This document shows, piece by piece, positions 1 to 64,000 of a stretch of 64,000 nucleotides of DNA. The position numbers were made by a program, and so were the translations under genes. Origin of the DNA: Paractinoplanes rishiriensis (lineage in GTDB: Bacteria; Actinomycetota; Actinomycetes; Mycobacteriales; Micromonosporaceae). The stretch lies in contig NZ_BOMV01000069.1 in the NCBI RefSeq assembly GCF_016862375.1, positions 62,001 through 126,000 of the forward strand, read 5' to 3'. Below the pieces are notes generated by a model. That model saw nothing but the letters and a program-made list of their open reading frames with translations, searched no databases and was not told the origin of the DNA. The first letter of the stretch is position 1. The number at the start of each line of letters is the position of its first letter.

Positions 1-101
1 TACTGGCCCGGCATCCTGAAGCGGATCGAGTTTGCCATACCGTAACCATGTTTCCCGCTTGAGTCGTGTCACAACGGGGGCCCCGACCCCCGGCACTTGG
101 C

Positions 102-107
102 TACCGT
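102..107 (+). promoter_or_regulatory. -10 box of a leaderless promoter
   Basis: TACCGT lies six bases before the GTG at 114, the TANNNT-N6-start arrangement seen at many genes in this window. No convincing -35 box is visible. Confidence 0.5.
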
Positions 108-113
108 CTGCAT

Positions 114-863
114 GTGCGCATCCGGCAGCAGCAGCGGGACGACTCGGCCGAGTCGGCGATGCAGGCTGCCCACGGCGAGCGCGCCACCTCGTGGGAGTTC
201 GCCTGGCTCGACGGCCGGCCCGGGGAACCGTCCTGGTCGTACCCCGATCTGGCCCGTAACCTGACCCGCCGGGCGAGCGCCCTCCTCGACCTCGACACCG
301 GCAGCGGCGAGCTGCTGGCCGAGCTGGCCCCGCTGCCGCCGCACACGGTCGCCGTGGAGAGCTGGGCCCGCAACACCCCGGTGGCCCGCGACCGGCTGGC
401 GCCGTTCGGCGTCGAGGTGCTCACCGAACTGCCCGGCGGCGAGGAAGAGTTCGACCTCGTGCTGAGCCGGCACGGCCGGTTGCCCGCCGACGACATCTGC
501 CGGCTGCTGCGACCCGGCGGCCGGCTGCTCAGCCAGCAGGTCGGCAGCGACGACCTGGCCGGTCTCAACGAGGCGCTCGGCGCGCCGCCGCCCTACCACC
601 GGCAGTGGACCGGCGAGACGGCCGCCGCCGCGCTGGAGCAGGCCGGGCTCGACGTGATCGACGTGCGCGAGGAACGGCCCTCGATCACCTTCCACGACGT
701 CGCCTCCGTGGTGCGCCAGCTGCGCGACCTGCCCTGGCAGATCCGTGACTTCACGCCCGAGCGGTACGCCGAGGCCCTCGACCGCCTCGACTCCTACCTG
801 CGGGTGCACGGCGAACTGACGGTCACCGCGCACCGCTTCCTGGTGCAGGCGGTCCGGCGCTGA
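114..863 (+). CDS. class I SAM-dependent methyltransferase-like protein
   Basis: A 249-residue soluble protein with a Rossmann-type methyltransferase core. Motif I appears as LLDLDTGSGEL near residues 60-71, followed by an acidic strand end, a VAVESWARN stretch and LRPGGRLLSQQ, which is the usual motif after strand 5 in this fold. The substrate is unknown. I chose GTG 114 because TACCGT sits six bases upstream; ATG 159 is a fallback that would still keep the whole fold. The stop codon overlaps the proposed CTG start of the following nitrilase-family gene, so the two are probably translated together. Some family members have lost methyl transfer, so the activity is inferred from fold only. Confidence 0.75.
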   Translation: MRIRQQQRDDSAESAMQAAHGERATSWEFAWLDGRPGEPSWSYPDLARNLTRRASALLDLDTGSGELLAELAPLPPHTVAVESWARNTPVARDRLAPFGVEVLTELPGGEEEFDLVLSRHGRLPADDICRLLRPGGRLLSQQVGSDDLAGLNEALGAPPPYHRQWTGETAAAALEQAGLDVIDVREERPSITFHDVASVVRQLRDLPWQIRDFTPERYAEALDRLDSYLRVHGELTVTAHRFLVQAVRR

Positions 864-1588
864 CGCGGTCGCTGGTCGTCGCGGTCAGCCAGCCGCCGGT
901 GACCTCCCTCGACGTCGCCCGCAACGCGGCCGTGCACGCCGCCGTGGTCCGGGCCGCGTCCGCCCGGGTGGTGGTGTTCCCCGAACTGTCGCTGACCGGG
1001 TACGAGTTGGCGGCACCGCTGCTCGACCCGGACGACTCCCGGCTGGCGCCCCTGGTGACGGCGTGCGCCGAGACCGGCACGACCGCGCTGGCCGGTGCGC
1101 CGGTGGCCGGGCCGCACATCGCGATGCTGGCGGTCGACCGGGACGGGGTCCGGGTCGTCTACCGCAAGCAGCATCCGCACGGCGACGACGAGGCCCGCTT
1201 CCGGCCCGGACCGGCGCCCGCGGTGCTCGAGGTGGACGGGTGGCGGCTCGGGCTGGCGATCTGCCGCGACACCGGGATCGCCGATCACGCGGCGGCGACC
1301 GCCGCGCTGGGCATCGACGCCTATCTGGCCGGGGCCGCCGACCAACCCGAGGCCGACGAGATGATGGCCGAGCGGGCGCGACGCATCAGCAGCACGTACG
1401 GCGTGTGGGTGGGGTTCGCCTGCTTCGCGGGGCCGACCGGCGATCCGTTTCCGCAGACCGCCGGCCGGTCCGGCATCTGGCGGCCGGACGGCACCGTCGC
1501 CGCGCGGGCCGGCCGGGCGGCCGGCGAGATCGTGCGGGTCAGGCTGGACGCCGGGCCAGCGTCAGCGTCGTCGTCAGGTCGAGGGTGA
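860..1588 (+). CDS. carbon-nitrogen hydrolase (nitrilase superfamily)
   Basis: This 242-residue protein has the complete Glu-Lys-Cys triad of the nitrilase superfamily: Glu42 in FPELSLTGYE, Lys103 in YRKQHPH and Cys135 in LAICRDTGI. The family hydrolyses non-peptide C-N bonds in amides, nitriles or carbamoyl groups; the substrate here is unknown. Family proteins begin with a strand like VVAVSQPPVTSLDVARN, which lies upstream of the first GTG (899). The only candidate start before it is CTG 860, whose last two bases belong to the TGA stop of the preceding gene, so I use CTG as a coupled start. The 3' end overlaps the convergent methyltransferase gene by 50 bp. Confidence 0.8.
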   Translation: MTRSLVVAVSQPPVTSLDVARNAAVHAAVVRAASARVVVFPELSLTGYELAAPLLDPDDSRLAPLVTACAETGTTALAGAPVAGPHIAMLAVDRDGVRVVYRKQHPHGDDEARFRPGPAPAVLEVDGWRLGLAICRDTGIADHAAATAALGIDAYLAGAADQPEADEMMAERARRISSTYGVWVGFACFAGPTGDPFPQTAGRSGIWRPDGTVAARAGRAAGEIVRVRLDAGPASASSSGRG

Positions 1589-2273
1589 GCACGCCGCCGA
1601 AGCTCTCGATCAGGCCCTCAAGCTCGCCCAGCAGCCGGCCCTGCACCTCGGGCGCGTGCCGGCGGAACGGCGAGAACGTGCGCACCAGCGCCTGGTAGCG
1701 GGCCGTGCTGAAGCTCGGGTAGGTGTGCCACAGGCGGTCCTCGACGTCCGGCCAGAGCCCGGCCGCGGTCAGGTCGGCCCGCACCCAGTGCTCCCCGCGG
1801 CGCGGCACGTCCGGGTCGAACCGCTGGTAGAGGGCGTCGATCGCGGCCGCCTCGTCGGTGTCGGCGATGCCGTAGGTGTGCGCCAGGATCGCCAGCACGC
1901 CGCCCGGCACGAGCGCGTCGTAGGCCCGGCGGTTGCGAGTCTCGGGCTCCATCCACTGCCAGGCCGTGGCGCAGGTGATCAGGTCGACGCCACCGGCCGG
2001 CGGCGTCCATTCCTCGAAGGTGCACTCGGTCACCTCGACGGCCGGGAAGTTGGCGCGCAGCACGGCGGCCATCCGCGGGTCGGGCTCGACCGCGGTGTAC
2101 GGCACGCCGAACCCGGTGAGCACCGCGGTGGCCTTGCCGGTGCCGGCTCCGAGCTCGACGACCGAGCGTGGTGGCCCGCCCGCATAGCCGGTGATCGCCG
2201 AGCGCACGGCGTCCGGATAGCCCGGACGGACGTCGTGATAGGTCGATGCCACCTCACCGAAGACTCGGGTCAT
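1539..2273 (-). CDS. class I SAM-dependent methyltransferase
   Basis: This 244-residue protein starts MTRVFGEVASTYHDVRPGYP and has a clear SAM-binding motif I, VVELGAGTGKAT, at about residues 38-49. It continues with an acidic residue in VEPDPRM, then DLITCATAWQWM and LVPGGVLAILAH. It belongs to the UbiE/Methyltransf_11 type that modifies small molecules. The frame stays open upstream, but ATG 2273 is supported by a TACGGT box six bases before it and by the N-terminus of the family. The upstream frame holds only 33-bp repeats. It is convergent with the nitrilase-family gene and overlaps it by 50 bp. The substrate cannot be told from sequence. Confidence 0.8.
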   Translation of the reverse strand: MTRVFGEVASTYHDVRPGYPDAVRSAITGYAGGPPRSVVELGAGTGKATAVLTGFGVPYTAVEPDPRMAAVLRANFPAVEVTECTFEEWTPPAGGVDLITCATAWQWMEPETRNRRAYDALVPGGVLAILAHTYGIADTDEAAAIDALYQRFDPDVPRRGEHWVRADLTAAGLWPDVEDRLWHTYPSFSTARYQALVRTFSPFRRHAPEVQGRLLGELEGLIESFGGVLTLDLTTTLTLARRPA

Positions 2274-2279
2274 CCACCG

Positions 2280-2285
2280 ACCGTA
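2280..2285 (-). promoter_or_regulatory. -10 box of a leaderless promoter
   Basis: On the minus strand TACGGT stands six bases before the ATG at 2273, supporting that start over the longer open frame. Confidence 0.5.
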
Positions 2286-2321
2286 ACGGCTGGGCTGCCG
2301 AGCGCGCATCTCGGGCCGGAG

Positions 2322-2409
2322 GTCCGCCGTGCGGGCGGGCCTGCGTGGGGCCGGGTCCGCCGTGCGGGCGGGCCTCCGTGGAGCCGGGTCCGCCGTCCGG
2401 GGTAGCCGG
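2322..2409. repeat. 33-bp tandem repeat, about 2.7 copies
   Basis: The block GTCCGCCGT recurs at 2322, 2355 and 2388, with GCGGGCGGGCCT following in the first two copies. The period is exactly 33 bp, so the minus frame reads as repeated RTADPAPRRPA. It sits just upstream of a methyltransferase gene, outside the coding region I chose. Confidence 0.85.
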
Positions 2410-3074
2410 AACGGCGGGCCGGCCTGCCGCTGTGCCCGATCGCCGCCTCGGCTCCGATCGGCCAAGGTGGACGCACGGCAATAGTTCACAGGGGGCAAAT
2501 GGACCGGTACGGCGGCGAGCGAGACCCGCGCCCGTCGCCGTACCTCCGCACCGCGGAGCGTCCGGGTTCGCCGTGCTGACCGGGGGAACCAGCTCCGGCA
2601 GCAACCCGGGCCCGCGGTGGGTGCCTCACCCGTGGCAGGAGCGGGTGAGGACTGATCGGGTCCCCGGCGCCGGTCCCGTCGCCGGGGGCCCGATCTATTC
2701 GTTGTGCGCGGACGGATTAAGCCGTCCGGGTGGGTTTACCGGCATTCGCGGAACGGACGCATCGGTTTGCGCTTTCCGGATAACGGCCGTCGCCTTTCCC
2801 GGGCACCCGAAAGAAGTAGCTCGCGCCACACCCGCCGTGACCACGGTTAATTGACCCACGGCGAAGGACGGAGTTGGCGCCGCACCACGTAGATCACCAT
2901 GAAACCGCTGGTCAGCGCGATTCGAAGGGTCCCCCATCAGGGGTAAGCCGGACAGTTGCACCTGTGCGATATAAGCGGGCACAACGAGGACGGAATGCCG
3001 ATCACACGACCCGGCGTCGTCGGGGAACGTTGAATAACCAGTCCCCCACCCGTCCCTGAGAGGAACGCGCCCGC
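2410..3074. other. intergenic region with no supportable gene
   Basis: About 660 bases between the repeat block and the leader ORF at 3075. Reading frames here lack actinobacterial codon bias, and the DNA is less GC-rich than its neighbours. A small inverted repeat, CCGTG-AC-CACGG, lies at 2834-2845. It probably holds the promoter for the 3075/3125 genes, but I cannot place a confident -35/-10 pair. Confidence 0.5.
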
Positions 3075-3128
3075 ATGCGAAAGCTCAGCAGCCGGCCCGC
3101 CGCATTCACCCGTGAGGCGTCCTCATGA
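3075..3128 (+). CDS. 17-residue leader ORF
   Basis: ATG 3075 opens an 18-codon frame (MRKLSSRPAAFTREASS, stop). It has a good Shine-Dalgarno, GAGAGGAA, at 3058-3065. Its TGA overlaps the ATG of the next gene as ATGA, so it could couple translation to that gene. The peptide itself is not recognised. It may be a real leader peptide or a chance frame. Confidence 0.35.
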   Translation: MRKLSSRPAAFTREASS

Positions 3129-3763
3129 TCCGGCTCGAGGCGCTCACCCGGCGGCTCGACGCGGCCAAGAAGGACGAAACCGTCCGGCGTCCCCAGCCGA
3201 TCGAGCTCAGCCCGGCCGATCACGAGGAGCCGACCTGGGAGGTGCGCCACCCGGGCGACCTGGGCCGGCGGCGGGTGGACGGGCGTACTCGGGCCATTCT
3301 CTCCTGCGCGGCGGTCGCGGCGATCGTGGTGAACGCCGGTGCCGCGTGGATGTACTGGCGGATCACCGGCTCGCACACCGGGCCGGCCAGCGCCGAAACC
3401 GTCGTCGAACTCGCGCTGCGGGCCCGGTCCGACCTCAACCATCCGCTGATGCCGGGGCAGACCGGCAACATGACGGTGACGGTCACCAACGACTACGACT
3501 TCCCGATCCGGATCACCGCGGTCACCCCGGGGGCGGGCAACATCGTGGCCGACGACGAGCATCGGGACGCGGGCTGCAAGGAGTCGGGTGTGACGGTCGC
3601 CCGGAAACGGTTCGCGGTGTCCTGGGAGGTGCCGCGCAACACGATCGGTGCGTACACCATCCCGGCGGCGCTGACCATGCGGCCGGATGCCAACCCGGAG
3701 TGCGCCGGCGGGGTCTTCACGGTGCCGATCCAGGCGTCCGGGGTGAGCCGCCGATCGGTGTGA
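3125..3763 (+). CDS. single-pass membrane protein of unknown function
   Basis: This 212-residue protein has a charged cytoplasmic N-terminus (about 1-56), one transmembrane helix (about 57-78, ILSCAAVAAIVVNAGAAWMY) and an extracytoplasmic domain. That domain contains a strand-rich NMTVTVTNDYDFPIRITAV segment resembling an immunoglobulin-like or cohesin-like fold. Two cysteines (GCKES, PECAG) could form a disulphide outside the cell. I do not recognise the family. The start has its own GAGG at 3114-3117 and overlaps the stop of the leader ORF. It converges on the DUF4407 gene. Confidence 0.6.
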   Translation: MIRLEALTRRLDAAKKDETVRRPQPIELSPADHEEPTWEVRHPGDLGRRRVDGRTRAILSCAAVAAIVVNAGAAWMYWRITGSHTGPASAETVVELALRARSDLNHPLMPGQTGNMTVTVTNDYDFPIRITAVTPGAGNIVADDEHRDAGCKESGVTVARKRFAVSWEVPRNTIGAYTIPAALTMRPDANPECAGGVFTVPIQASGVSRRSV

Positions 3764-3769
3764 GGCGGC

Positions 3770-3823
3770 CTACTCGCCGTTGTAGTGCCGGCCCGGTTAT
3801 TCGCCGTTGTAGTGCCGGCCCGG
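3770..3823. repeat. 27-bp tandem duplication covering a stop codon
   Basis: Units 3770-3796 and 3797-3823 are nearly identical and both encode, on the minus strand, RHYNGE followed by a stop (TAA in the inner copy, TAG in the outer). The outer copy is therefore a redundant, untranslated C-terminus of the DUF4407 gene. Confidence 0.9.
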
Positions 3824-5200
3824 CGGGGAGCCCGGCAGCACCCGTACGTCCTCATTGATGACCACCGGCGGATGCAGGGACCGCCGGTGCCGCCCGTTGC
3901 GGGCCGCCTGCTCGGCGTCGTCCGCGGCCGGTCCCAGCAACTCGTTCCGCAGCGGGCGGTAGTGCCGGCCGCCGTGCGCGGCCATCTTGCGCACCTCCTC
4001 CGGCACCGCCACCGAGGTACGCAACACCGCACTGGCCCGCGCCGCCGACTCCCGGGCTACCGCCTCGTCGTGGGCCGCGGCCTCGATCCCCTCGGCCACC
4101 ACCCGGGCCATCGCCGCACCGTACGTCCGCGCGTCGTGGATCTCCCGCTCGTGCAGCAGCGCCGCTTCGTGCTCGCGCCGCCGGGCGATGCGGGCCTCGT
4201 TCCGCTCGTACGCGTTGCCGCGGGAGACGAACTTGAGGCCGACCGCCGCGCAGTCCAGCGCCACCAGCAACAGCGTGATCCCCAGGTAGAAGATGCCGAC
4301 GCCCCAGAAGTCGCTGGTCATCAGGTACCACATGGCCGCGGTCCGGGCACCGAACCCGGCATCGGCCCGGACCTTCTCGCTGTTCGTCTGCCGCTGTTCG
4401 CCGATCTGCTGGGCGAGTTGCACCTGCTCGGCGGTCCGGGCGTCGCGCGCGGCCCGCTGCGTGTCGAGCAGCCGGCCGGCCTGCCGGTCCAGCACCTCGG
4501 CCTGGTCGTCCAGCCCGCGGGACCGCTGCACCAGTTCGTGGCAGTACCCGCCGCGCGGGCAGCCGGCCGAGCGGGACACCCCGGCGCCCTCGGAGTCGGC
4601 GACGGCCTGCTGGTAGAGCAGCCGGGCGTCGTGGCGCTTCTGCGCGGCCCGGTTGGTGAGGTCGCGCACCGCCGCGTCGTCGGCCGTGGTCTCCTTCTTG
4701 AGCTGCTGGAGCCGGGCCGTCCAGGTGGCGATCACGCCGGTGGTGTCGATCCGGCTGAGCTGCTGGTTGTGCACCTCGTTGAGCCGGGAGTCGATCTCAC
4801 CCTGGTAGCGGGCCAGCATCAGCGGCTCGGTGATGATCACGGCGAACAGCACGGCCAGGCCTAGCCGGCCGAGGTACAGGCCGATGGTGGGCTTGCGCAG
4901 GAACTCCTGGGGGTCGGTGGAGTCGAGTTTCTCGTAGCTGATCGCCACCCGGCCGACCACAGCCCGGTCGTACGCCACCACACCGGCCGCCACCAGCGGG
5001 CCGATCAGCCAGCGGTACCAGGGATGCTGGTAATTCGAGCTGGCATCGATGAACGCGGCACCGCCGACCGTGGCGTACACGAAATACAGCACGATGAAGA
5101 CGCCGATCGCGGAGTACAGGACCCGATCGGTGTGCGTGTTCACGCTGTCCGGGTTGACGTTCGCCACCCTCAGCAGCACGTGTCTGCGTGCCCTCGGCAT
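3797..5200 (-). CDS. DUF4407 family membrane protein
   Basis: A 467-residue membrane protein of the DUF4407 type. There are about three N-terminal membrane segments (near 26-50, 64-82 and 108-128). A long, charged, Gln/Arg-rich coiled-coil region (about 140-290) contains a Cys pair (GCPRGGYC). A fourth membrane segment follows (near 298-322, GVGIFYLGITLLLVALDCAAV), then another helical region rich in Ala, Arg and Glu. The function of the family is unknown. It is the last gene of the run downstream of the mycosin operon, 50 bp after the SIMPL gene, so a role linked to secretion or the cell envelope is possible but unproven. Its 3' end is tandemly duplicated. Confidence 0.75.
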   Translation of the reverse strand: MPRARRHVLLRVANVNPDSVNTHTDRVLYSAIGVFIVLYFVYATVGGAAFIDASSNYQHPWYRWLIGPLVAAGVVAYDRAVVGRVAISYEKLDSTDPQEFLRKPTIGLYLGRLGLAVLFAVIITEPLMLARYQGEIDSRLNEVHNQQLSRIDTTGVIATWTARLQQLKKETTADDAAVRDLTNRAAQKRHDARLLYQQAVADSEGAGVSRSAGCPRGGYCHELVQRSRGLDDQAEVLDRQAGRLLDTQRAARDARTAEQVQLAQQIGEQRQTNSEKVRADAGFGARTAAMWYLMTSDFWGVGIFYLGITLLLVALDCAAVGLKFVSRGNAYERNEARIARRREHEAALLHEREIHDARTYGAAMARVVAEGIEAAAHDEAVARESAARASAVLRTSVAVPEEVRKMAAHGGRHYRPLRNELLGPAADDAEQAARNGRHRRSLHPPVVINEDVRVLPGSPPGRHYNGE

Positions 5201-5250
5201 GAGGCCGAGTCTTACGGATCAGAAGGGCATGCGTGGACGAAACGGGCGGA

Positions 5251-5895
5251 TCACCCGGTCAGGTCCGGCTCGGTGATCGCGACGCGAACCACCACAGAAG
5301 CCCGTACCGTCTGCTGCTGCGGATCGAGATCCAGGCCGCCGGCCGTGTCGTAGGCCATCTCGGCGGCACCGGCCCGGAACATCACCGGTGACGCTCCACC
5401 GGCGCCCTCGTCGGCGATCTCGACGAGCCGCTCGACCCGGCTGCCCACCGCTTCCGCATACTCCCGGGCGCGGGCCAGCGCGTCGGCGATCGCGGCCCGC
5501 CGGACATCGGCGCCGGCCGTGCTGCCCACCCGCAACTGCCACCACGGCCCGGCCACCGCGACATCGTCGAGCGCGGCGAGCCGCAGCAGCATCTCGCCCA
5601 GCGCGGCGAAGTCGGTCACGGTCACCGTGGTGGCCACCCGGCCCACGTAGCCCACGGTCTTGCGCTCGCGCTTGACCTCGGGGTAGACCTCGACCCCGCC
5701 GGTCTCGCGCCGCTCGATCGTCTCGCCGTAGCCGTCCAGGGCCAGGCGGACGCCGGCCGCACGCTCGGCGAGCCGGGTCAGCACCGTCTCTTTGTCGCGG
5801 TCGCGGACCGTCGCGGTGACCGTGAAGCTGGCGATCTCGGGCGGGACCTCGCGGACGGCCTCACCGCGGACCACGACCATCGGCTGCTCGGGCAT
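5251..5895 (-). CDS. SIMPL domain (DUF541) protein
   Basis: This 214-residue protein matches the SIMPL/DUF541 family: an N-terminal VVVRGEAVREVPPEIASFTVTATVRDRDKETVL strand region in two parts, a central GYVGRVATTVTVTDFAALGEMLLR segment, and a C-terminal RRAAIADALARAREYAEAVG helix. In other bacteria such proteins are periplasmic or membrane-associated and function is poorly defined. No signal peptide is visible here. It begins 20 bp after the mycosin gene on the same strand and is probably cotranscribed with it. Confidence 0.8.
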   Translation of the reverse strand: MPEQPMVVVRGEAVREVPPEIASFTVTATVRDRDKETVLTRLAERAAGVRLALDGYGETIERRETGGVEVYPEVKRERKTVGYVGRVATTVTVTDFAALGEMLLRLAALDDVAVAGPWWQLRVGSTAGADVRRAAIADALARAREYAEAVGSRVERLVEIADEGAGGASPVMFRAGAAEMAYDTAGGLDLDPQQQTVRASVVVRVAITEPDLTG

Positions 5896-5915
5896 GGCTT
5901 CGAGGCTACCGTCGC

Positions 5916-7034
5916 TCAGCGGTTCCGCCGGGCGCGCAGGATCATCAGCGCGGCCAGCGCCAGAATCAGCAGCAGCAGGCCGAACCCGATGATCAGGAAC
6001 GGCGGAATGCCACGGCGCTCGACGATCGGCTCGGACACGATCGGCGGGCCGTCCGCCGGCAGGCCGGGCGTGGCGGTCGCGGTCACCGGCGCTTTCGAGG
6101 GAGGCGTACGCGGGGCGGTCAGCGCGGCGATCACGTCGAGCTGGCCGTGGCCGTAGAGGTTGTCCCGGCCCTGGGCACCGCGGTCCACGGCGGTGCCGGT
6201 GAGCCGGTCGACGACCTCGGCCGCGGACATGTCGGGATAGCGCGCCCGCATCAGGGCCGCCACCCCGGAGACCAGGGCGGCCGAGTTGCTGGTGCCCTCG
6301 CTGCGCCCGTACTTGTTGCCCGGAGCGGCCACCGGCATGACCGAGCCGTAGGTGACCAGGTCGACCCCTTCGCCCCGGTTGGAGAACGAGGACACCCGGT
6401 TGTTGCGGTCGACCGACCCGACGCCGAGCGCGCCGGGGAAGACCGCCGGCTCGTCGACCTCGCCGCCGTCGTTGCCCACCGCCGCGACGACCACCACGTC
6501 GGCGGCCACCGCCTCGGCGATCGCCCGGGCCACCACGTCGGACTCCAGCTCGAGCTGGAACGACATATTGATCACCTTGGCGCCGTTGTCGATCGCCCAG
6601 CGGATGCCGTCCGCGATCAGCACGCCGTCGGCCACCGGGCGGATCGGCATGACCTTGCTGCGCGGCGCGACGCCGAGCAGGCCGTCGCCCGAGCCGTGCC
6701 CACGGCCCGCGATCAGCCCGGCCATCCCGGTGCCGTGCGGGCCGCTGTCCAGATCGTCGTCGGGCCCGTTGACCGCCGTGTACCGGCCCGGCACCGCGGC
6801 ACCGCGCAGGTCCTGGTGCTTGGTGTCCACCCCGGTGTCGATGACCGCGACGACCACGCCCTCGCCGCCCTTGCCCAGTTTCTGGGCCTCGGGCAGCTTC
6901 ATGGGGGCGACGTACCACTGCGCGTCGCGCTGCCGGTCGGCCCGGGCCGGGGCCCCGGTGAGCAGGCCGGTTAGCAGGACGGCGAACAGGGCGGCACCGA
7001 GAGCGGCACCGCCCCGCCGGAGAAACTGGATCAC
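5916..7034 (-). CDS. mycP: type VII secretion mycosin (subtilase S8)
   Basis: This 372-residue membrane-anchored serine protease has a signal sequence (about 10-31, ending APARA). The subtilase domain carries the triad Asp66 (VIDTGVD), His100 (GPHGTGMAG) and Ser249 (GTSNSAA). A Pro/Thr linker leads to a C-terminal membrane anchor (IPPFLIIGFGLLLLILALAAL) followed by RARRNR. This layout is that of mycosins, which act outside the membrane and stabilise ESX secretion machines. The GTG start overlaps the upstream stop codon as TAGTG. None of the core Ecc secretion components lies in this window. Confidence 0.9.
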   Translation of the reverse strand: MIQFLRRGGAALGAALFAVLLTGLLTGAPARADRQRDAQWYVAPMKLPEAQKLGKGGEGVVVAVIDTGVDTKHQDLRGAAVPGRYTAVNGPDDDLDSGPHGTGMAGLIAGRGHGSGDGLLGVAPRSKVMPIRPVADGVLIADGIRWAIDNGAKVINMSFQLELESDVVARAIAEAVAADVVVVAAVGNDGGEVDEPAVFPGALGVGSVDRNNRVSSFSNRGEGVDLVTYGSVMPVAAPGNKYGRSEGTSNSAALVSGVAALMRARYPDMSAAEVVDRLTGTAVDRGAQGRDNLYGHGQLDVIAALTAPRTPPSKAPVTATATPGLPADGPPIVSEPIVERRGIPPFLIIGFGLLLLILALAALMILRARRNR

Positions 7035-8488
7035 TAGCGCCAGCCGATCACATTCGGGCCGGGGTCGATCCGGGCGTCGCCGTGACCCGGCAGGATCACC
7101 GGCTCGACGCCCTCGGCGACCTCCCACGGGTTGTCCGGGTCGAACCCGGCCTGGTCGTCCTCGGCGCGGGTGCGGCGACCGGCCCTGCCGGGTGCGCCGG
7201 CCATCCCGCCCGGCCCGGCGTTGTGCCGATCGGGGCCGACCGGGTCGTTGGGCAGCCAGGACGGGCGCGGCACGGCCTTGCGGGGGGCGGCACCGCGACC
7301 GCCCGCACCGCCGACGCCGCCGGACGCGCCCACACCGGATCCGCCGATGCCGGACGAGCCCACACCCGCTCCGCGCGCGCCCGGGCCACGGGCCGGGCTG
7401 CGGCCGGCGCCGCCCATGCCGACGGGTGCGCCGCCGGTCAGGCCGCGACCGCCGCCGAGTCCGCCCTCGCCGATGACCGCGCCCGAGGGCAGCCGGGTCG
7501 GCGTGCCGGCCGGGCGCACGCCCGCCCGCTGCACGCCCCGGCCGCCGCCCGGGCCGGGCGGAACGAGGCCGCCGCCACCGCCGGTGGAGGGCAGGAGGCC
7601 GGGCAGCGGCGGGGTCGGACCGGGTCCGACGTTGCTCGGCAGCGGGCCGGGGCCGGGCAGGGTGTGCGGCGGTTCGACGCCGGGCAGGACCGGCGGCTGG
7701 CCCGGCTGGATGACCCCCGCCAGGTCGGGTCCGCCGGCACCGACGCCCGAGCCGATGCCCGAGCCCACGCCGGTGTCGAGGCCCGGGGTGTTGATGTCGG
7801 CGATCGTGCCGTCCGGCACGAACGCGTCCTGGCCGGGCAGGGGCGGCGGCGGGCTGTGCGGCACCGAGGCGCTGATGGCGCCGCCGCCACCACCGCCCGG
7901 GCCACCCCGGTATGTCGTCGGGTTGCCGCCGCCCGGATCGCCCGGGTCACCGCCGCTGCCGTCCTCGATGGCCAGTTGGTATTTCTCCGGGACCTTGAGC
8001 AGCACGACCGATTCCTGGATCCGGGCCTCGGCGGCGATCATCGCGTTGCGGGCCTTGACGTCGATCTCGTCCTCGGCCTCGTCCCACCAGTTCGGCGTCC
8101 AGTCGGTGCTCTTGTCCTTGTACTCCTCCCAGAGCGGCTCGATCGTCGACCTGGCGGTCTGCAGCGCCCCGACGATGTTTTCCAGGCCGCCCGCGGTGGA
8201 GTCGGCATCCGCCGCCGCGGTGGTGAGCCGGTTGATCAGAATGTCCAGTTCGGCCACGAACGCGGTGGCCGAGGTGTTGTCCTCCGGCGGCCACGCCGCC
8301 GCCAGGTCGGTCTTGGCCTTGACGAGCGCGTCACGCTGCGCGCGCACCGAGTCGGCGAGTGAACGCCAGGCGTCCGCCTGCTGCTCGCCCACGGTCCGGT
8401 CCTCGTTCATCACCATCGACCACAGCCGGGGCGTGTTGAACGCGCCCCAGTTCGTGCACCAGCTGCTGGTCAGTACCGGGTCGCTCAT
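7034..8488 (-). CDS. PPE-like type VII secretion protein with Pro/Gly-rich tail
   Basis: A 484-residue protein. The first ~185 residues are helical and contain WRSLADSVRAQRDALVKAK, AAWPPEDNTSATAF and EPLWEEYKDK, a pattern fitting the helical-hairpin (WXG100/PPE-type) fold of type VII substrates. The remaining two thirds are extremely Gly/Pro-rich and low in complexity, ending in a conserved-looking NPWEVAEGVEPVILPGHG segment. It overlaps the WXG-like gene before it (ATGA) and the mycosin after it (TAGTG). I infer a secreted partner of the upstream protein. The family call rests on fold pattern and context, not on a strong motif. Confidence 0.65.
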   Translation of the reverse strand: MSDPVLTSSWCTNWGAFNTPRLWSMVMNEDRTVGEQQADAWRSLADSVRAQRDALVKAKTDLAAAWPPEDNTSATAFVAELDILINRLTTAAADADSTAGGLENIVGALQTARSTIEPLWEEYKDKSTDWTPNWWDEAEDEIDVKARNAMIAAEARIQESVVLLKVPEKYQLAIEDGSGGDPGDPGGGNPTTYRGGPGGGGGGAISASVPHSPPPPLPGQDAFVPDGTIADINTPGLDTGVGSGIGSGVGAGGPDLAGVIQPGQPPVLPGVEPPHTLPGPGPLPSNVGPGPTPPLPGLLPSTGGGGGLVPPGPGGGRGVQRAGVRPAGTPTRLPSGAVIGEGGLGGGRGLTGGAPVGMGGAGRSPARGPGARGAGVGSSGIGGSGVGASGGVGGAGGRGAAPRKAVPRPSWLPNDPVGPDRHNAGPGGMAGAPGRAGRRTRAEDDQAGFDPDNPWEVAEGVEPVILPGHGDARIDPGPNVIGWR

Positions 8489-8901
8489 ACCGCTCTCGCC
8501 CCTCCCCCGCGGGTGGTCGGATGGCCGTCCGCCTCCACCCGGCGCTGCTGCGCCTCGGTGACCGCGGTGGTCAGGGCATCGTGGACCTGGTCGGTGCGCT
8601 GCGCGGCGGTGCCGTCAGTGCTGTCGAACGCGACCGCGACCTTGGCGGCCGCCGCGGCCAGAATCCGGGCGGCGTCCATGTAGGCCACGATGTTGGCGCT
8701 CGACGCCTGAAGGCTCTGCGCATAGCGGGTCTTGGCGGCATGCACGCCGCCGCCCGCATTACCCGCGCCGAACCGCACGCCCCCGGACAGGTCCACACTG
8801 GCCCGTGAATAGCCGCTCTCGAGCGTCCGACTTGTATCGTCCTGGACCCTGTTAGCGAAGTTGTCCAGTCCCTCGGTCTCGACGCGCACCCCGTCGCCCA
8901 C
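8485..8901 (-). CDS. WXG100/EspC-like small type VII protein
   Basis: A 138-residue, mostly helical protein (VRVETEGLDNFANRVQDDTSRTL then AAKTRYAQSLQASSANIVAYMDAARILAAAAAKVA) that fits the two-helix EspC/WXG100-like group. It contains no tryptophan, so the defining WxG turn is absent and the assignment relies on length, helix pattern and position. It heads an overlapping minus-strand operon with the PPE-like protein and mycosin, the usual place for a secreted partner protein. GTG 8901 is the only sensible start. Confidence 0.6.
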   Translation of the reverse strand: MGDGVRVETEGLDNFANRVQDDTSRTLESGYSRASVDLSGGVRFGAGNAGGGVHAAKTRYAQSLQASSANIVAYMDAARILAAAAAKVAVAFDSTDGTAAQRTDQVHDALTTAVTEAQQRRVEADGHPTTRGGGARAV

Positions 8902-8976
8902 GACCGCCTCCCCGTAGCGTCGTCGTCTTTAACGCCACGAGGGTAGCGACACCTGTCGACCTGGCGATACCCCGTG

Positions 8977-10068
8977 TCAGGTCAGGCGGGCCACCGCGGC
9001 CGCCACTCGCTCATCGGTGGCGGTCAATGCGATGCGCACCTGCCGCGCCGCCGCCGGCCCGTAGAAAGCGCCCGGAGCTGCCAAAATGCCGCGCTCGGCG
9101 AGCCAGTCGACGGTCTGCCAGCAGTCCTCGCCGCGGGTCGCCCAGAGGTAGAGACCGGCCTCCGAATGGCTGATCTCAAAACCAGCCTTGACCAGACCGG
9201 TACGCAACGAGTCGCGCCGGGCGGCGTACCGCTCGCGCTGCTCGTCGACGTGGATCTCGTCGGACAGCGCGGCGATCATCGCGGCCTGCACCGGGGCCGG
9301 CACGATCATGCCGGCGTGCTTGCGGACCGCGAGCAGGCGGCCGATCAGGGCCGGGTCGCCGCCGAGGAAGCCGGCCCGGTAGCCGGCCAGGTTGGAGCGC
9401 TTGGACAGCGAGTGCACGGACAACACGCCGGTGTAGTCGCCGCCGGTCACCGCGTCGTCGAGTACCGACACCGGCCGGGTCTGGAAGCCGAGAGCGAGGT
9501 AACACTCGTCACTGACCACCATGGCGCCGCGCTCGCGGGCCCAGTCGACCACCTTGCGCAGGTGCTCGGCGGGCAGCACCCGGCCGGTCGGGTTGGACGG
9601 TGAGTTGATCCAGACGAGCTTCACCCGGGGGTCTGGCCCCAGCGCGGTGAGCGAGTCGGACCGCACCACGGTCGCGCCGGCCAGCAGGGCGCCGACCTCG
9701 TACGTCGGATAGCACACCGACGGGATCACCACGACGTCGCCGGCGCCCACCCCGAGCAGGGTGGGCAGCCAGGCGACCAGTTCCTTGGAACCGATGGTGG
9801 GCAGCACGCCCAGCTCGCCGGACGCGGCGCAGGCCCGGGCCAGCCAGCCGGCGATGGCCGCACGTAGCGCCGGCGTGCCCGCGGTCAGCGGATAGCCGGG
9901 CGCGTCCGACGCCTCGGCCAGCGCACGCCGGATCAGCGCCGGAACCGGGTCGACCGGCGTGCCGACCGACAGGTCGACGATGCCGTCCGGGTGCGCCGCG
10001 GCCCTGGTCTTCGCCGGCTCCAGCAGGTCCCAGGGGAAGTCCGGAAGGGCCGGCGCGGCTGCGCTCAG
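8977..10068 (-). CDS. dapC: succinyldiaminopimelate transaminase
   Basis: This 363-residue fold-type I PLP aminotransferase matches actinobacterial DapC, which converts N-succinyl-2-amino-6-ketopimelate to N-succinyl-LL-diaminopimelate in the lysine/peptidoglycan pathway. Recognisable parts are [12 protein letters not shown] at the N-terminus, [22 protein letters not shown], the [10 protein letters not shown] strand and the PLP lysine in [18 protein letters not shown]. No ATG, GTG or TTG gives the right N-terminus. CTG 10068 does, and its last two bases are the first two of the fdxA stop codon. I therefore annotate a coupled CTG start. It forms an operon with fdxA, a pairing common in actinobacteria. 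Confidence 0.88.
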
Positions 10069-10391
10069 TGCGAGTCCCCGCGCGGCGGCTGACCGGCCAC
10101 GAACGTCGTGTCCTTGTCGATCTTGCCGACCTTGGACGCGCCACCCGGCGAACCGAGGTCCTCGAAGAACTCGTAGTTCGCGTTCGTGTAGTCCTTCCAC
10201 TGCTCCGGGACGTCGTCCTCGTAGAAGATCGCCTCGACCGGGCAGACCGGCTCACAGGCCCCGCAGTCGACGCACTCATCGGGGTGGATGTAGAGCATCC
10301 GGTTGCCCTCGTAGATGCAGTCGACCGGGCATTCCTCGATGCATGCCTTGTCGAGCACATCGACGCACGGCTCAGCGATGATGTAGGTCAC
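10065..10391 (-). CDS. fdxA: seven-iron ferredoxin
   Basis: A 108-residue 3Fe-4S/4Fe-4S ferredoxin with cysteines at 9, 17, 21 and 25 ([19 protein letters not shown]) and 40, 43, 46 and 50 ([11 protein letters not shown]). It acts as a cytosolic low-potential electron carrier. The GTG start at 10391 has a strong Shine-Dalgarno (GGAGGGG) about eight bases upstream. Its stop overlaps the dapC start. The gene is divergent from the acetyltransferase at 10475, so the 83-bp gap must hold promoters for both. Confidence 0.93.
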
Positions 10392-10474
10392 GGGTCTTTC
10401 CCCTCCAAAGCCACGCCGGAAGAACAGCCGGCGACAATTGCAGAGCCTAGTATCTCCGCCGGAGGAGGTGACAC

Positions 10475-11440
10475 GTGCTCCGTCGGCAGGATGTGGGACA
10501 CCGGGTGGTGGTACGCCGGATTGTAGGCGCCACCCAGGAACGCACGCTGTATTCGGATGCACTGGGCGAGCTTGTCGACCTCACCGAGACGGATCTCACT
10601 ATCGCCACCGCGAAGGGCATGGTGCGGGTGCCGCTGCAGGAGGTGCACCGGGCCAAACGGGTGCCGGCGGCCCGTCGCCCACCAGCCTCCGACGTGGTGG
10701 CGCTCGAACTCGCCGCCAACGATGCCTGGCCCGCACCGATCCAGTCCCGGCTGGGCGGCTGGATCCTGCGGGCGGCCGGCAACTGGACCGGCCGGGCCAA
10801 CTCCGCGCTGGCCGTGGGCGACCCGGACCGCACGCTTGAGGCCGCCATCGACGGTGTCGAGCAGTGGTACCGCGATCACGGTCAGCATCCACTGATCAAC
10901 GCGCCGATGCCGCTGGCCGCACCGGTGAACGCGGCGCTGGACCAGCGCGGCTGGACGTCCCGGCCGCTCACCCTGGTGCAGACCGCGTCGCTGACCCGGC
11001 TGCTCGCCGAGATGCCGGCCCGCGGTGACCTGCCGCCGGTCGACCTGGCCGACGCGCCGTCCGACGACTGGTACGCCATGGTGGCCGAGCACAAGGGCAC
11101 CCTGCCGGCCGCCGCGGTGCGCATCCTCACCGGCGTACCCGGCCTGGTCTTCGCGCACGTGCGGGACGCCGACGGGAGCCTGCTAGCGGTGGCCCGCGGC
11201 GCGGTGACCGGCCCGGACCGCTGGCTCGGCATCTCGCTGCTGCAGACCGCGCCGGCCGCACGCCGGCGCGGCATCGCCCGGCAGGTGACCGGCGAGCTGG
11301 CCCGGTGGGCGGCGCAGCACGGCAGCCACCGGGCCTACCTGCAGGTGGAGGAGCGGAACACGGCGGCCGTCGGGTTGTACGGCCGGCTGGGCTTCAGCAC
11401 GCACCACACATACCTGACCCGCGAAGCGCCCCCGGCCTAG
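10475..11440 (+). CDS. GNAT-family N-acetyltransferase
   Basis: A 321-residue protein. The N-terminal ~80 residues form a small strand-rich domain ([28 protein letters not shown]). The C-terminal half is a GNAT domain with the acetyl-CoA motif [21 protein letters not shown] and the following [21 protein letters not shown] long middle part could be a degenerate second GNAT fold. The acceptor is unknown. GTG 10475 follows a strong GGAGGAGG at 10460-10467. It is transcribed away from fdxA. Confidence 0.82.
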
Positions 11441-11444
11441 AGCG

Positions 11445-11516
11445 CTTCCGGGTCCTGGACTTCGGGCTCCGACCGTGACCAAAGGTTCCGCAGCGGGCCG
11501 AACTCGACCCCGGAAG
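11445..11516. terminator. inverted repeat between convergent genes
   Basis: CTTCCGGGTC (11445-11454) pairs with GACCCCGGAAG (11506-11516) apart from one bulged base. It sits between the ends of two convergent genes. It could terminate both transcripts, but there is no T-tract. Confidence 0.4.
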
Positions 11517-11520
11517 CTGT

Positions 11521-11991
11521 CTAGCGGCGGACCACCTTGCGCGGTTTGACGGTTGCGGTTTTCGCGTACGCGGCCAGCGAGCGCGACCGGTAGTCGCGGC
11601 CGAGCACCACGGCGATCCAGTAGCCGAGCAGCGTGCCCGCGATGGTGAAGCCGGCGTACAGCCAGACCTGGAAGAAGAAGTCGCCGGCGCCGCTGGCGAA
11701 CGGCTGGCCGCCGCTGATGAACGGTCCGACCAGGACGGTCAGCAGCAGGCCGCCGACCGCGCCGCCGACCACGTCCGGCAGCAGCCAGCCGGACGGGCGT
11801 TTGCGCTGGCAGGCGACGAAGGTATAGCCGGCCAGCAGCAGACCGAGCACGGCGAACATGATGATGGTGGCACGGCTCTCGGCCTGGTCGTTACCGTCGA
11901 AGCCGAGGCGAATGATCAGGCGGGCTGCCACGTTGATGGCGAACAAGCCGACCGCCAGCGCGGCGGGCGGGAACCAGCGCTGATGCCTCAT
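11521..11991 (-). CDS. four-helix integral membrane protein of unknown function
   Basis: A 156-residue protein with about four membrane helices (PPAALAVGLFAINVAARL, TIIMFAVLGLLLAGYTFVA, VVGGAVGGLLLTVLVGPF and VWLYAGFTIAGTLLGYWIAV) and a basic C-terminus (KTATVKPRKVVRR). ATG 11991 follows GGAGGA closely. Position 22 bp after the VanW gene on the same strand suggests cotranscription. I do not recognise the family. Confidence 0.6.
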   Translation of the reverse strand: MRHQRWFPPAALAVGLFAINVAARLIIRLGFDGNDQAESRATIIMFAVLGLLLAGYTFVACQRKRPSGWLLPDVVGGAVGGLLLTVLVGPFISGGQPFASGAGDFFFQVWLYAGFTIAGTLLGYWIAVVLGRDYRSRSLAAYAKTATVKPRKVVRR

Positions 11992-12013
11992 GTGTCCTCC
12001 CCGGGACATTTCC

Positions 12014-13804
12014 CTACGGCGTCGCGCCCCGTTTCGGCGTCGCGCCGCACACGAATCGTGGCTCGGGATCGTAACGCCAGGTGAACCTCTGACGCTCGAC
12101 CTCACGGCTATCTTTGCGGATGACGCGCCACGCATCCTGGGTGAAACCTGGGAGTCCGCTGCTAGTTAGGCAGCGCGGCCCGGCCGGCCGGTGCACGGTC
12201 GCCGGGCTGGTCGGCCGGCGCCGCGGCCCGTATTCGGTCACGACGCTGTCGTAGAGCCGGGTGCCCCACATCGCGACGGTCACCGAGCGGCCCGTGGTGG
12301 CGGTGTCGATCAGGATTCCGTACGGGGTCGTGTTGCGGAACTTCAGATCCAGGGTCGGGTAGAAGATCGTCGACTCGATGACCGCCGGGTAGCGACTGAA
12401 ATAGAACGAATGTGGCTTGTGCTCGATGTCCTCGAGGCCGGCGTAGTAGGCGGCGTTGAACAGCGTGGTGGCGAACTGGGAGGCACCCCCGCCGACGCCG
12501 GGTTCGAGCCGGCCGCCGACGATGACCGGGGCGTCCCGGTAGCCGGCCGCGTAGTTGCGCTCGCCGGTGTGCGCGTTCAGCGAAAAGGTCTCGCCGGGAC
12601 GCACGATCGCGCCGTCCACGCGGGCCGCGATGGTGACGATGTTCTGGCTGCGCGGAGACCGGCGGCCGCCGGTGAAATAGGTGGTGAAGGTGGCGACCGG
12701 CTCGCGGATGCCGAGCGCGGCAAGGTCGGCGTCGGCGGAGCCCGGATCGGTGCGGCGCAGGATGCCGGTGACCTCGCGGGGTGCGGGCTCGCGCAGCACC
12801 GGGAGCAGGTCGGCCGCGAGGCGCTCCAGATCGACGGACTCCCCGCCGACCCGTGCGACCGTCCGGACCTCCGGGTCCGGCTGTGGTCTCTCCGCGGGCC
12901 GCGCCCGGTCATCCGGGCCGGTCTTCGTTGGACGCGGCTGGCCCTCCGCGGCGCCCGGGGGCGGCGCCGCGATCCGGGCCGTCCGTGGTGGCGTGCGCAG
13001 GGTGGCCAGGCGGTCGGCGGCGGCGCCGCCGAGCCGGCGCGGGTCGATTACGGGGGTCAGGCGGCCCGACGGGTCGGCGCGGAAGACCAGGCTGCGGGCG
13101 ATGGCGTCGCGGGACAGGCGGGCCTTGGCGCGGCCGGCGCGGACGGTGACCGACGCCGCCACGGCCGGCCGGGCCACGTCGTCGATCAGGGCGTCCACCT
13201 CGGCGGCGGTTGTCGCGGGGGTGCGGGTGACCAGCGGCACGTCCGCGGCCGCGCCCACCGGCCAGGCGTGCCGGATCTGCCGGATGGCCAGGTCGACGTC
13301 CAGGTCGAGGCCGGCTCGTGGGTAGGTCGGGCGCGGCTCGCGACCGGCGAAGGTGATGGCGGGCGGGCGCACGGTGACGCGGCCGGGGTTCAGGCGGGCG
13401 CGCAGGGCCGACTCCAGGCGGGCGCGGTCGACCAGCACGACCGGCGGTACCTCGTGATGGCCGATCAGACTGAGCCGGCCGCGTATCGCCCGGCCCACCG
13501 ACAGGGCCACCTCGACCCGCAGACCCACCTCGGTCGCGGCCAGTTCGACCGGGTGGCCGTCCAGGCGCAGGCGCACCGGGTGGTGGCCGTGCCGGGTCAG
13601 GTGCTCGCGCAGGCGGTGTTCGGCGTCGTTGCGGGCCAGGCCGCCGAGGTCGACGCCGAGGATCCGGGTGCCGCGCGGGAGGTCGCCGTTCACCGCCCAG
13701 GCGCCGAGGCCGAGCAACGTGCACAGGACGGTGGCCAGCGCGCCGACCAGCACCGCACGGCGGACGTCGAGCCTTTCGGCGGACCGTGGGGTAATCGACG
13801 TCAC
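12014..13804 (-). CDS. VanW family protein with peptidoglycan-binding-like repeats
   Basis: A 596-residue exported, membrane-anchored protein. An N-terminal anchor (AVLVGALATVLCTLLGLGAWAV) is followed by two YoaR-like putative peptidoglycan-binding domains (GVDLGGLARNDAEHRLREHL and a second between about 200 and 350). Between these is a Pro-rich, disordered linker (about 285-325). The C-terminal VanW domain contains RSQNIVTIAARVDGAIVRPGETFSLN and GGGASQFATTLFNAAYYAGL. VanW proteins are linked to cell-wall biology and in some operons to glycopeptide resistance; the activity is unproven. GTG 13804 is the start. It precedes the membrane protein at 11991. Confidence 0.85.
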   Translation of the reverse strand: MTSITPRSAERLDVRRAVLVGALATVLCTLLGLGAWAVNGDLPRGTRILGVDLGGLARNDAEHRLREHLTRHGHHPVRLRLDGHPVELAATEVGLRVEVALSVGRAIRGRLSLIGHHEVPPVVLVDRARLESALRARLNPGRVTVRPPAITFAGREPRPTYPRAGLDLDVDLAIRQIRHAWPVGAAADVPLVTRTPATTAAEVDALIDDVARPAVAASVTVRAGRAKARLSRDAIARSLVFRADPSGRLTPVIDPRRLGGAAADRLATLRTPPRTARIAAPPPGAAEGQPRPTKTGPDDRARPAERPQPDPEVRTVARVGGESVDLERLAADLLPVLREPAPREVTGILRRTDPGSADADLAALGIREPVATFTTYFTGGRRSPRSQNIVTIAARVDGAIVRPGETFSLNAHTGERNYAAGYRDAPVIVGGRLEPGVGGGASQFATTLFNAAYYAGLEDIEHKPHSFYFSRYPAVIESTIFYPTLDLKFRNTTPYGILIDTATTGRSVTVAMWGTRLYDSVVTEYGPRRRPTSPATVHRPAGPRCLTSSGLPGFTQDAWRVIRKDSREVERQRFTWRYDPEPRFVCGATPKRGATP

Positions 13805-13832
13805 ACCTTCGGAAACGAGCCCTGGGGCTCGG

Positions 13833-14450
13833 TCAGCGCGACACCCCTCTCAAGATCATCCGATAGGCGTACACCGCAAAGCTCAAGCTCCCGGCCAGGA
13901 TCATCACCATGGCCACCCAGTCGTCGCCGCCAAGCAGGTAGTCGCCCTCGGGGGTGCGGGTGCCGGCCGCGAACATCATCAGCAGCGTCCACAGCGCCCA
14001 CGGCGGGCCCAGCGCCCAGCGGCGGCCGGTGGTGCCGACCGCGAACCAGGCGATCAGGTAGTTGGCCACCACCGCGAAGAGAATCCCCAGCCCGATCACC
14101 GGACCCCGGCCGGAGCCGATCGACGCACCGCCCCAGATCGAGACGAAGTCACCGGCCCGCAGCGGGGTGAGAAACAGTTCGAGGACCCCGGTCACGATGG
14201 TCGCGACGATCGAGACCACCACGCCGGCCACCCGGATCAGCGGATCCCAGCCCGCCCACGGCGGCCGGGGCGGGGTAGGCGGGCCGGTCGGCTCGGCGTC
14301 CGGACCGCCCGCCGACCCGGCAGCCTCGGCGCCCACGATCCCGGTCGGCTCGGTCTGCTCCAACGCCGGCGGCCCTACCTGCGGAGACTGGGCCTGCGGA
14401 GACTGGGCCTGCGGTGGGTGGCCGGTCGCGTCGGCCTCGGCGCGGCTCAT
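13833..14450 (-). CDS. membrane protein downstream of mshB, unknown function
   Basis: A 205-residue protein with a long Pro/Gln-rich N-terminal tail (about 1-65, including [11 protein letters not shown]) and four membrane helices ([51 protein letters not shown] and [22 protein letters not shown]). Its ATG overlaps the mshB stop (ATGA), so it is translated together with mshB. A similar membrane protein after mshB is common in actinobacteria, but no function is known to me. Confidence 0.7.
14378..14414. repeat. 15-bp tandem repeat, 2.5 copies
   Basis: CCTGCGGAGACTGGG occurs at 14378-14392 and 14393-14407 and begins a third time at 14408. It is in frame in the membrane-protein gene and encodes the QAQSP repeat of its N-terminal tail. 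Confidence 0.85.
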
Positions 14451-15349
14451 CTGACGGCCGCGTCGGCTATCACGGGCCGGTCGGCGCCCAGGCCGCTGAA
14501 CAGGTCGCTCTCCCAGTTGTGCGGGCCCTCGCCGGGGCCGCGCTCGCCCTTGACCAGGCGAAAATATTCCACGCCCATGAACTCGCCGCCGAAGTCGCCA
14601 GCGATGCCGTACAGCCACGAGTTGTCCGGGATCTGGGTGGCGTGCGCGCGCATGGCAGCGACCTTCTGCTGGTAGTAGTCGGTGCCGTCGAGGCGGGCCG
14701 CGATCTCGTCGTCGCCGTGGCCGAACGGGAGGTCCTCCACCTTTTCCACGTCAGCGAACGGGTTGTCGTCGAGCTCGCGGAACGCCGCCATGCCCTCGCG
14801 CAGCACGCTCAGCGGCATGGCGGTCCAGTAGATCTTCTCCGGGGCGGCCGGACCGGCCAGCTCGGCCGCGCGCATCGCCACCCGGTGGGCCTGGATGTGG
14901 TCCGGATGGCCGTAGAAGCCGTTCTCGTCGTACGTGATCATGATTTGGGGTTGGATCTCCTGCATGATCTGCACCAGGTGAGCGGCTGCCTCGTCGACGT
15001 CGGCCTGCCAGAACGCCCGCGGGTGATCGTTGGTGGGCAGGCCCATCATGCCGGAGTCGCGGTAACGCCCGGCGCCGCCGAGGAGGCGGACGTCGGTCAC
15101 GCCGAGTGCGGCACAGGCCCGTTCGAGCTCGACCAGGCGGTAACCACCCAGTTGGTCGGCCTCGCCGGCGGCCAGCCGGGACAGCGCCGGCACATGGATC
15201 TCGCCCTCTTCGCCGAGCGTGCAGGTCACGAGCGTCACGTGCGCGCCGGAGGCGACGTAGTGGGCCATGGTGGCGCCGGTGCCGGTGACCTCGTCGTCGG
15301 GGTGGGCGTGCACCAACAGCAGGCGGCGGGCGGGCAGGGCGTCTGTCAC
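14447..15349 (-). CDS. mshB: mycothiol biosynthesis deacetylase MshB
   Basis: This 300-residue protein removes the acetyl group from N-acetyl-glucosaminyl-inositol, the second step of mycothiol synthesis in the cytosol. The zinc-site signature is [14 protein letters not shown] (His16, Asp18, Asp19) and the third ligand lies in [27 protein letters not shown] is also typical. GTG 15349 is chosen because TAGAGT lies seven bases upstream and it matches family length. Mycothiol is restricted to Actinobacteria, so this gene is strong evidence for the host phylum. A membrane protein overlaps its 3' end. Confidence 0.93.
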
Positions 15350-15431
15350 GGCCGCAACTCTACGCGGGGGCACCGACAGCTTTCCCGAGCCGGGCTGCGA
15401 GTTTGCGGGGCGGAACGAGGCCGTGATCAGC

Positions 15432-15437
15432 GATGCT
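15432..15437 (+). promoter_or_regulatory. -10-like box of a leaderless promoter
   Basis: GATGCT lies six bases before GTG 15444, matching TANNNT except for the first base, and supports that start over the longer open frame. Confidence 0.4.
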
Positions 15438-15443
15438 GGGCAC

Positions 15444-17297
15444 GTGGACTACCCCGGACTCGCCGGTCGCACCGGTCACTTCAGCTACGGCGCGCCGCAC
15501 GCCGTGACGATCGGCGCGGACGGCGGCCGGGTGGCCTTCCTGCGCTCTTCCGGACCCGAGGATCCGGACGCCGCGCTGTGGGTGCTGACCGTCGCTTCCG
15601 CGACCGAGGCGCTGGTCGCGCCGGGACCCGTTCGGCGGTACGCGGTGGACCGCGACTGCCGGACCGCGGCGTTCGCCCGGGACGGCCGCCTGTTCCGCGC
15701 CGACCTGATCGGCGGCGGGGTCACCGAGGTGCCGACCGACCAGCCGGCCGAGGACCCGCGACCCGACCCGATCGGCCACCACATCGGGTACGTGACCGGC
15801 GCCGGCGGCTCGGCCTCGCTGCGGGTCGTCGGCCCGGACGGCGACCGCCTGCTGGCCGGCGAGCCCGGCACCGCCTGGCGCGAGCACGGCGGCACCGTCT
15901 CGTGGGGCGTGCCGGACCCGGCCGCGGTCCAGTTCGGCCGGTGTCGCGGCTGGTGGTGGGCGCCGGACGGCAGCCAGATCCTGGCGGCACGGACCGCCGG
16001 CGCGACCAGCCTGCACCTGCTCGACCTGGACGAGGGCTGGGTGGACGTGCACTGGGACCGCGAGACGTACCCGTACGTGGTCAATGTGCGCTGGGCCGAC
16101 GGCAGCGGCCCGCTGATCACCGTGCTGCGGCGGATGCAGCAGCACGGCCTGGTGCTGGCCATCGACCCGCGCACCGGCGAGACCCAGGTGCACGCCGAAC
16201 TGGCCGACTCGCGCTGGGTGGAACCGGTGGACGGCACCCCGAGGCACCTGCCGGACGGCCGGGTGCTGGTCGGCGGCGAACTGGCGCACGACGGCTTCGA
16301 CGCCCGCTGCCTGTTCGCCGACGGCAGCCTGCTCACCCCGCCCGGCCTGTACGTACGCCGGGTGGTCGGCACGCTGCCCCGCACCGGCGCCCCGTCCGGC
16401 GCGCCCGACCTGGTGGTGGAGGGCACCGACGGCGACCCGGCGGCCCAGTCGGTCTTCCGGGTGCGTACCTCTCTCGGCGGCGGCGGAGCGGAGGCCCGCA
16501 AGATCAGCGTGACCCCCGGCTGGCATCGGGCCGAGGCCGCCGGCGACGTGCTGGTCATCGACGGCACGGTGTGGCGCGCCGACGCCCGGGTCGCCACCCT
16601 GCGCTCGCACGTGGCGCCGCTGCCCTACCACCCGCAGCCCGTGCTCGAACGCGTCACCGACCGCCGGCTGCCGTCCGCGGTGCTGTATCCGGCCGGCTTC
16701 GTCGGCGGCTCGCGGATCCCGGTGCTGGTCACGCTCGGCGAGGGACCCGGCCACCAGCAGGTGGTGACCGACCCGGCGGCGTGGCAGGAGCGCCAGTGGT
16801 GGGCCGACGCCGGCTTCGCCGTCGTGAGCATCGACGGCCGGGGTACGCCCGGCGTGACGCCGAGCTTCGAGAAGGTGGTGCACCGCCGTCTGGCCGACGT
16901 GTCCCTGTCGGACCAGGTGGACGCCCTGCACACCCTGGTCGGGAAGCACCCCGACCTCGACCTGAGCAGGGTCTCCGTACGCGGCACCGGCCTGGGCGGC
17001 TGGCTGGCGGCGATGGCCGTGCTGCGCCGCCCGGAGGTCTTCCACCGCGCCGTGGCCCACCAGCCGATGACCGACTGGTCCGAGTTGCCGGCGCCGTTCG
17101 CGGAGCGTTACCTGGGCGACCCGGCGGACGCCGCGGACGTGTACGCCCACCACAGCCTGGCGGTGGCGGCGGCCGAGTCGGACCACTCCCGGCCGCTGTT
17201 GCTGGTGGGGGCACAGTTGCCAGGCATCACGTCGGTCCCGGAGGCATCCCTTGCGGAGGAGTTGGCCTTCCTCCGAGGAGAGCAGCTCGAAATCTAG
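15444..17297 (+). CDS. S9 prolyl-oligopeptidase-like protein lacking catalytic residues
   Basis: A 617-residue protein built like S9 serine peptidases: an N-terminal beta-propeller ([26 protein letters not shown] onward) and a C-terminal alpha/beta-hydrolase part from about residue 400. [17 protein letters not shown] and [23 protein letters not shown] are typical of the family. The nucleophile elbow, normally G-W-S-x-G-G, reads GTGLGGW with Gly516 in place of serine. The region that normally holds the acid (ADDNV-like) reads AQLPGITS, and the protein stops before the expected catalytic histidine. I infer a pseudo-peptidase or a decaying gene; the open, codon-biased frame favours a retained non-catalytic role. 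Confidence 0.8.
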
Positions 17298-17470
17298 TCA
17301 CCATCCGGGTTCACGGTCTGCGTGCGACTCCGGGCCGTTGCGTCGACCTTGTGGAGCTGCCATTCGCCTGGAACAGCAGATGCACAAGATCCGGGTCGGG
17401 CGAACGCGTCGTCGCCACGGTCGAGCCGGCGGAGTTGCTGCCGCCGCGGTGAAGTGTCGTACCGGTCGCC
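17298..17470 (+). other. short intergenic stretch, no missing S9 tail found
   Basis: I read all three forward frames after the S9-like stop and found no segment resembling the expected GVTHM-type catalytic histidine region. The truncation is therefore not explained by a simple frameshift. Confidence 0.5.
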
Positions 17471-17476
17471 TAGGGT
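17471..17476 (+). promoter_or_regulatory. -10 box of a leaderless promoter (tldD)
   Basis: TAGGGT lies exactly six bases before ATG 17483. There is no Shine-Dalgarno, so the tldD-tldE transcript is probably leaderless. Confidence 0.6.
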
Positions 17477-17482
17477 CGGTGC

Positions 17483-18910
17483 ATGAACCACTTCGATGAG
17501 GCGTCGGCGGCGGTGCAGGCTGCTCTCGATGCCGGCGCGCGGTATGCCGATGCTCGCATCATGCTGCGGCGGACCGAGTCGATGACCGCGCGCAACGGGG
17601 ACGTCCAAGATCTCAGTTCCGACGAGAGCGCCGGCGTTGGCGTGCGGGCGCTGGTCGGTTCCGGCTGGGGCTTCTACGCGGTGCCCGACCTCTCCGACGG
17701 GGCCGCGCGCGCCGCCGGGCGGCGGGCCGCTCAGATCGCCGCGGCGAGCGCCACCGTGCCGGGGCCGCCGATCGAGCTGGTGCCGGCCGGTGCCGGGGCG
17801 GCCAGCTGGGCCAACCCGTGCGCGACCGATCCGCTCGAGGTGTCCCTCACCACCAAGGGCGACCTGCTGGTCCGGGCCACCACGGCGGCCAAGGAGGCGG
17901 GGGCCGACCTGGCCGAGGCGCACTACCACATCTGGGACACCCGGAAATGGTTCGTCTCCAGCGACGGGCACCGCATCGACCAGCACCTGCGCGAGTGCGG
18001 CGGCGGGGTCACCTCGCACGCGTACGGCGACGGCGAGATCCAGCGACGCTCCTACGGCAACCAGTACGGCACCCGCGGCTGGGAGCTGATCGACGAACTC
18101 GACCTCATCGGCAACGCGCCGCTCGCCGCCGAGGAGGCACAGGCCCTGGTCAGCGCGCCGCTCTGCCCGGCCGGCGAGACGACGCTCATCCTCGGCAGCG
18201 AGCAGCTGGCCCTGCAGATCCACGAGTCGGTGGGGCATGCCATCGAGCTCGACCGCATCCTCGGCTGGGAGGCCGCGTTCGCCGGCACCAGCTGGCTCGA
18301 CCTCGACCAGCTGGGCTCCCTGCGGTACGGCTCCGAGCTGATGAACATCACCATCGACCCGACCATCCCGGGTGCGCTGGGCAGCTTCGGCTACGACGAC
18401 GAGGGCACCCCGGCGGCCAAACGCGACGCGGTCCGCGACGGCATCTGGGTGGGCGTGCTGGCCGGGCGCGACTCGGCCGCGGTGGCCGGGCTCGACTATG
18501 CGGGCAGCGTGCGGTCCGACGGCTGGGCGCGGCTGCCGATGGTGCGGATGACCAACGTGGGCCTGGAGCCCGGGCCGCACACGCTCGACGAGATCATCGC
18601 GGCCACCGACGACGGGGTCTACATGGAGACCAACCGGTCCTGGTCGATCGACGACCGGCGGCTCAACTTCCAGTTCGGGTGCGAGATCGGATACGAGATC
18701 AAGAACGGGAAACGCGGCCGGCTGCTGCGCAATCCGACCTACACCGGCATCGGCCCGCGGTTCTGGCAGTCGATGGACATGCTGTCCTCGGAGAGCATCC
18801 CGTGGGGCACGCCGAACTGCGGCAAGGGTCAGCCCGGTCAGGTCGGCCACACCGGTCACCCGGCGGCGCCGGCCCGGTTCACCAACGTACGGGTGGGAGT
18901 GCGGGGATGA
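17483..18910 (+). CDS. tldD: TldD metalloprotease subunit
   Basis: A 475-residue TldD-family protein, the catalytic half of the TldD/TldE heterodimeric peptidase that trims unfolded peptides and matures some modified peptides. The zinc motif is LQIHESVGHAIELDRILG (HExxxH), near residue 245. The conserved glycine-rich region GALGSFGYDDEGTPA follows, and PRFWQSMDM lies near the C-terminus. It overlaps the downstream partner gene by ATGA, which fits equal production of both subunits. Confidence 0.92.
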   Translation: MNHFDEASAAVQAALDAGARYADARIMLRRTESMTARNGDVQDLSSDESAGVGVRALVGSGWGFYAVPDLSDGAARAAGRRAAQIAAASATVPGPPIELVPAGAGAASWANPCATDPLEVSLTTKGDLLVRATTAAKEAGADLAEAHYHIWDTRKWFVSSDGHRIDQHLRECGGGVTSHAYGDGEIQRRSYGNQYGTRGWELIDELDLIGNAPLAAEEAQALVSAPLCPAGETTLILGSEQLALQIHESVGHAIELDRILGWEAAFAGTSWLDLDQLGSLRYGSELMNITIDPTIPGALGSFGYDDEGTPAAKRDAVRDGIWVGVLAGRDSAAVAGLDYAGSVRSDGWARLPMVRMTNVGLEPGPHTLDEIIAATDDGVYMETNRSWSIDDRRLNFQFGCEIGYEIKNGKRGRLLRNPTYTGIGPRFWQSMDMLSSESIPWGTPNCGKGQPGQVGHTGHPAAPARFTNVRVGVRG

Positions 18911-20376
18911 CGCAGCGCGGAGACATCAACCGGACCGGTGCCGAGCTGGAACTGGCCGTCCGGGTCGTGGAGCTGGTCCGGGCCGCCGCCGGGCCGGCCG
19001 CCCAGGCCGAGGTCATGGTGCAGCACGACGCCGAGGCGCTGACCAGGTTCGCCAACTCGATGATCCACCAGAACGTCGCGGACGCCACCACGACCGTGCG
19101 GCTGCGGCTGCACCTGGACGGCCGGACGGCCGCCGGCTCCACCACGATCACCGGGGCGGACGGGTTGCGCGGCCTGGTCGACCGCACGATCGCGGCGGTC
19201 CGGCTGAGCCCGGCCGACCCGACCTGGCCCGGCCTCGTCCCGCCCACGCCGCTGCGCCCCTCGGCGGGCTACCACGGCTCCGGCGAGCGGTCCGGGCTCG
19301 ACTTCGGCTTCGACGAGGCGACGGCGCGGGCCACCCCGGCCGAGCGGGCCGAGCGGGTGCGCGACTTCGTCCGCGCGGCGGGCGGCCTGGAGACGGCCGG
19401 TTTCTGCCGTACGACCTACAACTCCGCGGCGTTCGCCAACAGCCTCGGCCACGCGGTCGAGGGCCGCGCCGCGGAGGCGGCGATCGACGGCATCGCCCGG
19501 CTCAACGGCTCGGACGGCGTGGCCCGGCAGGCCGGCGGCCGGCTCGCCGACCTGGACGGCGCGGTGCTGGGGGCGCGGGCCGCCGCCAAGGCGCGGGCCG
19601 CCGAACGCCCGGTCGAGTTGCCGCCCGGCCGCTACGAGGTGGTGCTCGAGCCGGACGCGGTGGCCGACGTGCTCAACAACCTCGCGATGTTCGGCTTCAA
19701 CGGCAAGGGATTCGCCCAGCAGGAGTCGTTCGCCGAGTTGGAGACCGACCAGTTCGACCCGTCGGTGACCATCGTGGACGAGCCGCTGGGCAGCCGCGAC
19801 GAGCCGGCGCCCGGGCTGCCGTTCGACATCGAGGGCACCCCGCGCGAGTCGCTGGTGCTGGTACGCGACGGCACCACCAAGGCGGTGGCGCACGATCGCC
19901 GCTCGGCCGCCGAGGTGGGCGCGGAGTCGACCGGCCACGGCTCGGAGATGTCACGCACCTGGGGACCGATGCCCACGCACATGCGCCTCGAGGCGTCGCC
20001 GGCGCCGTCCGAGGCGCCGACCGCCCCCGCCGACCGGGCCGGCCCGACCGTCGAGTCGGCGCGGCCGCTGGTCGCCCGGATGGAGCGGGGCCTGCTCATC
20101 AGCGACCTCTGGTACACCCGGGTCCTCGACCAGAAGACGCTGGTGGTCACCGGCCTGACCCGGAACGGGGTCTGGCTGGTGGAAAACGGCGAGGTCACCG
20201 CGGCGGTGAGCAACATGCGCTTCACTCAGTCCTACCCGCAGGCGCTCGGCACCGGCATGGTCCTGGGCATGGGCACCGAGTCGGTGCTGCTGCCGGACCG
20301 CTGGTCGGGTGTCCGGTACGCGGCACCCGCGGTGCACCTGGCCAGCTGGAACATCACCGGCAACGCCTCCGGCTGA
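18907..20376 (+). CDS. tldE: TldE/PmbA subunit of the TldD/E peptidase
   Basis: A 489-residue partner of TldD, homologous but lacking the HExxxH zinc site. Recognisable parts are EVMVQHDAEALTRFANSMIHQ, RTTYNSAAFANSLGHAVEG, NNLAMFGFNGKGFAQQESF and the C-terminal GLLISDLWYTRVLDQKTLVVTGLTRNGVWLVENGE. An acidic/Pro-rich insert (APSEAPTAPADRAGPTVES) precedes the last domain. It shapes the active chamber of the heterodimer. A terminator-like hairpin follows at 20405. Confidence 0.92.
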   Translation: MTQRGDINRTGAELELAVRVVELVRAAAGPAAQAEVMVQHDAEALTRFANSMIHQNVADATTTVRLRLHLDGRTAAGSTTITGADGLRGLVDRTIAAVRLSPADPTWPGLVPPTPLRPSAGYHGSGERSGLDFGFDEATARATPAERAERVRDFVRAAGGLETAGFCRTTYNSAAFANSLGHAVEGRAAEAAIDGIARLNGSDGVARQAGGRLADLDGAVLGARAAAKARAAERPVELPPGRYEVVLEPDAVADVLNNLAMFGFNGKGFAQQESFAELETDQFDPSVTIVDEPLGSRDEPAPGLPFDIEGTPRESLVLVRDGTTKAVAHDRRSAAEVGAESTGHGSEMSRTWGPMPTHMRLEASPAPSEAPTAPADRAGPTVESARPLVARMERGLLISDLWYTRVLDQKTLVVTGLTRNGVWLVENGEVTAAVSNMRFTQSYPQALGTGMVLGMGTESVLLPDRWSGVRYAAPAVHLASWNITGNASG

Positions 20377-20404
20377 GCCGGCAACGCCCTCCGGCTGAGA
20401 TCGC

Positions 20405-20433
20405 GCCCGGCTCGGCGGGAAACCGAGTCGGGC
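20405..20433 (+). terminator. hairpin terminator after tldDE
   Basis: GCCCGGCTCGG (20405-20415) pairs with CCGAGTCGGGC (20423-20433), with one G-T pair and a CGGGAAA loop. There is no long T-run, as often in actinobacteria. Confidence 0.6.
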
Positions 20434-20464
20434 ACGTCATTGACCGACGTGTTTGACTGAGCTG

Positions 20465-21337
20465 GTGAGCGACACGCCACGCGACGAGGACGCCCCGACC
20501 GGCCGCTTCGCATCCGGGCGGTCGGACGACGCCGCCTCCTCCTTCAGCTGGAGCAGCGGCTCCAGCGCCGACCCGACCAGCCCCGCGCCGGCCAGCCCCG
20601 CCCCGACCGGCTCGTCCTGGACCGGCAGCTCCGACACGGGCAGCTCGTGGTCGACCAGCAGCTCGGCCAGTAGCTCGGCCGGTGCGAGCAGCTCAACGGA
20701 CCCCGCGGACCCGGCCCACCCCGCAGACCCGGCCCACCCCGCAGACCCGGCCCACCCCGCAGACCCGGCCCACCCCGCGGCCGGCACGGCCGCCACCCCG
20801 AAGCCCCGCCGCCGCTTCTGGAACCTCGCCACACCGGCCGCCACCACCGACACCCGCCGGCGCCGCCGCTGGTTCGTGGCCGCCATCGCGCTCGGCGCCG
20901 CGGTCATCGTGATCGCGCTGTGCGCCGGCGCCCTCTCGATCGTCTCCTCGGTCAACGACGTACGGGATCAGGCCGCCGACGCCCGCGAGGTCCGGCACCT
21001 GCGCGACACGGACTGCATCGAGCTGGAGCGCCGGCTCAACCGCCTCATCCCGCCCGGCGCCACCACCGGCCCGAAGCAGCGCGCCGCCGCGATCCGGGAC
21101 GAGAACGCGGCCGTCCGGATCTACGTGATCCAGCTGCGCAGCGACCGCGAGGAGGACGGCTGGCGGCAGTTGCTGGACGCGCGCACCGTCTATGCCGACG
21201 CGCTGGAGAAGCAGGGCCCCGCCTTCTATGTCGCCCCGGAGACCAGCGGCGGCACCCCGGTGGCCACGGAACTGGAAGCATGGTCACCCGCGTCGTGTGG
21301 CGGACCGTTGCGCCGGCTGGCCGCTCCGGAGCTCTGA
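20465..21337 (+). CDS. single-pass membrane protein with Ser-rich and His/Pro/Asp repeat tail
   Basis: A 290-residue protein with a disordered N-terminal region of about 125 residues. It contains a Ser/Gly-rich part (SSGSSADPTSPAPASPAP) and the hexapeptide PAHPAD repeated four times. A basic stretch (KPRRRFWN, DTRRRRRW) leads into one membrane helix (FVAAIALGAAVIVIALCAGALSIV) and an extracytoplasmic helical domain of about 125 residues with two cysteines (TDCIELERRL, SPASCGG). The function is unknown. GTG 20465 is preferred to TTG 20453; neither has a good Shine-Dalgarno. Confidence 0.6.
   Translation: MSDTPRDEDAPTGRFASGRSDDAASSFSWSSGSSADPTSPAPASPAPTGSSWTGSSDTGSSWSTSSSASSSAGASSSTDPADPAHPADPAHPADPAHPADPAHPAAGTAATPKPRRRFWNLATPAATTDTRRRRRWFVAAIALGAAVIVIALCAGALSIVSSVNDVRDQAADAREVRHLRDTDCIELERRLNRLIPPGATTGPKQRAAAIRDENAAVRIYVIQLRSDREEDGWRQLLDARTVYADALEKQGPAFYVAPETSGGTPVATELEAWSPASCGGPLRRLAAPEL
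20708..20779. repeat. 18-bp tandem repeat, four copies
   Basis: Units at 20708, 20726, 20744 and 20762 are identical except for the last base. They encode the hexapeptide repeat PAHPAD in frame. Confidence 0.9.
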
Positions 21338-21512
21338 GCCAGGCGCAAACCGAGGGCAACCCCCCGGGTTTGTGACATAGACATCATCCCTGAGCCGCAA
21401 ACTGTCTCACGCCCGGCGTAACGTGTGCCACACATCACGGATGCACGGCGGCTGTGGGGCGTGCCCGCCCGTTAACAGCCGGGTCACATGACAGGCACGT
21501 CAGGAGATCGGA

Positions 21513-22319
21513 ATGACGACGACGGCAACGAAGCCGGATGCGGGGCGCGCACGCGCAGCGATCGCGGCAAAAACGTTGCGCACCGACCGATGGTGGTTTC
21601 CCCCACTTGTCACCTTCGTCGGGCTCGGGGCTTGGGTTCTCTACGCGACCGTCCGGGTCTTCATGCACAAGTGGTATTACGTGGAGGACTACAACTACCT
21701 CACGCCGTTCTATTCGCCCTGCATCACCGATCGGTGCGTGCCCGAGGCGGCTCATTTCGGCACCCCGCTGCCAGCCTTATGGCTCATCCCCGAGGCCGCG
21801 CTCAGCCTGCCCTTCCTGCTGCTGTTCCGGCTTACCTGCTACTACTACCGCAAGGCCTACTACCGGGCGTTCTGGCTGTCGCCGCCGGCCTGTGCCGTGC
21901 CGGACGGGCACCAGAAATACACCGGTGAGACCAGGTTCCCGCTGATCTTCCAGAACATCCACCGGTACGCGTTCTACGCCGCCGGCATCATCGCGCTGAT
22001 CAACACCTGGGACGCCATCATCGCGTTCCGCAGCCCGTCCGGGTTCGGCTTCGGGCTCGGCAACGTCATCCTGGTCGCCAACGTGGTGATGCTCTGGGCC
22101 TACACGCTGTCCTGCCACTCCTGCCGGCACATCGCCGGCGGCCGGCTCAAGCACTTCTCCAAGCACCCGGTGCGCTATCGGTTCTGGACCTTCGTGTCCA
22201 AGCTGAACACGAAGCACATGCAGCTTGCCTGGATCACCCTCGGCACGCTCGCGCTCGCCGACTTCTACGTCATGGCCCTCGCCGCCGGCTGGTTCTCCGA
22301 CCTGCGGTTTGTCGGCTGA
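21513..22319 (+). CDS. sdhC: succinate dehydrogenase membrane anchor subunit
   Basis: A 268-residue protein with about five membrane helices (WFPPLVTFVGLGAWVLYATV, LWLIPEAALSLPFLLLFRL, YAFYAAGIIALINTW, LGNVILVANVVMLWAYTLSC and MQLAWITLGTLALADFYVM). Several histidines (HKWYY, NIHRYAF, CHSCRHIAGG) could ligate haem. It resembles the single large anchor of mycobacterial Sdh1 rather than the two-subunit SdhC/SdhD type. It holds the flavoprotein and iron-sulphur subunits at the membrane and passes electrons to menaquinone. First gene of sdhCAB, with GGAGA upstream of the ATG. Confidence 0.85.
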   Translation: MTTTATKPDAGRARAAIAAKTLRTDRWWFPPLVTFVGLGAWVLYATVRVFMHKWYYVEDYNYLTPFYSPCITDRCVPEAAHFGTPLPALWLIPEAALSLPFLLLFRLTCYYYRKAYYRAFWLSPPACAVPDGHQKYTGETRFPLIFQNIHRYAFYAAGIIALINTWDAIIAFRSPSGFGFGLGNVILVANVVMLWAYTLSCHSCRHIAGGRLKHFSKHPVRYRFWTFVSKLNTKHMQLAWITLGTLALADFYVMALAAGWFSDLRFVG

Positions 22320-22333
22320 GAGGAGCGACGACG

Positions 22334-24250
22334 ATGACCACAACACGCATCGAACGGCACTATTACGACGTCGTCGTGATCGGCGCCGGCGGCGCCGGCC
22401 TGCGCGCCGCCATCGAGGCCCGGCTGGCCGGGAAGAAGACGGCGATCATCTCCAAGTCGCTGTTCGGCAAGGCGCACACGGTGATGGCCGAGGGCGGCGC
22501 GGCCGCCGCGATGGGCAACGTGAACTCGCGCGACAACTGGATGGTGCACTTCCGCGACACCATGCGCGGCGGCAAGTTCCTCAACAACTTCCGGATGGCC
22601 GAGCTGCACGCCAAGGAGGCCCCGGAGCGGATCTGGGAGCTGGAGACCTACGGTGCGCTGTTCGACCGCACCAAGGACGGCAAGATCTCGCAGCGCAACT
22701 TCGGCGGCCACGAATACCCACGTCTCGCCCACGTCGGCGACCGCACCGGCCTCGAACTGATCCGGACTCTGCAGCAAAAGATCGTCTCGCTGCAGCAGGA
22801 AGACTTCGCCGAGACCGGCAACTACGAGTCGAAGATCCGCGTCTTCGCCGAGACCACCGTCACCGAGCTGCTGCTCGACGGTGACAAGGTCGCGGGCGCC
22901 TTCGGCTACTACCGCGAGTCCGGCGAGTTCATCCTGCTCGAGGCGCCGGCCGTGGTGCTGGCCACCGGCGGCGTCGGCCGCAGCTACAAGGTCACCTCGA
23001 ACTCCTGGGAGTACACCGGTGACGGCCACGCGCTCGCGCTGCGGGCCGGCGGCACGCTGATCAACATGGAGTTCCTCCAGTTCCACCCGACCGGCATGGT
23101 CTGGCCGCCCAGCGTCAAGGGCATCCTGGTCACCGAGTCGGTCCGGGGCGACGGCGGCGTGCTGCGCAACTCGGACGGCAAGCGGTTCATGTTCGAGTAC
23201 GTCCCCGACGTCTTCCGCAAGCAGTACGCGGAGACCGAGGAGGAGGCCGACCGCTGGTACACCGACCCGGACAACAACCGCCGCCCGCCCGAGCTGCTGC
23301 CCCGCGACGAGGTGGCCCGGGCGATCAACAGCGAGGTCAAGGCGGGCCGCGGCACCAAGTCCGGCGGCGTCTTCCTGGACGTCTCCACCCGGATGCCGGC
23401 CGAGACCATCATCAAGCGCCTGCCGTCGATGCATCACCAGTTCAAGGAGCTGGCCGACGTCGACATCACCAAGGAGCCGATGGAGGTCGGCCCGACCTGC
23501 CATTACGTGATGGGCGGCGTCGAGGTCGACCCGGACACCACGGCCGCGTCCGGCACGGTCGAGGGCCTGTTCGCGGCCGGCGAGGTGTCCGGCGGCATGC
23601 ACGGCTCCAACCGGCTCGGCGGCAACTCGCTGTCCGACCTGCTGGTCTTCGGCAAGCGGGCGGGCGAGCACGCGGCGGCGTACGTGGACGCCCTGGGCAA
23701 GCGGCCCAAGGTCGCCACCTCCGACGTCGAGGCGGCGCTCGACGTGGCACTCGCCCCGCTCCAGCGGCAGAGCGGCGAAAACCCGTACACGCTCCAGCAA
23801 GATCTTCAGGCGGTGATGGGCGACCTGGTCGGCATCATCCGGCGCGAGGGCGAACTGAGCGACGCGCTCAAGCGGCTCCAGGAGCTCAAGCAGCGGGTGG
23901 CCAACGTCGGCGCGACCGGCGGCCGGCGCTACAACCCGGGCTGGCACCTGGCGCTCGACCTGCGCAACATGCTGGTCGTCTCGGAGTGCACGGCCAAGGC
24001 GGCGCTCGAGCGCGAGGAGTCGCGCGGCGGGCACACCCGCGAGGACTTCCCCAAGATGAGCCCGGAGTGGCGCAAGGTCAACCTGGTCTGCTCGCTGGAC
24101 GAGGGCGGCGACGTGCACCTGGAGCGCAAGCCGCTGCCCCGGATGCGCGCGGAGCTGGTCGAGCTGTTCGACCGCACCGAGCTGTCGAAATACCTGACCG
24201 AGGGCGAGCTGGGCGAGTTCGACGCGACGAGCAAGACGGAGGCGAAGTAA
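22334..24250 (+). CDS. sdhA: succinate dehydrogenase flavoprotein subunit
   Basis: This 638-residue protein oxidises succinate to fumarate in the TCA cycle. It has the FAD-binding motif VVVIGAGGAGLRAAIEA. The covalent-flavin His region is KSLFGKAHTVMAEGG, with active-site stretches FLQFHPTGM, GGVLRNSDGKRFM and GPTCHYVMGGVEVD, then AAGEVSGGMHGSNRLGGNSL. It lies between the membrane anchor (14-bp gap) and sdhB (TAATG overlap). The closest relatives are actinobacterial Sdh1-type enzymes. Confidence 0.95.
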   Translation: MTTTRIERHYYDVVVIGAGGAGLRAAIEARLAGKKTAIISKSLFGKAHTVMAEGGAAAAMGNVNSRDNWMVHFRDTMRGGKFLNNFRMAELHAKEAPERIWELETYGALFDRTKDGKISQRNFGGHEYPRLAHVGDRTGLELIRTLQQKIVSLQQEDFAETGNYESKIRVFAETTVTELLLDGDKVAGAFGYYRESGEFILLEAPAVVLATGGVGRSYKVTSNSWEYTGDGHALALRAGGTLINMEFLQFHPTGMVWPPSVKGILVTESVRGDGGVLRNSDGKRFMFEYVPDVFRKQYAETEEEADRWYTDPDNNRRPPELLPRDEVARAINSEVKAGRGTKSGGVFLDVSTRMPAETIIKRLPSMHHQFKELADVDITKEPMEVGPTCHYVMGGVEVDPDTTAASGTVEGLFAAGEVSGGMHGSNRLGGNSLSDLLVFGKRAGEHAAAYVDALGKRPKVATSDVEAALDVALAPLQRQSGENPYTLQQDLQAVMGDLVGIIRREGELSDALKRLQELKQRVANVGATGGRRYNPGWHLALDLRNMLVVSECTAKAALEREESRGGHTREDFPKMSPEWRKVNLVCSLDEGGDVHLERKPLPRMRAELVELFDRTELSKYLTEGELGEFDATSKTEAK

Positions 24251-25323
24251 TGGGCACCAAACGTCACTTCCGCGTCTGGCGGGGCGACGAGGCCGGAGGC
24301 GAGATCCAGGACTACGACGTCGAGGTGAACGACGGCGAGGTCGTGCTGGACATCATCCACCGGATCCAGGCGACCCAGGCACCCGACCTCGCCTGCCGCT
24401 GGAACTGCAAGGCCGGCAAGTGCGGGTCCTGCTCCATGGAGATCAACGGCATGCCCCGGCTGGGCTGCATGACCCGGATGTCCACCTTCGAGGAGACCGA
24501 GACCGTCACGATCACGCCGCTGCGGACCTTCCCGGTCATCCGCGACCTGGTCACCGACGTCACGTTCAACTACCAGAAGGCGCGCGAGACCCCGTCCTTC
24601 GCCCCGCCGGCCGGCGTCGCACCCGGTCAATACCGGATGAAGCAGATCGACGTCGAGCGCTCGCAGGAGTTCCGCAAGTGCATCGAGTGCTTCCTCTGCC
24701 AGAACACCTGCCACGTGGTGCGCGACCACGAGGAAAACAAGAAGGCGTTCTCCGGCCCGCGGTACTTCATCCGCGCCGCCGAGCTGGACATGCACCCGCT
24801 CGACGCGCGCGACGACCGCAAGGACTACGCGCAGGACAGCCAGGGCATGGGCTACTGCAACATCACCAAGTGCTGCACCGAGGTCTGCCCCGAGCACATC
24901 AAGATCACTGACAACGCGATCATCCCGATGAAGGAACGCGTCGTCGACAACCGCTTCGACCCCCTGGTCTGGCTCGGCCGCAAGATCCTCCGCCGCGACC
25001 AGCTGTCCGACCAGCCCGCCCATGCCTCGGCCCAGGCGACGGGCTACTCAACCGGCCAGTCGATGGCCCCGAGCACGTCCACCGGCGTCACCGGTGTCGC
25101 GGCCGGCACCCCGTTCTCGAGCGCCCGCCCGCCCGAGGCCCCACCGGTCCGCGACGACGGCCGCATGGACGTAGCCGAGCTGGCGCTACCCCACCAGGGC
25201 GGCCCGAGCCCGTTCGGCGATCAGGAGTTCCCGCTCGCACCCGGCCACCTGGTCTACAACCACCCCGCGCCCGGCAAGGACGAGGACGAGCCCGAAGCCG
25301 AGCCCGAGGAAAAAAGGCACTGA
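24250..25323 (+). CDS. sdhB: succinate dehydrogenase iron-sulphur subunit with long C-terminal extension
   Basis: A 357-residue protein. The first ~250 residues are a standard SdhB: a 2Fe-2S cluster in CRWNCKAGKCGSCSM and the 4Fe-4S/3Fe-4S cysteines in CIECFLCQNTCHVV and CNITKCCTEVCPEHI. About 100 further residues form a low-complexity Ser/Thr/Pro tail that turns acidic at the end (DEDEPEAEPEEKRH). Typical SdhB proteins stop near residue 250. The start overlaps the sdhA stop (TAATG). A strong terminator follows. Confidence 0.93.
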   Translation: MGTKRHFRVWRGDEAGGEIQDYDVEVNDGEVVLDIIHRIQATQAPDLACRWNCKAGKCGSCSMEINGMPRLGCMTRMSTFEETETVTITPLRTFPVIRDLVTDVTFNYQKARETPSFAPPAGVAPGQYRMKQIDVERSQEFRKCIECFLCQNTCHVVRDHEENKKAFSGPRYFIRAAELDMHPLDARDDRKDYAQDSQGMGYCNITKCCTEVCPEHIKITDNAIIPMKERVVDNRFDPLVWLGRKILRRDQLSDQPAHASAQATGYSTGQSMAPSTSTGVTGVAAGTPFSSARPPEAPPVRDDGRMDVAELALPHQGGPSPFGDQEFPLAPGHLVYNHPAPGKDEDEPEAEPEEKRH

Positions 25324-25326
25324 CGA

Positions 25327-25363
25327 AAGGCCGCCGGCTGCGAGGTCGGCGGCCTTCCTTTTT
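25327..25363 (+). terminator. rho-independent terminator of sdhCAB
   Basis: AAGGCCGCCG (25327-25336) pairs perfectly with CGGCGGCCTT (25347-25356). CCTTTTT follows the stem. Confidence 0.9.
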
Positions 25364-25467
25364 GGGCGGTACGCGTCCGGGCACCACCCAACAGCAGCGG
25401 CCACGCTCCCGGTGCTCAGTTGGAGCCGGGTGGGTGGCCCCGCTCCGCGCGCCCGCTGCGGGCTGTC

Positions 25468-25545
25468 CCGCCCCCGCACGCCGCCCCCGCACGCCGCCCC
25501 CGCACGCCGCCCCCGCACGCCGCCCCCGCACGCCGCCACCGCACC
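25468..25545. repeat. 13-bp tandem repeat, five perfect copies plus one degenerate
   Basis: CCGCCCCCGCACG repeats at 25468, 25481, 25494, 25507 and 25520, followed by CCGCCACCGCACC at 25533. It is intergenic. Because 13 is not a multiple of three, it cannot be a coding repeat. Confidence 0.92.
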
Positions 25546-25583
25546 CCGGCGCACCCGCCGAGCCTGGCTGCGGCCGTCGCGCG

Positions 25584-26123
25584 TCAGGCCGGTTCGGTGG
25601 GTGGGGTGTCGGTGTCGGTGGTCAGCTCGCGTTGACTGATTGCTATGTCGTGCCAGGCGCCGTGTTTAAAGCCGATCCGCTGGTGCACTCCGACGGGGCG
25701 GAAGCCCAGCGCCTCGTGCAACCTTTCGCTGGCCGGGTTCGGCAGGGTCATCTTGGCTACCGCCACCCGGTAGCCGCGGTCGGCCAGTCTCGCCAGCAAC
25801 GCCTCGTACAGGGCTCCGCCCAAGCCGGTGCCCCGGCGGCCCGGCGCCAGATAGATGCTGGTCTCGCACGACCAGCGGTAGGCCTCGCGGGCCGCGAACG
25901 GGCGCGCATAGGCATAACCCGCGATCTCGCCGGCCACCTCGGCCACCAGCCAGGCGTGCTGGCGGACCGCGTCGCGGATTCGGGTGGCCATCTCGGTGTC
26001 GGACGGCGGGTCGATCTCGAAACTGACCGCGGTGCCGGTCACAAACGGGCGGTAGATCGACGCGCAGGCCGCAGCGTCGTCGTCGGTCGCCTCCCGGATG
26101 GTCAACAACGTCTGGTCCATCAC
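25584..26123 (-). CDS. GNAT acetyltransferase of the phosphinothricin acetyltransferase type
   Basis: A 179-residue GNAT protein of the PAT/Bar group: REATDDDAAACASIYRPFVTGTAVSFEI at the N-terminus, GYAYARPFAAREAYRWSCETSIYL, the acetyl-CoA motif APGRRGTGLGGALYEALL, and FRPVGVHQRIGFKHGAWHDIAISQREL. The family acetylates phosphinothricin or related amino acid analogues; many chromosomal members have other or unknown substrates. GTG 26123 is chosen for its GGGAGG seven bases upstream; ATG 26120 is nearly equivalent. Confidence 0.85.
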   Translation of the reverse strand: MMDQTLLTIREATDDDAAACASIYRPFVTGTAVSFEIDPPSDTEMATRIRDAVRQHAWLVAEVAGEIAGYAYARPFAAREAYRWSCETSIYLAPGRRGTGLGGALYEALLARLADRGYRVAVAKMTLPNPASERLHEALGFRPVGVHQRIGFKHGAWHDIAISQRELTTDTDTPPTEPA

Positions 26124-26177
26124 GCGGTTACCTCCCCCATCGCGTCCTGCCGGCTCGATCATGCCGGACAGGTGGGG

Positions 26178-26948
26178 TCAGGCGGTTTCGGTGGGCGTGG
26201 AGGTATCCGCCACACGTTGCCGGGAGAGCCACAGCTCCAAGCCGTCGAGCAGGCGTTCCAGGCCGAACTTGAAGCTGTCCTCCCACATCCGCTCCGGGTC
26301 CAGCTGGTCCGGCGTGATCTGGCGGCGCCAGCGGTCGTACTGCGGATGGTCGGGGGCGATCGCGTCCAGGTACGGCTCCAGCTTTTCGACGACCTGCCTG
26401 GCGTCGATGCCGGCCTTGCGGATGTGTGTGGTCACCGCCGCCTGGGTGGTCGCCGAGCCGATCGCGTGCGAGTTGAGCAGCGTGCTGACGTGTGACACCT
26501 CGACGCCGTCGAAGCCGGCCGCGAGCAGCAGCGCCACCATCCGCTCGCCGTTGCGCATCGCGTTGGGGCCGATGGTGGGCTTGGTGCCGAACATGCTCAT
26601 CACCCACGGGTGCCGCAGGATCATCAGGCGCATGCCCTGGGTGGCGATCGAGACGCCGATGCGCCAGCTGGTGTCGCCGACCTCGGGCACGTAGCACTCG
26701 CCGAGCACCTCGTCGACGGTGAGTTCGAGGAGTTCCTCCTTGTTTGCCACGTGCCAGTACAGCGACGTGGCCCCGGAGCCGAGCCGGGTGCCGAGCCGGC
26801 GCATGCTCAGCCCGCCGGTGCCCTCGGCGTCGAGCAACTCGATCGCGGCCCGCACGATCTGCTCGCGGCTGAGGGTGGGCTGCCCGCTCCGGCTGCGGGG
26901 TGGGCGCGTCCACACCGAGTCGAAAAACGGGTTCTTCTGCTCCGGCAC
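26178..26948 (-). CDS. TetR-family repressor, probable regulator of the divergent MFS exporter
   Basis: A 256-residue TetR-type protein. An N-terminal HTH domain (LSREQIVRAAIELLDAEGTGGLSMRRLGTRLGSGATSLYWHVANKEELLELTVDEV, about 26-80) is followed by a TetR_C_1-like ligand domain. The call at 26948 is GTG. It is divergent from an MFS transporter, and the 86-bp gap contains a perfect 13-bp-arm palindrome. This is the classic layout of a drug-responsive repressor that controls its exporter and itself. Confidence 0.9.
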   Translation of the reverse strand: MPEQKNPFFDSVWTRPPRSRSGQPTLSREQIVRAAIELLDAEGTGGLSMRRLGTRLGSGATSLYWHVANKEELLELTVDEVLGECYVPEVGDTSWRIGVSIATQGMRLMILRHPWVMSMFGTKPTIGPNAMRNGERMVALLLAAGFDGVEVSHVSTLLNSHAIGSATTQAAVTTHIRKAGIDARQVVEKLEPYLDAIAPDHPQYDRWRRQITPDQLDPERMWEDSFKFGLERLLDGLELWLSRQRVADTSTPTETA

Positions 26949-26989
26949 CCTGCCATCCTATCGGGGGTCGAACAGCGTACGAGCCAATG

Positions 26990-27020
26990 GTACGGTGTGC
27001 GAGTCAATCGCACACCGTAC
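26990..27020. promoter_or_regulatory. palindromic operator between tetR and MFS genes
   Basis: GTACGGTGTGCGA (26990-27002) and TCGCACACCGTAC (27008-27020) are perfect inverted repeats around a GTCAA centre. It ends 14 bases before the MFS start codon and is the likely binding site of the TetR protein. Confidence 0.85.
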
Positions 27021-27034
27021 GAGGGAAGGCCGTC

Positions 27035-28558
27035 ATGCCGGAGCGCAATCCTCGTCGTTGGCTGATCCTGGCGGTGCTCTGCCTGAGCCTGCTGGTGGTC
27101 GTCATCGACAACATGGTGCTGAACATCGCGATCCCGTCGCTGATTCAAGACCTGGGCGCCAGCACGGCCGAAATCCAGTGGATCATCGACTCGTACATCC
27201 TGGTCTTTGCGGGTCTGCTCCTGACCGCGGGCAGTCTCTCGGACCGCCACGGACGGCGGCTCGGGCTGGTGATCGGCCTGACCGTCTTCGGCGGCGCCTC
27301 GGTGCTGGCCGTGCTGTGCGAGACGCCCGGCCAGCTGATCGCGGCCCGCGGCCTGATGGGCGTCGGGGCCGCCTTCCTGATGCCGGGCACCCTGTCGATC
27401 CTCACCACGGTCTTCGCCGAGGACGAGCGCAAGAAGGCCATCGCCATCTGGAGTTCGGTGCTGGCGGTGGGCGCGCTCGGCGCACCGGCCATCGGCGGCG
27501 TGCTGCTTGAGCACTTCTGGTGGGGCTCGGTGTTCCTGATGAACATCCCGATCGCCGTCCTGGGCATCATCGCGGCCCTGGTGATCATCCCGGAGTCCCG
27601 CGGCCGGGCCGGCCGCCCCGATCTGGTCGGCGCGCTGCTCTCGATGATCGGCATGACCGCCCTGGTCTGGGCCGTGATCTCCACCGCCAAGGACGGCTGG
27701 GGCTCGGCCTCGACGCTCGGCGGGTTCCTGATCGCCGTCGTCGGGCTGGCCGGCTTCGCGGTGTGGGAGCGCCGGGTCGCCGAGCCGATGCTGCCGCTGA
27801 CGCTGTTCCGCGACCGCAACTTCGCCGGGGCCAGCCTGTCGATCGTGCTGCTGAGCTTCTCGGCCGGCGGCGTGATGCTGGCCATCACCCAGTACCTCCA
27901 GTTCGTGCTGGGCTACCCGCCGATGAAGGCCGGCTTCGCGTTCATACCGATGCTGGTGACCGGCATGGTGTTCAACGGCGTCGGGGTGGTGGTCGACAAG
28001 CGGTTCGGCACCCGGGCCGCGCTGTGCACCGGCCTCCTGCTGATGGCTGGCGGCTTCGGCGTGATGGCGTCACTCGCCCCCGACGACAGCTACCTGAAAC
28101 TCGCCATCGCGTTCGTGGTGATGGGCATGGGCACCGGCATCGCGGGCCCGGCGGCGTACGGCACCCTGATGGCGGCCCTGCCCCCGGACCGGGTCGGCGT
28201 CGGCTCGGCGGTCAACGACACCGTGCAGCAGGTCGGCACGGCGCTGAGCGTCGCGGTCCTGGGCAGCGTGCTCACCGCCACCTACCGGGCCGCCATGCCC
28301 GACGAGGTGCTGCCGCAGGCCCGCGAGTCGATCGGGGACGCCCTGCGGATCGCCGCGGCCACCGGCGACGCGGCGCTGGCTCAACTGGCCCGCACCGCGT
28401 TCGTCGACGCCATCGCCCTGACCTCGGTGGTCGGCATCGTCGGCGGCATCGCCGCGGCCACCGTGGCGGCCGCGGTGCTCCGCCCGAAGCCCCCGGCGCC
28501 GCCGGCGCCGTCGGCTCCGACCGGCGAGGCGGTCACCGAGGTTCAGCAGACCGCCTGA
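27035..28558 (+). CDS. MFS drug exporter, DHA2 family (14 TM)
   Basis: A 507-residue transporter with about 14 membrane helices. Helix 1 is WLILAVLCLSLLVVVIDNMVLNIAIPSL. The DHA2 signatures include the motif A loop GSLSDRHGRRLGLVIG and motif C, SSVLAVGALGAPAIGGVLLEHFWWGSVFLMNIPI. It should export drugs or toxic metabolites using the proton gradient. The Pro/Ala-rich C-terminal tail is cytoplasmic. ATG 27035 follows GAGGGAAGG. It is divergent from the TetR repressor. Confidence 0.92.
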   Translation: MPERNPRRWLILAVLCLSLLVVVIDNMVLNIAIPSLIQDLGASTAEIQWIIDSYILVFAGLLLTAGSLSDRHGRRLGLVIGLTVFGGASVLAVLCETPGQLIAARGLMGVGAAFLMPGTLSILTTVFAEDERKKAIAIWSSVLAVGALGAPAIGGVLLEHFWWGSVFLMNIPIAVLGIIAALVIIPESRGRAGRPDLVGALLSMIGMTALVWAVISTAKDGWGSASTLGGFLIAVVGLAGFAVWERRVAEPMLPLTLFRDRNFAGASLSIVLLSFSAGGVMLAITQYLQFVLGYPPMKAGFAFIPMLVTGMVFNGVGVVVDKRFGTRAALCTGLLLMAGGFGVMASLAPDDSYLKLAIAFVVMGMGTGIAGPAAYGTLMAALPPDRVGVGSAVNDTVQQVGTALSVAVLGSVLTATYRAAMPDEVLPQARESIGDALRIAAATGDAALAQLARTAFVDAIALTSVVGIVGGIAAATVAAAVLRPKPPAPPAPSAPTGEAVTEVQQTA

Positions 28559-28564
28559 CCGGCC

Positions 28565-28607
28565 GCCCGGCCGGGCCCGCCACGCCAGACCGGCGCCCGG
28601 CCGGGCC
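28565..28607. terminator. repeated GC-rich palindrome between convergent genes
   Basis: GCCCGGCCGGGCC occurs at 28565-28577 and 28595-28607. Each copy contains the self-complementary CCCGGCCGGG and the two copies can also pair. It lies between the ends of the MFS and metG genes and may end both transcripts. Confidence 0.4.
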
Positions 28608-28608
28608 G

Positions 28609-30057
28609 CTACTCCAGCCGGGGGAAGACCGGGTGCGGTGCCGCGGCGTCCAACTGGGCGGCGATCCGGGCGGCGCCCTCGGGGACGAACGGGCTCAGCT
28701 CGCGGGCCAGGACCCGGCAGGCGTCCACCAGCGTGGCGAGCACCGCCGCGAGATGGTCCGGCCGGTCCTGCCGGGCGAGGTCCCACGGGCGTTCGGCCTC
28801 GACGAAGCGGTTGGCGGCGGCCACCACGGTCCTGATCGCCTCGGTGGCCGCGCGGAAGTCGAACGCCGCCAGTGCACTGTCGATGGCGGCCGGCAGCGCG
28901 GCGCACAACGCGGGGAGTTCGCCGGTGCCGAGGGCCTGACCGGGCTGGTTCCTGCGGGTCAGCGACAGCACGCGGCTGACCAGGTTGCCGGCGCCGTTGG
29001 CGAGATCCTGGTGGTAGCGGGTGCGCAGCCGCTCCGCGGTGAAGTCGGTGTCGCCCAGGGCGGCCACGTCGCTGAGCAGCCACCAGCGCAGCGCGTCGTT
29101 GCCGTGGCGGGCCACCAACTCGTACGGGTCAATCGCATTGCCCTTGGTTTTGGAAAGCTTGGCGCCGTCGGCCGTCAGGTATTCGTGGACGAAGACGGCC
29201 GTCGGCAGCGGTTGACCGGTCGCGATGAGCAACGCCAGCCAGTACACGGCGTGGAAGCGGACGATGCCCTTGCCGATGACGTGCACGCGTTCGGTGGAGT
29301 CCCGCCACCAGGTGCGGTAGGCGGTGTCGTCGGTGCCGTAGCCGAGCGCGGTGATGTAGTTGGCGAGCGCGTCCCACCACACGTACACGACCTGGCCGGG
29401 GTCGTCGGGGACCGGAATGCCCCAGCCGGCGGCCCGTTCCGCGGGGCGCGAGACGCTGATGTCCCGCAGGCCGGAACGCACGAAGGACAGCACCTCGTTG
29501 CGGCGGGCCGCGGGCTCGACGCGTACCCGGCCCGACTCGATCGCGTCTAGCACGCGCTCGGCGTACCCGGAAAGCTTGAAAAACCAATTGGACTCGGTGA
29601 CCTTCTCCGGCGCCACACCGTGTTCCGGGCAGAGGCCGGCGGACAACTCGGCCGGGTCGTAGAACTGTTCGCAGCCGGTGCAGTAGAGGCCGTCGTAGCT
29701 GCGCCGATAGAAGTCACCTCGGGCTGCGGTCTGCCGCCAGAGGGCGATCACGCCGGGTGCGTGCCGCGGGTCACTGGCGGTGCGGATGAAGTCGTCGAAC
29801 GACAGCGCCAGCGCGCCGGCCAGACCGGCGAAGCGGTGCGCGTTGGCTGCCACGAAGGCACCGATCTCGACACCCGCCGCGGCGGCCGCGGTCACGTTCT
29901 TGAGGGCGTTCTCGTCGGTGCCGGTCAGAAACCGCACCGGCTCGCCGCGCAGCCGTCGATGGCGCGCGAGGGCGTCCGCCTGCACGAGTTCCAGGGCGTG
30001 GCCCAGGTGCGGGGCGGCGTTCACGTACGGGATGGCGGTGGTGACGTAGAAGGCCAT
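28609..30057 (-). CDS. metG: methionyl-tRNA synthetase
   Basis: A 482-residue class I synthetase charging tRNA-Met. It has the HIGH-like motif AAPHLGHALELVQAD, TGTDENALKN, a single zinc knuckle (YCTGCEQFYDPAELSAGLCPEHG), WWDALANYITALG, and KLSKTKGN in place of KMSKS, then an anticodon-binding helical domain. It lacks the C-terminal dimerisation domain seen in longer MetRS. I cannot tell whether it is the main enzyme or a second copy. The 208-bp gap upstream contains a 9-bp-stem hairpin. Confidence 0.9.
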   Translation of the reverse strand: MAFYVTTAIPYVNAAPHLGHALELVQADALARHRRLRGEPVRFLTGTDENALKNVTAAAAAGVEIGAFVAANAHRFAGLAGALALSFDDFIRTASDPRHAPGVIALWRQTAARGDFYRRSYDGLYCTGCEQFYDPAELSAGLCPEHGVAPEKVTESNWFFKLSGYAERVLDAIESGRVRVEPAARRNEVLSFVRSGLRDISVSRPAERAAGWGIPVPDDPGQVVYVWWDALANYITALGYGTDDTAYRTWWRDSTERVHVIGKGIVRFHAVYWLALLIATGQPLPTAVFVHEYLTADGAKLSKTKGNAIDPYELVARHGNDALRWWLLSDVAALGDTDFTAERLRTRYHQDLANGAGNLVSRVLSLTRRNQPGQALGTGELPALCAALPAAIDSALAAFDFRAATEAIRTVVAAANRFVEAERPWDLARQDRPDHLAAVLATLVDACRVLARELSPFVPEGAARIAAQLDAAAPHPVFPRLE

Positions 30058-30102
30058 GGTGCTCTCCGATCCGCCCCGGCGCGCGGGGACAGACCGAATC
30101 CG

Positions 30103-30127
30103 ACCAGCCCCGGACGCAGGGGCTGGT
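30103..30127. promoter_or_regulatory. hairpin in the metG upstream region
   Basis: ACCAGCCCC (30103-30111) pairs perfectly with GGGGCTGGT (30119-30127). It lies about 45-70 bases upstream of the metG start, with no T-tract on either strand and no recognisable T-box. It may be a leader hairpin. Confidence 0.35.
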
Positions 30128-30253
30128 GGTGGCGGTTTAGCGCACGCCGACTGGCCCCGGGTGGGGGCGCATCATTCGGCAGGCGTACGGCGTCATGACC
30201 GCCGATGATGCCAGAAAGCGGACCCCGATCCCACCGAAATCGAACACGTGTAC

Positions 30254-30259
30254 TAGCAT
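30254..30259 (+). promoter_or_regulatory. -10 box of a leaderless promoter (alkB)
   Basis: TAGCAT lies six bases before GTG 30266. Confidence 0.5.
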
Positions 30260-30265
30260 GGCCCG

Positions 30266-30909
30266 GTGACCAGCAACTACCAGCCGTCGATGCTCGACCT
30301 GATGGCCGGACCGACGCCGACGCTCGAGCCCCTGGCCGCCGGGATCAAACGGCACGTGCTGACCGCGGGCGCCTGGGTCGACGTCCTGCCGGGTTGGCTG
30401 CACGGCTCCGACGAGGTCTTCGAGACCCTGCTCGGCATCGACTGGCGGGCCGATCGCCGCCAGATGTACGACACCGTGGTCGACGTGCCCCGCCTGCTGC
30501 GCTGGTACGACCAGGACGAGCAACTGCCGCACCCGGCGCTGACCGAGGCCCGCGAGGCCCTGACCGCCCACTACGCCGACGAGTTGCGCGAGCCGTTCAT
30601 CACGGCCGGCATGTGCCTGTACCGCGACGGCCAGGACAGCGTCGCCTGGCACGGCGACACGATCGGCCGCTCGGCCGCTCGGCCCACCACGACACCATGG
30701 TCGCCATCCTGTCCGTCGGCTCCCCGCGCCATTTGTCGTTGCGGCCGCGCGCGGGCGGGCATGAGACGGTGCGCTTCCCACAGGGCCACGGCGACCTGAT
30801 CGTGATGGGCGGCTCCTGCCAGCGCACCTGGGAACACGCCATCCTCAAGACGGCCAAGCCGGTGGGACCCCGGATAAGCATCCAGTTCCGCCCGTTCAAC
30901 GTCGCCTGA
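30266..30909 (+). pseudogene. alkB: AlkB-like 2-oxoglutarate/Fe(II) dioxygenase, frameshifted
   Basis: The first frame encodes a normal AlkB N-terminus (MTSNYQPSMLDLMAG) through the iron ligands His129 and Asp131 in SVAWHGDTIGR. It then runs into out-of-frame sequence and would end at 30799. The rest of AlkB (HHDTMVAILSVGSPR, then GHGDLIVMGGSCQRTWEHAI with the second iron His, and KPVGPRISIQFRP) continues in another frame to 30909. The break is an exact 8-bp tandem duplication (30664-30679). Removing one copy restores the whole enzyme of about 211 residues. AlkB reverses methyl damage on DNA. The shift may be genuine, phase-variable, or a sequencing error. Confidence 0.88.
30664..30679. repeat. 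8-bp tandem duplication that breaks alkB
   Basis: CGGCCGCT is present at 30664-30671 and again at 30672-30679, followed by a partial CGGCC. Deleting one unit joins DTIGRSA to HHDTMVAIL in frame. Confidence 0.95.
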
Positions 30910-31282
30910 GGTGTGAGGACGGGCCGACGCGTCCGACCAAGAGATTGACCCGGTCCCGAACAGTTTCCGATGGTGGGGACCACCATCGCAGCCCTGTCGC
31001 CCGTGTAACGGCAGCCCGCTGGGAACAACTGCCGCTTCAACGGACGTCGATGGGCTGTCGGGGCGAGATCTTGGCGATCTACGGTCATCCCCGAACTCAT
31101 CCCCCGAACAGCAGATCGACAACATCGCGTCGCGGGCGAGTACCAGCGGGGACATTTGCGGCAAAGCCTTGACGAGCCCGGGCGGGCACCGGCTCGTCGC
31201 GACGCTGCGGGCCGATTCGATCACCGCGCGAGGCGGGGCGGGCCTGCAGGTCAAGGTTCGTTAACGAGGGTGAATCAAGCGG
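30910..31282 (+). other. intergenic region with an open frame but no start codon
   Basis: One forward frame is open from just after a TGA near 30918 to a TAA at 31262-31264 (about 114 codons) but has no ATG or GTG start. Its last third reads plausibly as protein (CGKALTSPGGHRLVATLRAD). It may be a decayed gene remnant. No known domain is recognised. The opposite strand frame is not convincing. Confidence 0.3.
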
Positions 31283-31320
31283 TTGACGTGCACGCGCAGA
31301 AAGTTACACTCCAAGTGTAA
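31283..31320 (+). promoter_or_regulatory. promoter and palindromic operator of the catabolic operon
   Basis: TTGACG (31283-31288) and TACACT (31305-31310), 16 bp apart, form a good sigma-70-type promoter. The perfect palindrome TTACACT-CCA-AGTGTAA (31304-31320) covers the -10 box, so a repressor bound there would block transcription. The TetR protein encoded at the end of the operon is the obvious candidate. Confidence 0.75.
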
Positions 31321-31376
31321 ATAGTTGACCCCTCACCTTCTACACAGGACTCTCCACCGGTCCGGACGGGGTGTCT

Positions 31377-32081
31377 ATGTCAACCAGCGACAACTCGGGG
31401 CTTTCTCTTCAGCACATAACTGTTCGCTTCGGCGGGCTGCTGGCACTTGATGACGTTTCGCTCCGGGTTTCGCCGGGGCGGGTCGTGGGGGTCATCGGGC
31501 CCAACGGGGCCGGCAAGACGACGCTCTTCAACGTGGTCAGCGGCTTCGTTGTGCCGCAGTCGGGGGCGATCACGCTCGACGGCCGAGCGTTCCGGCCCCG
31601 GCCTCATCAGCTCAACCGGAACGGGATCGCGCGCACGCTGCAGGGCGTCGGCCAGTTCAACGGCATGACCGTGCTCGACAACGTGCTGGTCGGCGCGCCG
31701 AAGCGCACCGGCGAGGACGCGGCCTTCGAGGTGCTCGAGCGCTGCGGGGTCGCCGAGCACGCGTACTCATACCCGGCCCTGCTGCCCTATGCCAAGCGCA
31801 AGCGGGTCGAACTGGCCCGTGCCCTCGTGGCCCGCCCCCGGATTTTGATGCTCGACGAGCCGGCCGGCGGGCTGGACACCGACGAGATCGCGTGGCTGGC
31901 CGAGCTGATCCGGGAGGCCGACATGACCGTCCTGCTGGTCGAGCACCACATGGATCTCGTGATGAGCGTGTGCGACGAGATCCTGGTGCTCGACTTCGGC
32001 AAGCCGATCGCGCTCGGCACGCCGGGCGAGATCCGGAACGATCCCAAGGTCACCGACGCCTACCTGGGTGCCGCCGCATGA
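31377..32081 (+). CDS. branched-chain-type (HAAT) ABC transporter ATPase, LivG-like
   Basis: A 234-residue ABC ATPase: Walker A GPNGAGKTT, Q-loop region RTLQGVGQFNGMTV, Walker B ILMLDEPAGGL and switch His in VLLVEHHMDLVMSVCD. The signature stretch LLPYAKRKRVELARAL departs from the usual LSYGQQR form. It powers uptake together with the LivF-, LivH- and LivM-like proteins. ATG 31377 is taken; GTG 31371 is two codons earlier. First gene of a tightly packed operon; it overlaps the next by ATGA. Confidence 0.88.
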   Translation: MSTSDNSGLSLQHITVRFGGLLALDDVSLRVSPGRVVGVIGPNGAGKTTLFNVVSGFVVPQSGAITLDGRAFRPRPHQLNRNGIARTLQGVGQFNGMTVLDNVLVGAPKRTGEDAAFEVLERCGVAEHAYSYPALLPYAKRKRVELARALVARPRILMLDEPAGGLDTDEIAWLAELIREADMTVLLVEHHMDLVMSVCDEILVLDFGKPIALGTPGEIRNDPKVTDAYLGAAA

Positions 32082-32785
32082 GCGGGCTGCTGGCAGTCGA
32101 GGGGTTGAGCGCTGGCTACGGGGCCGTGCCGGTGCTGCACGAGATCGACCTGACCGTGCAGCCGGGCGAAATTGTCGCCGTGCTGGGTGCGAACGGCGCC
32201 GGCAAGACGACGCTGCTGCGTACCGTCTCCGGATTGTTGCCGGCCACCGCGGGGCGGGTGACCATCGACGGCGTCGACCTGCGCACGGTCCGGCCGGAAC
32301 GCATGGTGCGGCACGGCGTCGCCCACGTGCCGGAGGGGCGCGGCGTGGTCACCGAGTTGACCGTGGACGAAAACCTGCGGCTCGGCGGGCTGTGGCGCCG
32401 CAGCAAACCGGCCGACCGGGACGAGATCTACGAGCTGTTCCCGCCGCTGGCCGAGCGCCGGCACCAGCCCGGGCACCAACTGTCCGGCGGCGAACGGCAG
32501 ATGCTCGCGCTGGGCCGGGCGCTGATCGCCAAGCCGCGGCTGCTGCTGCTCGACGAGCCGTCGCTGGGGCTGGCTCCCAAGATCATCGCGCAGATCATGG
32601 GGCTGCTGCGGGATCTGCGCGACCGCACCGGACTGGCCGTGCTGCTGGTCGAGCAGAACGTGCGCAGCGCCCTGTCCATCGCCGACGTCGGGGTCGTGTT
32701 GTCGCTGGGCCGGGTCGCCGCCCGGGACAGTGCCGCGACGCTCGCCGCCGACGCCGATCTCCGGCACGCCTACCTGGGGTTCTGA
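32078..32785 (+). CDS. branched-chain-type ABC transporter ATPase, LivF-like
   Basis: A 235-residue ABC ATPase with Walker A GANGAGKTT, the LivF-typical VRHGVAHVPEGRGVVTELTVDENL, signature LSGGERQMLALGRAL, Walker B LLLLDEPSLGLAP and VLLVEQNVRSAL. Pairs with the preceding LivG-like subunit. ATGA overlap with the gene before; the permease starts one base after the stop. Confidence 0.9.
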   Translation: MSGLLAVEGLSAGYGAVPVLHEIDLTVQPGEIVAVLGANGAGKTTLLRTVSGLLPATAGRVTIDGVDLRTVRPERMVRHGVAHVPEGRGVVTELTVDENLRLGGLWRRSKPADRDEIYELFPPLAERRHQPGHQLSGGERQMLALGRALIAKPRLLLLDEPSLGLAPKIIAQIMGLLRDLRDRTGLAVLLVEQNVRSALSIADVGVVLSLGRVAARDSAATLAADADLRHAYLGF

Positions 32786-32786
32786 T

Positions 32787-33665
32787 ATGGACCGCTTCCT
32801 CTATCTCACCTTCGACGGGCTCAGCCGGGGCGCCGTGTACGCGGCGTTCGCGCTCGCCCTGGTCCTGATCTGGCGGGCCGCCCGGATCGTCAACTTCGCC
32901 CAGGGCGCGATGGCCGTCGCGACCGCCTATGTCGGCTACTCGGTCAGCAACGCGGTCGGCTCCTACTGGGTCGGGTTCGCGGTCGCGCTGACCGGCGGAC
33001 TGGTGCTGGGCGCCGTGGTCGAGCGGGTCGTGATGCGGTTCGTCGACCATTCGTCGCCGCTGAACGGGGTGGTGGTCGCGCTCGGGCTGGTGCTGATCAT
33101 CCACGGGGTGCTCGGCATGGTCTACGGCAACGAGTACCTGCCGGCCCCGGCGCCGTTCAGCCGGGACGCCTTCCAGGTCGGCGGCGTCGCCCTGCTCTCA
33201 CGCTACGACCTGTTCGTCTTCGCCGCGGTGGGCGCGGTGGTCGTCCTGCTCACGCTTCTTTTTACCCGTACGGAGACCGGCCTGCGGATGCGTGCCGCGG
33301 CGTTCGCACCCGACGTGTCCCGGCTGCTCGGTGTGCCGGTGGCCGGCATGCTGACGCTCGGCTGGGCACTGGCTGCCGCGGTCGGGTCGCTGGCCGGCAT
33401 GTTGGTCATCCCCACCGAGTTGGGCCTGCACCCGAACGCCATGGACCTGCTGTTCATCTCGGCGTTCACCGCCGCGGTGCTGGGCGGCCTGGACTCGCCG
33501 GTCGGCGCGGTGGTCGGCGGGCTCATCGTCGGGCTGTTGCTCACCTACGTCAGCGGCTATCTGGGCGCCACGGTCGCGCCGATGGCGGTGCTGGCCCTGC
33601 TCGTGGTCGTGCTGCTCGGCCGGCCGGGCGGGCTGTTCTCCGGGGCGAAGGCGAGGACGGCATGA
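32787..33665 (+). CDS. branched-chain-type ABC permease, LivH-like
   Basis: A 292-residue permease with about eight membrane helices. It begins with LTFDGLSRGAVYAAFALALVLIW and has the LivH signature IVNFAQGAMAVATAYVGY near residues 37-54, then GVPVAGMLTLGWALAAAVGSLAGML. It forms the membrane channel with the LivM-like subunit. The substrate is not readable from sequence. Confidence 0.9.
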   Translation: MDRFLYLTFDGLSRGAVYAAFALALVLIWRAARIVNFAQGAMAVATAYVGYSVSNAVGSYWVGFAVALTGGLVLGAVVERVVMRFVDHSSPLNGVVVALGLVLIIHGVLGMVYGNEYLPAPAPFSRDAFQVGGVALLSRYDLFVFAAVGAVVVLLTLLFTRTETGLRMRAAAFAPDVSRLLGVPVAGMLTLGWALAAAVGSLAGMLVIPTELGLHPNAMDLLFISAFTAAVLGGLDSPVGAVVGGLIVGLLLTYVSGYLGATVAPMAVLALLVVVLLGRPGGLFSGAKARTA

Positions 33666-34669
33666 CCGCGATCGAGGAGCGCATCACCACGGCTGGGAAA
33701 AAGCCGGCAAAGCGGCGGAAGATCAGCCCGCTCCTGGTGATCGGGATCGGGGCCGTCCTGGTGGTGGCGCTGACCTACGTCCTGCCGCCGTTCCGCAACT
33801 ACCAGTTCGCCACGGTCGGCGCCTACTTCTGCGTGACCGCCGGCCTGACCGTCCTCACCGGGCTCAACGGCCAGCTCTCGCTGGGCCACGGCGCGCTGAT
33901 GGCGACCGGCGCGTACACCCTCGCGCTCATGCAGAACCGGTTCAACCTGCTGGCCGCCGGGATCGTCGCCGCCATCCTGGTGACCACCGCGGTGGGCGCC
34001 GTGATCGGCCTGGCCGCGGCCCGGCTGCGCGGCCCGTACCTGGCCGGCCTCACGCTCGCGGTCGCGGTCGTGGTGCCGTCCGTCACCAGCACTTTCGACG
34101 AGACGTTCAACAGCGATCAGGGCCTGACCGTGGCGCTCGAACCGCCGCCGGAAGCGATCCTGATGGAGCAGTGGCAGGCCTGGCTGTGCTGGGGCGGCGC
34201 GCTGGTCACCGTGCTGCTGCTGTCCTATCTGGTGCGCGGCCGGTTCGGGCGGGAGATGCGGGCCGTCCGCGACGACGAGACCGCCGCCAAACTCGCCGGC
34301 GTCAGCGTCGCGCGTACCCAGGTCCTTGCTTTTGTGGTTTCCTCCGCCTGCGCCGGCCTGGCCGGTGCCCTGTTCGCCGTGCTGGCGCAGAGCGTCTCGC
34401 CCGGTGCATTCCCGCTCACCCTCTCGCTGTTCCTGGTGATGGCGATCGTGATCGGTGGTCTGGGCCGGCTGTGGGGCGCACTGATCGGTGCCGTGCTGCT
34501 GGTGGCCCTGCCGTCGGTGGCGCAGACCATCGCGGAGGACGCCGGCTCCCAGCGGCTCGAGGGCAACCTCGCGCTCACCTTCTTCGGCGTCGTCCTCGTC
34601 GTCGTCATGCTGGCCGCGCCCGGCGGCCTGGCGTCTCTCCGAGTTCCGCGTAGGAAGAAGGGTCTTTGA
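33662..34669 (+). CDS. branched-chain-type ABC permease, LivM-like
   Basis: A 335-residue permease. A basic cytoplasmic N-terminus (about 20 residues) precedes about nine to ten membrane helices and the LivM motif LTGLNGQLSLGHGALMATGAYTLAL. AAKLAGVSVARTQVLAFVVSSACAGLAGALFA is the conserved EAA-like coupling region. The start overlaps the LivH-like stop (ATGA) and the stop overlaps the lipoprotein start (TGATG). Confidence 0.9.
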   Translation: MTAIEERITTAGKKPAKRRKISPLLVIGIGAVLVVALTYVLPPFRNYQFATVGAYFCVTAGLTVLTGLNGQLSLGHGALMATGAYTLALMQNRFNLLAAGIVAAILVTTAVGAVIGLAAARLRGPYLAGLTLAVAVVVPSVTSTFDETFNSDQGLTVALEPPPEAILMEQWQAWLCWGGALVTVLLLSYLVRGRFGREMRAVRDDETAAKLAGVSVARTQVLAFVVSSACAGLAGALFAVLAQSVSPGAFPLTLSLFLVMAIVIGGLGRLWGALIGAVLLVALPSVAQTIAEDAGSQRLEGNLALTFFGVVLVVVMLAAPGGLASLRVPRRKKGL

Positions 34670-35937
34670 TGAAACGCACCGCGACCGTCCTCGCCGCCGT
34701 GCTGCTGGCCGCCGCCGGCTGCAGCAGCAACGGAGACAGCAATAACAGTGGCAGCAGCGCCAACACCCCGGGAGTGACCGACACCGAGATCGTCGTCGGC
34801 ACCCACATGCCCCTCACCGGTCCGGCCGCGGCCGGCTATTCGAAGATCGCGCCGGCCTCCAAGGCGTACTTCGACTTCGTCAACGCGAACGGCGGCGTGC
34901 ACGGCCGCAAGATCACATACAAGATCATGGACGACGGCTACAACCCGTCGAACACCCAGCAGGTGGTGCGTGAACTGGTCCTCCAGGACAAGGTGTTCGC
35001 GATCCTGAACGGCCTCGGCACCCCCACGCACACCGGCGTCCTGGACTTCCTCAAGACCAACCGGGTGCCCGACCTGTTCGTGGCCAGCGGCAGCCGGAGC
35101 TGGAACCAGCCGGACAAGTATCCGGGCACGTTCGGCTTCAACCCGGACTACACGGTCGAGGGCAAGATCCTGGCCACTCACGTGAAAGAGACGCACGCCG
35201 GTAAGAAGGTGTGCTTCCTCGGCCAGGACGACGACTTCGGCCGGGACAGCCTGGCCGGCATCGAGAAGATCCTCGGTCCGGTGGCGGCCAAGCAGTCGTA
35301 CGTGACCAGCAATCCCAACGTCGGACCGCAGATGGGCGCGCTGAAGGCGGCTGGATGCCAGGTAGTGATGCTTGCCACTGTGCCCGGTTTCACAGCGCTC
35401 TCCATCGGCACGGCCGCAAAGATCGGTTTCAAGCCGCAGTTCGTGGTGAGCAACGTCGGCTCCGACCCGACCACGCTCGCCAAGACGCTGGGCGCCGCGG
35501 CGCCGCTGCTCGAGGGCGTGGTGGCGGCCAACTACCTGCCCCTGGCCACCGATGATGCGAACCCCTGGATCCAGCTCTACAAGAAGGTCAACGCGCAGTA
35601 CAACGGCAACGCCGAGTTCGACAACAACATCATCTACGGCATGTCGGTCGCGTACCTCTTCGTGCAGACCCTGCAGGCCGCCGGCCAGGACCTGACCAGG
35701 GAGAAGCTGATCGAGACGGTCGAGAAGGGCGGCTTCACCGGACCGGGCCTGGTCCCGCTGCGGTTCTCCAAGGAAGATCATTCCGGGTACGGCGGACAGC
35801 AGCTCACCAAGCTCACCGACGGCAAGGCCACCTATTTCGGTACGCCCTACCAGACCGACGACAAGGACGGGCCGGTCGCACCGCTGCAGGCACAGGTGGT
35901 CGCGCCACCGGCCAACGGAATCCCCGCGGCACAGTAG
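34669..35937 (+). CDS. ABC transporter substrate-binding lipoprotein (LivK-like)
   Basis: A 422-residue periplasmic-binding-fold I protein. The lipoprotein signal is MKRTATVLAAVLLAAAGCSS, with the lipobox LLAAAGC and Cys17. A Ser/Asn linker precedes TDTEIVVGTHMPLTGPAAAGYSK, then PASKAYFDFVNANGGVHGRKI and the DDGYNPSNTQQVVREL stretch typical of HAAT binding proteins. It captures the substrate outside the membrane for the LivHM-like channel. The family binds amino acids, amides, aromatic acids and other small acids, so the ligand is open. AGGAAGAAGGG precedes the ATG. Confidence 0.92.
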   Translation: MKRTATVLAAVLLAAAGCSSNGDSNNSGSSANTPGVTDTEIVVGTHMPLTGPAAAGYSKIAPASKAYFDFVNANGGVHGRKITYKIMDDGYNPSNTQQVVRELVLQDKVFAILNGLGTPTHTGVLDFLKTNRVPDLFVASGSRSWNQPDKYPGTFGFNPDYTVEGKILATHVKETHAGKKVCFLGQDDDFGRDSLAGIEKILGPVAAKQSYVTSNPNVGPQMGALKAAGCQVVMLATVPGFTALSIGTAAKIGFKPQFVVSNVGSDPTTLAKTLGAAAPLLEGVVAANYLPLATDDANPWIQLYKKVNAQYNGNAEFDNNIIYGMSVAYLFVQTLQAAGQDLTREKLIETVEKGGFTGPGLVPLRFSKEDHSGYGGQQLTKLTDGKATYFGTPYQTDDKDGPVAPLQAQVVAPPANGIPAAQ

Positions 35938-35983
35938 CGTCTGGGTCGGAACGTACTGTTCGGTAGCTAACTAAGGAGCGGCG

Positions 35984-36727
35984 ATGGCGGACCAAGTGGC
36001 GATCGTGACCGGGGCAAGCCGCGGCATCGGCTTCGCCATCGCGCAACGCTTCGTGGCCGAGGGCTACCGGGTGGCCATCACCGGCCGCAACGCCGAGGCG
36101 CTCGAGCAGGCCGTGCTCGACCTGGGCGGCGCCGGGGTGGCGATCGGCATCGCCGGCAAGGGCGACGACCCCGAGCACCGGGCCACCGTGATCGACACCG
36201 TCCTCGGGCAGTTCGGGCCGGTCACCACCCTGGTCAACAACATCGGGATCAACCCGGCGTACGGGCCGCTCGGCACGCTCGACCTCGGCGCCGCCCGCAA
36301 GATGATCGACGTGAACGTCCTCGGCACGCTCGGCTGGGTGCAGGAAGGCCTGCGCGGCGGGCTGGCCGAGGGCGGCTCGATCGTCAACATCTCGTCGGTC
36401 TCCGGCGTGCGCCCGGCGCCGGGGATCGCGTTCTACGGGGTGACCAAGGCCGCGCTGATCCACCTGACCGAGGAACTGGCCGTCGAGCTGGCGCCGAGGA
36501 TCCGGGTCAACGCGGTCGCCCCGGCCGTGGTCAAGACCAGGTTCGCCAGCGCGCTCTACGAGGGTCGCGAGGAGCAGGTGGCCGGCACATACCCGCTGCG
36601 CCGGCTCGGCGTGCCCGAGGACATCGCCGGCGCGGTCGCCTTCCTCTGCTCGCCGGACGCCGCCTGGATCACCGGCCAGACCATCGTGATCGACGGCGGC
36701 CTGACCCTCACCGGGGCGGTGGGATGA
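35984..36727 (+). CDS. short-chain dehydrogenase/reductase, FabG-like
   Basis: A 247-residue classical SDR: cofactor motif VTGASRGIGFAIA, NNIGIN, catalytic Ser in INISSVSG-type VNISSVSG, YxxxK in FYGVTKAAL, and the C-terminal ITGQTIVIDGGLTLTG. It oxidises or reduces a hydroxy/keto group, perhaps on an acyl-CoA. A 46-bp gap separates it from the binding protein and contains TAGCTAACTAAGG just before the start, so a secondary promoter is possible. It overlaps the next SDR by ATGA. Confidence 0.9.
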   Translation: MADQVAIVTGASRGIGFAIAQRFVAEGYRVAITGRNAEALEQAVLDLGGAGVAIGIAGKGDDPEHRATVIDTVLGQFGPVTTLVNNIGINPAYGPLGTLDLGAARKMIDVNVLGTLGWVQEGLRGGLAEGGSIVNISSVSGVRPAPGIAFYGVTKAALIHLTEELAVELAPRIRVNAVAPAVVKTRFASALYEGREEQVAGTYPLRRLGVPEDIAGAVAFLCSPDAAWITGQTIVIDGGLTLTGAVG

Positions 36728-37500
36728 GGCGGGTCGTGGTCACCGGTGCCGGTGGTGGCATCGGCGCGGCCCTGGCCCGTCGCTTCGCGGCCGAGGGCGC
36801 CGAGGTGATCGTGAACGATGTCAACCCGGCCGCCGCCCAGGCCGTGGCCTCCGAGATCGGCGGTCTCGCGGTGGCCGGTGACGCCGCGGTCGAGGACGAC
36901 ACCCGCCTGCTGATCGAGACCGCCTGGGCCGAACTCGGTGGCCTCGACCTGTTCTGCGCCAACGCCGGCGTGCTCTCGGCCGGCGACGAGAACACCCCCG
37001 ACGAGCTGTGGACCCGGGACTTCGCGGTGAACGTGATGTCCCACGTCTACGTCACCCGGCATCTGCTCCCCCGCTGGCTCGACCAGGACACTCCGAAGCG
37101 GCTGCTCATCACGGTCAGCGCGGCCGGCCTGCTGTCCCTGCTGGGCAGCGCGCCGTACGCGGTCACCAAGCACGCCGCCCTCGCATACGCCGAATGGCTG
37201 CGTGCCACGTACAGCCATCGGGGTTTGATCGTGCAGGCACTGTGCCCGCAGGGCGTGCGCACCGACATGCTGCTGCGCGGCGGTGAGCGCGGCAGCGCGA
37301 GTGCCGCCCTGCTGGCCGAGGGCGCGCTGGAACCGGACGAGGTCGCCACGGTCGTCGGCAAGGCGCTCGAGGGCGAAAGCTTCCTGATCCTGCCGCACCC
37401 CGAGGTGGCCGACTACTACCGGCTGCGGGCCTCGGACCCCGACCGATGGCTGGGCGGGATGAACAAGATGCAGCGGGCGTTCGAGGGCGGCGCGGCATGA
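36724..37500 (+). CDS. short-chain dehydrogenase/reductase
   Basis: A 258-residue SDR with VTGAGGGIGAALARRFAAEGAEVIVNDVN (TGxxxGxG), ANAGVLS, a catalytic Ser in LLITVSAAGL and YAVTKHAAL (YxxxK). The C-terminus lacks the usual TGQ-IDGG end and instead has SFLILPHPEVADYYRLRASDPDRWLGGM, which is typical of SDRs found beside acyl-CoA metabolism genes. ATGA overlaps on both sides tie it to the FabG-like SDR and the kinase. Confidence 0.88.
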   Translation: MRRVVVTGAGGGIGAALARRFAAEGAEVIVNDVNPAAAQAVASEIGGLAVAGDAAVEDDTRLLIETAWAELGGLDLFCANAGVLSAGDENTPDELWTRDFAVNVMSHVYVTRHLLPRWLDQDTPKRLLITVSAAGLLSLLGSAPYAVTKHAALAYAEWLRATYSHRGLIVQALCPQGVRTDMLLRGGERGSASAALLAEGALEPDEVATVVGKALEGESFLILPHPEVADYYRLRASDPDRWLGGMNKMQRAFEGGAA

Positions 37501-38483
37501 AGGGTCTCGACCTCGAACGCCTTCGCGGGTTTCTGCAGACCGGCGAGTTGACCGGGCAGATGTTCGCCGGCGGCCGGTCCAATCTCACGTACGCGGTCAC
37601 CGACGGCGAGCAGCGCTGGGTGCTGCGCCGCCCGCCGCTCGGGCACGTGCTGCCCACCGCGCACGACATGGTGCGCGAGCACCGGGTGCTGGAGGCCCTG
37701 TCGAAGGCCGGCTTCCCGGCACCGCGCCCGGTGGTGCTGTGCACCGACACCGAGGTGATCGGCGCGCCGTTCTATCTCATGGAGCATGTGGACGGACGGA
37801 TCTATCGCGATCTGACCGACCTCGCTGCGCTCGGCCCGGATGCCGTACGCGACCTGACCCTGTCCCTGGTGGACACGCTGGCCCACCTGCACTCGCTCGA
37901 CCCGGTCGCGATCGGGCTGGCCGGCTTCGGCCGCCCGGAGGGCTTCAACCAGCGCCAGGTGGTGCGGTGGAAGAAGCAGCTGGACGCGTCCCGCAGCCGG
38001 GACGTTCCCGGCATCGACGAGTTGCACGCCCGGCTCGCGGTGGACGTCCCGGCCGGTGCCGGTGCGGTGGTGCACGGCGACTTCCGGCTCGACAACGTGC
38101 TGATCGGGCCGGACCTCGACGTCCGCGCGGTGCTCGACTGGGAGATGTCCACCCTCGGCGACCCGCTCAGCGACGTGGCCCTGATGCTGGTCTACGCCGG
38201 CCTGCCGCTGAACGTGGGCGACGGCAAGGCTCCGGTGCCGCTGGCGGTGCCCGGTCATCCCACGGTCGCCGAGATGAGCGCGCACTACGCCGGGCGCAGC
38301 GGCCGGGACGTGAGCGACCTGCACTGGTACGTGGCGTTCGCCTCGTTCAAGCTGGCCGTGATCCTGGAAGGCGTGCACTACCGATACGTGCAGGGACAGA
38401 CCGTGGGTGACGGTTTCGAGACGATCGGCAACCTGGTCGGCCCGTTGGTGATGCGCGGCCACAAGGCGCTGGAGGAAAACTGA
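37497..38483 (+). CDS. APH-family phosphotransferase of the ACAD10/11-LvaA type
   Basis: A 328-residue kinase-fold protein: GGRSNLTYAVTDGEQRWVLRRPPLGHVLPTAHDMVREHRVL (nucleotide-binding lobe), the catalytic loop VVHGDFRLDNVLI (HxDxxxxN) and the metal-binding AVLDWEMSTLGDPLSD. Proteins of this subgroup sit beside or fused to acyl-CoA dehydrogenases. In Pseudomonas LvaA and mammalian ACAD10/11 the kinase phosphorylates the 4-hydroxyl of a 4-hydroxyacyl-CoA before the dehydrogenase partner acts. Here it overlaps an acyl-CoA dehydrogenase gene by TGATG. The reaction is inferred from these relatives. Antibiotic phosphorylation is unlikely in this context. Confidence 0.82.
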   Translation: MKGLDLERLRGFLQTGELTGQMFAGGRSNLTYAVTDGEQRWVLRRPPLGHVLPTAHDMVREHRVLEALSKAGFPAPRPVVLCTDTEVIGAPFYLMEHVDGRIYRDLTDLAALGPDAVRDLTLSLVDTLAHLHSLDPVAIGLAGFGRPEGFNQRQVVRWKKQLDASRSRDVPGIDELHARLAVDVPAGAGAVVHGDFRLDNVLIGPDLDVRAVLDWEMSTLGDPLSDVALMLVYAGLPLNVGDGKAPVPLAVPGHPTVAEMSAHYAGRSGRDVSDLHWYVAFASFKLAVILEGVHYRYVQGQTVGDGFETIGNLVGPLVMRGHKALEEN

Positions 38484-39685
38484 TGGACTTCGGCTACGAC
38501 GCCCGCACCGAGGACCTCCGCAAGCGGCTGCTCGCCTTCATGGACGAGTACGTCTATCCGGCCGAGGCCTTCTATCACGAGCACACCGGCTGGGAACCGC
38601 CGTCCGTCCTCCCGCGCCTCCAGGCCCAGGCTCGGCTGGCCGGCCTGTGGAACCTCTTCCTGCCCGGCACGCACGGTGCCGGCCTGACAAATCTGCAGTA
38701 CGCCCCGCTGGCCGAGATCACCGGCCGCAGCCCGGCCCTGGCGCCCGCTGCGCTGAACTGCGCCGCGCCCGACACCGGCAACATGGAGGTGCTGGCCGAG
38801 TTCGGCACCGCGGAGCAGCAGCGCGACTGGTTGCAGCCGCTGCTGGACGGCACGATCCGCTCCGCGTTCGCGATGACCGAGCCCGGCGTGGCCTCCTCCG
38901 ACGCCACCAACATCGGCACCCGCATCGAACGCGACGGCGACGACTACGTCATCAACGGCCACAAATTCTTCATCACCGGCGCCATGAACCCGAACTGCCG
39001 CATCTTCATCGTGATGGGCAAGACGGACCCCGCTGCGGCCCGCCATGTGCAGCAGAGCATGGTCCTGGTCCCGCGGGACACCCCCGGCGTCACGGTGAAG
39101 CGCGGCATGACCGTCTTCGGCTACAGCGACGGCGATCACGGCGGTCACGCCGAGGTCATCTTCGAAGATGTGCGCGTCCCCGCCACCAACCTGATCGGCG
39201 AGGAGGGCGGCGGCTTCGCGATCTCCCAGGCCCGCCTCGGCCCCGGCCGCATCCACCACTGCATGCGGCTCATCGGCATGGCCGAGCGCGCCCTGGAACT
39301 GATGTGCACGCGGGCGCTGTCCCGCACCCCGTTCGGCAAACCCCTGGCCGAGCAGGGCGTGGTGCAGGATTGGATCGCCGAGTCGCGGGTGCGCATCGAG
39401 CAGGCCCGCCTGCTGGTCCTGAAGGCCGCGTGGCTGATGGACACGGTGGGCAACAAGGGTGCCCACACCGAGATCCAGGCCATCAAAATCATCCTGCCGC
39501 AGACCGTGGAGTGGATCGTCGACAAGGCCATTCAGACGTACGGGGCGGCCGGCGTCAGCCAGGACACCCCGCTGGCCATGCTGTGGGTGGGCGCCCGCAC
39601 CCTGCGCCTGGCCGACGGCCCCGACGAGGTGCACAAGCGCTCTCTGGCCCACCGAGAGTTGAAGCGATACCGGAGCACGCCGTGA
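38483..39685 (+). CDS. acyl-CoA dehydrogenase, ACAD11/LvaC-like
   Basis: A 400-residue FAD-dependent acyl-CoA dehydrogenase-fold protein: AFAMTEPGVASSDATNIGTRI (flavin-contact motif), FFITGAMNPNCRIFIVMG, FEDVRVPATNLIGEEGGGFAISQARLGPGRIHHCMRLIG, SRTPFGKPLAEQGVVQDWIAESR and the C-terminal RLADGPDEVHKRSLAHREL. The RLADGPDEVH ending is typical of the ACAD10/11-like branch that works with an APH-type kinase. I infer that it converts a phosphorylated 4-hydroxyacyl-CoA, or simply an acyl-CoA, toward beta-oxidation. Its start overlaps the kinase stop; its stop overlaps the TetR start (GTGA). Confidence 0.87.
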   Translation: MDFGYDARTEDLRKRLLAFMDEYVYPAEAFYHEHTGWEPPSVLPRLQAQARLAGLWNLFLPGTHGAGLTNLQYAPLAEITGRSPALAPAALNCAAPDTGNMEVLAEFGTAEQQRDWLQPLLDGTIRSAFAMTEPGVASSDATNIGTRIERDGDDYVINGHKFFITGAMNPNCRIFIVMGKTDPAAARHVQQSMVLVPRDTPGVTVKRGMTVFGYSDGDHGGHAEVIFEDVRVPATNLIGEEGGGFAISQARLGPGRIHHCMRLIGMAERALELMCTRALSRTPFGKPLAEQGVVQDWIAESRVRIEQARLLVLKAAWLMDTVGNKGAHTEIQAIKIILPQTVEWIVDKAIQTYGAAGVSQDTPLAMLWVGARTLRLADGPDEVHKRSLAHRELKRYRSTP

Positions 39686-40254
39686 CCAAGGTGGACGGGC
39701 GCACCGCGCGCTCGGAACGCACCCGCAAGGCGATTGTGGACGCCCACCTACAGCTGATCAGCGAGGGCGACCTGCGCCCCACCGCCGACCGGATCGCCAA
39801 GCTGGCCGGGGTGTCGCTGCGGGCGCTGTGGAGCCATTTCGCCGACATGGAGGCACTGTTCGCGGAGAGCGGCGCCCGGGTACTGGAAATCCGCGACGCG
39901 ACACACAAGCCGATCGCGGCGGACCTGCCGCTGCCGGAACGCATCGAGGCGTACTGCAAGCAGCGAGCCCGGATGCTGGAGCAGATCGGCCCGGCCGCGA
40001 AAGCTGCGGGGCTGAAGGAGCCGTTCTCGGAGGCGCTGCGCAACTATCGGCGAATCCATGTGTCGCGGGTGCGCGAGGAGTTGGCGACGCTCTTCGCGGC
40101 GGAGATCAACGGGGATGAGCCGCTGCTGAACGCGCTGACCGCGGTGAGCATGTTCCCGACCTGGTCGACGTGGCGCGAGGTGATGGGCATGGAGGTGCCG
40201 GAGGCGAGGGCAACGCTGTCCCGAGCCCTCACCGCCCTGCTCGCCCCCCATTGA
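39682..40254 (+). CDS. TetR-family regulator of the catabolic operon
   Basis: A 190-residue TetR-type protein with an N-terminal HTH (RSERTRKAIVDAHLQLISEGDLRPTADRIAKLAGVSLRALWSHFADMEALFAES, about 10-64) and a helical ligand domain. Being the last gene of the operon and overlapping the acyl-CoA dehydrogenase (GTGA), it probably autoregulates through the palindrome at 31304-31320. An acyl-CoA or pathway acid would be the expected ligand. Both points are inference. Confidence 0.85.
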   Translation: MTKVDGRTARSERTRKAIVDAHLQLISEGDLRPTADRIAKLAGVSLRALWSHFADMEALFAESGARVLEIRDATHKPIAADLPLPERIEAYCKQRARMLEQIGPAAKAAGLKEPFSEALRNYRRIHVSRVREELATLFAAEINGDEPLLNALTAVSMFPTWSTWREVMGMEVPEARATLSRALTALLAPH

Positions 40255-40270
40255 CGACCCCGTTACGAGG

Positions 40271-40819
40271 TCACTGTGCATTTCGGCGGGGTTTGGCGTT
40301 GCGCAGGCGGATGCCGCTGAAGCCGACCGAGCTTGTGATCACCTCGTCCCAGAAGGACCACAGGTTGTCCAGCAGGCGCAGTTGGATGCCGGCCTCGGCG
40401 TGGCAGTCCAGCAGGTTGCCGACCGGCTCGGGTGGGCCCAGCGGGCGGACCGGTTCGGTGGACACCTGGGCGTGCGGGGCGTTCGGGTCGCCGATGCCCC
40501 GGAAAACCTCGGCCGGCATACGGTAGGCGTACAGCTTGATGGTTTGCATTTTTTCGAGCCAGCCGTATTCGATGGCGTGCACGCGCTCGCCCGAACCGGC
40601 GCCGATGATGCGGTCGCGGTCGGCCGGTGTGGTGCGGGGCACCACCCAGGCCATGCCGCGGGGGCACTGCCGCGGGAACCAATAGCTGGGTGCGTGGTCA
40701 AAATCCACGGCCCAGACGTACGGGTCCTTCTCCGCGGACGTGGCTGCCACGTGCGGGACGAACAGGTCGATGGTCGGATCTTCCGAGAAGTGCAGATACT
40801 CCCCCGCGGCCGGTCGCAT
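40271..40819 (-). CDS. DUF6886-like protein
   Basis: A 182-residue protein with HFSEDPTIDLFVPHVAAT near the start, YVWAVDFDHAPSYWFPRQCPRGMAWV, and a C-terminal helical part (LLDNLWSFWDEVITSSVGFSGIRLRNA). I match this to the family I know as DUF6886, whose function is unknown. TAACCT lies six bases before the ATG at 40819 on the minus strand, so the mRNA is probably leaderless. It converges on the TetR gene and lies just downstream of the alcohol dehydrogenase gene, but has its own promoter. Confidence 0.65.
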   Translation of the reverse strand: MRPAAGEYLHFSEDPTIDLFVPHVAATSAEKDPYVWAVDFDHAPSYWFPRQCPRGMAWVVPRTTPADRDRIIGAGSGERVHAIEYGWLEKMQTIKLYAYRMPAEVFRGIGDPNAPHAQVSTEPVRPLGPPEPVGNLLDCHAEAGIQLRLLDNLWSFWDEVITSSVGFSGIRLRNAKPRRNAQ

Positions 40820-40825
40820 CCGGAC

Positions 40826-40831
40826 AGGTTA
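40826..40831 (-). promoter_or_regulatory. -10 box of a leaderless promoter
   Basis: TAACCT on the minus strand is six bases before ATG 40819. Confidence 0.5.
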
Positions 40832-41920
40832 CGAGAACTGGACCACCGAGCGTGCCCCCTCGCCGCGGGCCATCTTGTCGAACGCCTCGGGCACCTCGGT
40901 CAGCTCGATCCGGTCGGTGATCAGGTGATCCAGCGGGAGGGCGCCGCTCAGGGCGTCGGCGGCCAGGCGTGGGATCTCGATGTCCGGATCGGCGGCGCCG
41001 TAGACCGACGAGCGCAGGGTGCGGGCCGACGAGAAGATGTCCAGGGCGGACAGTTGCACCAGGTCGTCGTTGCTGCCCATGCCGACCACGGTGACCCGGC
41101 CGCCACGACGGGTGGCCCGCCACGCCGCCCGGATCGTCGCGGCCCGGCCCACGCACTCGATGGCGTGGTCGGCGCCGCGGCCCGCGGTGCGGACCCGGAT
41201 CTCCTTGGACAGCGCGTCCGACGAGACCAGGAAGTCGGTGGCGCCGGCCGCCTCGGCCAGGCCCTGCTTCGCCTCGGTGACGTCGACCGCGATCACGTCG
41301 GAGGCGCCGGCCGCCCGGGCCGCGGCCACCACCGCGAGACCGACCCCGCCCAGGCCGATCACCACGACCGACTCGCCGGGCGCCACCTGGGCCGTGTTGC
41401 GGACCGCGCCGGTGCCGGTCAGCACACCGCAGCCGAGCAGTGCGGCCCGGTCGAAGTCGAGTTCGGCCGGCACCCGGATCAGCGCGTTTTCCGGGGCTAC
41501 CACCTGCTGGGCGAACGCGCCCAGGCCGAGGCCCACGTGCACCGGGGCGTTGTCCAGGGTGATGCCGTTCTCCAGGGCCGCGATGCCGGACGACGTGGAG
41601 CACAGCCACGGCTCGGCGCGCCCGCAGAACCAGCAGTTGCGGCAGGCCGGCTGCCAGTTGAGCACCACCCGGTCACCGACCTCGGCCCGGGTCACGCCGC
41701 GGCCGGCCTCGACCACCTCGCCGGCCGCCTCATGGCCGAGGACCAGCGGGTACGGCGCGCGGATCGTGCCGTTGAGCATGGACAGGTCGGAGTGGCAAAC
41801 GCCGGCCGCCCGGATGCGCACCCGCACCTGCCCGGGGCCGACCTCGGGCAGGCGCAGCTCGGCCACGGCGGGCCGCGACCCGGATTCGCGTACCACCAAG
41901 CCTTTGAAGTAACGAGTCAC
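40829..41920 (-). CDS. zinc-dependent alcohol dehydrogenase (class III-like MDR)
   Basis: A 363-residue medium-chain dehydrogenase. Catalytic zinc site residues lie in AAGVCHSDLSMLNG and PLVLGHEAAGEVVEAG. The structural zinc motif is NWQPACRNCWFCGRAEPWLC, and the NAD site is VVVIGLGGVGLAVVAAARAAGASDVIAVDV. It should oxidise a primary alcohol to an aldehyde with NAD or a related cofactor. GTG 41920 overlaps the stop of the aldehyde dehydrogenase gene (GTGA), so the two enzymes are made together: alcohol to aldehyde to acid. Confidence 0.9.
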   Translation of the reverse strand: MTRYFKGLVVRESGSRPAVAELRLPEVGPGQVRVRIRAAGVCHSDLSMLNGTIRAPYPLVLGHEAAGEVVEAGRGVTRAEVGDRVVLNWQPACRNCWFCGRAEPWLCSTSSGIAALENGITLDNAPVHVGLGLGAFAQQVVAPENALIRVPAELDFDRAALLGCGVLTGTGAVRNTAQVAPGESVVVIGLGGVGLAVVAAARAAGASDVIAVDVTEAKQGLAEAAGATDFLVSSDALSKEIRVRTAGRGADHAIECVGRAATIRAAWRATRRGGRVTVVGMGSNDDLVQLSALDIFSSARTLRSSVYGAADPDIEIPRLAADALSGALPLDHLITDRIELTEVPEAFDKMARGEGARSVVQFS

Positions 41921-43335
41921 TTCTGACCGTGCTCCTTGAATTGGATGGCTTTCGTTTGCTGGAACTCGGCCAGACCGTACTCGCCCAGCTCGCGTCCCAC
42001 GCCCGATTGCTTGTATCCGCCAAATGGGGCGAGTGGGTTGAAGGCTCCGCCGTTGACGTCGACCGCGCCGGTCCGCAGCCGCCGGGCCACCGCGAGGGCC
42101 CGCTCGTCGGAGCCCCACACGGCGCCGGCCAGGCCGTAGCGGGAGTTGTTGGCGATCGACACGGCCTCGTCGTCGCTGTCGAACGGGATGATCGACAGAA
42201 CCGGGCCGAAGATCTCCTCCTGGGCCAGTTCGCTGTCCGGGTCGACGTCGGCGAAGACGGTGGGCGCCACGAAGTAGCCGCGCTCCGGCAGCGGCGCGTC
42301 GGGGCCGCCGGCCACCAGGCGCGCCGTGGCGCGGTCGACGAAGCCGCGCACCCGGTCGCGCTGGGCGGCCGAGACCAGCGGGCCGAGCCGGGTGCCCTCG
42401 TCGAACGGATCGCCCACCGGGTAGCCGTCGGCGGCCTTCGCGGCCAGGGTGACCGCCTCGTCGTAGCGGGACCGGTGCACCAGCATCCGGGTCCAGGCCG
42501 TGCAGGTCTGTCCCGAGTTGAGGAACGCGTTGCCGACGCCCACCTTGACCGCCCTGGTCAGGTCGGCGTCGTCCAGGATCACGTTGGCCGACTTGCCGCC
42601 CAGTTCCAGCGCCACCCGGGCGATCCGGTCGGCGGCCGCGTGCGCGACGGCCCGGCCGGTGGCGGTGGAGCCGGTGAACGACACCATGTCGACCCCGGGA
42701 TGGCCGGCGATGGCCGCGCCCACCTCGGCGCCGGTGCCGGTGACCAGGTTGAGCACGCCGGGCGGCACCCCCGCCTCGTCGGCCGCCTCGCACAGCAGGA
42801 ACGCCACCAGCGGGGTGAGCTCGCTCGGCTTGAGCACCACGGTGCAGCCGGCCGCCAGGGCCGCGGCCACCTTGGCCACCACCTGGTGCAGCGGGTAGTT
42901 CCAGGGTGTGATCGCACCGACCACGCCGACCGGCTCGTGCTCGATCAGCGAGTTTCCGATCGTTTCGGTCCGCTGGTCGCGTACCGCCACATCGGCATAG
43001 CCACGCAGGACCGTGAGCGGAAGTCCCGCCTGCACCGCCCTGGCCACCTTGAGCGGCGTGCCCAGCTCGAGCCCCACGGTCCGGGCAATGTCGCCCGCCC
43101 GGGCGGCGAGCGCGCCGTGCAGCCGGTCGAGCACCGCCCCGCGCCCGGCCATCGGCGTGGCCGCCCAGCCGGGAAAGGCCTCGGTCGCCGCGGCCACCGC
43201 CCGGTCCACGTCCTGCGCGGTGCCGGCCGGCACGTGGCCCAGCACCTCCTCGGTCGCCGGATTTTCCACCGCGATGGTTTCGGCCGACGCGGGCGCGACC
43301 CACTGCCCGCCGAGGTAGAGCTCAGATGTGGTCAT
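41917..43335 (-). CDS. aldehyde dehydrogenase (NAD(P)+)
   Basis: A 472-residue aldehyde dehydrogenase: [29 protein letters not shown], the general-base Glu in [12 protein letters not shown], the catalytic Cys in [12 protein letters not shown], and [14 protein letters not shown]. It oxidises an aldehyde to a carboxylic acid. It is the first gene of a two-gene minus-strand unit with the alcohol dehydrogenase. ATG 43335 is preferred to the in-frame GTG four codons upstream. A TTGACA (-35) lies on the minus strand at 43382-43377. Confidence 0.92.
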
Positions 43336-43370
43336 CGTTGTCCTCACCCTGCGCTATGAGAAATCTGCAC

Positions 43371-43400
43371 TGGACGTGTCAAAACTTGTCTGGCTAGTTT
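43371..43400 (+). promoter_or_regulatory. promoter of the acyl-CoA dehydrogenase/ligase unit
   Basis: TGGACG (43371-43376) and TAGTTT (43395-43400), 18 bp apart, precede ATG 43408 by seven bases. The divergent TTGACA for the aldehyde dehydrogenase overlaps the -35 region, so the two units are probably co-controlled. Confidence 0.55.
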
Positions 43401-43407
43401 AAGGGAC

Positions 43408-44580
43408 ATGGACTTCTCGCTCACCGACGAAGAGCGTGCGATTCGCGACACCGCTCGCCAGTTCATCACCCGTGAGGTCATGCCGCTCGAGCAGGAGGCA
43501 CTTCTGCGCGAGCGCCGGCACAAGACCGGCCTGGAACGCAGCGAACTGCGCGAACTCCAGCTCAAGGCCAAGAAGTTCGGCTTCTGGGGGCTGTCCACGC
43601 CGGAGGAGTACGGCGGGATGGACCTGCCGGCCGTCGTGCAGTCGCTGATCTGGACCGAGATCGGCCGCACCTTCGTGCAGTTCCGGTTCGGCGGCGAGGC
43701 GGACAACATCCTCTACTACGCCAACGACGAGCAGAAGAAGGAATACCTGCTGCCCACCATCGAGGGCGAGCGCATCTCCTGCTTCGCGATCACCGAGCCG
43801 GGCGCGGGCTCGGATGCGGCGAACATCAAGCTCCGGGCCCAGCAGGACGGCGACGACTGGGTCCTGAACGGCGAAAAAACCTTCATCACGAACGGGAACG
43901 ACGCCGACTTCGCGATCGTGGTGGCGGTGACCGACCCGTCCCGCCGGGCCAGCGACGGCGGCGCGACCGCATTCCTGGTCGACCGCTCGATGGGCTGGCG
44001 CTCGGAGTTCATCCAGACCATGGGCGAGGGCGGTCCGGCCTCGCTGATCTTCGACGACGTACGGGTGCCGGCCCGCAACATGCTCGGCGAGCTGGGTCAG
44101 GGCTTCGAGCTGGGGATGAAGTGGATCGGCCGGGGGCGCTATCTCATCCCGTCCAACGCGCTGGGCATCGCGGAGCGGGCACTCGGCATGGCCATCGAGT
44201 ACGCCAACACGCGCGAGACGTTCGGCCGCCGGATCGGTGACAATCAGGCGATCCAGTGGATGCTCGCCGACTCCGAGGTCGAGCTGGAGGCGGCCCGCTG
44301 GCTGATCCTGCGCGCGGCCTGGACCGTCGACCAGGGCTGGGATCCCCGGCACTCGTCGTCGATGGCCAAGCTGTACGGCGCCGGCATGGTCAACCGGGTG
44401 GTCGACCGGGTCATGCAGATCCACGGCGGCATGGGCTACACCCGCGAGCTGCCGATCGAGCGCTGGTACCGGCAGGTCCGGCTGCTCCGGATCTACGAGG
44501 GCACCGACGAGATGCAACGCTTGATCATCTCCCGCGATCTCCTGCGCGGGTACACCAAGATCGGAGGGCATCTCGCATGA
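43408..44580 (+). CDS. acyl-CoA dehydrogenase
   Basis: A 390-residue flavoprotein with the standard layout: FSLTDEERAIRDTARQFITREVMPLE, CFAITEPGAGSDAANIKLRA, the FITNGNDADFAIVVAV strand, GFELGMKWIGRGRYLIPSNALGIAERAL, and the C-terminal RVMQIHGGMGYTRELPIERWYRQVRLLRIYEGTDEMQRLIISRDLL. Typical acyl-CoA dehydrogenases introduce the 2,3-double bond of an acyl-CoA and pass electrons to ETF. It overlaps the CoA ligase gene (ATGA). It differs clearly from the ACAD11-like paralogue at 38483. Confidence 0.92.
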   Translation: MDFSLTDEERAIRDTARQFITREVMPLEQEALLRERRHKTGLERSELRELQLKAKKFGFWGLSTPEEYGGMDLPAVVQSLIWTEIGRTFVQFRFGGEADNILYYANDEQKKEYLLPTIEGERISCFAITEPGAGSDAANIKLRAQQDGDDWVLNGEKTFITNGNDADFAIVVAVTDPSRRASDGGATAFLVDRSMGWRSEFIQTMGEGGPASLIFDDVRVPARNMLGELGQGFELGMKWIGRGRYLIPSNALGIAERALGMAIEYANTRETFGRRIGDNQAIQWMLADSEVELEAARWLILRAAWTVDQGWDPRHSSSMAKLYGAGMVNRVVDRVMQIHGGMGYTRELPIERWYRQVRLLRIYEGTDEMQRLIISRDLLRGYTKIGGHLA

Positions 44581-46109
44581 CCCAACTGTCGCTGGCCACC
44601 GTCCTGGCCGAGGCGGCCCGTAAACACCCCGGCAAACTGGCCGTGGTGGACAGCGCCACCACCGAGCGGATCACCTACGCCGACCTCTGGCAGCAGACCC
44701 TCGGCTACGCGGCCGGCCTGCGCGAGCTGGGCATCGGTCCCGGCGACACGGTCGCGATCCAGATCCCGAACCTGGCCGACTTCCCCCGGGTCTACTACGC
44801 CGTCCTCGCGGTGGGCGCCACCATCGTCCCGATGCACCTGCTGCTCACCGCCGACGAGAACGCGTACGTACTGCGGGACAGCGGCGCGAAACTCCTGGTC
44901 GCGCACTCCAGCCAGCTGGCCAACGCGGTGGCCGCCGCCGGGCAGGCCGGGATCGACGTGGTCTCAGTGGGCCCGCCGGCCGGGGTGCGCCGCCTCGAGG
45001 ACGCGGCCGCCGCGGTCCCGCCGCTACGCACGTACGTGAGCCGCGAGGCCGAGGACGTCGCGGTCGTCTTCTATACCAGCGGCACCACGGGCAAGCCCAA
45101 GGGTGCCCTGCTCACCCACCTCAACCTCGTGCTGAACACGATGGTCAACGTCTTCGACATCCACGACCTGCGCGACGATGACGTGGTGATGGGCTGCCTG
45201 CCGCTGTTCCACACGTTCGGCCAGACCGTGGGCATGAACGGCACGTTCCGGATGGGCGGCACCATCGTGCTGCTGGCCCGCTTCTCCGGCGAGGCCGCGA
45301 TCGACCTGATGGTCAAGGAGAACGTGACCATCTTCCACGGCGTGCCCACCATGTACATCGGCCTGCTGGAGGCCGCCGCCAAGGCCGACCGCCTGCCCGC
45401 CCTGCGGCTCTGCGTCTCGGGTGGCGCTTCGCTGCCGGTGGCCGTGCTGGAGAAGTTCGACCAGACCTTCCAAGCCAAGATCTTTGAGGGGTACGGGCTT
45501 TCCGAGACTTCACCGACGGCGACCACCAACCAGCCGGCCTTCGGCGCCCGGCCCGGCACGGTCGGGCACCCGATCTGGGGCGTCGAGGTGGAGATCGCCC
45601 GCCCCGAGTTCGACGACCGGATCGAGCTGATGGACACCGGCGAGCTGGGCGAGATAGTGATCCGCGGACACAACGTCTTCGCCGGCTATCTGAACAACGA
45701 GGAGGCCACCCGGCAGGCCGTGGTGGACGGCTGGTTCCGCACCGGCGACCTCGGCACCCGGGACGCCGAGGGCTTCATCACGATCGTCGACCGCAAGAAG
45801 GACATGGTGCTGCGCGGCGGCTTCAACGTCTACCCGCGCGAGGTCGAGGAGGTGCTGGCCCGCCACCCCGCGGTCGTGCAGGTCGCGGTAATCGGGGTGC
45901 CCGACCCGGTGCAGGGCGAGGAGATCTGCGCCGTGGTGGTGGCCGATCCGGGCGGGGTGACCGCCGAGGAGTTGATCGAGTGGTCCAAGGAGCGGCTGGG
46001 CAAGCACAAATACCCGCGCCAGGTCCGCTTCGCCGAGTCGCTGCCGCTGGGTCCGAGCATGAAGGTGCTCAAGCGCGAACTGCGAAAGACGTACGGCTCA
46101 GCCGAGTAG
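44577..46109 (+). CDS. AMP-forming acyl-CoA ligase
   Basis: A 510-residue ANL-superfamily enzyme. P-loop motif VFYTSGTTGKPKGALLTH, then GYGLSETSPT, DTGELGEIVIRG, GWFRTGDLGTRDAEGFITIVDRKKDMVLRGGFNVYPREVEEVL, and the C-terminal catalytic lysine in GPSMKVLKRELR. It activates a carboxylic acid to its CoA thioester. Position after an acyl-CoA dehydrogenase and opposite alcohol/aldehyde dehydrogenases fits a route alcohol to aldehyde to acid to acyl-CoA to enoyl-CoA. The chain length of the acid is unknown. Confidence 0.92.
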   Translation: MTQLSLATVLAEAARKHPGKLAVVDSATTERITYADLWQQTLGYAAGLRELGIGPGDTVAIQIPNLADFPRVYYAVLAVGATIVPMHLLLTADENAYVLRDSGAKLLVAHSSQLANAVAAAGQAGIDVVSVGPPAGVRRLEDAAAAVPPLRTYVSREAEDVAVVFYTSGTTGKPKGALLTHLNLVLNTMVNVFDIHDLRDDDVVMGCLPLFHTFGQTVGMNGTFRMGGTIVLLARFSGEAAIDLMVKENVTIFHGVPTMYIGLLEAAAKADRLPALRLCVSGGASLPVAVLEKFDQTFQAKIFEGYGLSETSPTATTNQPAFGARPGTVGHPIWGVEVEIARPEFDDRIELMDTGELGEIVIRGHNVFAGYLNNEEATRQAVVDGWFRTGDLGTRDAEGFITIVDRKKDMVLRGGFNVYPREVEEVLARHPAVVQVAVIGVPDPVQGEEICAVVVADPGGVTAEELIEWSKERLGKHKYPRQVRFAESLPLGPSMKVLKRELRKTYGSAE

Positions 46110-46143
46110 CGGCCGTCTCAGCCGGTAGCGGCCGTCTCAGCCG
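46106..46143. repeat. 19-bp tandem duplication carrying two stop codons
   Basis: Units 46106-46124 and 46125-46143 are identical (GTAGCGGCCGTCTCAGCCG). The TAG in the first unit ends the CoA ligase. The TCA in the second unit is the minus-strand stop of the Nudix gene. Confidence 0.92.
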
Positions 46144-46559
46144 AGCAGCGGCGGGAGCGCGGCCACGATGGGCTTGTCCGCGGGCAGCCACCGCACGGTG
46201 TCCAGTTCGTCCGCGGACAGCCAGCGCATCGCCGTGTGTTCGAGCGCCCGGGGCTCGTCGCCGCCGAGCAGGCGCACGGCGAAGACCCGTAGCACCGCGC
46301 GGCCGTGCGCGAGCGGCACGTCTGGGCCGATCCGGGCGCCGACCTCCACGCGTACGCCCAACTCCTCGGCGCACTCGCGGGCCAGCGCCTCCTCGTCGCT
46401 CTCGCCCGGCTCGACCTTGCCGCCAGGAAACTCCCAGCGACCGGCCACCTCAGGCGGTGCGGAGCGTTCGCACGCCAGTACACGACCATCAGTGATGATT
46501 GCTGCCGCAACGATAACCTTGCGTGACTTCAAGGCGTTGACGTGCTGTTTTCCGGCCAT
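46137..46559 (-). CDS. mutT: MutT/NudG-type Nudix hydrolase
   Basis: A 140-residue Nudix protein. The Nudix box is GGKVEPGESDEEALARECAEELGVRV. The N-terminal KVIVAAAIITDGRVLACERSAPPEVAGRWEFPGGKVEPGE matches the (deoxy)nucleoside triphosphate pyrophosphatase group that cleanses oxidised or modified nucleotides. The start ATG 46559 gives MAGKQHVNALKSRKVIV; an AAGCTT lies six bases upstream. It converges on the CoA ligase across a 19-bp duplication. Confidence 0.88.
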   Translation of the reverse strand: MAGKQHVNALKSRKVIVAAAIITDGRVLACERSAPPEVAGRWEFPGGKVEPGESDEEALARECAEELGVRVEVGARIGPDVPLAHGRAVLRVFAVRLLGGDEPRALEHTAMRWLSADELDTVRWLPADKPIVAALPPLLG

Positions 46560-46633
46560 CGGGGCAAGCTTCCCACAAAAGTTCACCGTTCAGGTTGCCC
46601 GAGGCGTCCCGATCGTCACGCAAACACGTATAT

Positions 46634-46729
46634 GTGGGCGTGGACATGCTTGTCGCGGGAGACAAGACTATGGGCACCGACCATGACGACACGGCGACAG
46701 TTTGGCCACAAGCCGGCAACGACGCCTAG
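46634..46729 (+). CDS. 31-residue upstream ORF (uncertain)
   Basis: A short frame from GTG 46634 (also GTG 46640, ATG 46646) ends with TAG 46727-46729, right at the Shine-Dalgarno of the next gene. It reads VGVDMLVAGDKTMGTDHD and onward. GTATAT lies six bases before GTG 46640, fitting the leaderless pattern. It may be a leader peptide for the PCD-like gene, or chance. Confidence 0.25.
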   Translation: MGVDMLVAGDKTMGTDHDDTATVWPQAGNDA

Positions 46730-46740
46730 GGGGTGCGGCG

Positions 46741-47052
46741 ATGCGGGCCAGAAGACGACGGGGAAACCGCTCCGACTACCTAAGTGACGCACTCGCCTTG
46801 TTGAGCGGATGGACGCGCGACGGCGTTCAGCTCAAGCGGGAACTCGTGTGCGACGAGAGCCAGCATGCCGCATTGACCGAGCGGATCAAGGTGGCGGCGG
46901 ACACACTGCACATCCGGCCCAGCATCCGGCGGCTCGACGGTCACACACAGATCTGTCTGGGCTCCAGGGACGGCGAGGCCATCACGGACGGTGAGGTGAC
47001 CCTGGCTGCGCGGATCGAGGACTTCTACCGCACAGTCGTCGGTACCTCATAG
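46741..47052 (+). CDS. pterin-4a-carbinolamine dehydratase-like protein
   Basis: A 103-residue protein whose pattern (ALLSGWTRDGVQLKRELV, a helix AALTERIKVAADTLHI, then GHTQICLGSRDGEAITDGEVTLAARIEDFYRTV) follows the DCoH/PhhB fold. The catalytic His-His-Pro after the first helix is replaced by IRPSIRR, and the following conserved His by GHTQI. The dehydratase activity is therefore doubtful. ATG 46741 follows AGGGGG. A small ORF ends just upstream. Confidence 0.5.
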   Translation: MRARRRRGNRSDYLSDALALLSGWTRDGVQLKRELVCDESQHAALTERIKVAADTLHIRPSIRRLDGHTQICLGSRDGEAITDGEVTLAARIEDFYRTVVGTS

Positions 47053-47063
47053 CCAAGTGTCGC

Positions 47064-47069
47064 TACGCT
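47064..47069 (+). promoter_or_regulatory. -10 box of a leaderless promoter
   Basis: TACGCT is six bases before ATG 47076. Confidence 0.55.
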
Positions 47070-47075
47070 CGGAAC

Positions 47076-47438
47076 ATGGGCGACGTCATCTACGACAACA
47101 AGGGCCAGCTCCAGCAGATCGAGAGCGGCCTGCTCGACGGCGAGACGATCATCGCGGTCTACGACGCGGTCGGCGCCGGCACCGGCTTCATCGGCCTGAC
47201 CAACCGGCGCGTCATCATCCAGGACAAATCGTTCGTCGGTAAGCGCGTGGCGATCACCAGCATCCCGTACTCCAAGGTGAGCAGCGTCAGCGTGGTGGCC
47301 AACAAGAGCTGGGCCGGCCAGTTCTTCTCCACCGGCACCATCGCCATCACCGTGGGCCAGCACATCTACGAGGTCGAGTTCCGCGGCTCGGAAAAGACCC
47401 ACCACGTGCACAACGTGATCCTGCACTACGCCTCGTAG
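47076..47438 (+). CDS. bacterial PH-domain protein
   Basis: A 120-residue protein made almost entirely of one bacterial pleckstrin-homology-like domain. LLDGETIIAVYDAVGAGTGFIGLTNRRVIIQDK is the typical first half. The beta-strand region with SIPYSKVSSVSV follows, and GTIAITVGQHIYEVEFRGSEKTHHVHNVI forms the closing strand and helix. Such proteins form ring oligomers in known structures; the cellular role is unknown. Its 3' end overlaps the convergent peptidase gene by 13 bp. Confidence 0.82.
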   Translation: MGDVIYDNKGQLQQIESGLLDGETIIAVYDAVGAGTGFIGLTNRRVIIQDKSFVGKRVAITSIPYSKVSSVSVVANKSWAGQFFSTGTIAITVGQHIYEVEFRGSEKTHHVHNVILHYAS

Positions 47439-48223
47439 CCGAGCACCCGGGTAGGAAGCGCCGTCTCGATCACCGTCCCGTCCGCGGCACGCCGCAACTC
47501 GTAGGCCCGCGGGCCGGGCCGGCCGGCCACCGCCTCGACCAGGCGGGTGTCGCGATAGAGCAGTGCGGCACCGTCATCGGTGGCGTAGCCGTCCGGCAGC
47601 GTGCCGTCGCCGATCAGCCGGTGCATGGTGGGGCGCCGCTGCGACTCGTTGTCGTAGTGCACGCCGTTGCTGTACGGGAGCCAGCCCAGCCCGTCGGTGA
47701 ACCCGCGCAGTTCGGGACCGTAGCTGTCGGTGCACCCACCCCGGTGCCAGCAGATCGACCCGGCCGAGATGCCGGCCAGCACCACGCCGGCCCGCCATGC
47801 CTCGTACAGGATCTCGTCGAGCCCGTGCGCCCGCCAGACCGCGCAGAGGTTGGCCACGCTGCCGCCCTCCACCCAGATCACGTCCTGGCCCAGCAGGTGC
47901 GCGCGGACGTCGGCGACGTTCGGCATCGGGAACAGTTGCAGGTGCGACATGGCGAACTCGGTGCCCGCAAATGCCGCGTAACAGGTCGCGATCAGGCCTG
48001 CCGGGTCGCCGGTGGCCTGCGCGAGCAGGCAAATCCGCGTCTGGGCGGCACCGGGCCGCGCCGGATTAGCACCGTGCCGCGCCGGATTAGCGCCGGCCCG
48101 TGCCGGGTTGGCGCCGGCCAGGTCGGCGGCGAACCGGTGGATCGGGCCGGGCCGCACTCCACCGCGCCGGTCCGGGACGAAGCCGGCGCTGGCGGCGAGG
48201 ATGGTCGGCGCGTCCGCGGTCAT
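47426..48223 (-). CDS. peptidase E-like serine hydrolase (S51 family)
   Basis: A 265-residue protein with the class I glutamine-amidotransferase-like fold of S51 peptidases. VIWVEGGSVANLCAVW, the nucleophile Ser in VVLAGISAGSICWHRGG, and SYGPELRGFTDGLGWLPYSNGVHYDNE with the catalytic His. Such enzymes cleave Asp-X dipeptides or cyanophycin-like substrates. An extra heptapeptide repeat (GANPARx, three times) is inserted near residues 35-56 by a 21-bp DNA repeat. ATG 48223 overlaps the nucleotidyltransferase stop (ATGA). Confidence 0.85.
   Translation of the reverse strand: MTADAPTILAASAGFVPDRRGGVRPGPIHRFAADLAGANPARAGANPARHGANPARPGAAQTRICLLAQATGDPAGLIATCYAAFAGTEFAMSHLQLFPMPNVADVRAHLLGQDVIWVEGGSVANLCAVWRAHGLDEILYEAWRAGVVLAGISAGSICWHRGGCTDSYGPELRGFTDGLGWLPYSNGVHYDNESQRRPTMHRLIGDGTLPDGYATDDGAALLYRDTRLVEAVAGRPGPRAYELRRAADGTVIETALPTRVLGYEA
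48055..48117. repeat. 21-bp tandem repeat, three copies, in a peptidase gene
   Basis: Units 48055-48075, 48076-48096 and 48097-48117 share most bases and add the heptapeptide GANPARx three times on the minus strand. Confidence 0.85.
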
Positions 48224-49044
48224 CGCATCATGGTCGCGCACGCGTCGGCGGTTTCGAGCACCAGATCGGCGGCCGCGTCTATCGCCTCGCTCAGGTGGAT
48301 CGGGTCGCCGTCCACCGCGGCAAACATCGCGTCCACCCGCTCCCCGAACCGATCCGGTGCCCCCGGCAGCAGAGCGGACGCGGCGACCGCGCCCTTCTCG
48401 TTGATCAGCCACCTGCCGGCCGCCCCGTGCAGGGCATGCGCGCACACCCCGACCAGGCGGAACAGACATCCGGCCACGTATGCGCTGTCGCCACGGGACA
48501 CCGCCTTGCGTGCCACCGCCACCAGGAAGTCGCCCTCCCACAGGCCCGCGACCAGGGCCTCGGCCAGCTTGGGCGGGAAGGTGCCGAACCTCTCCCGGAG
48601 CTCGCCGAGCTCGCCGGTCGGATCGGCCAGGATGCGGCCGAGGGCCAGCTCGCCGACATACCCGAAGTCGGGAAAGCCGAGCGGGTGCCCCGGCTGCTGG
48701 TGGAACGCAAACCGCCCCTGCTCCGCCTCGGCCCACACGCCTCGCACCCGGTCGAGATCGCGATAGATCCAGTCGACCGCGTGGCCGTCGATCCGCAACC
48801 AGCCGCCGCCGTCCACCCACGGACCCCAGCCACCGAGCTCGGTGACCACAGCGGACGGCCCCGCCACCGACTTGGCCAACTGGTCAAGGCGAGCCACGTC
48901 GAGCGGCCGCCGGTAGTAGAGCCCGAGGTCGGTGTCGGAGTCGGCGGTGTGCGAACCCCGGGCCCGGCTGCCACCGAGGACGACCCCGATGATGCCGGGC
49001 ACCGTGGCGATCTCGCGGGCGAGGCTCTCGTCGATCGGTGACAT
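48220..49044 (-). CDS. nucleotidyltransferase-fold protein
   Basis: A 274-residue protein with the polymerase-beta-type nucleotidyltransferase signature GIIGVVLGGSRARGSHTADSDTDLGLYY (GG-S then D-x-D) and a third acidic site in DGHAVDWIYRD. The remainder is helical. The family includes antibiotic nucleotidyltransferases and enzymes of unknown substrate, and nothing here specifies it. It overlaps the peptidase E-like gene (ATGA), so the two may work together or only be coexpressed. Confidence 0.8.
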   Translation of the reverse strand: MSPIDESLAREIATVPGIIGVVLGGSRARGSHTADSDTDLGLYYRRPLDVARLDQLAKSVAGPSAVVTELGGWGPWVDGGGWLRIDGHAVDWIYRDLDRVRGVWAEAEQGRFAFHQQPGHPLGFPDFGYVGELALGRILADPTGELGELRERFGTFPPKLAEALVAGLWEGDFLVAVARKAVSRGDSAYVAGCLFRLVGVCAHALHGAAGRWLINEKGAVAASALLPGAPDRFGERVDAMFAAVDGDPIHLSEAIDAAADLVLETADACATMMR

Positions 49045-49179
49045 GCCGCTAGTCTTCCCGGTTTCCAGCGGGACGGCCTCCCGGTTGGCCGCAGGGTCGA
49101 TTGCGGGTTTCCGCAGGCGGCTTTGTGGTTTTCCGCAGACCTGCCTTTCAGCACGCCGGGTCCAGACCGCCGCGGCCTT

Positions 49180-50022
49180 TCAGCAGGCCTGCTCCAGGTC
49201 GTCCGGGTTCAGCAGCGCCAGATCCTGGTCCAGCACGGTGACCGAGCCGCCGAGGTGGACCGCGCTCTCCTCCACCGGGTCCGGGCACGGTGCCTTGCGG
49301 CCCAGCGGCACGCAGACGTTGAGCGCGCGCTTGCACTCCCGGTCACCGCGCCGGCTGCCGAAAGCGACCACCCGGTGCTGTGGCTGTCGCGTCACGGTCG
49401 CGTCGATCAGCCGCCGGTCGGTGGGCACGCCGTCGGTGACGGTCACCAGGTAGCGCAGCGTCTCCTCGCCGGGAACGCCCGGGTTCTCCACGCGCTTGCT
49501 GCCGCGCGGCAGCCTGGGGTCGCGGACCAGCCGGGTCTCGAACGGGATCTCGCGCGTCTCGGTCTCGGTCCGGGTGGTCCGCGCCGGCCGGGCGGGCGAT
49601 GCCGCCGCGGGCGGCACCTCGCTGGTCGCGGCGGGTGCCGCCGGTTGCTCCGGGCGGGTGGTCGCGGCGCCGCGGGGGTTCCTCGTGGCGGTCCGGTCGG
49701 CCTGGTCAGAGGTACGCGCTGCGGCCGGGTCCGCCGCGTCGAAGTGCGCTTGGGCGGCCGGTCGCCGGGGCGTGGCCGGTGCCGGTTGGCCGCCGGCCGG
49801 CGGCGCCGCGGCTGCCTGCCCGACCGCGGTGACCACCTGCGGCGGTTCGGCCTTGTCGTCCCTGGTCAGGGCGGCGACGCCGGCCGCGCCGCCGCCGATG
49901 AGAATCAGCAGCGCACTGGTGCCGGCCGTCATCCGCACGCCGAACGGCAGCCGGGCCCACCAAGACTTTCGTGGCATTTCGAGCAGTTGCTGCCAAGAGT
50001 CACTAGTTGTCTGGTTTTGCAC
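49180..50022 (-). CDS. membrane-anchored G5-domain protein
   Basis: A 280-residue exported protein. A membrane anchor (about residues 29-52, MTAGTSALLILIGGGAAGVAAL) is followed by a long Ala/Pro/Thr-rich linker. A G5 domain follows (ETREIPFETRLVRDPRLPRGSKRVENPGVPGEETLRYLVTVTDGV...), then a C-terminal part with four cysteines (RECKRALNVCVPLGRKAPCPD, LEQAC). G5 domains are cell-wall adhesion or glycan-binding modules. GTG 50022 is chosen because CACAAT lies six bases upstream; ATG 49977 would remove 15 residues before the anchor. Confidence 0.75.
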   Translation of the reverse strand: MQNQTTSDSWQQLLEMPRKSWWARLPFGVRMTAGTSALLILIGGGAAGVAALTRDDKAEPPQVVTAVGQAAAAPPAGGQPAPATPRRPAAQAHFDAADPAAARTSDQADRTATRNPRGAATTRPEQPAAPAATSEVPPAAASPARPARTTRTETETREIPFETRLVRDPRLPRGSKRVENPGVPGEETLRYLVTVTDGVPTDRRLIDATVTRQPQHRVVAFGSRRGDRECKRALNVCVPLGRKAPCPDPVEESAVHLGGSVTVLDQDLALLNPDDLEQAC

Positions 50023-50118
50023 CCAAGCATTGTGCAGCGCGGAATGCCGGATGCAAGCACCCGGACGCGCGCGGGCGAGCCGATCTTGGGGGTTTGCCGA
50101 GGTCGTACCATCGATGTC

Positions 50119-50577
50119 ATGTCGGCCACACCGCCACTGACTCCGCTGACGCCGGAGGAGGAGGCGGTCATGCGCGCCCTGGGACGGCTCATGTTGGTGC
50201 TCCCCCGCCAACTCAACGCCGACCTGGAACGCGAACAGCGGATGACCGCGAGCGAATACAGCGTGCTGCGCCATTTGTCCGAGTCGCCGTGCGGCATGAT
50301 GCGGATGAGCGAACTGGCCCAGGCATGCGACATGTCCTTGAGCGGCATGACCCGCCTGGCCGCCAAGCTGGAGTCGCAGGGCCACCTGAAGCGCATCAAG
50401 TGCGAGGACGACGCCCGCGGCTGGAACGCGGTGCTGACCCCCCGGGGCCTGGAACGCCTGCGCGAGGCGTGGCCCGCCCATCTGGCCAGCGTCCGGCGGC
50501 ACATCTTCGCCCACCTTGAGGGCCTGGACCTGCGCAAACTGGCCGCCGCCCTGGAAGCCATAGCCAGCGATACATAG
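50119..50577 (+). CDS. MarR-family transcriptional regulator
   Basis: A 152-residue winged-helix protein: LPRQLNADLEREQRMTASEYSVLRHLSESPCGMMRMSELAQACDMSLSGMTRLAAKLESQGHLKRIKCEDDARGWNAVLTPRGLERLREA covers the whole MarR DNA-binding domain and wing. It would bind palindromic sites as a dimer and respond to small aromatic compounds. TACCAT lies seven bases before ATG 50119, so it is probably leaderless. No obvious target gene is adjacent. Confidence 0.88.
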   Translation: MSATPPLTPLTPEEEAVMRALGRLMLVLPRQLNADLEREQRMTASEYSVLRHLSESPCGMMRMSELAQACDMSLSGMTRLAAKLESQGHLKRIKCEDDARGWNAVLTPRGLERLREAWPAHLASVRRHIFAHLEGLDLRKLAAALEAIASDT

Positions 50578-50620
50578 GCGGCCGCCGCTCATCCCTCAGC
50601 GCATCGGAAACTCGCGCCCG

Positions 50621-50648
50621 TTGACATATTCCGTTATGGGTATACGAT
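50621..50648 (+). promoter_or_regulatory. promoter of the arsR-SRPBCC pair
   Basis: TTGACA (50621-50626) and TACGAT (50643-50648) are 16 bp apart. The -10 box lies six bases before ATG 50655, so the mRNA is leaderless. Confidence 0.8.
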
Positions 50649-50654
50649 TGGTTC

Positions 50655-51002
50655 ATGGCACGAGCGGCGACGACTACGGACGCGTTCAACGCGGTGGCTG
50701 AGCCCCGGCGGCGGCAGATTCTTGATCTGCTGGCTCAGGGGGAGCGGCCGGTCAACGATCTGGTCGAGATGCTCGGTCTCGCCCAGCCCCTGGTTTCCAA
50801 GCATCTGCGGGTGCTGCGCGAGGTCGACCTGGTCCGGGTCCGCGACGCCGGCCGCCAGCGGATGTACCGGATCAACGCCGAGCCGCTGCGCTCGATCCAC
50901 GACTGGCTGCGGCGGTACGAGCAGATGTGGAACACCCGCTTCGACCTGATGGACGCCGTACTGGCGGACTTGAAAGAGGAGGAAGACCATGGCAACGACT
51001 AG
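50655..51002 (+). CDS. ArsR-family transcriptional regulator
   Basis: A 115-residue winged-helix protein: DAFNAVAEPRRRQILDLLAQGERPVNDLVEMLGLAQPLVSKHLRVLREVDLVRVRDAGRQRMYRINAEPL. It lacks the metal-binding CxC of classical ArsR and belongs to the group paired with SRPBCC proteins. It overlaps the SRPBCC gene by 14 bp and probably controls the operon. Confidence 0.92.
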   Translation: MARAATTTDAFNAVAEPRRRQILDLLAQGERPVNDLVEMLGLAQPLVSKHLRVLREVDLVRVRDAGRQRMYRINAEPLRSIHDWLRRYEQMWNTRFDLMDAVLADLKEEEDHGND

Positions 51003-51480
51003 CCACTCGGCGAAGGTGACCCTGCCGGCCGACACCCAGATCCTGATCACCCGCGAGTTCGACGCACCCCGGCACCTGGTGTGGCGTGCCTACACCGAGC
51101 CCGACCTGATCAAGCGCTGGTGGGCCGGCGAGCGCGGCGAGGTCACCAGCGTCGAGGTCGACCTGCGCGTCGGCGGTCGCTGGCGCTACGTGATGACCGC
51201 CAACCCGGGCTTCGAGGTGGCGTTCCACGGCGAGTACCGCGAGATCTCCGCCCCCGACCGCCTGGTCAACACCGAGGCGTTCGAGGGCCTACCCAACCCG
51301 GACGACAATGCGGCCCTCAACACGGTCACGTTCACCGAGAAGGACGGCCGCACCTACTTCGAGGTCCTGGTCGAGTGCAACGACAAGGCGACCCGCGACG
51401 CGATCATCGAGTCCGGCATGGAGGGCGGCATGCAGGAGTCGTACGACGCTCTCGAAAAGGTCGCGAGTTCCCTGGAGTGA
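50989..51480 (+). CDS. SRPBCC/AHSA1 domain protein
   Basis: A 163-residue helix-grip protein of the AHSA1/CalC group: ILITREFDAPRHLVWRAYTEPDLIKRWWAGERGEVTSVEVDLRVGGRWRYVM, then FHGEYREISAPDRLVNTEAFEG and a C-terminal helix. The fold binds hydrophobic ligands or may act as a chaperone-like partner. It is translationally linked to the ArsR gene, with GAGGAGGA inside arsR. A strong hairpin terminator follows the stop. Confidence 0.9.
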   Translation: MATTSHSAKVTLPADTQILITREFDAPRHLVWRAYTEPDLIKRWWAGERGEVTSVEVDLRVGGRWRYVMTANPGFEVAFHGEYREISAPDRLVNTEAFEGLPNPDDNAALNTVTFTEKDGRTYFEVLVECNDKATRDAIIESGMEGGMQESYDALEKVASSLE

Positions 51481-51493
51481 CCCGGAGGGCAAC

Positions 51494-51522
51494 GGGCGGT
51501 CGCCGAGGCGACCGCCCACTTT
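51494..51522 (+). terminator. hairpin terminator after arsR-SRPBCC
   Basis: GGGCGGTCGCC (51494-51504) pairs perfectly with GGCGACCGCCC (51507-51517), followed by ACTTT. Confidence 0.8.
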
Positions 51523-51596
51523 GTCATCGCATGGTGCTGCGGTGGCGCGCCCGGCGACGGATACACCACGTTGCACCTTGCCCGCGCCCAACAGCT

Positions 51597-52187
51597 TCAC
51601 CCGCCGAGCCCGTAGGCCGCGAGCGCGGTATCGAGCATGTCGGCCTGCGCCGTCGCCGGGTAGGTCACCCGATCCGCGGTCGCCAGGGCGGCCGCCCCTT
51701 CCGCCATCGCGACCAGCCCGAGCGCGACCGCGGACACCCGGCTCGCCGGCCAGGTCGGCGCCGCGGCCCCGACCAGGCGCGTTATCCGCTGCCGCCAGGC
51801 GTGATTGTTGCGGCGGTGAATGGCCAGCAACTCGTCGTCGGCGACGGCGGCCGCGAGGAACCCCATCCACACCACCGCCTCGTTGATCGTCTGCGGGTCG
51901 GTGGCCAGGCCCTGGTGCAGCACCGCGCGCAACGCGGCCCGCGGCGAGCCGGCCGACGCCTCAAGTTCCTCGACCCGGCGGCGGGTGGTCTCGTGCAGCA
52001 GTTCGCGGGCGTGCCGCAGCAGGGCCCGCCGGTTCGGGAAACGGTGCATGACCAGGCCCGTCGTGCAGCCGGCGGCGGCCGCCACCGCGCGCACCGTGAG
52101 CCGTTCGAGGCCCTGCTGCGCCAGCACGTCCCACACCGCGCGGGACAGCGCCTCGCCCTGCGCCGGCCGATCCGCTCGTCGTGACAC
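51597..52187 (-). CDS. TetR-family transcriptional regulator
   Basis: A 196-residue TetR-type protein: LSRAVWDVLAQQGLERLTVRAVAAAAGCTTGLVMHRFPNRRALLRHARELL is the HTH domain (about 14-64), followed by a ligand domain of the TetR_C_6 type. GTG 52187 follows GGAGGGAGA. The divergent GNAT gene and two palindromes in the 64-bp gap indicate that it represses itself and the GNAT gene. Confidence 0.88.
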   Translation of the reverse strand: MSRRADRPAQGEALSRAVWDVLAQQGLERLTVRAVAAAAGCTTGLVMHRFPNRRALLRHARELLHETTRRRVEELEASAGSPRAALRAVLHQGLATDPQTINEAVVWMGFLAAAVADDELLAIHRRNNHAWRQRITRLVGAAAPTWPASRVSAVALGLVAMAEGAAALATADRVTYPATAQADMLDTALAAYGLGG

Positions 52188-52206
52188 GCATCTCCCTCCT
52201 CAATCC

Positions 52207-52235
52207 GTAACAGCTGTTACCGTAACGCCTGTTAC
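52207..52235. promoter_or_regulatory. twin palindromic operators between tetR and GNAT genes
   Basis: GTAACAGCTGTTAC (52207-52220) is a perfect 14-bp palindrome. GTAACGCCTGTTAC (52222-52235) repeats the same GTAAC...GTTAC arms, 15 bp centre to centre. This fits cooperative binding of two TetR dimers. Confidence 0.85.
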
Positions 52236-52251
52236 GCGTGGAGGGACACCC

Positions 52252-52722
52252 ATGACCTGGATCATCGAGCAGCGCGGGTGGGACGACCCGGCCGGCGTCG
52301 CGTTGCGGGCCGCCCAGCGCACCGAACTCGACCTTCGCTACGGCACCGACGATCACGAGCCGGGCCCGCCACCCTCGGCCACCGACATCGACCTCTTCCT
52401 GGTGGCGCTCGATCCGGCCGACGGTCACCCGGTTGGCTGCGGCGCCTTGCGCCGGCTCGCTGCGGAGTCCGCCGAGATCAAGAGGATGTACGTGGAACCG
52501 CCCGGTCGCGGTTCCGGCGTGGCAATTGCTCTGCTCCGGGCCCTGGAGTCGGCCGCATGCGAGCGTGGCTGGACCACCCTGCGCCTCGAGACCGGCACCG
52601 CCCAGCCCGACGCGATCCGGTTCTACGAGCGCGAGGGATACCGCCGGATCCCACTGTTCGGCGCGTACACCGGCTCTGATCTTTCGATTTGCTACGAGCG
52701 CACCCTCGGGTCGCGAGATTGA
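52252..52722 (+). CDS. GNAT-family acetyltransferase
   Basis: A 156-residue GNAT protein: DLFLVALDPADGHPVGCGALRRLAAESAEIKRMYVEPPGRGSGVAIALLRALE contains the strand leading to the acetyl-CoA motif (PPGRGSGVAIALL). LRLETGTAQPDAIRFYEREGYRRIP follows. The acceptor is unknown. Its divergent TetR partner with twin operators suggests that expression responds to a small molecule, perhaps one it acetylates. Confidence 0.87.
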   Translation: MTWIIEQRGWDDPAGVALRAAQRTELDLRYGTDDHEPGPPPSATDIDLFLVALDPADGHPVGCGALRRLAAESAEIKRMYVEPPGRGSGVAIALLRALESAACERGWTTLRLETGTAQPDAIRFYEREGYRRIPLFGAYTGSDLSICYERTLGSRD

Positions 52723-53393
52723 CACACCGTCCGGACCCGGAAGGAAACAACAAGAACCATGCAGAGGGTACGGCGAAATCTCACTCTCCGTGATCTGTGG
52801 TGTCGTCCATAGAGGCATAAAGGCTATTTGGTCGGTTAGACTTGCTCGTCAGTTTTTGTCCGTCTTGGAATACCCCGGGAAACTGTTGACCAGAATGGAC
52901 TTGGAAAGACATTGGATTCGGCCGGTAAATCCCGCCGGGTGGTAGGAAAATAACAAAGGGAGAGCCGGGTATCGAACCTCGAATGGCTCGACGTTTCGGA
53001 ACGACGCCGCAGCCTCACCATCGACCCCGGCGGCATTCCCCGATCGGGACGGCGAGTAACCCGAACAGGCATAACCCCGGGAGACGGGCAGGCAACGTCA
53101 CCGGCCTGTCGATCATGTGTCCGCACCCGGCGGCGTTTCGCATTGTTTCGCGACGATCCCCACCGTACGATCATTCGATTTTGACTGATGCCCTGCTCAC
53201 ACCTGCTCCGGCTAGCGGCGGTGTTTCGTCGTGTTGCCCCGGGGTAGCGGAGATGATCCGCCCGGCCGCACCCTCTCGGGACAGCGCCCGCGGGATCCAC
53301 CCAGGACAGCGTGGAATCCCCTGATGAGGGCCTAGTCGCGAGCCCGGCCTGCGGGTAGGGTACCGAGCGCGGAAGTCCACGATTTCCGTCCGA
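52723..53393. other. AT-richer intergenic region, no supportable gene
   Basis: This stretch is visibly less GC-rich than its surroundings (for example around 52790-52950) and frames crossing it lack actinobacterial codon bias. A tRNA T-arm-like sequence at about 52970 does not pair into a tRNA. I see no mobile-element gene. Confidence 0.55.
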
Positions 53394-53744
53394 TGATGCG
53401 TCTGATTGGTCTCGGACCAGGTCGGTGACGGTAGGAACCGGGAAGCAGCTATGGTGGCGGACTTTCCGGCGGACGAGGGCCGGAGCGATGCCGGAAATGG
53501 CGTCGTCCGGCCCTCGACCTGTCTATTCCGGGCACTATTTTCCGGCCCCTCGACAGGCCCGATGGTGAAACCGTCTCACGATCATTTCCCCAAAACTGTG
53601 CGCAACCGAGGACTTGATCGGTGCAACGCAGAGTGCTGGAATCTGGGCGCAGCCCCGGGACGCAATCCCGGGCCGTGGCGGCGAGGCCCTGTCCACCATC
53701 AGGGTCTCCCGTCCTTGTTGGTCCGAGACCAATCAGGCGCATCA
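53394..53744. repeat. 26-bp inverted repeats flanking a 299-bp structured interior
   Basis: The left arm 53394-53419 (TGATGCGTCTGATT onward) and right arm 53719-53744 (its complement with one mismatch) enclose DNA rich in smaller hairpins, including GAGGGCCGGA with TCCGGCCCTC and CCGGGA with TCCCGG. The right arm ends two bases before the Shine-Dalgarno of the gene at 53765. It could be a MITE-like element or a large 5'-leader structure. There is no clear target-site duplication. Confidence 0.75.
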
Positions 53745-53764
53745 ACGGGAGAGGAAATATCAAC

Positions 53765-54037
53765 TTGTTCGCCGACAACAGCACACCCACTCCCCCGGAG
53801 TGGTGGGACCCGCGGCCGGCAACGGTGCGTTACCACCGGCCCGGCTGGCGGGTGTTCGTCTTCCTGCTCGTCGTCATCTGCGGGAACGTCATGCTCTGGG
53901 CCGGCTACAGCGTCGAGACGGTGCTGCTGGCCCTGGCCGGCGTCGGCCTGGTCGCCGCGACGCTGGCCAGTTCGGTGGCCGACGGCCGCCAGCTGCCGGC
54001 ACTGTCCTGGCCGTTCCGGGTGGGCGGTGCCGAATGA
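53765..54037 (+). CDS. small two-helix membrane protein
   Basis: A 90-residue protein starting at TTG 53765 after GGGAGAGGAA (53747-53756): a short Pro-rich N-terminus, PGWRVFVFLLVVICGNVMLWAGY and TVLLALAGVGLVAATLASSVA as two membrane helices, and a short tail. It overlaps the HTH gene (ATGA). The family is not recognised. It may tether or sense for the cytoplasmic HTH/zinc protein; that is inference. Confidence 0.55.
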   Translation: MFADNSTPTPPEWWDPRPATVRYHRPGWRVFVFLLVVICGNVMLWAGYSVETVLLALAGVGLVAATLASSVADGRQLPALSWPFRVGGAE

Positions 54038-54660
54038 CCCACGGCCGTTGGGGCGGCGCACCCGATCGCGACCCGGCCCACCGGCCACCGTCGGCCCGAC
54101 CAGGCCGTCCCGCCGGAGCGAGGCGTGATCACGAGATGGCCCGGTTGCGGGCCAAACTGATGAACCCGGAAACGGCGTACGTCGAACTCATTGAGCAGTT
54201 GAGGTTCGCGATGGTGCAGGCCGGCAAGCCGTGTCTCAGCACGCTGGGCAAGCAGGTCGGTTACAGCAAGGCCACGCTCTCCAAGGTGTTCACCGGCAAG
54301 GCGATGCCCTCATGGGTGCTGGTGCAACGTCTGGGCGAGCTGTTCGGCATCCCGGTCTCGGTTGTCGACGAGTGGTACACGCTGTGGACCGCGGCCAACA
54401 TGCACAGCCGCAAACCCACCATCACGTCGACCGCGGCGGTACGCGACACCGGCACCGCCGCGGTCCGGGACGGCGAATCGGGCTACAAGTGCCCGAAGTG
54501 CGGCAGCTGGGTCGTCGACACCACGCTGCACACCGGCTGGCACATGGAGATCGAACCGTCCGGCCGCCCGGCCCCGCCCTCGGAGTCGATCCAGGGCTGG
54601 CACGCCGCCTCCGAGGAGATCACCCTGCTCCGCACGGCCCTCGGCAACGAGGTCCGCTGA
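54034..54660 (+). CDS. HTH protein with C-terminal zinc-ribbon-like motif
   Basis: A 208-residue protein. The first ~35 residues are basic and Pro-rich. An XRE-like HTH follows (NPETAYVELIEQLRFAMVQAGKPCLSTLGKQVGYSKATLSKVFTGKAMPSWVLVQRLGELFGIP, about 42-108). A linker leads to a CxxC pair with histidines (YKCPKCGSWVVDTTLHTGWHMEIE), suggesting a metal site. ATG 54034 overlaps the small membrane protein (ATGA); ATG 54136 (MARLRAK) is the alternative start. The frame crossing the region upstream of 54034 is not coding. Likely a regulator paired with the membrane protein. Confidence 0.7.
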   Translation: MTHGRWGGAPDRDPAHRPPSARPGRPAGARRDHEMARLRAKLMNPETAYVELIEQLRFAMVQAGKPCLSTLGKQVGYSKATLSKVFTGKAMPSWVLVQRLGELFGIPVSVVDEWYTLWTAANMHSRKPTITSTAAVRDTGTAAVRDGESGYKCPKCGSWVVDTTLHTGWHMEIEPSGRPAPPSESIQGWHAASEEITLLRTALGNEVR

Positions 54661-54686
54661 CCCGTCATGCCGTCCGGCCCGGCTCA

Positions 54687-54974
54687 TTCCCGCCGGGCCG
54701 GACGCAACACCACCGACACGACGTCACCCTCGTGGATGCCCTCGGCGTTCCGGACGGCGTCCTTGAGCGGAACCAGATAACGCCCCTCCCGGGGAAACAG
54801 CGCCGTCCGGAACTCGGTGTCGCCGATGACGACCTGCACCGGCACCTGGCCCCAATAGATCAGCGACCGCGCCTCTTCCTTCAGTTCGGCGCTGTCGGCC
54901 TCGGACATGGCCACGAAGAAGTACGGTGCCGGCCCACGCCACTCGATGATCTCGCCGTCGAACTCCCACTCCAC
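54687..54974 (-). CDS. DUF1905 domain protein
   Basis: A 95-residue protein with the DUF1905 pattern: EFDGEIIEWRGPAPYFFVAMSEADSAELKEEARSLIYWGQVPVQVVIGDTEFRTALFPREGRYLVPLKDAVRNAEGIHEGDVVSVVLR. Small beta-barrel proteins of this family have no firm function. GTG 54974 is chosen from family length; no Shine-Dalgarno or clear -10 box fixes it. It is divergent from the Nudix gene at 55022. Confidence 0.75.
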
Positions 54975-55009
54975 GGTGATCCATTGAACCAGCCGCAAGC
55001 GCCCCCTGC

Positions 55010-55015
55010 GATACT
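55010..55015 (+). promoter_or_regulatory. -10-like box of a leaderless promoter
   Basis: GATACT lies six bases before GTG 55022. Confidence 0.45.
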
Positions 55016-55021
55016 TCGCCG

Positions 55022-55507
55022 GTGATCGCGCCGGTCCTGCAGACTGCCGTCTTCGTCCTGTCACCCGCCCGCGACGAGGTGCTGCTGATCCACCGCAACA
55101 AGTGCACCGACGACCTCCACTACGGCAAGTTCCTCAGCCTGGGCGGCCACGTGGAACCCGACGAGGACGTGCTGACCTGCGCACGCCGCGAGGTCTTCGA
55201 GGAGTCCGGCCTGGTCGTGGCCGACTTGGCACTACGCGGCACCGTCATGTGGACCGGCTTCGGCCCCAAGAAGCGCGACTACTTGTGCTTCATGTTCCGA
55301 GCCGACTCCTTCACCGGCATCCCCCACGGCGGCAACGAGGAGGGCACCTTGGAATGGGTCCCCCTGAACGACCTGACCACCCGCCCGATGTGGGACAGCG
55401 ACCACCTGTGGCTCCCCATGATCTTCGACAACACGCCCGCCCCGTTCCACGGCGTGATGCCCTACCACAACGACAAGATGCTGAGCTGGTCGTTCCAGCG
55501 CGGCTAG
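55022..55507 (+). CDS. Nudix hydrolase, 8-oxo-dGTP diphosphatase-like
   Basis: A 161-residue Nudix enzyme with box GGHVEPDEDVLTCARREVFEESGLVV and the features of the 8-oxo-dGTPase/MTH1-like group: KCTDDLHYGKFLSLGGHVE, TVMWTGFGPKKRDYLCFMFRAD, WDSDHLWLPMIFDN and PFHGVMPYHNDKMLSWSF. It would remove oxidised or otherwise damaged nucleotides. GTG 55022 is leaderless by the -10 pattern. It stands alone; a repeat-rich gap follows. Confidence 0.87.
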   Translation: MIAPVLQTAVFVLSPARDEVLLIHRNKCTDDLHYGKFLSLGGHVEPDEDVLTCARREVFEESGLVVADLALRGTVMWTGFGPKKRDYLCFMFRADSFTGIPHGGNEEGTLEWVPLNDLTTRPMWDSDHLWLPMIFDNTPAPFHGVMPYHNDKMLSWSFQRG

Positions 55508-55629
55508 ACAGCTCCGCGGTCGAGGGTCCGCTCAGAACCCTCCAGGCCGGGCGTTACACGGTGACCGTCGCTGCTGCCCGTGCGGAGCAGTCCTGCCAGC
55601 ACGTGATCCCCCTCGCCCCACCCCTTCAC

Positions 55630-55679
55630 AGATCTTGGCGCGGGTACCACCCGGTTCGGTGGTGTTCGGGTCAAGGTCC
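55630..55679. repeat. 50-bp imperfect palindromic element, copy 1
   Basis: AGATCTTG (55630-55637), CCACC (55647-55651), GGTGG (55658-55662), CAAGGTCC (55672-55679). A nested hairpin with the same spacing as copy 2, with a degenerate right arm. Confidence 0.8.
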
Positions 55680-55712
55680 CAGTGGTCCAGATCGCTGTTG
55701 TCCCAGGCGGAT

Positions 55713-55762
55713 AGATCTTGGTTGATAGGCCACCGTTTCGGGTGGTGTCAGCGTCAAGATCT
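55713..55762. repeat. 50-bp palindromic element, copy 2
   Basis: AGATCTTG (55713-55720) pairs perfectly with CAAGATCT (55755-55762); inside it CCACC (55730-55734) pairs with GGTGG (55741-55745). It is 83 bp from copy 1, in the same orientation. Confidence 0.85.
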
Positions 55763-55976
55763 CCCGGCGCTGGCGGCCGGCGGGCGCCGGGTGGCGGGCG
55801 CCGGGTAGCGGGCGCCGGGTGGTGGCAGGCGGGCAACCGGCAGGCGGGCAACCGACGGGCAAGCAGCCGGAAGGCGGGCTACGGCGTGGACGCCGCGCTG
55901 ACGGGGTGCGTCCTGGCGGCTCTGCGGCCGGGTGCGCCGGCCCGCGCGGTGGCGGGCCGGCGGCGGACTCGGGTGG
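55763..55976. other. intergenic region with short GC-rich repeats
   Basis: GCGGGCGCCGGGT-like units are repeated about three times and AGGCGGGCAACCG twice between about 55785 and 55860. No gene is supportable between the Nudix and valS genes. Confidence 0.6.
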
Positions 55977-58520
55977 TCAGAAGGCGCAGGCGATCACCAG
56001 TTCCGGGGTGCGGTCGGGGAGGCGGTCCAGTTTGGCTATGCGGCCGGCGGCCTTGAGGTCGGACTCGATCATGGCCAGGCGGTCGAGCAGGGCGGCTGGG
56101 CCCAGGGCCTCGGCCAGGGGGACGTCGGCCTTCATGGACAGTTTGCGGTCGGATTTGGCGCGGCGGACCTGGCGCAGGGCGTCGCCGGCCAGGTCGAGCA
56201 GGGTGGGGTCACCCTCGGGGGCGACTCGGGTCAGCTCGTATTTCGTCGGCCAGGTGGACGTGTGGACGGAGCCGTAGCGCCACCAGGACCAGACCTCCTC
56301 GGTGACGTACGGCAGGAACGGGGCGAACAGGCGCAGCAGGACGGACAGGCCGGCGGCCAGGGCGGCGCGGGCCGAGTCGGCTGCCGGGCCCTGCGCGTAT
56401 GCCCGCTCCTTGACCAGCTCGATGTAGTCGTCGCAGAAGGTCCAGAAGAACGCCTCGGTGGCCTGCAACGCATCGGTGTGGTCGTAGCGGTCGAACGCCT
56501 CGGTCGCGGTGGTGACCACGGTGGCCAGGCGGGCCAGCATGGCGCGGTCGAGCGGCTCGGTGACCGGCTGGCGCAGGGCCGAGCCGGCGCCGAGGCCGAG
56601 GGCGAACTTGGACGCGTTGAGCACCTTGGTGGCCAGGCGCCGGCCGACCTTGATCTGGGCCGGGTCGAAGGCCAGGTCGGCGCCGGGACGGCCGTTCGCG
56701 GCCCAGTAGCGGACCGCGTCCGAACCGTTCTGGACCAGCAGGTCCATCGGGGTGACGACGTTGCCCTTGGACTTTGACATCTTTTTACGGTCGGGATCGA
56801 GGATCCAGCCGGAGAGGACGACGGTGTGCCAGGGCAGCCGGTCGTGGGCCTGGTGGGCGCGCAGGACCGAGGCGAACAGCCAGGTCCGGATGATGTCGTG
56901 ACCCTGCGGCCGGAGGTCCATCGGGTAGACCCGGGCGAACAGGTCGTCGTCGGCCCGCCAGCCGCTGATGATCTGCGGGGTCAGCGACGACGTGGCCCAG
57001 GTGTCCATGACGTCCGGGTCGGCGGTGAAGCCGCCCGGGACGTCGCGCCGGGACTCGTCGAAACCCGGTGGACACTCCGAAGAAGGGTCAACCGGCAACG
57101 CTGATTCGTCCGGTATGAGAAGCTGGTCGTAGTCCGGTTCGCCAGCGTCGTCGAGCCGGTACCAAACCGGGACGGGCACGCCGAAGAATCTCTGCCGGCT
57201 GATCAGCCAATCCCCGGTCAGGCCGTTGACCCAGTGCTCGTACCGGTGCCGCATGTGCTCCGGGTACCAGCGCAACTCCCGGCCCCGCGCCAGCACCTGC
57301 TCCCGCAACCCGGCATCGCGCCCGCCGTTGCGGATGAACCACTGGCGGCTCGTGACGATCTCCAGCGGTGCGTCGCCGCGCTCGTAGAACTTGACCGGGT
57401 GCGTGATCGGCGTGGGTTCGCCGATCAGGTCGCCGGTCTCACGCAGCAGCCGGACGATCTCGCGCCGGGCCGCGTTGGCGGTCAGCCCCGCGAACGCCTG
57501 GTAGGCCGCCGCGGGGACGCCGGCCGGCCGGTCCGGCAGGAAGCGGCCGTCGCGGCCCAGGACGACCCGGGTCTCCAGGTGCAGGTCGCGCCACCAGGTG
57601 ACGTCGGTGAGGTCGCCGAACGTGCAGACCATCGCGATGCCGGTGCCCTTGTCGGCCGCGGCCAGCGGATGCTCGTGGACCGGGACCTCGACGTCGAAGA
57701 ACGGCGTGCGGACCGTGCGCCCGACCAGCCCGCGGAACCGCTCGTCACCGGGATGGCAGACCAGCGCGACACAGGCCGGGAGCAGTTCAGGCCGGGTCGT
57801 GTCGATCTCGACCGGGCCGTCCGGGCCGTGGAAGCGCAGCTTGTGGTAGGCGCCGGGACGGTCCCGGTCCTCCAGTTCGGCCTGCGCGACCGCGGTGCGG
57901 AAGCCGGTGTCCCAGAGCGTCGGGGCCTCGGCCGTGTATGCCTCGCCGCGGGCCAGGTTGTCGAGGAAGGCACGCTGCGAAACGGCCCGCGACCGGTCCC
58001 CGATTGTCGTGTACGTCATCGCCCAGTCGACGGACAGCCCGAGCCGCCGCCACAGCGCCTCGAACGCCTGCTCGTCCTCGGTGGTGAGCCGGCCGCACAG
58101 CTCGACGAAGTTGCGCCGCGAGATGGCGACCGTGTCCTTGGGTGCGGTGGCCGGCGGCTGCCAGTCGGGGTCGTAGGGCAGCGCCGGATCGCACCGGACA
58201 CCGTAGACGTTCTGAACCCGCCGCTCGGTGGGCAGCCCGTTGTCGTCCCAGCCCATCGGGTAGAAGACGGTCTTGCCGCGCATCCGCTGGAACCGCGCGA
58301 CCGTGTCGGTGTGGGTGTAGGAGAAGACGTGCCCCATGTGCAGCTCGCCCGATACGGTCGGCGGAGGGGTGTCGATCGCGTATACGTCCGCCCGCTCCTT
58401 GGAACGGTCGAACGTATACGTGCCCTCCTCCTGCCAGCGGCGCGCCCACTTGTCCTCGAGGCCGTCCAGCGACGGTCGCTCGGGGAGACCGGCGCGCGCG
58501 GTCATTCCCGTATCAGTCAT
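55977..58520 (-). CDS. valS: valyl-tRNA synthetase
   Basis: An 847-residue class I synthetase charging tRNA-Val. HIGH-like TPPPTVSGELHMGHVFSYTHTDT, GWDDNGLPTERRVQNVYGVRCDP, an editing domain with EIDTTRPELLPACVALVCHP, DVMDTWATSSLTPQIISGW, KMSKSKGNVVTPMDLL and an anticodon-binding helical domain. The LPTERRVQN form marks a subgroup different from the E. coli type. The protein lacks the long C-terminal coiled coil. On the minus strand TAGCAT lies six bases before ATG 58520, so the mRNA is leaderless. Confidence 0.95.
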   Translation of the reverse strand: MTDTGMTARAGLPERPSLDGLEDKWARRWQEEGTYTFDRSKERADVYAIDTPPPTVSGELHMGHVFSYTHTDTVARFQRMRGKTVFYPMGWDDNGLPTERRVQNVYGVRCDPALPYDPDWQPPATAPKDTVAISRRNFVELCGRLTTEDEQAFEALWRRLGLSVDWAMTYTTIGDRSRAVSQRAFLDNLARGEAYTAEAPTLWDTGFRTAVAQAELEDRDRPGAYHKLRFHGPDGPVEIDTTRPELLPACVALVCHPGDERFRGLVGRTVRTPFFDVEVPVHEHPLAAADKGTGIAMVCTFGDLTDVTWWRDLHLETRVVLGRDGRFLPDRPAGVPAAAYQAFAGLTANAARREIVRLLRETGDLIGEPTPITHPVKFYERGDAPLEIVTSRQWFIRNGGRDAGLREQVLARGRELRWYPEHMRHRYEHWVNGLTGDWLISRQRFFGVPVPVWYRLDDAGEPDYDQLLIPDESALPVDPSSECPPGFDESRRDVPGGFTADPDVMDTWATSSLTPQIISGWRADDDLFARVYPMDLRPQGHDIIRTWLFASVLRAHQAHDRLPWHTVVLSGWILDPDRKKMSKSKGNVVTPMDLLVQNGSDAVRYWAANGRPGADLAFDPAQIKVGRRLATKVLNASKFALGLGAGSALRQPVTEPLDRAMLARLATVVTTATEAFDRYDHTDALQATEAFFWTFCDDYIELVKERAYAQGPAADSARAALAAGLSVLLRLFAPFLPYVTEEVWSWWRYGSVHTSTWPTKYELTRVAPEGDPTLLDLAGDALRQVRRAKSDRKLSMKADVPLAEALGPAALLDRLAMIESDLKAAGRIAKLDRLPDRTPELVIACAF

Positions 58521-58526
58521 GGGCTG

Positions 58527-58532
58527 ATGCTA
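58527..58532 (-). promoter_or_regulatory. -10 box of a leaderless promoter (valS)
   Basis: TAGCAT on the minus strand stands six bases before ATG 58520. Confidence 0.6.
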
Positions 58533-58559
58533 CGGCTGGCGGGCGCCGCGAGCGCGGCA

Positions 58560-59051
58560 TTATGCCTCGTGATCGAGCAGTTGCCGCTTGACCGGCAGGC
58601 CCCATCGATAGCCGCCCAGCGACCCGTCCAGCCGCAGCACCCGGTGACACGGCGTGAACAGCGCGACCGGGTTGCGCGCGCACGCCGCCGCGGCCGCGCG
58701 CACCGCCGCCGGCCGACCGGCCAGCTCGGCGAACTGGGTGTAGGTCACCGGGCTGCCCGGTTTGATCTCGCGCATGACCCGCCACGCGTGCGACATGAAG
58801 GCACCCTCGGTGAGCTGCTCGACCTCCACCTCGTCGAGCGCCGTGAGGTCGCCGTCGAAATAGGACCGAACCTGGTAGGTGACCGGTCCGACGTCGTCGG
58901 CCGGCACCGCCTCGCCGCGCAATCGGGGATGGATGAGCGACACCAACTCGCCGACGTCGGTCGTGAAACCGGCAGCGCGCACCGCGGACGTCGGGCCCAC
59001 CACAATCGTCAACGGGCCGGCCGGGGTGGTCATGATTTGGTACTTCAACAT
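58560..59051 (-). CDS. ogt: methylated-DNA-protein cysteine methyltransferase
   Basis: A 163-residue O6-alkylguanine-DNA alkyltransferase that removes the alkyl group onto a cysteine and is used once. The active site is NPVALFTPCHRVLRLDGSLGGYRWG. GSPVTYTQFAELAGRPAAVRAAAAACARNPVA is the DNA-binding HTH region. It lies 85 bp downstream of ada-alkA on the same strand and is probably cotranscribed. The frame extends upstream, but MLKYQIMTTPAGPL matches the family start. Confidence 0.93.
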   Translation of the reverse strand: MLKYQIMTTPAGPLTIVVGPTSAVRAAGFTTDVGELVSLIHPRLRGEAVPADDVGPVTYQVRSYFDGDLTALDEVEVEQLTEGAFMSHAWRVMREIKPGSPVTYTQFAELAGRPAAVRAAAAACARNPVALFTPCHRVLRLDGSLGGYRWGLPVKRQLLDHEA

Positions 59052-59136
59052 CGGGTCCTCCTGGGGGTTGGGCACAGCCTGGCCTCTTCGGGCCAGCCGT
59101 GAGCGAGAATCTTGGTGGCCTGTGGATAACCGCGCT

Positions 59137-60663
59137 TCAGCTTGATTTCCACAATCGGATGAGGGCGTACGACCGCCACGGGCGCCACCGTTCGGCATAC
59201 TCGGCGAGAGCCTTCGGGGTGGCCGGCAGCCCGAGAGCCGCCGCACCCCGCCGCACCGCCAGATCGGTCGGCAGAAAGACATCCGGGTCACCGATCGCGC
59301 GCATCGCCACATAACCGGCGGTCCACGCCCCGATCCCCGGCAGTTCGAGCAGCCGGGCGACCGATTCGTCCCGATCCGCCCCCGGATCCAGATCGATCTT
59401 GCCGGCCGCGACGGCCTCGGCCAGCGCCCGGATGGTCTGCCGCCGCGCCACCGGCATCCCGAACGCGGAATCCGGCAGCTCGGCGACCGCAGCCGCGGTG
59501 GGAAACCCAATCAGACCTGAGTCTGATGCGCCCCGGCCGGGTACGGCGGGAGAATCGGAGCGCGAGCCGTCCCCGCCAGGTGCGGCGGCGGAGCCGGGGA
59601 GGGCTTCCGCGGAGGCGGTTCGCAGGTCGGCGGATTGGTGTGCGCGGATCAGGCGGGTCAGGGTTGTGCGGGCGCCGGTCACGCTGACCTGCTGGCCAAC
59701 GACCGCTCGCACCGCCATCTCGAAGCCGTCCACCGCGCGCGGCACCCGGACTCCGGGCTCGGCGTGCACGGCGGCGGCGAGCGCGGGATCCGCACCCAGC
59801 GTGGCATCGACGGCGTCCGGGTCGGCGTCCAGATCGAACAGCCGGCGGCAGCGGGCCACGGCCGGCGCGAGGTCGCGCACGTCCGCCATCCTCAGCTGCG
59901 CGGAGACCCAGCGGTCGGCCGGGGTGAGTGCGACCGTCGCGGTTCCGTGCGGCAAGGTCAAACCGCGGTGGTACGTGGCACCGGACCGTTCCTCGACGCC
60001 GGGTAGAGCGCGCAGTTCGAGGAAGTCGAGCAGGGAGGGGATGTGCAGTGGCGAACGATAGGCGAGCCTGAGGTGGATCGTGCCGGACTCGGTCTGCCGG
60101 GCCGGGCGGCGGTCGCGCAGCTGGCTCGGCGCCTGCGCGTACACCTGCAGGATTGTGTCGTTGAACTGTCTGACGCTGCCGAAACCCGCGGCGAACGCGA
60201 TGTCGGCGAGGCCCAGGTCGGTGGTCTCGATCAGGATGCGCGCGGTCTGGGCCCGCTGCGCCCGGGCAAGGGCCAGGGGGCCGGCGCCCAGTTCCGCGGT
60301 GAGCAGGCGGTGCAGGTGGCGTTCCGTGTAGCCGAGGCGGCTTGCCAGGCCGGGCACGCCCTCGCGGTCGACCACGCCGTCGCCGATCAGGCGCATAGCC
60401 CGCCCGACCAGGTCGGCGCGCACGTCCCACTCGGGCGAGCCGGGTGCGGCGTCCGGGCGGCAACGCTTGCACGCGCGGAAGCCGGCTCGCTGGGCGGCGG
60501 CCGCGCTGGGATAGAAGGTGACGTTCTCGCGCTTGGGCGTGATGGCCGGGCAGGACGGCCGGCAGTAGATGCGGGTGCTGGTCACGGCCGTGAAGAACCA
60601 GCCGTCGAACCGCTGGTCCCGGCTGTCCACGGCCCGGTAGCACCGTTCGAAGTCCAGTTCCAT
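59137..60663 (-). CDS. alkA: Ada-AlkA fusion: methyl sensor plus DNA-3-methyladenine glycosylase
   Basis: A 508-residue protein. The Ada zinc domain has Cys34, Cys38, Cys65 and Cys68 (YCRPSCPA, CKRC), where one cysteine takes methyl groups from DNA phosphotriesters. An AraC-type HTH pair follows (about 85-180, GLASRLGYTERHLHRLL and DIAFAAGFGSVRQFNDTI). A 3-methyladenine glycosylase domain has LLELPGIGAWTAGYVAMRAIGDPDVFLPTDLAVRRG (helix-hairpin-helix and catalytic Asp), with a Ser/Gly-rich insert of about 45 residues near 380-425. It senses methylation and excises alkylated bases. ATG 60663 is preferred to starts further upstream in the divergent promoter region. Confidence 0.92.
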   Translation of the reverse strand: MELDFERCYRAVDSRDQRFDGWFFTAVTSTRIYCRPSCPAITPKRENVTFYPSAAAAQRAGFRACKRCRPDAAPGSPEWDVRADLVGRAMRLIGDGVVDREGVPGLASRLGYTERHLHRLLTAELGAGPLALARAQRAQTARILIETTDLGLADIAFAAGFGSVRQFNDTILQVYAQAPSQLRDRRPARQTESGTIHLRLAYRSPLHIPSLLDFLELRALPGVEERSGATYHRGLTLPHGTATVALTPADRWVSAQLRMADVRDLAPAVARCRRLFDLDADPDAVDATLGADPALAAAVHAEPGVRVPRAVDGFEMAVRAVVGQQVSVTGARTTLTRLIRAHQSADLRTASAEALPGSAAAPGGDGSRSDSPAVPGRGASDSGLIGFPTAAAVAELPDSAFGMPVARRQTIRALAEAVAAGKIDLDPGADRDESVARLLELPGIGAWTAGYVAMRAIGDPDVFLPTDLAVRRGAAALGLPATPKALAEYAERWRPWRSYALIRLWKSS

Positions 60664-60724
60664 GCCGTTGAGTCTGCTCCGATCGGGGGCATTCGGCTGG
60701 CGGGATTCGGACATGGTTGTGCGT

Positions 60725-60768
60725 GTCAACTCCGGTTGACGCGCGCGGCTTCGTCAACTACGGTTGAC
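60725..60768 (+). promoter_or_regulatory. promoter overlapped by twin GTCAAC-N4-GTTGAC palindromes
   Basis: The perfect palindromes GTCAAC-TCCG-GTTGAC (60725-60740) and GTCAAC-TACG-GTTGAC (60753-60768) are 28 bp apart. TTGACG (60736-60741) and TACGGT (60759-60764), 17 bp apart, form the promoter. The -10 is six bases before ATG 60771. A repressor on both sites would cover -35 and -10. Confidence 0.85.
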
Positions 60769-60770
60769 AC

Positions 60771-61580
60771 ATGAAGGCGTTGAGGAGCGACATCCGCTAC
60801 CGGACCTATGCGACGGCGGGCGGCGGGCCGAAACTTGTGCTGCTGCACGGTGGCCTGCAGACGTCCGCGAACTTCACGCGTCTCGCCGAGCTGCTGGCGA
60901 CCGCGTTCACCGTGTACGTGCCGGACCGGCGCGGGCGGGGCCGGAGCGGACCGGCGGCCGACGACCACGGGTTGCGTGCCGAGATCGACGACCTGGCCGC
61001 GGTGCTCGACGAAACGGGGGCGGGCAACGTGTTCGGGCTGAGCTCGGGCGCGGTCATTGCGCTCAACGCCGCGCTCGAACTGCCGGCGATCCGGCGGCTC
61101 GCGCTCTACGAGCCGCCACTGCGCCTCGGTGCGGACGATCCGGTGGCCTGGCGGCCCCGATTCGAGAAAGAGCTGGCTGCCGGGCGTACTGCTGCTGCAT
61201 TTGTCACGGTCTCCAAGGGCACAGGCGATTTGCGGTACGCGCCCAGAGCCGCCCTGATTCCACTCGCCGCACTGTTTCTCCGGGCCGAGCGCTGGTCCGG
61301 CACGGGTGAGGTGGGCCGGCTCGTCCCCACGATGCTGCTGGACGCGGCCGTCGTGGAGGACGCGTCCGGACCGTTCGACCGATACGCGGCGATCACGGCG
61401 GAGACCCTGCTGCTCGGGGGTGCGCGCTCCGCGTCGTACCTCAAACGGGTTTTGACCGGTCTGGAAGCGGTCGTGCCGCGGGTGCGCCGGGTGACCCTGG
61501 ACGGGGTGGGTCATCTCGCCGCCGACAATCACGGCAAGCCCGGACTCGTCGCGGCGGAACTGCGCAAGTTCCTCGGTTAG
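60771..61580 (+). CDS. alpha/beta hydrolase
   Basis: A 269-residue alpha/beta-hydrolase: LVLLHGGLQTSANF (oxyanion region), VPDRRGRGRSGP, nucleophile elbow VFGLSSGAVIALNAAL (Ser in G-L-S-S-G) and the catalytic His in LDGVGHLAADNHG. The substrate is unknown. The promoter just upstream carries two identical palindromes, so the gene is tightly regulated, probably by a TetR-type protein not encoded next to it. The gene is divergent from ada-alkA. Confidence 0.88.
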   Translation: MKALRSDIRYRTYATAGGGPKLVLLHGGLQTSANFTRLAELLATAFTVYVPDRRGRGRSGPAADDHGLRAEIDDLAAVLDETGAGNVFGLSSGAVIALNAALELPAIRRLALYEPPLRLGADDPVAWRPRFEKELAAGRTAAAFVTVSKGTGDLRYAPRAALIPLAALFLRAERWSGTGEVGRLVPTMLLDAAVVEDASGPFDRYAAITAETLLLGGARSASYLKRVLTGLEAVVPRVRRVTLDGVGHLAADNHGKPGLVAAELRKFLG

Positions 61581-61588
61581 CGGCTGCG

Positions 61589-61594
61589 TAGACT
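61589..61594 (+). promoter_or_regulatory. -10 box upstream of ychF
   Basis: TAGACT lies eight bases before GTG 61603; no Shine-Dalgarno is seen. Confidence 0.4.
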
Positions 61595-61602
61595 GGCGTT
61601 CC

Positions 61603-62688
61603 GTGAGCCTCACCATCGGAATCGTCGGCCTGCCCAATGTCGGCAAGAGCACCCTGTTCAACGCCCTGACCAAGAACGACGTGCTCGCCGCGAACTATCC
61701 GTTCGCGACGATCGAGCCGAACGTCGGCGTCGTCGGGTTGCCGGACGACCGGCTGGAGAAGCTCGCCGCCCTCTTCCAGAGCGAAAAGATCATCCCGGCG
61801 CCGGTGAGCTTCGTCGACATCGCCGGCCTGGTCCGCGGCGCGTCGAAGGGTCAGGGCCGGGGCAACGCGTTCCTGGCCAACATCCGCGACGCGTCCGCGA
61901 TCTGCCAGGTGGTGCGCGCGTTCTCCGACCCGAACGTGCTGCACGTGGACGGCAAGATCTCGCCGGCCGACGACATCGAGACGATCAACACCGAGCTCAT
62001 CCTGGCCGACCTGCAAACGGTGGAGAAGGCCCTGCCCCGCCTGCAGAAGGAGGCCAAGCTCAAGAAGGAGAAGGCCCCCGCGGCGGCCGCGGCCGAAGCA
62101 GCGTTCAAGCTGCTCAACGACGGCGTGACCCTCTACCAGGGCGCGGCCGGCGCGGGCATCGACGTGGCCCTGCTGGCCGAGTTGCACCTGCTGACCACCA
62201 AGCCGTTCCTGTACGTCTTCAACGTCGACGAGGCCGAATTGGGCAACGCCGCGTTCCTGGACGAACTGCGCGCGCTGGTGGCCCCCGCCGAGGCCATCTT
62301 CATGGACGCGAAGATCGAGTCCGAGCTGATCGACCTGGACCCCGAGGAGGCCCAGGAGCTCCTGGAGTCCACCGGCCAGACCGAGCCGGGCCTCAACCAG
62401 CTGATCCGTGTCGGCTTCGACACGCTGGGCCTGCAGACATACCTGACCGCGGGCCCCAAGGAGGCGCGCGCGTGGGTGATCCCGCGCAACGCGACGGCCC
62501 CCGAGGCGGCCGGCGTCATCCACAGTGACTTCCAGAGGGGCTTCATCAAGGCCGAAATCGTCAGCTTCGACGAATTGATGGCAGCGGGCTCGATGTCCGC
62601 GGCGAAGGCGGCCGGCAAGGTCCGCATGGAGGGCAAGGACTACATCATGAAAGACGGCGACGTGGTCGAGTTCAGGTTCAACGTCTGA
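61603..62688 (+). CDS. ychF: YchF/OLA1 redox-regulated ATPase
   Basis: A 361-residue Obg-like P-loop protein: [20 protein letters not shown] (G1), [22 protein letters not shown] (G3), FNVDEAEL (the NxxE form that favours ATP over GTP), and a C-terminal TGS domain ([34 protein letters not shown]). It binds ribosomes and takes part in stress and translation control. Universally conserved. GTG 61603 gives the canonical N-terminus. Confidence 0.96.
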
Positions 62689-62825
62689 TTCCGGCCCGAC
62701 GGCTCGACAACTCCCTGCGCCAGTGGTGATGCTGACCTCCGATGTCGACGACATGGTCAAGCTGCGCGGGAAGCGGGTCCGGATCATCGGTCTGTAGGCG
62801 GCGGCCGGTCCTCCGCGAGTCGGAC

Positions 62826-62831
62826 TACGGT
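62826..62831 (+). promoter_or_regulatory. -10 box of a leaderless promoter
   Basis: TACGGT lies six bases before GTG 62838. Confidence 0.55.
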
Positions 62832-62837
62832 GGCCGG

Positions 62838-63338
62838 GTGATTATCCGAGACGCTTCGGGCGCGGACTGGCCGGCCATCTATCCGTTCTTCCGCGAGATC
62901 GTTGCGGCGGGGGATTCGTACGCCTATCCGGAAGATCTTGGGTTGGAGCAGGCCCGCGAATGGTGGATGGAGCGGGCGCCCGGTCGGACGGTGGTGGCGG
63001 TGGACGGGGCGGTGGTGCTCGGCAGCGCCAAGATGGGGCCCAACCGGCCGGGGCGTGGGGCGCACGTGGCCACCGCCAGTTTCATGGTTGATCCGGCGCA
63101 CTCGGGGCGTGGTGTTGGGCGGGCGCTGGGCGAGTATGTCGTGGCGTGGGCGCGGGCCGGTGGGTACCGCAGCATTCAGTTCAACGCCGTCGTGGAGACC
63201 AACGAGATTGCCGTACGCCTGTGGCGCTCGCTCGGGTTCGAGGTGCTGGCCACGGTGCCGGAAGCGTTCGACCACCCGGAGCATGGCCTGGTCGGGCTGC
63301 ACGTGATGTTTCTGAACCTGCGCGAGTCGCGAGCCTGA
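62838..63338 (+). CDS. GNAT-family acetyltransferase
   Basis: A 166-residue GNAT enzyme: IIRDASGADWPAIYPFFREIVAAGDSYAYPEDLG, VLGSAKMGPNRPGRGAHVATASFMVDPAHSGRGVGRALGEYVVAWAR (acetyl-CoA motif HSGRGVGRALG), FNAVVETNEIAVRLWRSLGFEVL and a HPEHGLVGLHVMFLNL ending typical of the L-amino acid/toxin-type acetyltransferases near PAT. GTG 62838 is leaderless by the -10 pattern. The next gene starts 18 bp after its stop and has its own -10-like box. Confidence 0.88.
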   Translation: MIIRDASGADWPAIYPFFREIVAAGDSYAYPEDLGLEQAREWWMERAPGRTVVAVDGAVVLGSAKMGPNRPGRGAHVATASFMVDPAHSGRGVGRALGEYVVAWARAGGYRSIQFNAVVETNEIAVRLWRSLGFEVLATVPEAFDHPEHGLVGLHVMFLNLRESRA

Positions 63339-63344
63339 CGGGGC

Positions 63345-63350
63345 AGCATG
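63345..63350 (+). promoter_or_regulatory. -10-like box
   Basis: CAGCAT is six bases before ATG 63357; one base off TANNNT. Confidence 0.35.
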
Positions 63351-63356
63351 GAGGGT

Positions 63357-63893
63357 ATGTCAATCGCGCCCGAGCAGGTGCAGGCGCCGGCAACCGACGC
63401 GGTGTTGTTCCGGTCGTCGCCGGTGCGGACGTTTGTGGTGGTGTTCGTGTTGCTGATGGTGTCGTTCGGGCTGGTGTCGCCGATTGTGGCGCTGGTGTCC
63501 GGCGGGACCGGGAACCCCTGGTGGCACACCGCCATTCAGGCGGGAGCGATCAGCCTGCTCGCCTCGGGATGCTACGCGTGGTCGATCCGGGGGGCGCTGA
63601 CCACGTGGGTGCGGGTCTCGTCGGGTGGGCTGGAGCTGGCCGCCCAGGGCAGCGACCCGATCCTGCTGGCCTGGGCGGACATCTCGGCCGTGGTGGTGCG
63701 GCGGGTGGGTTTGCGCTCGGTGCTCGAGGTCACGCCGGTCGACCTGGACCGGGTGCACCCGGTGCAGGACGAGGACCTCGGTGGACCGCCGATGAGCGAG
63801 ACCGCCGACGTGCCCGCCTTCACAGCCGACCTCAGCGAGCTCTGGCCGGGGCCGCGGGCGCTGCGCCGCGAGCTTGACCGCCGGATGAGCTAA
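63357..63893 (+). CDS. two-helix membrane protein with PH-like segment
   Basis: A 178-residue protein with two membrane helices (TFVVVFVLLMVSFGLVSPIVALV and WHTAIQAGAISLLASGCYAW). A cytoplasmic strand-rich part follows (TTWVRVSSGGLELAAQGSDPILLAWADISAVVVRRVGLRSVLEVTPVD) that resembles the PH-like domains often attached to such helices, then a helical C-terminus. The function is unknown. It converges on the Gly-rich gene at the window end. Confidence 0.65.
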   Translation: MSIAPEQVQAPATDAVLFRSSPVRTFVVVFVLLMVSFGLVSPIVALVSGGTGNPWWHTAIQAGAISLLASGCYAWSIRGALTTWVRVSSGGLELAAQGSDPILLAWADISAVVVRRVGLRSVLEVTPVDLDRVHPVQDEDLGGPPMSETADVPAFTADLSELWPGPRALRRELDRRMS

Positions 63894-63895
63894 AG

Positions 63896-64000
63896 CTAGA
63901 AGTCGAAGCCGCCGCCAAAATCGCCGCCGCCGAAGTCACCGCCGCCGAAGTCGCCGCCGCCCATGTCGCCGCTCGCGTCGCCGCCGAAGTCGCCGGCGTT
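63896..64000 (-). CDS. C-terminus of a Gly/Asp/Phe-rich protein (partial)
   Basis: The last 34 codons of a minus-strand gene that runs off the window. They read as repeated GGGDF and GGDF units ending FDF and a TAG stop (63896-63898). Similar Gly-rich tails end several actinobacterial membrane proteins, but too little is present to name it. Confidence 0.7.
   Translation of the reverse strand, partial: NAGDFGGDASGDMGGGDFGGGDFGGGDFGGGFDF

Follow-up and report, generated by a model that had tools for sequence, protein, structure and literature searches.

Gamma-lactones, levulinate and lipid peroxidation all give rise to 4-hydroxy acids, compounds at which normal beta-oxidation for the most part comes to a halt. 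In the Pseudomonas putida lva operon, LvaD is an SDR according to the original prediction; in mammals, a kinase/ACAD10/11 route has recently been demonstrated. According to the available sections of PMC11342911, the ACAD10 and ACAD11 domains are 62% and 56% identical to LvaC. Here we describe a ten-gene unit of Paractinoplanes rishiriensis, contained in a window of 64,000 nucleotides (the whole stretch of DNA analysed, from contig NZ_BOMV01000069.1), in which a pair of this type is encoded together with an ABC importer. Drawing the substrate class from the characterised relatives, we consider it likely that the unit serves the uptake of 4-hydroxy (or 4-oxo) carboxylic acids and their entry into metabolism, with ABC import feeding kinase-assisted beta-oxidation.

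All ten genes lie on the plus strand in the order LivGFHM-SBP-SDR1-SDR2-kinase-ACAD-TetR, and every gene named in the original prediction (five HAAT genes, two SDRs, an APH kinase overlapping an acyl-CoA dehydrogenase, a TetR, alcohol and aldehyde dehydrogenases, a second acyl-CoA dehydrogenase and a ligase) is present in the region. The HAAT set is complete: two ATPases, LivG-like (31371-32081, GTG start, ATG at 31377 possible) and LivF-like (32078-32785, ABC_tran in Pfam), two permeases, LivH-like (32787-33665) and LivM-like (33662-34669), and one Peripla_BP_6 substrate-binding protein (SBP; 34669-35937, TTG start at 34666 possible), which is probably a lipoprotein, judging by eye from the lipobox LLAAAGC near its start. 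Next come SDR1 (35984-36727), a classical SDR whose nearest solved chain is DHRS4 (3o4r, 168 bits), and SDR2 (36724-37500), for which the best solved chain is a weak match (2et6, 91 bits). The APH-fold kinase (37497-38483, first possible start 37446) and the ACAD10/11-type, LvaC-like dehydrogenase (38483-39685) overlap by one base, and a TetR regulator (39682-40254), whose 52% identical homolog ends the Catenuloplanes unit (L092), closes the series. Successive genes are separated by -4, 1, -4, -1, 46, -4, -4, -1 and -4 bases; with such tight gaps on one strand, the ten genes are therefore read as one transcription unit.

A sigma-70-like promoter stands ahead of the first gene (31283-31310, plus strand), with a -35 box TTGACG (31283-31288), a 16-base spacer and a -10 box TACACT (31305-31310). 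The region delimited by the original prediction starts at the first base of this -35-like box, 31283. Overlapping the -10 box is a perfect palindrome, TTACACT-N3-AGTGTAA (TTACACTccaAGTGTAA, 31304-31320), with no second copy within the window. Among 67 genus genomes, this one included, the perfect palindrome occurs exactly once in 56 and is absent from 11, while a reversed control palindrome has no copies in the same 67. For 50 of these 56 genomes its location was also determined: in 49 the palindrome precedes the kinase by 6.1-7.3 kb, and in the remaining one it lies on a different contig. In 27 of 29 loci, TTGAC followed by A or G keeps a constant distance to the palindrome while the spacer varies. 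With a single-copy palindrome over its promoter, the unit therefore has a dedicated operator, presumably the site of its own TetR, which would bind at 31304-31320. When up to three mismatches were allowed, the operator was not found in any of the 12 loci scanned outside the Actinoplanes group, Catenuloplanes with its TetR homolog included; in the own genome, with two mismatches allowed, palindrome sites were no more numerous than those of the reversed control.

By score, tree and active-site residues, compared through the ACAD11 structures, the kinase and the dehydrogenase are of the ACAD10/11-LvaA/LvaC type, as originally proposed. Against PDB chains the dehydrogenase reaches 426-433 bits with ACAD11 and 148 bits with the best ordinary acyl-CoA dehydrogenase; it is 54% identical to the mouse ACAD11 domain and is the one ACAD11-type dehydrogenase in the genome (918 bits versus 158 for the next). 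Its pocket residues R251, H259 and R262 and its catalytic D378 align with R626, H634, R637 and D753 of mouse ACAD11 (the chain index of the structure being the residue number minus 1), an Asp thus replacing the usual catalytic Glu. The sections of PMC12440821 available to us tie these pocket residues and the catalytic Asp to the handling of 4-phosphoacyl-CoA. The pocket motif R-GPGR-HH-MR is present in 84/84 homologs with at least 55% identity, drawn from the fetched loci and partly redundant, and in 0/8 weaker matches. The kinase scores 196 bits against the ACAD11 kinase domain, is about 37% identical to that domain of the mouse protein, a characterised relative, and keeps VHGDFRLDN with the catalytic Asp220 and Asn225. 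Clustering with sugar or antibiotic kinases was looked for; in the tree the kinase joins mouse ACAD11, 3dxp and 9o56 and is separated from five of the six own-genome APH sequences used (97/96), with a long-branch warning and with the sixth row (own_L006), a badly extracted fragment, left uncounted.

We hypothesize the following sequence of events. The HAAT importer would bring in a 4-hydroxy or 4-oxo acid, the same that the kinase pair uses; its thioester would be made by a CoA ligase, probably the one encoded nearby; and an SDR would reduce the 4-oxo group where required. By analogy with its characterised relatives, the kinase would then phosphorylate the 4-hydroxyacyl-CoA and the dehydrogenase would strip the phosphate, giving a 2-enoyl-CoA for beta-oxidation, with TetR acting at the one palindrome over the promoter to keep the unit repressed as long as neither the substrate nor a CoA thioester is present. 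SDR1 would be the 4-oxo/4-hydroxy oxidoreductase, in an LvaD-like role, and SDR2 perhaps serves a later redox step as a (3R)-hydroxyacyl-CoA dehydrogenase. The ten-gene unit contains no ligase. The neighbouring acyl-CoA ligase (44577-46109, plus strand) begins 4.3 kb beyond it and is likely the ortholog of the Isoptericola L130 ligase, encoded with a kinase, an acyl-CoA dehydrogenase and an importer, to which it is the best own-genome match (505 bits versus 370 for the next). SDR1, the CoA ligase and the importer recur with the kinase/dehydrogenase pair in a distant order, in support of the original prediction. For the importer itself, NCBIfam gave no match reaching its cut-off among those listed for the HAAT subunits scanned, four in number, LivF having been scanned in Pfam only. 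The nearest solved chain to the SBP is 4n03, for which the literature search found no paper, and the PDB search returned no solved SBP relative that indicates a ligand class.

Downstream of the unit lie, on the minus strand, a DUF6886 gene (40271-40819) missing from the original prediction, a zinc alcohol dehydrogenase (ADH; 40829-41920) and an aldehyde dehydrogenase (ALDH; 41917-43347) and, on the plus strand upstream of the ligase, an ordinary acyl-CoA dehydrogenase (43408-44580) with YEGTDEMQ at the usual catalytic place and 28% identity to ACAD11. The last three are optional neighbours. Among 30 genus-group loci (29 distinct, as L079 and L040 share one contig), ADH adjoins the unit in at least 18, ALDH in at least 15, the second acyl-CoA dehydrogenase in at least 6 and the ligase in at least 13, these being lower bounds because some fetched stretches stop early at contig ends. 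The ADH/ALDH block has a TetR of its own in the four relatives checked (L039, L045, L082, L088). Variable presence and this separate TetR rule out ADH and ALDH as core parts: they are a variable separate block, and the single system in which they and the second acyl-CoA dehydrogenase had been joined to the unit is not supported. In the relatives' 420-base stretches upstream of ALDH (rows L051 and L081 left out), the unit's operator was not found; the window has one core-like site, with two mismatches to that operator.

These neighbours bear on the nature of the substrate. The same phosphorylate-and-eliminate logic could act on another hydroxylated acyl-CoA, for example a branched or cyclic one formed when terpenoids or alcohols are degraded, with ADH and ALDH supplying the acid from an alcohol. 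The counts of both genes beside the unit agree with such a role, as do three importer relatives (L227, L228, L230) that adjoin acyl-CoA dehydrogenase, ALDH and ADH genes instead of the kinase, and the two SDRs, with a quinone-oxidoreductase-like MDR elsewhere. The phosphate-pocket residues, however, are those of ACAD11, and the block is variable and, in the four relatives checked, has a TetR of its own; we consider a substrate of this kind unlikely.

The ten-gene unit is intact in 29/29 distinct Actinoplanes-group loci, and the kinase was found in 59/59 other same-genus genomes. With the unit present genus-wide, a horizontally acquired island is rejected, and the "catabolic island" first proposed is not supported. 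Outside the genus we considered 60 binding-protein loci (the 49 best matches other than the window, none skipped, and 11 weaker ones picked by hand), 10 of which have part of the importer missing from the fetched stretch, some through a contig end. Such a kinase stands beside the importer in 15, in three further arrangements, and is absent from 45; given these 45, importers of this family are not confined to kinase chemistry. Of the full five-gene importers outside the genus, 35/50 lack a kinase of this type within the stretch fetched, among them the three closest full importers (L189, L190, L191; 62-66% SBP identity). In six f28 loci the kinase adjoins the importer and no ACAD11-type gene is found there. 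The binding-protein tree, with 26 linked rows (among them L130, L145 and L155, found via the kinase and outside the count of 15/60), needs five label changes, four of them forced; they may reflect separate origins of the importer-kinase linkage and may include losses. Chance linkage would be about 1% per locus, a rough mental estimate from gene density. In the class as a whole, the dehydrogenase has a match at E <= 1e-70 in 275 of 394 sampled genomes, counted by E-value only (21 of them are weaker than 1e-120 and may be of another type), and the binding protein has one at E <= 1e-40 in only 115. Since dehydrogenase matches are so common, their presence or absence at genome level is uninformative; the actinobacterial setting to which attention had been drawn is real but nothing special.

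It is with these counts that a housekeeping role would be argued. The pair would clear 4-hydroxy acids derived from lipid peroxidation or membranes, the importer would carry branched amino acids or ordinary carboxylates, and their shared control would amount to loose carbon scavenging. The excess of dehydrogenase over binding-protein matches and the importer loci without the kinase are in line with this; against it, the same importer clade is paired with the kinase in three arrangements outside the genus, and in Actinoplanes importer and kinase form one operon with one operator. We regard this explanation as rather improbable. That the kinase is an unrelated one, of sugar, antibiotic or thiamine type, beside an ordinary fatty-acid dehydrogenase is strongly disfavoured. 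This view can appeal only to weak NCBIfam matches, led by thiamine and aminoglycoside kinases at 32.5 and 29.4 bits and far under their cut-offs of 299 and 205, whereas ACAD10/11 is indicated by the PDB scores, the tree and the motif, the first two of these leading us to reject an ordinary APH beside an ordinary FadE.

Within the preferred reading, import of 4-hydroxy or 4-oxo acids into kinase-assisted beta-oxidation, a broader proposal can be made, on which our judgement is evenly balanced. The importer may represent an undescribed HAAT class dedicated to 4-hydroxy/4-oxo acids (or opened gamma-lactone acids) that combined with the kinase/ACAD10/11 module on several separate occasions in Actinomycetes; in the soil bacterium Actinoplanes it would serve genus-wide scavenging from a single operator, with TetR sensing the substrate or its CoA ester. 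The conserved operon is a compact system in which to ask which 4-hydroxy acids bacteria meet and how these are imported, and the TetR and its operator are a candidate pair for a biosensor of 4-hydroxy acids.

As predicted, we saw no LvaB-like gene in the gene calls for the region, nor does the genome have a match to DUF6285, which we take to be LvaB's family. As an objection, the missing LvaB is ruled out by published cases: in the available sections of PMC12440821, recombinant ACAD10/11 are active without LvaB, and in those of PMC6692424, Pseudomonas citronellolis has no lvaB homolog in the region analysed. A search of open-licence PMC papers for actinobacteria together with 4-hydroxy acids, levulinate, ACAD10/11 or ABC transporters found nothing relevant.

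As far as the available sections of PMC6692424 and PMC11342911 describe it, the P. putida lva operon shares with our locus an ACAD10/11-type dehydrogenase, an APH-type kinase and a CoA ligase nearby; a further shared type is the SDR-like oxidoreductase, LvaD being an SDR according to the original prediction. It differs in its regulator, the sigma-54 LvaR rather than a TetR, in an acetate-permease-like transporter in place of the ABC importer, and in its LvaB helper gene; the locus described here, in turn, has an actinobacterial host, two SDRs and a ligase outside the unit. The levulinate cluster of P. citronellolis LA18T resembles it in having an LvaA homolog and, in the region analysed, no helper homolog, whereas its acetate permease, sigma-54-type regulator and different ligase set it apart (PMC6692424, available sections). 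Mammalian ACAD10/ACAD11, in the sections seen of PMC12440821 and PMC11342911, have the same catalytic and pocket residues in both domains and use no separate helper protein; here, by contrast, the two activities are encoded by separate genes, with no HAD domain, in a prokaryotic operon with an importer. HAAT importers of the LivJHMGF type match ours in five-gene make-up and domain families but not in having acyl-CoA enzyme genes as operon neighbours. The chemistry that the pair most likely carries out, opening 4-hydroxy (or 4-oxo) acids to ordinary beta-oxidation, is known from Pseudomonas and mammals; here it comes with an importer and a control site of its own.

The HAAT-type importer, two SDRs, APH-fold kinase, ACAD10/11-like dehydrogenase and TetR regulator of the original prediction are all present, as ten genes on one strand (31371–40254, + strand) with intergenic gaps of −4 to 46 bases. 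Their order is LivG-like and LivF-like ATPases, LivH-like and LivM-like permeases, a Peripla_BP_6 binding protein, SDR1, SDR2, the kinase (37497–38483), the ACAD10/11-type dehydrogenase (38483–39685) and TetR. Past this unit lie, on the − strand, genes for DUF6886, an alcohol dehydrogenase (ADH) and an aldehyde dehydrogenase (ALDH), then, on the + strand, an ordinary acyl-CoA dehydrogenase (43408–44580) and a CoA ligase (44577–46109). The DUF6886 gene (40271–40819), between TetR and ADH, was seen in 16 of 30 genus-group loci. The 10.9 Mb genome holding the window belongs to the Actinoplanes group, and its closest named relatives by kinase are Paractinoplanes, Winogradskya, Jidongwangia and Actinoplanes.

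At the sequence level, the enzyme type of the kinase and dehydrogenase is secure because of bit scores, shared residues, motif counts and the kinase tree. The dehydrogenase scored 426–433 bits against ACAD11 chains and 419 against chain 4hr3, presumably a mycobacterial homolog; the next solved chain reached 148. It is the only ACAD11-type dehydrogenase in its genome, the next best match being the nearby ordinary dehydrogenase (158 bits). According to PMC12440821, ACAD11 R626, H634, R637 and the catalytic D753 are common to ACAD10/11 and LvaC, and they align with R251, H259, R262 and D378 here (the PDB chain index is the published residue number minus 1, as seen from the Asp-to-Asn change visible in 8v3v). 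This pocket motif occurs in 84/84 homologs from the fetched loci with at least 55% identity and in none of eight weaker matches. Against the ACAD11 kinase domain the kinase scores 196 bits (37% identity), and its residues equivalent to D220 and N225 are conserved. A 45-row tree, for which the program warns of long branches, places it with ACAD11, 3dxp and 9o56 and apart from five of six own-genome APH sequences, the sixth being a bad fragment. The pair would share the activity of its characterised relatives (PMC11342911, PMC12440821).

The idea of a catabolic island did not hold: all 59 other same-genus genomes carry a kinase match at 71–84% identity, and the whole unit, every gene with at least 60% identity, was found in 30/30 loci (29 distinct). 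On this genus-wide presence, a horizontally acquired island is rejected. Nor is the actinobacterial host special: of 394 genomes sampled from the class, 275 have a dehydrogenase match at E ≤ 1e-70, with 21 of these weaker than 1e-120. The unusual feature is the importer inside the same operon as the pair.

A search of 394 genomes seeded with the binding protein, not the kinase, supplied 60 loci: apart from the window, the 49 that matched best, plus 11 that matched less well. A kinase homolog (44–50% identity) lies in the stretch in 15 of the 60, all 15 being among the 50 loci with a complete five-gene importer, and the dehydrogenase also in nine. Speaking against a link, no such kinase was found in 45 loci, among them those with the closest full importers (L189–L191, 62–66%). 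Four importer–kinase arrangements exist, Actinoplanes included: ACAD–kinase divergent from the importer (six loci of groups f51 and f59, with the ligase in five and SDR1 in all six), kinase immediately 3′ of the binding protein (six, f28) and kinase–ACAD upstream (three, f41). Named genomes of Isoptericola and Microbacterium also show the divergent arrangement (L130, L145, L155); these loci were found via the kinase and left out of the 15/60 count. In the 71-row tree of binding proteins, the linkage label needs five changes, gains or losses, at least four forced by well-supported branches, vs about 21 for shuffled labels. Linked kinases occupy four separate places in the kinase tree (some forks unresolved), and therefore the sequences favour a separate joining of importer and kinase, more than once. 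In six loci (L201–L205, L207; L204 is a short contig) the kinase comes right after the importer, and the fetched stretch holds no dehydrogenase of the ACAD11 type; each of these genomes does have a match at another place, a weak one in G225 (1e-99).

The window ligase probably belongs functionally with the unit, because the Isoptericola L130 ligase matches it best in the window's genome (505 bits vs 370). Homologs of SDR1, whose nearest solved chain is DHRS4, and of SDR2 also occur together with the pair in group f4 and in Catenuloplanes (L092). An MDR, thioesterase, thiolase, MaoC hydratase or HAD hydrolase appears in one or another of the L061, L092, L111, L130 and L193 neighbourhoods, fitting acyl-CoA breakdown. 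Outside Actinoplanes, this MDR is quinone-oxidoreductase-like (PIG3-like) and its gene separates SDR1 from SDR2 (L092 2325–3317; L061 11206–12246); it may be an enone reductase that the Actinoplanes unit lacks. In 18 of 19 loci (L259–L277), the neighbour of a divergent APH-type kinase is a DUF6285 gene, fitting an LvaB-like helper role; DUF6285 has no match in the window's genome.

Upstream of livG, a promoter-like pair (TTGACG at 31283, TACACT at 31305, + strand) is overlapped at its −10 box by a perfect 7-3-7 palindrome, TTACACTCCAAGTGTAA (31304–31320), the predicted binding site of the unit's own TetR. Its spacing from the −35 element is identical in 27 of 29 loci while the intervening spacer drifts; L050, among the 27, has one mismatch, and L055 and L058 have no site. 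It is the sole window match at up to three mismatches (0.07 expected). Across 67 genus genomes the perfect palindrome occurs exactly once in 56 and is absent from 11 (reversed control, 0). Its position was checked in 50 genomes: in 49 the kinase follows 6.1–7.3 kb downstream, and in one the site is on another contig. At two mismatches the own genome gives one extra site and the reversed control an equal number of hits overall, so the perfect copy alone is informative. All 12 loci scanned outside the group lack it; therefore, the site dates back no further than the group, or its sequence has changed.

The ADH/ALDH block (40829–43347, − strand), originally counted into one system with the unit, separates from it: it is optional beside the unit and has its own TetR (TetR_N + TetR_C_1) in four relatives checked, between ALDH and the second acyl-CoA dehydrogenase (L039 15332–15937; L045 3715–4341; L082 15579–16247; L088 14454–15077). 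Only 60 bases (43348–43407) separate these genes in the window, so that the block's TetR is missing there. A second conserved site, TTAC[A/G]CCGCTAGTTT[A/T]A, is found in 12 of 30 genus-group loci (L039, L045, L046, L049, L053, L056, L057, L082, L083, L085, L087, L088), by position near the second dehydrogenase's promoter in L039; it may be the operator of the block's TetR, and GGCTAGTTTAA alone is left upstream of 43408 in the window. L227, L228 and L230 have a related importer (binding protein 40–42% identical) and, after it, genes for an acyl-CoA dehydrogenase, ALDH (56–60%) and ADH (53%) that resemble the block beside the window's unit.

We hypothesize that an acid would be taken up by the ABC importer and activated with CoA, the neighbouring ligase being the candidate, and that SDR1 would reduce its 4-oxo group. 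Judging by family and residues, the kinase would then phosphorylate the 4-hydroxyacyl-CoA and the dehydrogenase remove the phosphate to give 2-enoyl-CoA. TetR would repress the unit at the observed operator-like site. By its sequences, compared through ACAD11 chains and published residues rather than LvaA/LvaC themselves (the Pseudomonas putida counterparts), the system is most likely the LvaA/LvaC–ACAD10/11 entry route. A HAD-type hydrolase gene near the Cryobacterium kinase (L111 8039–8680) is reminiscent of mammalian ACAD10, which has a fused HAD domain. The route itself was already known; what is new, and sets the Actinoplanes unit apart from it, is that its operon includes an ABC importer and has predicted control from a single site.
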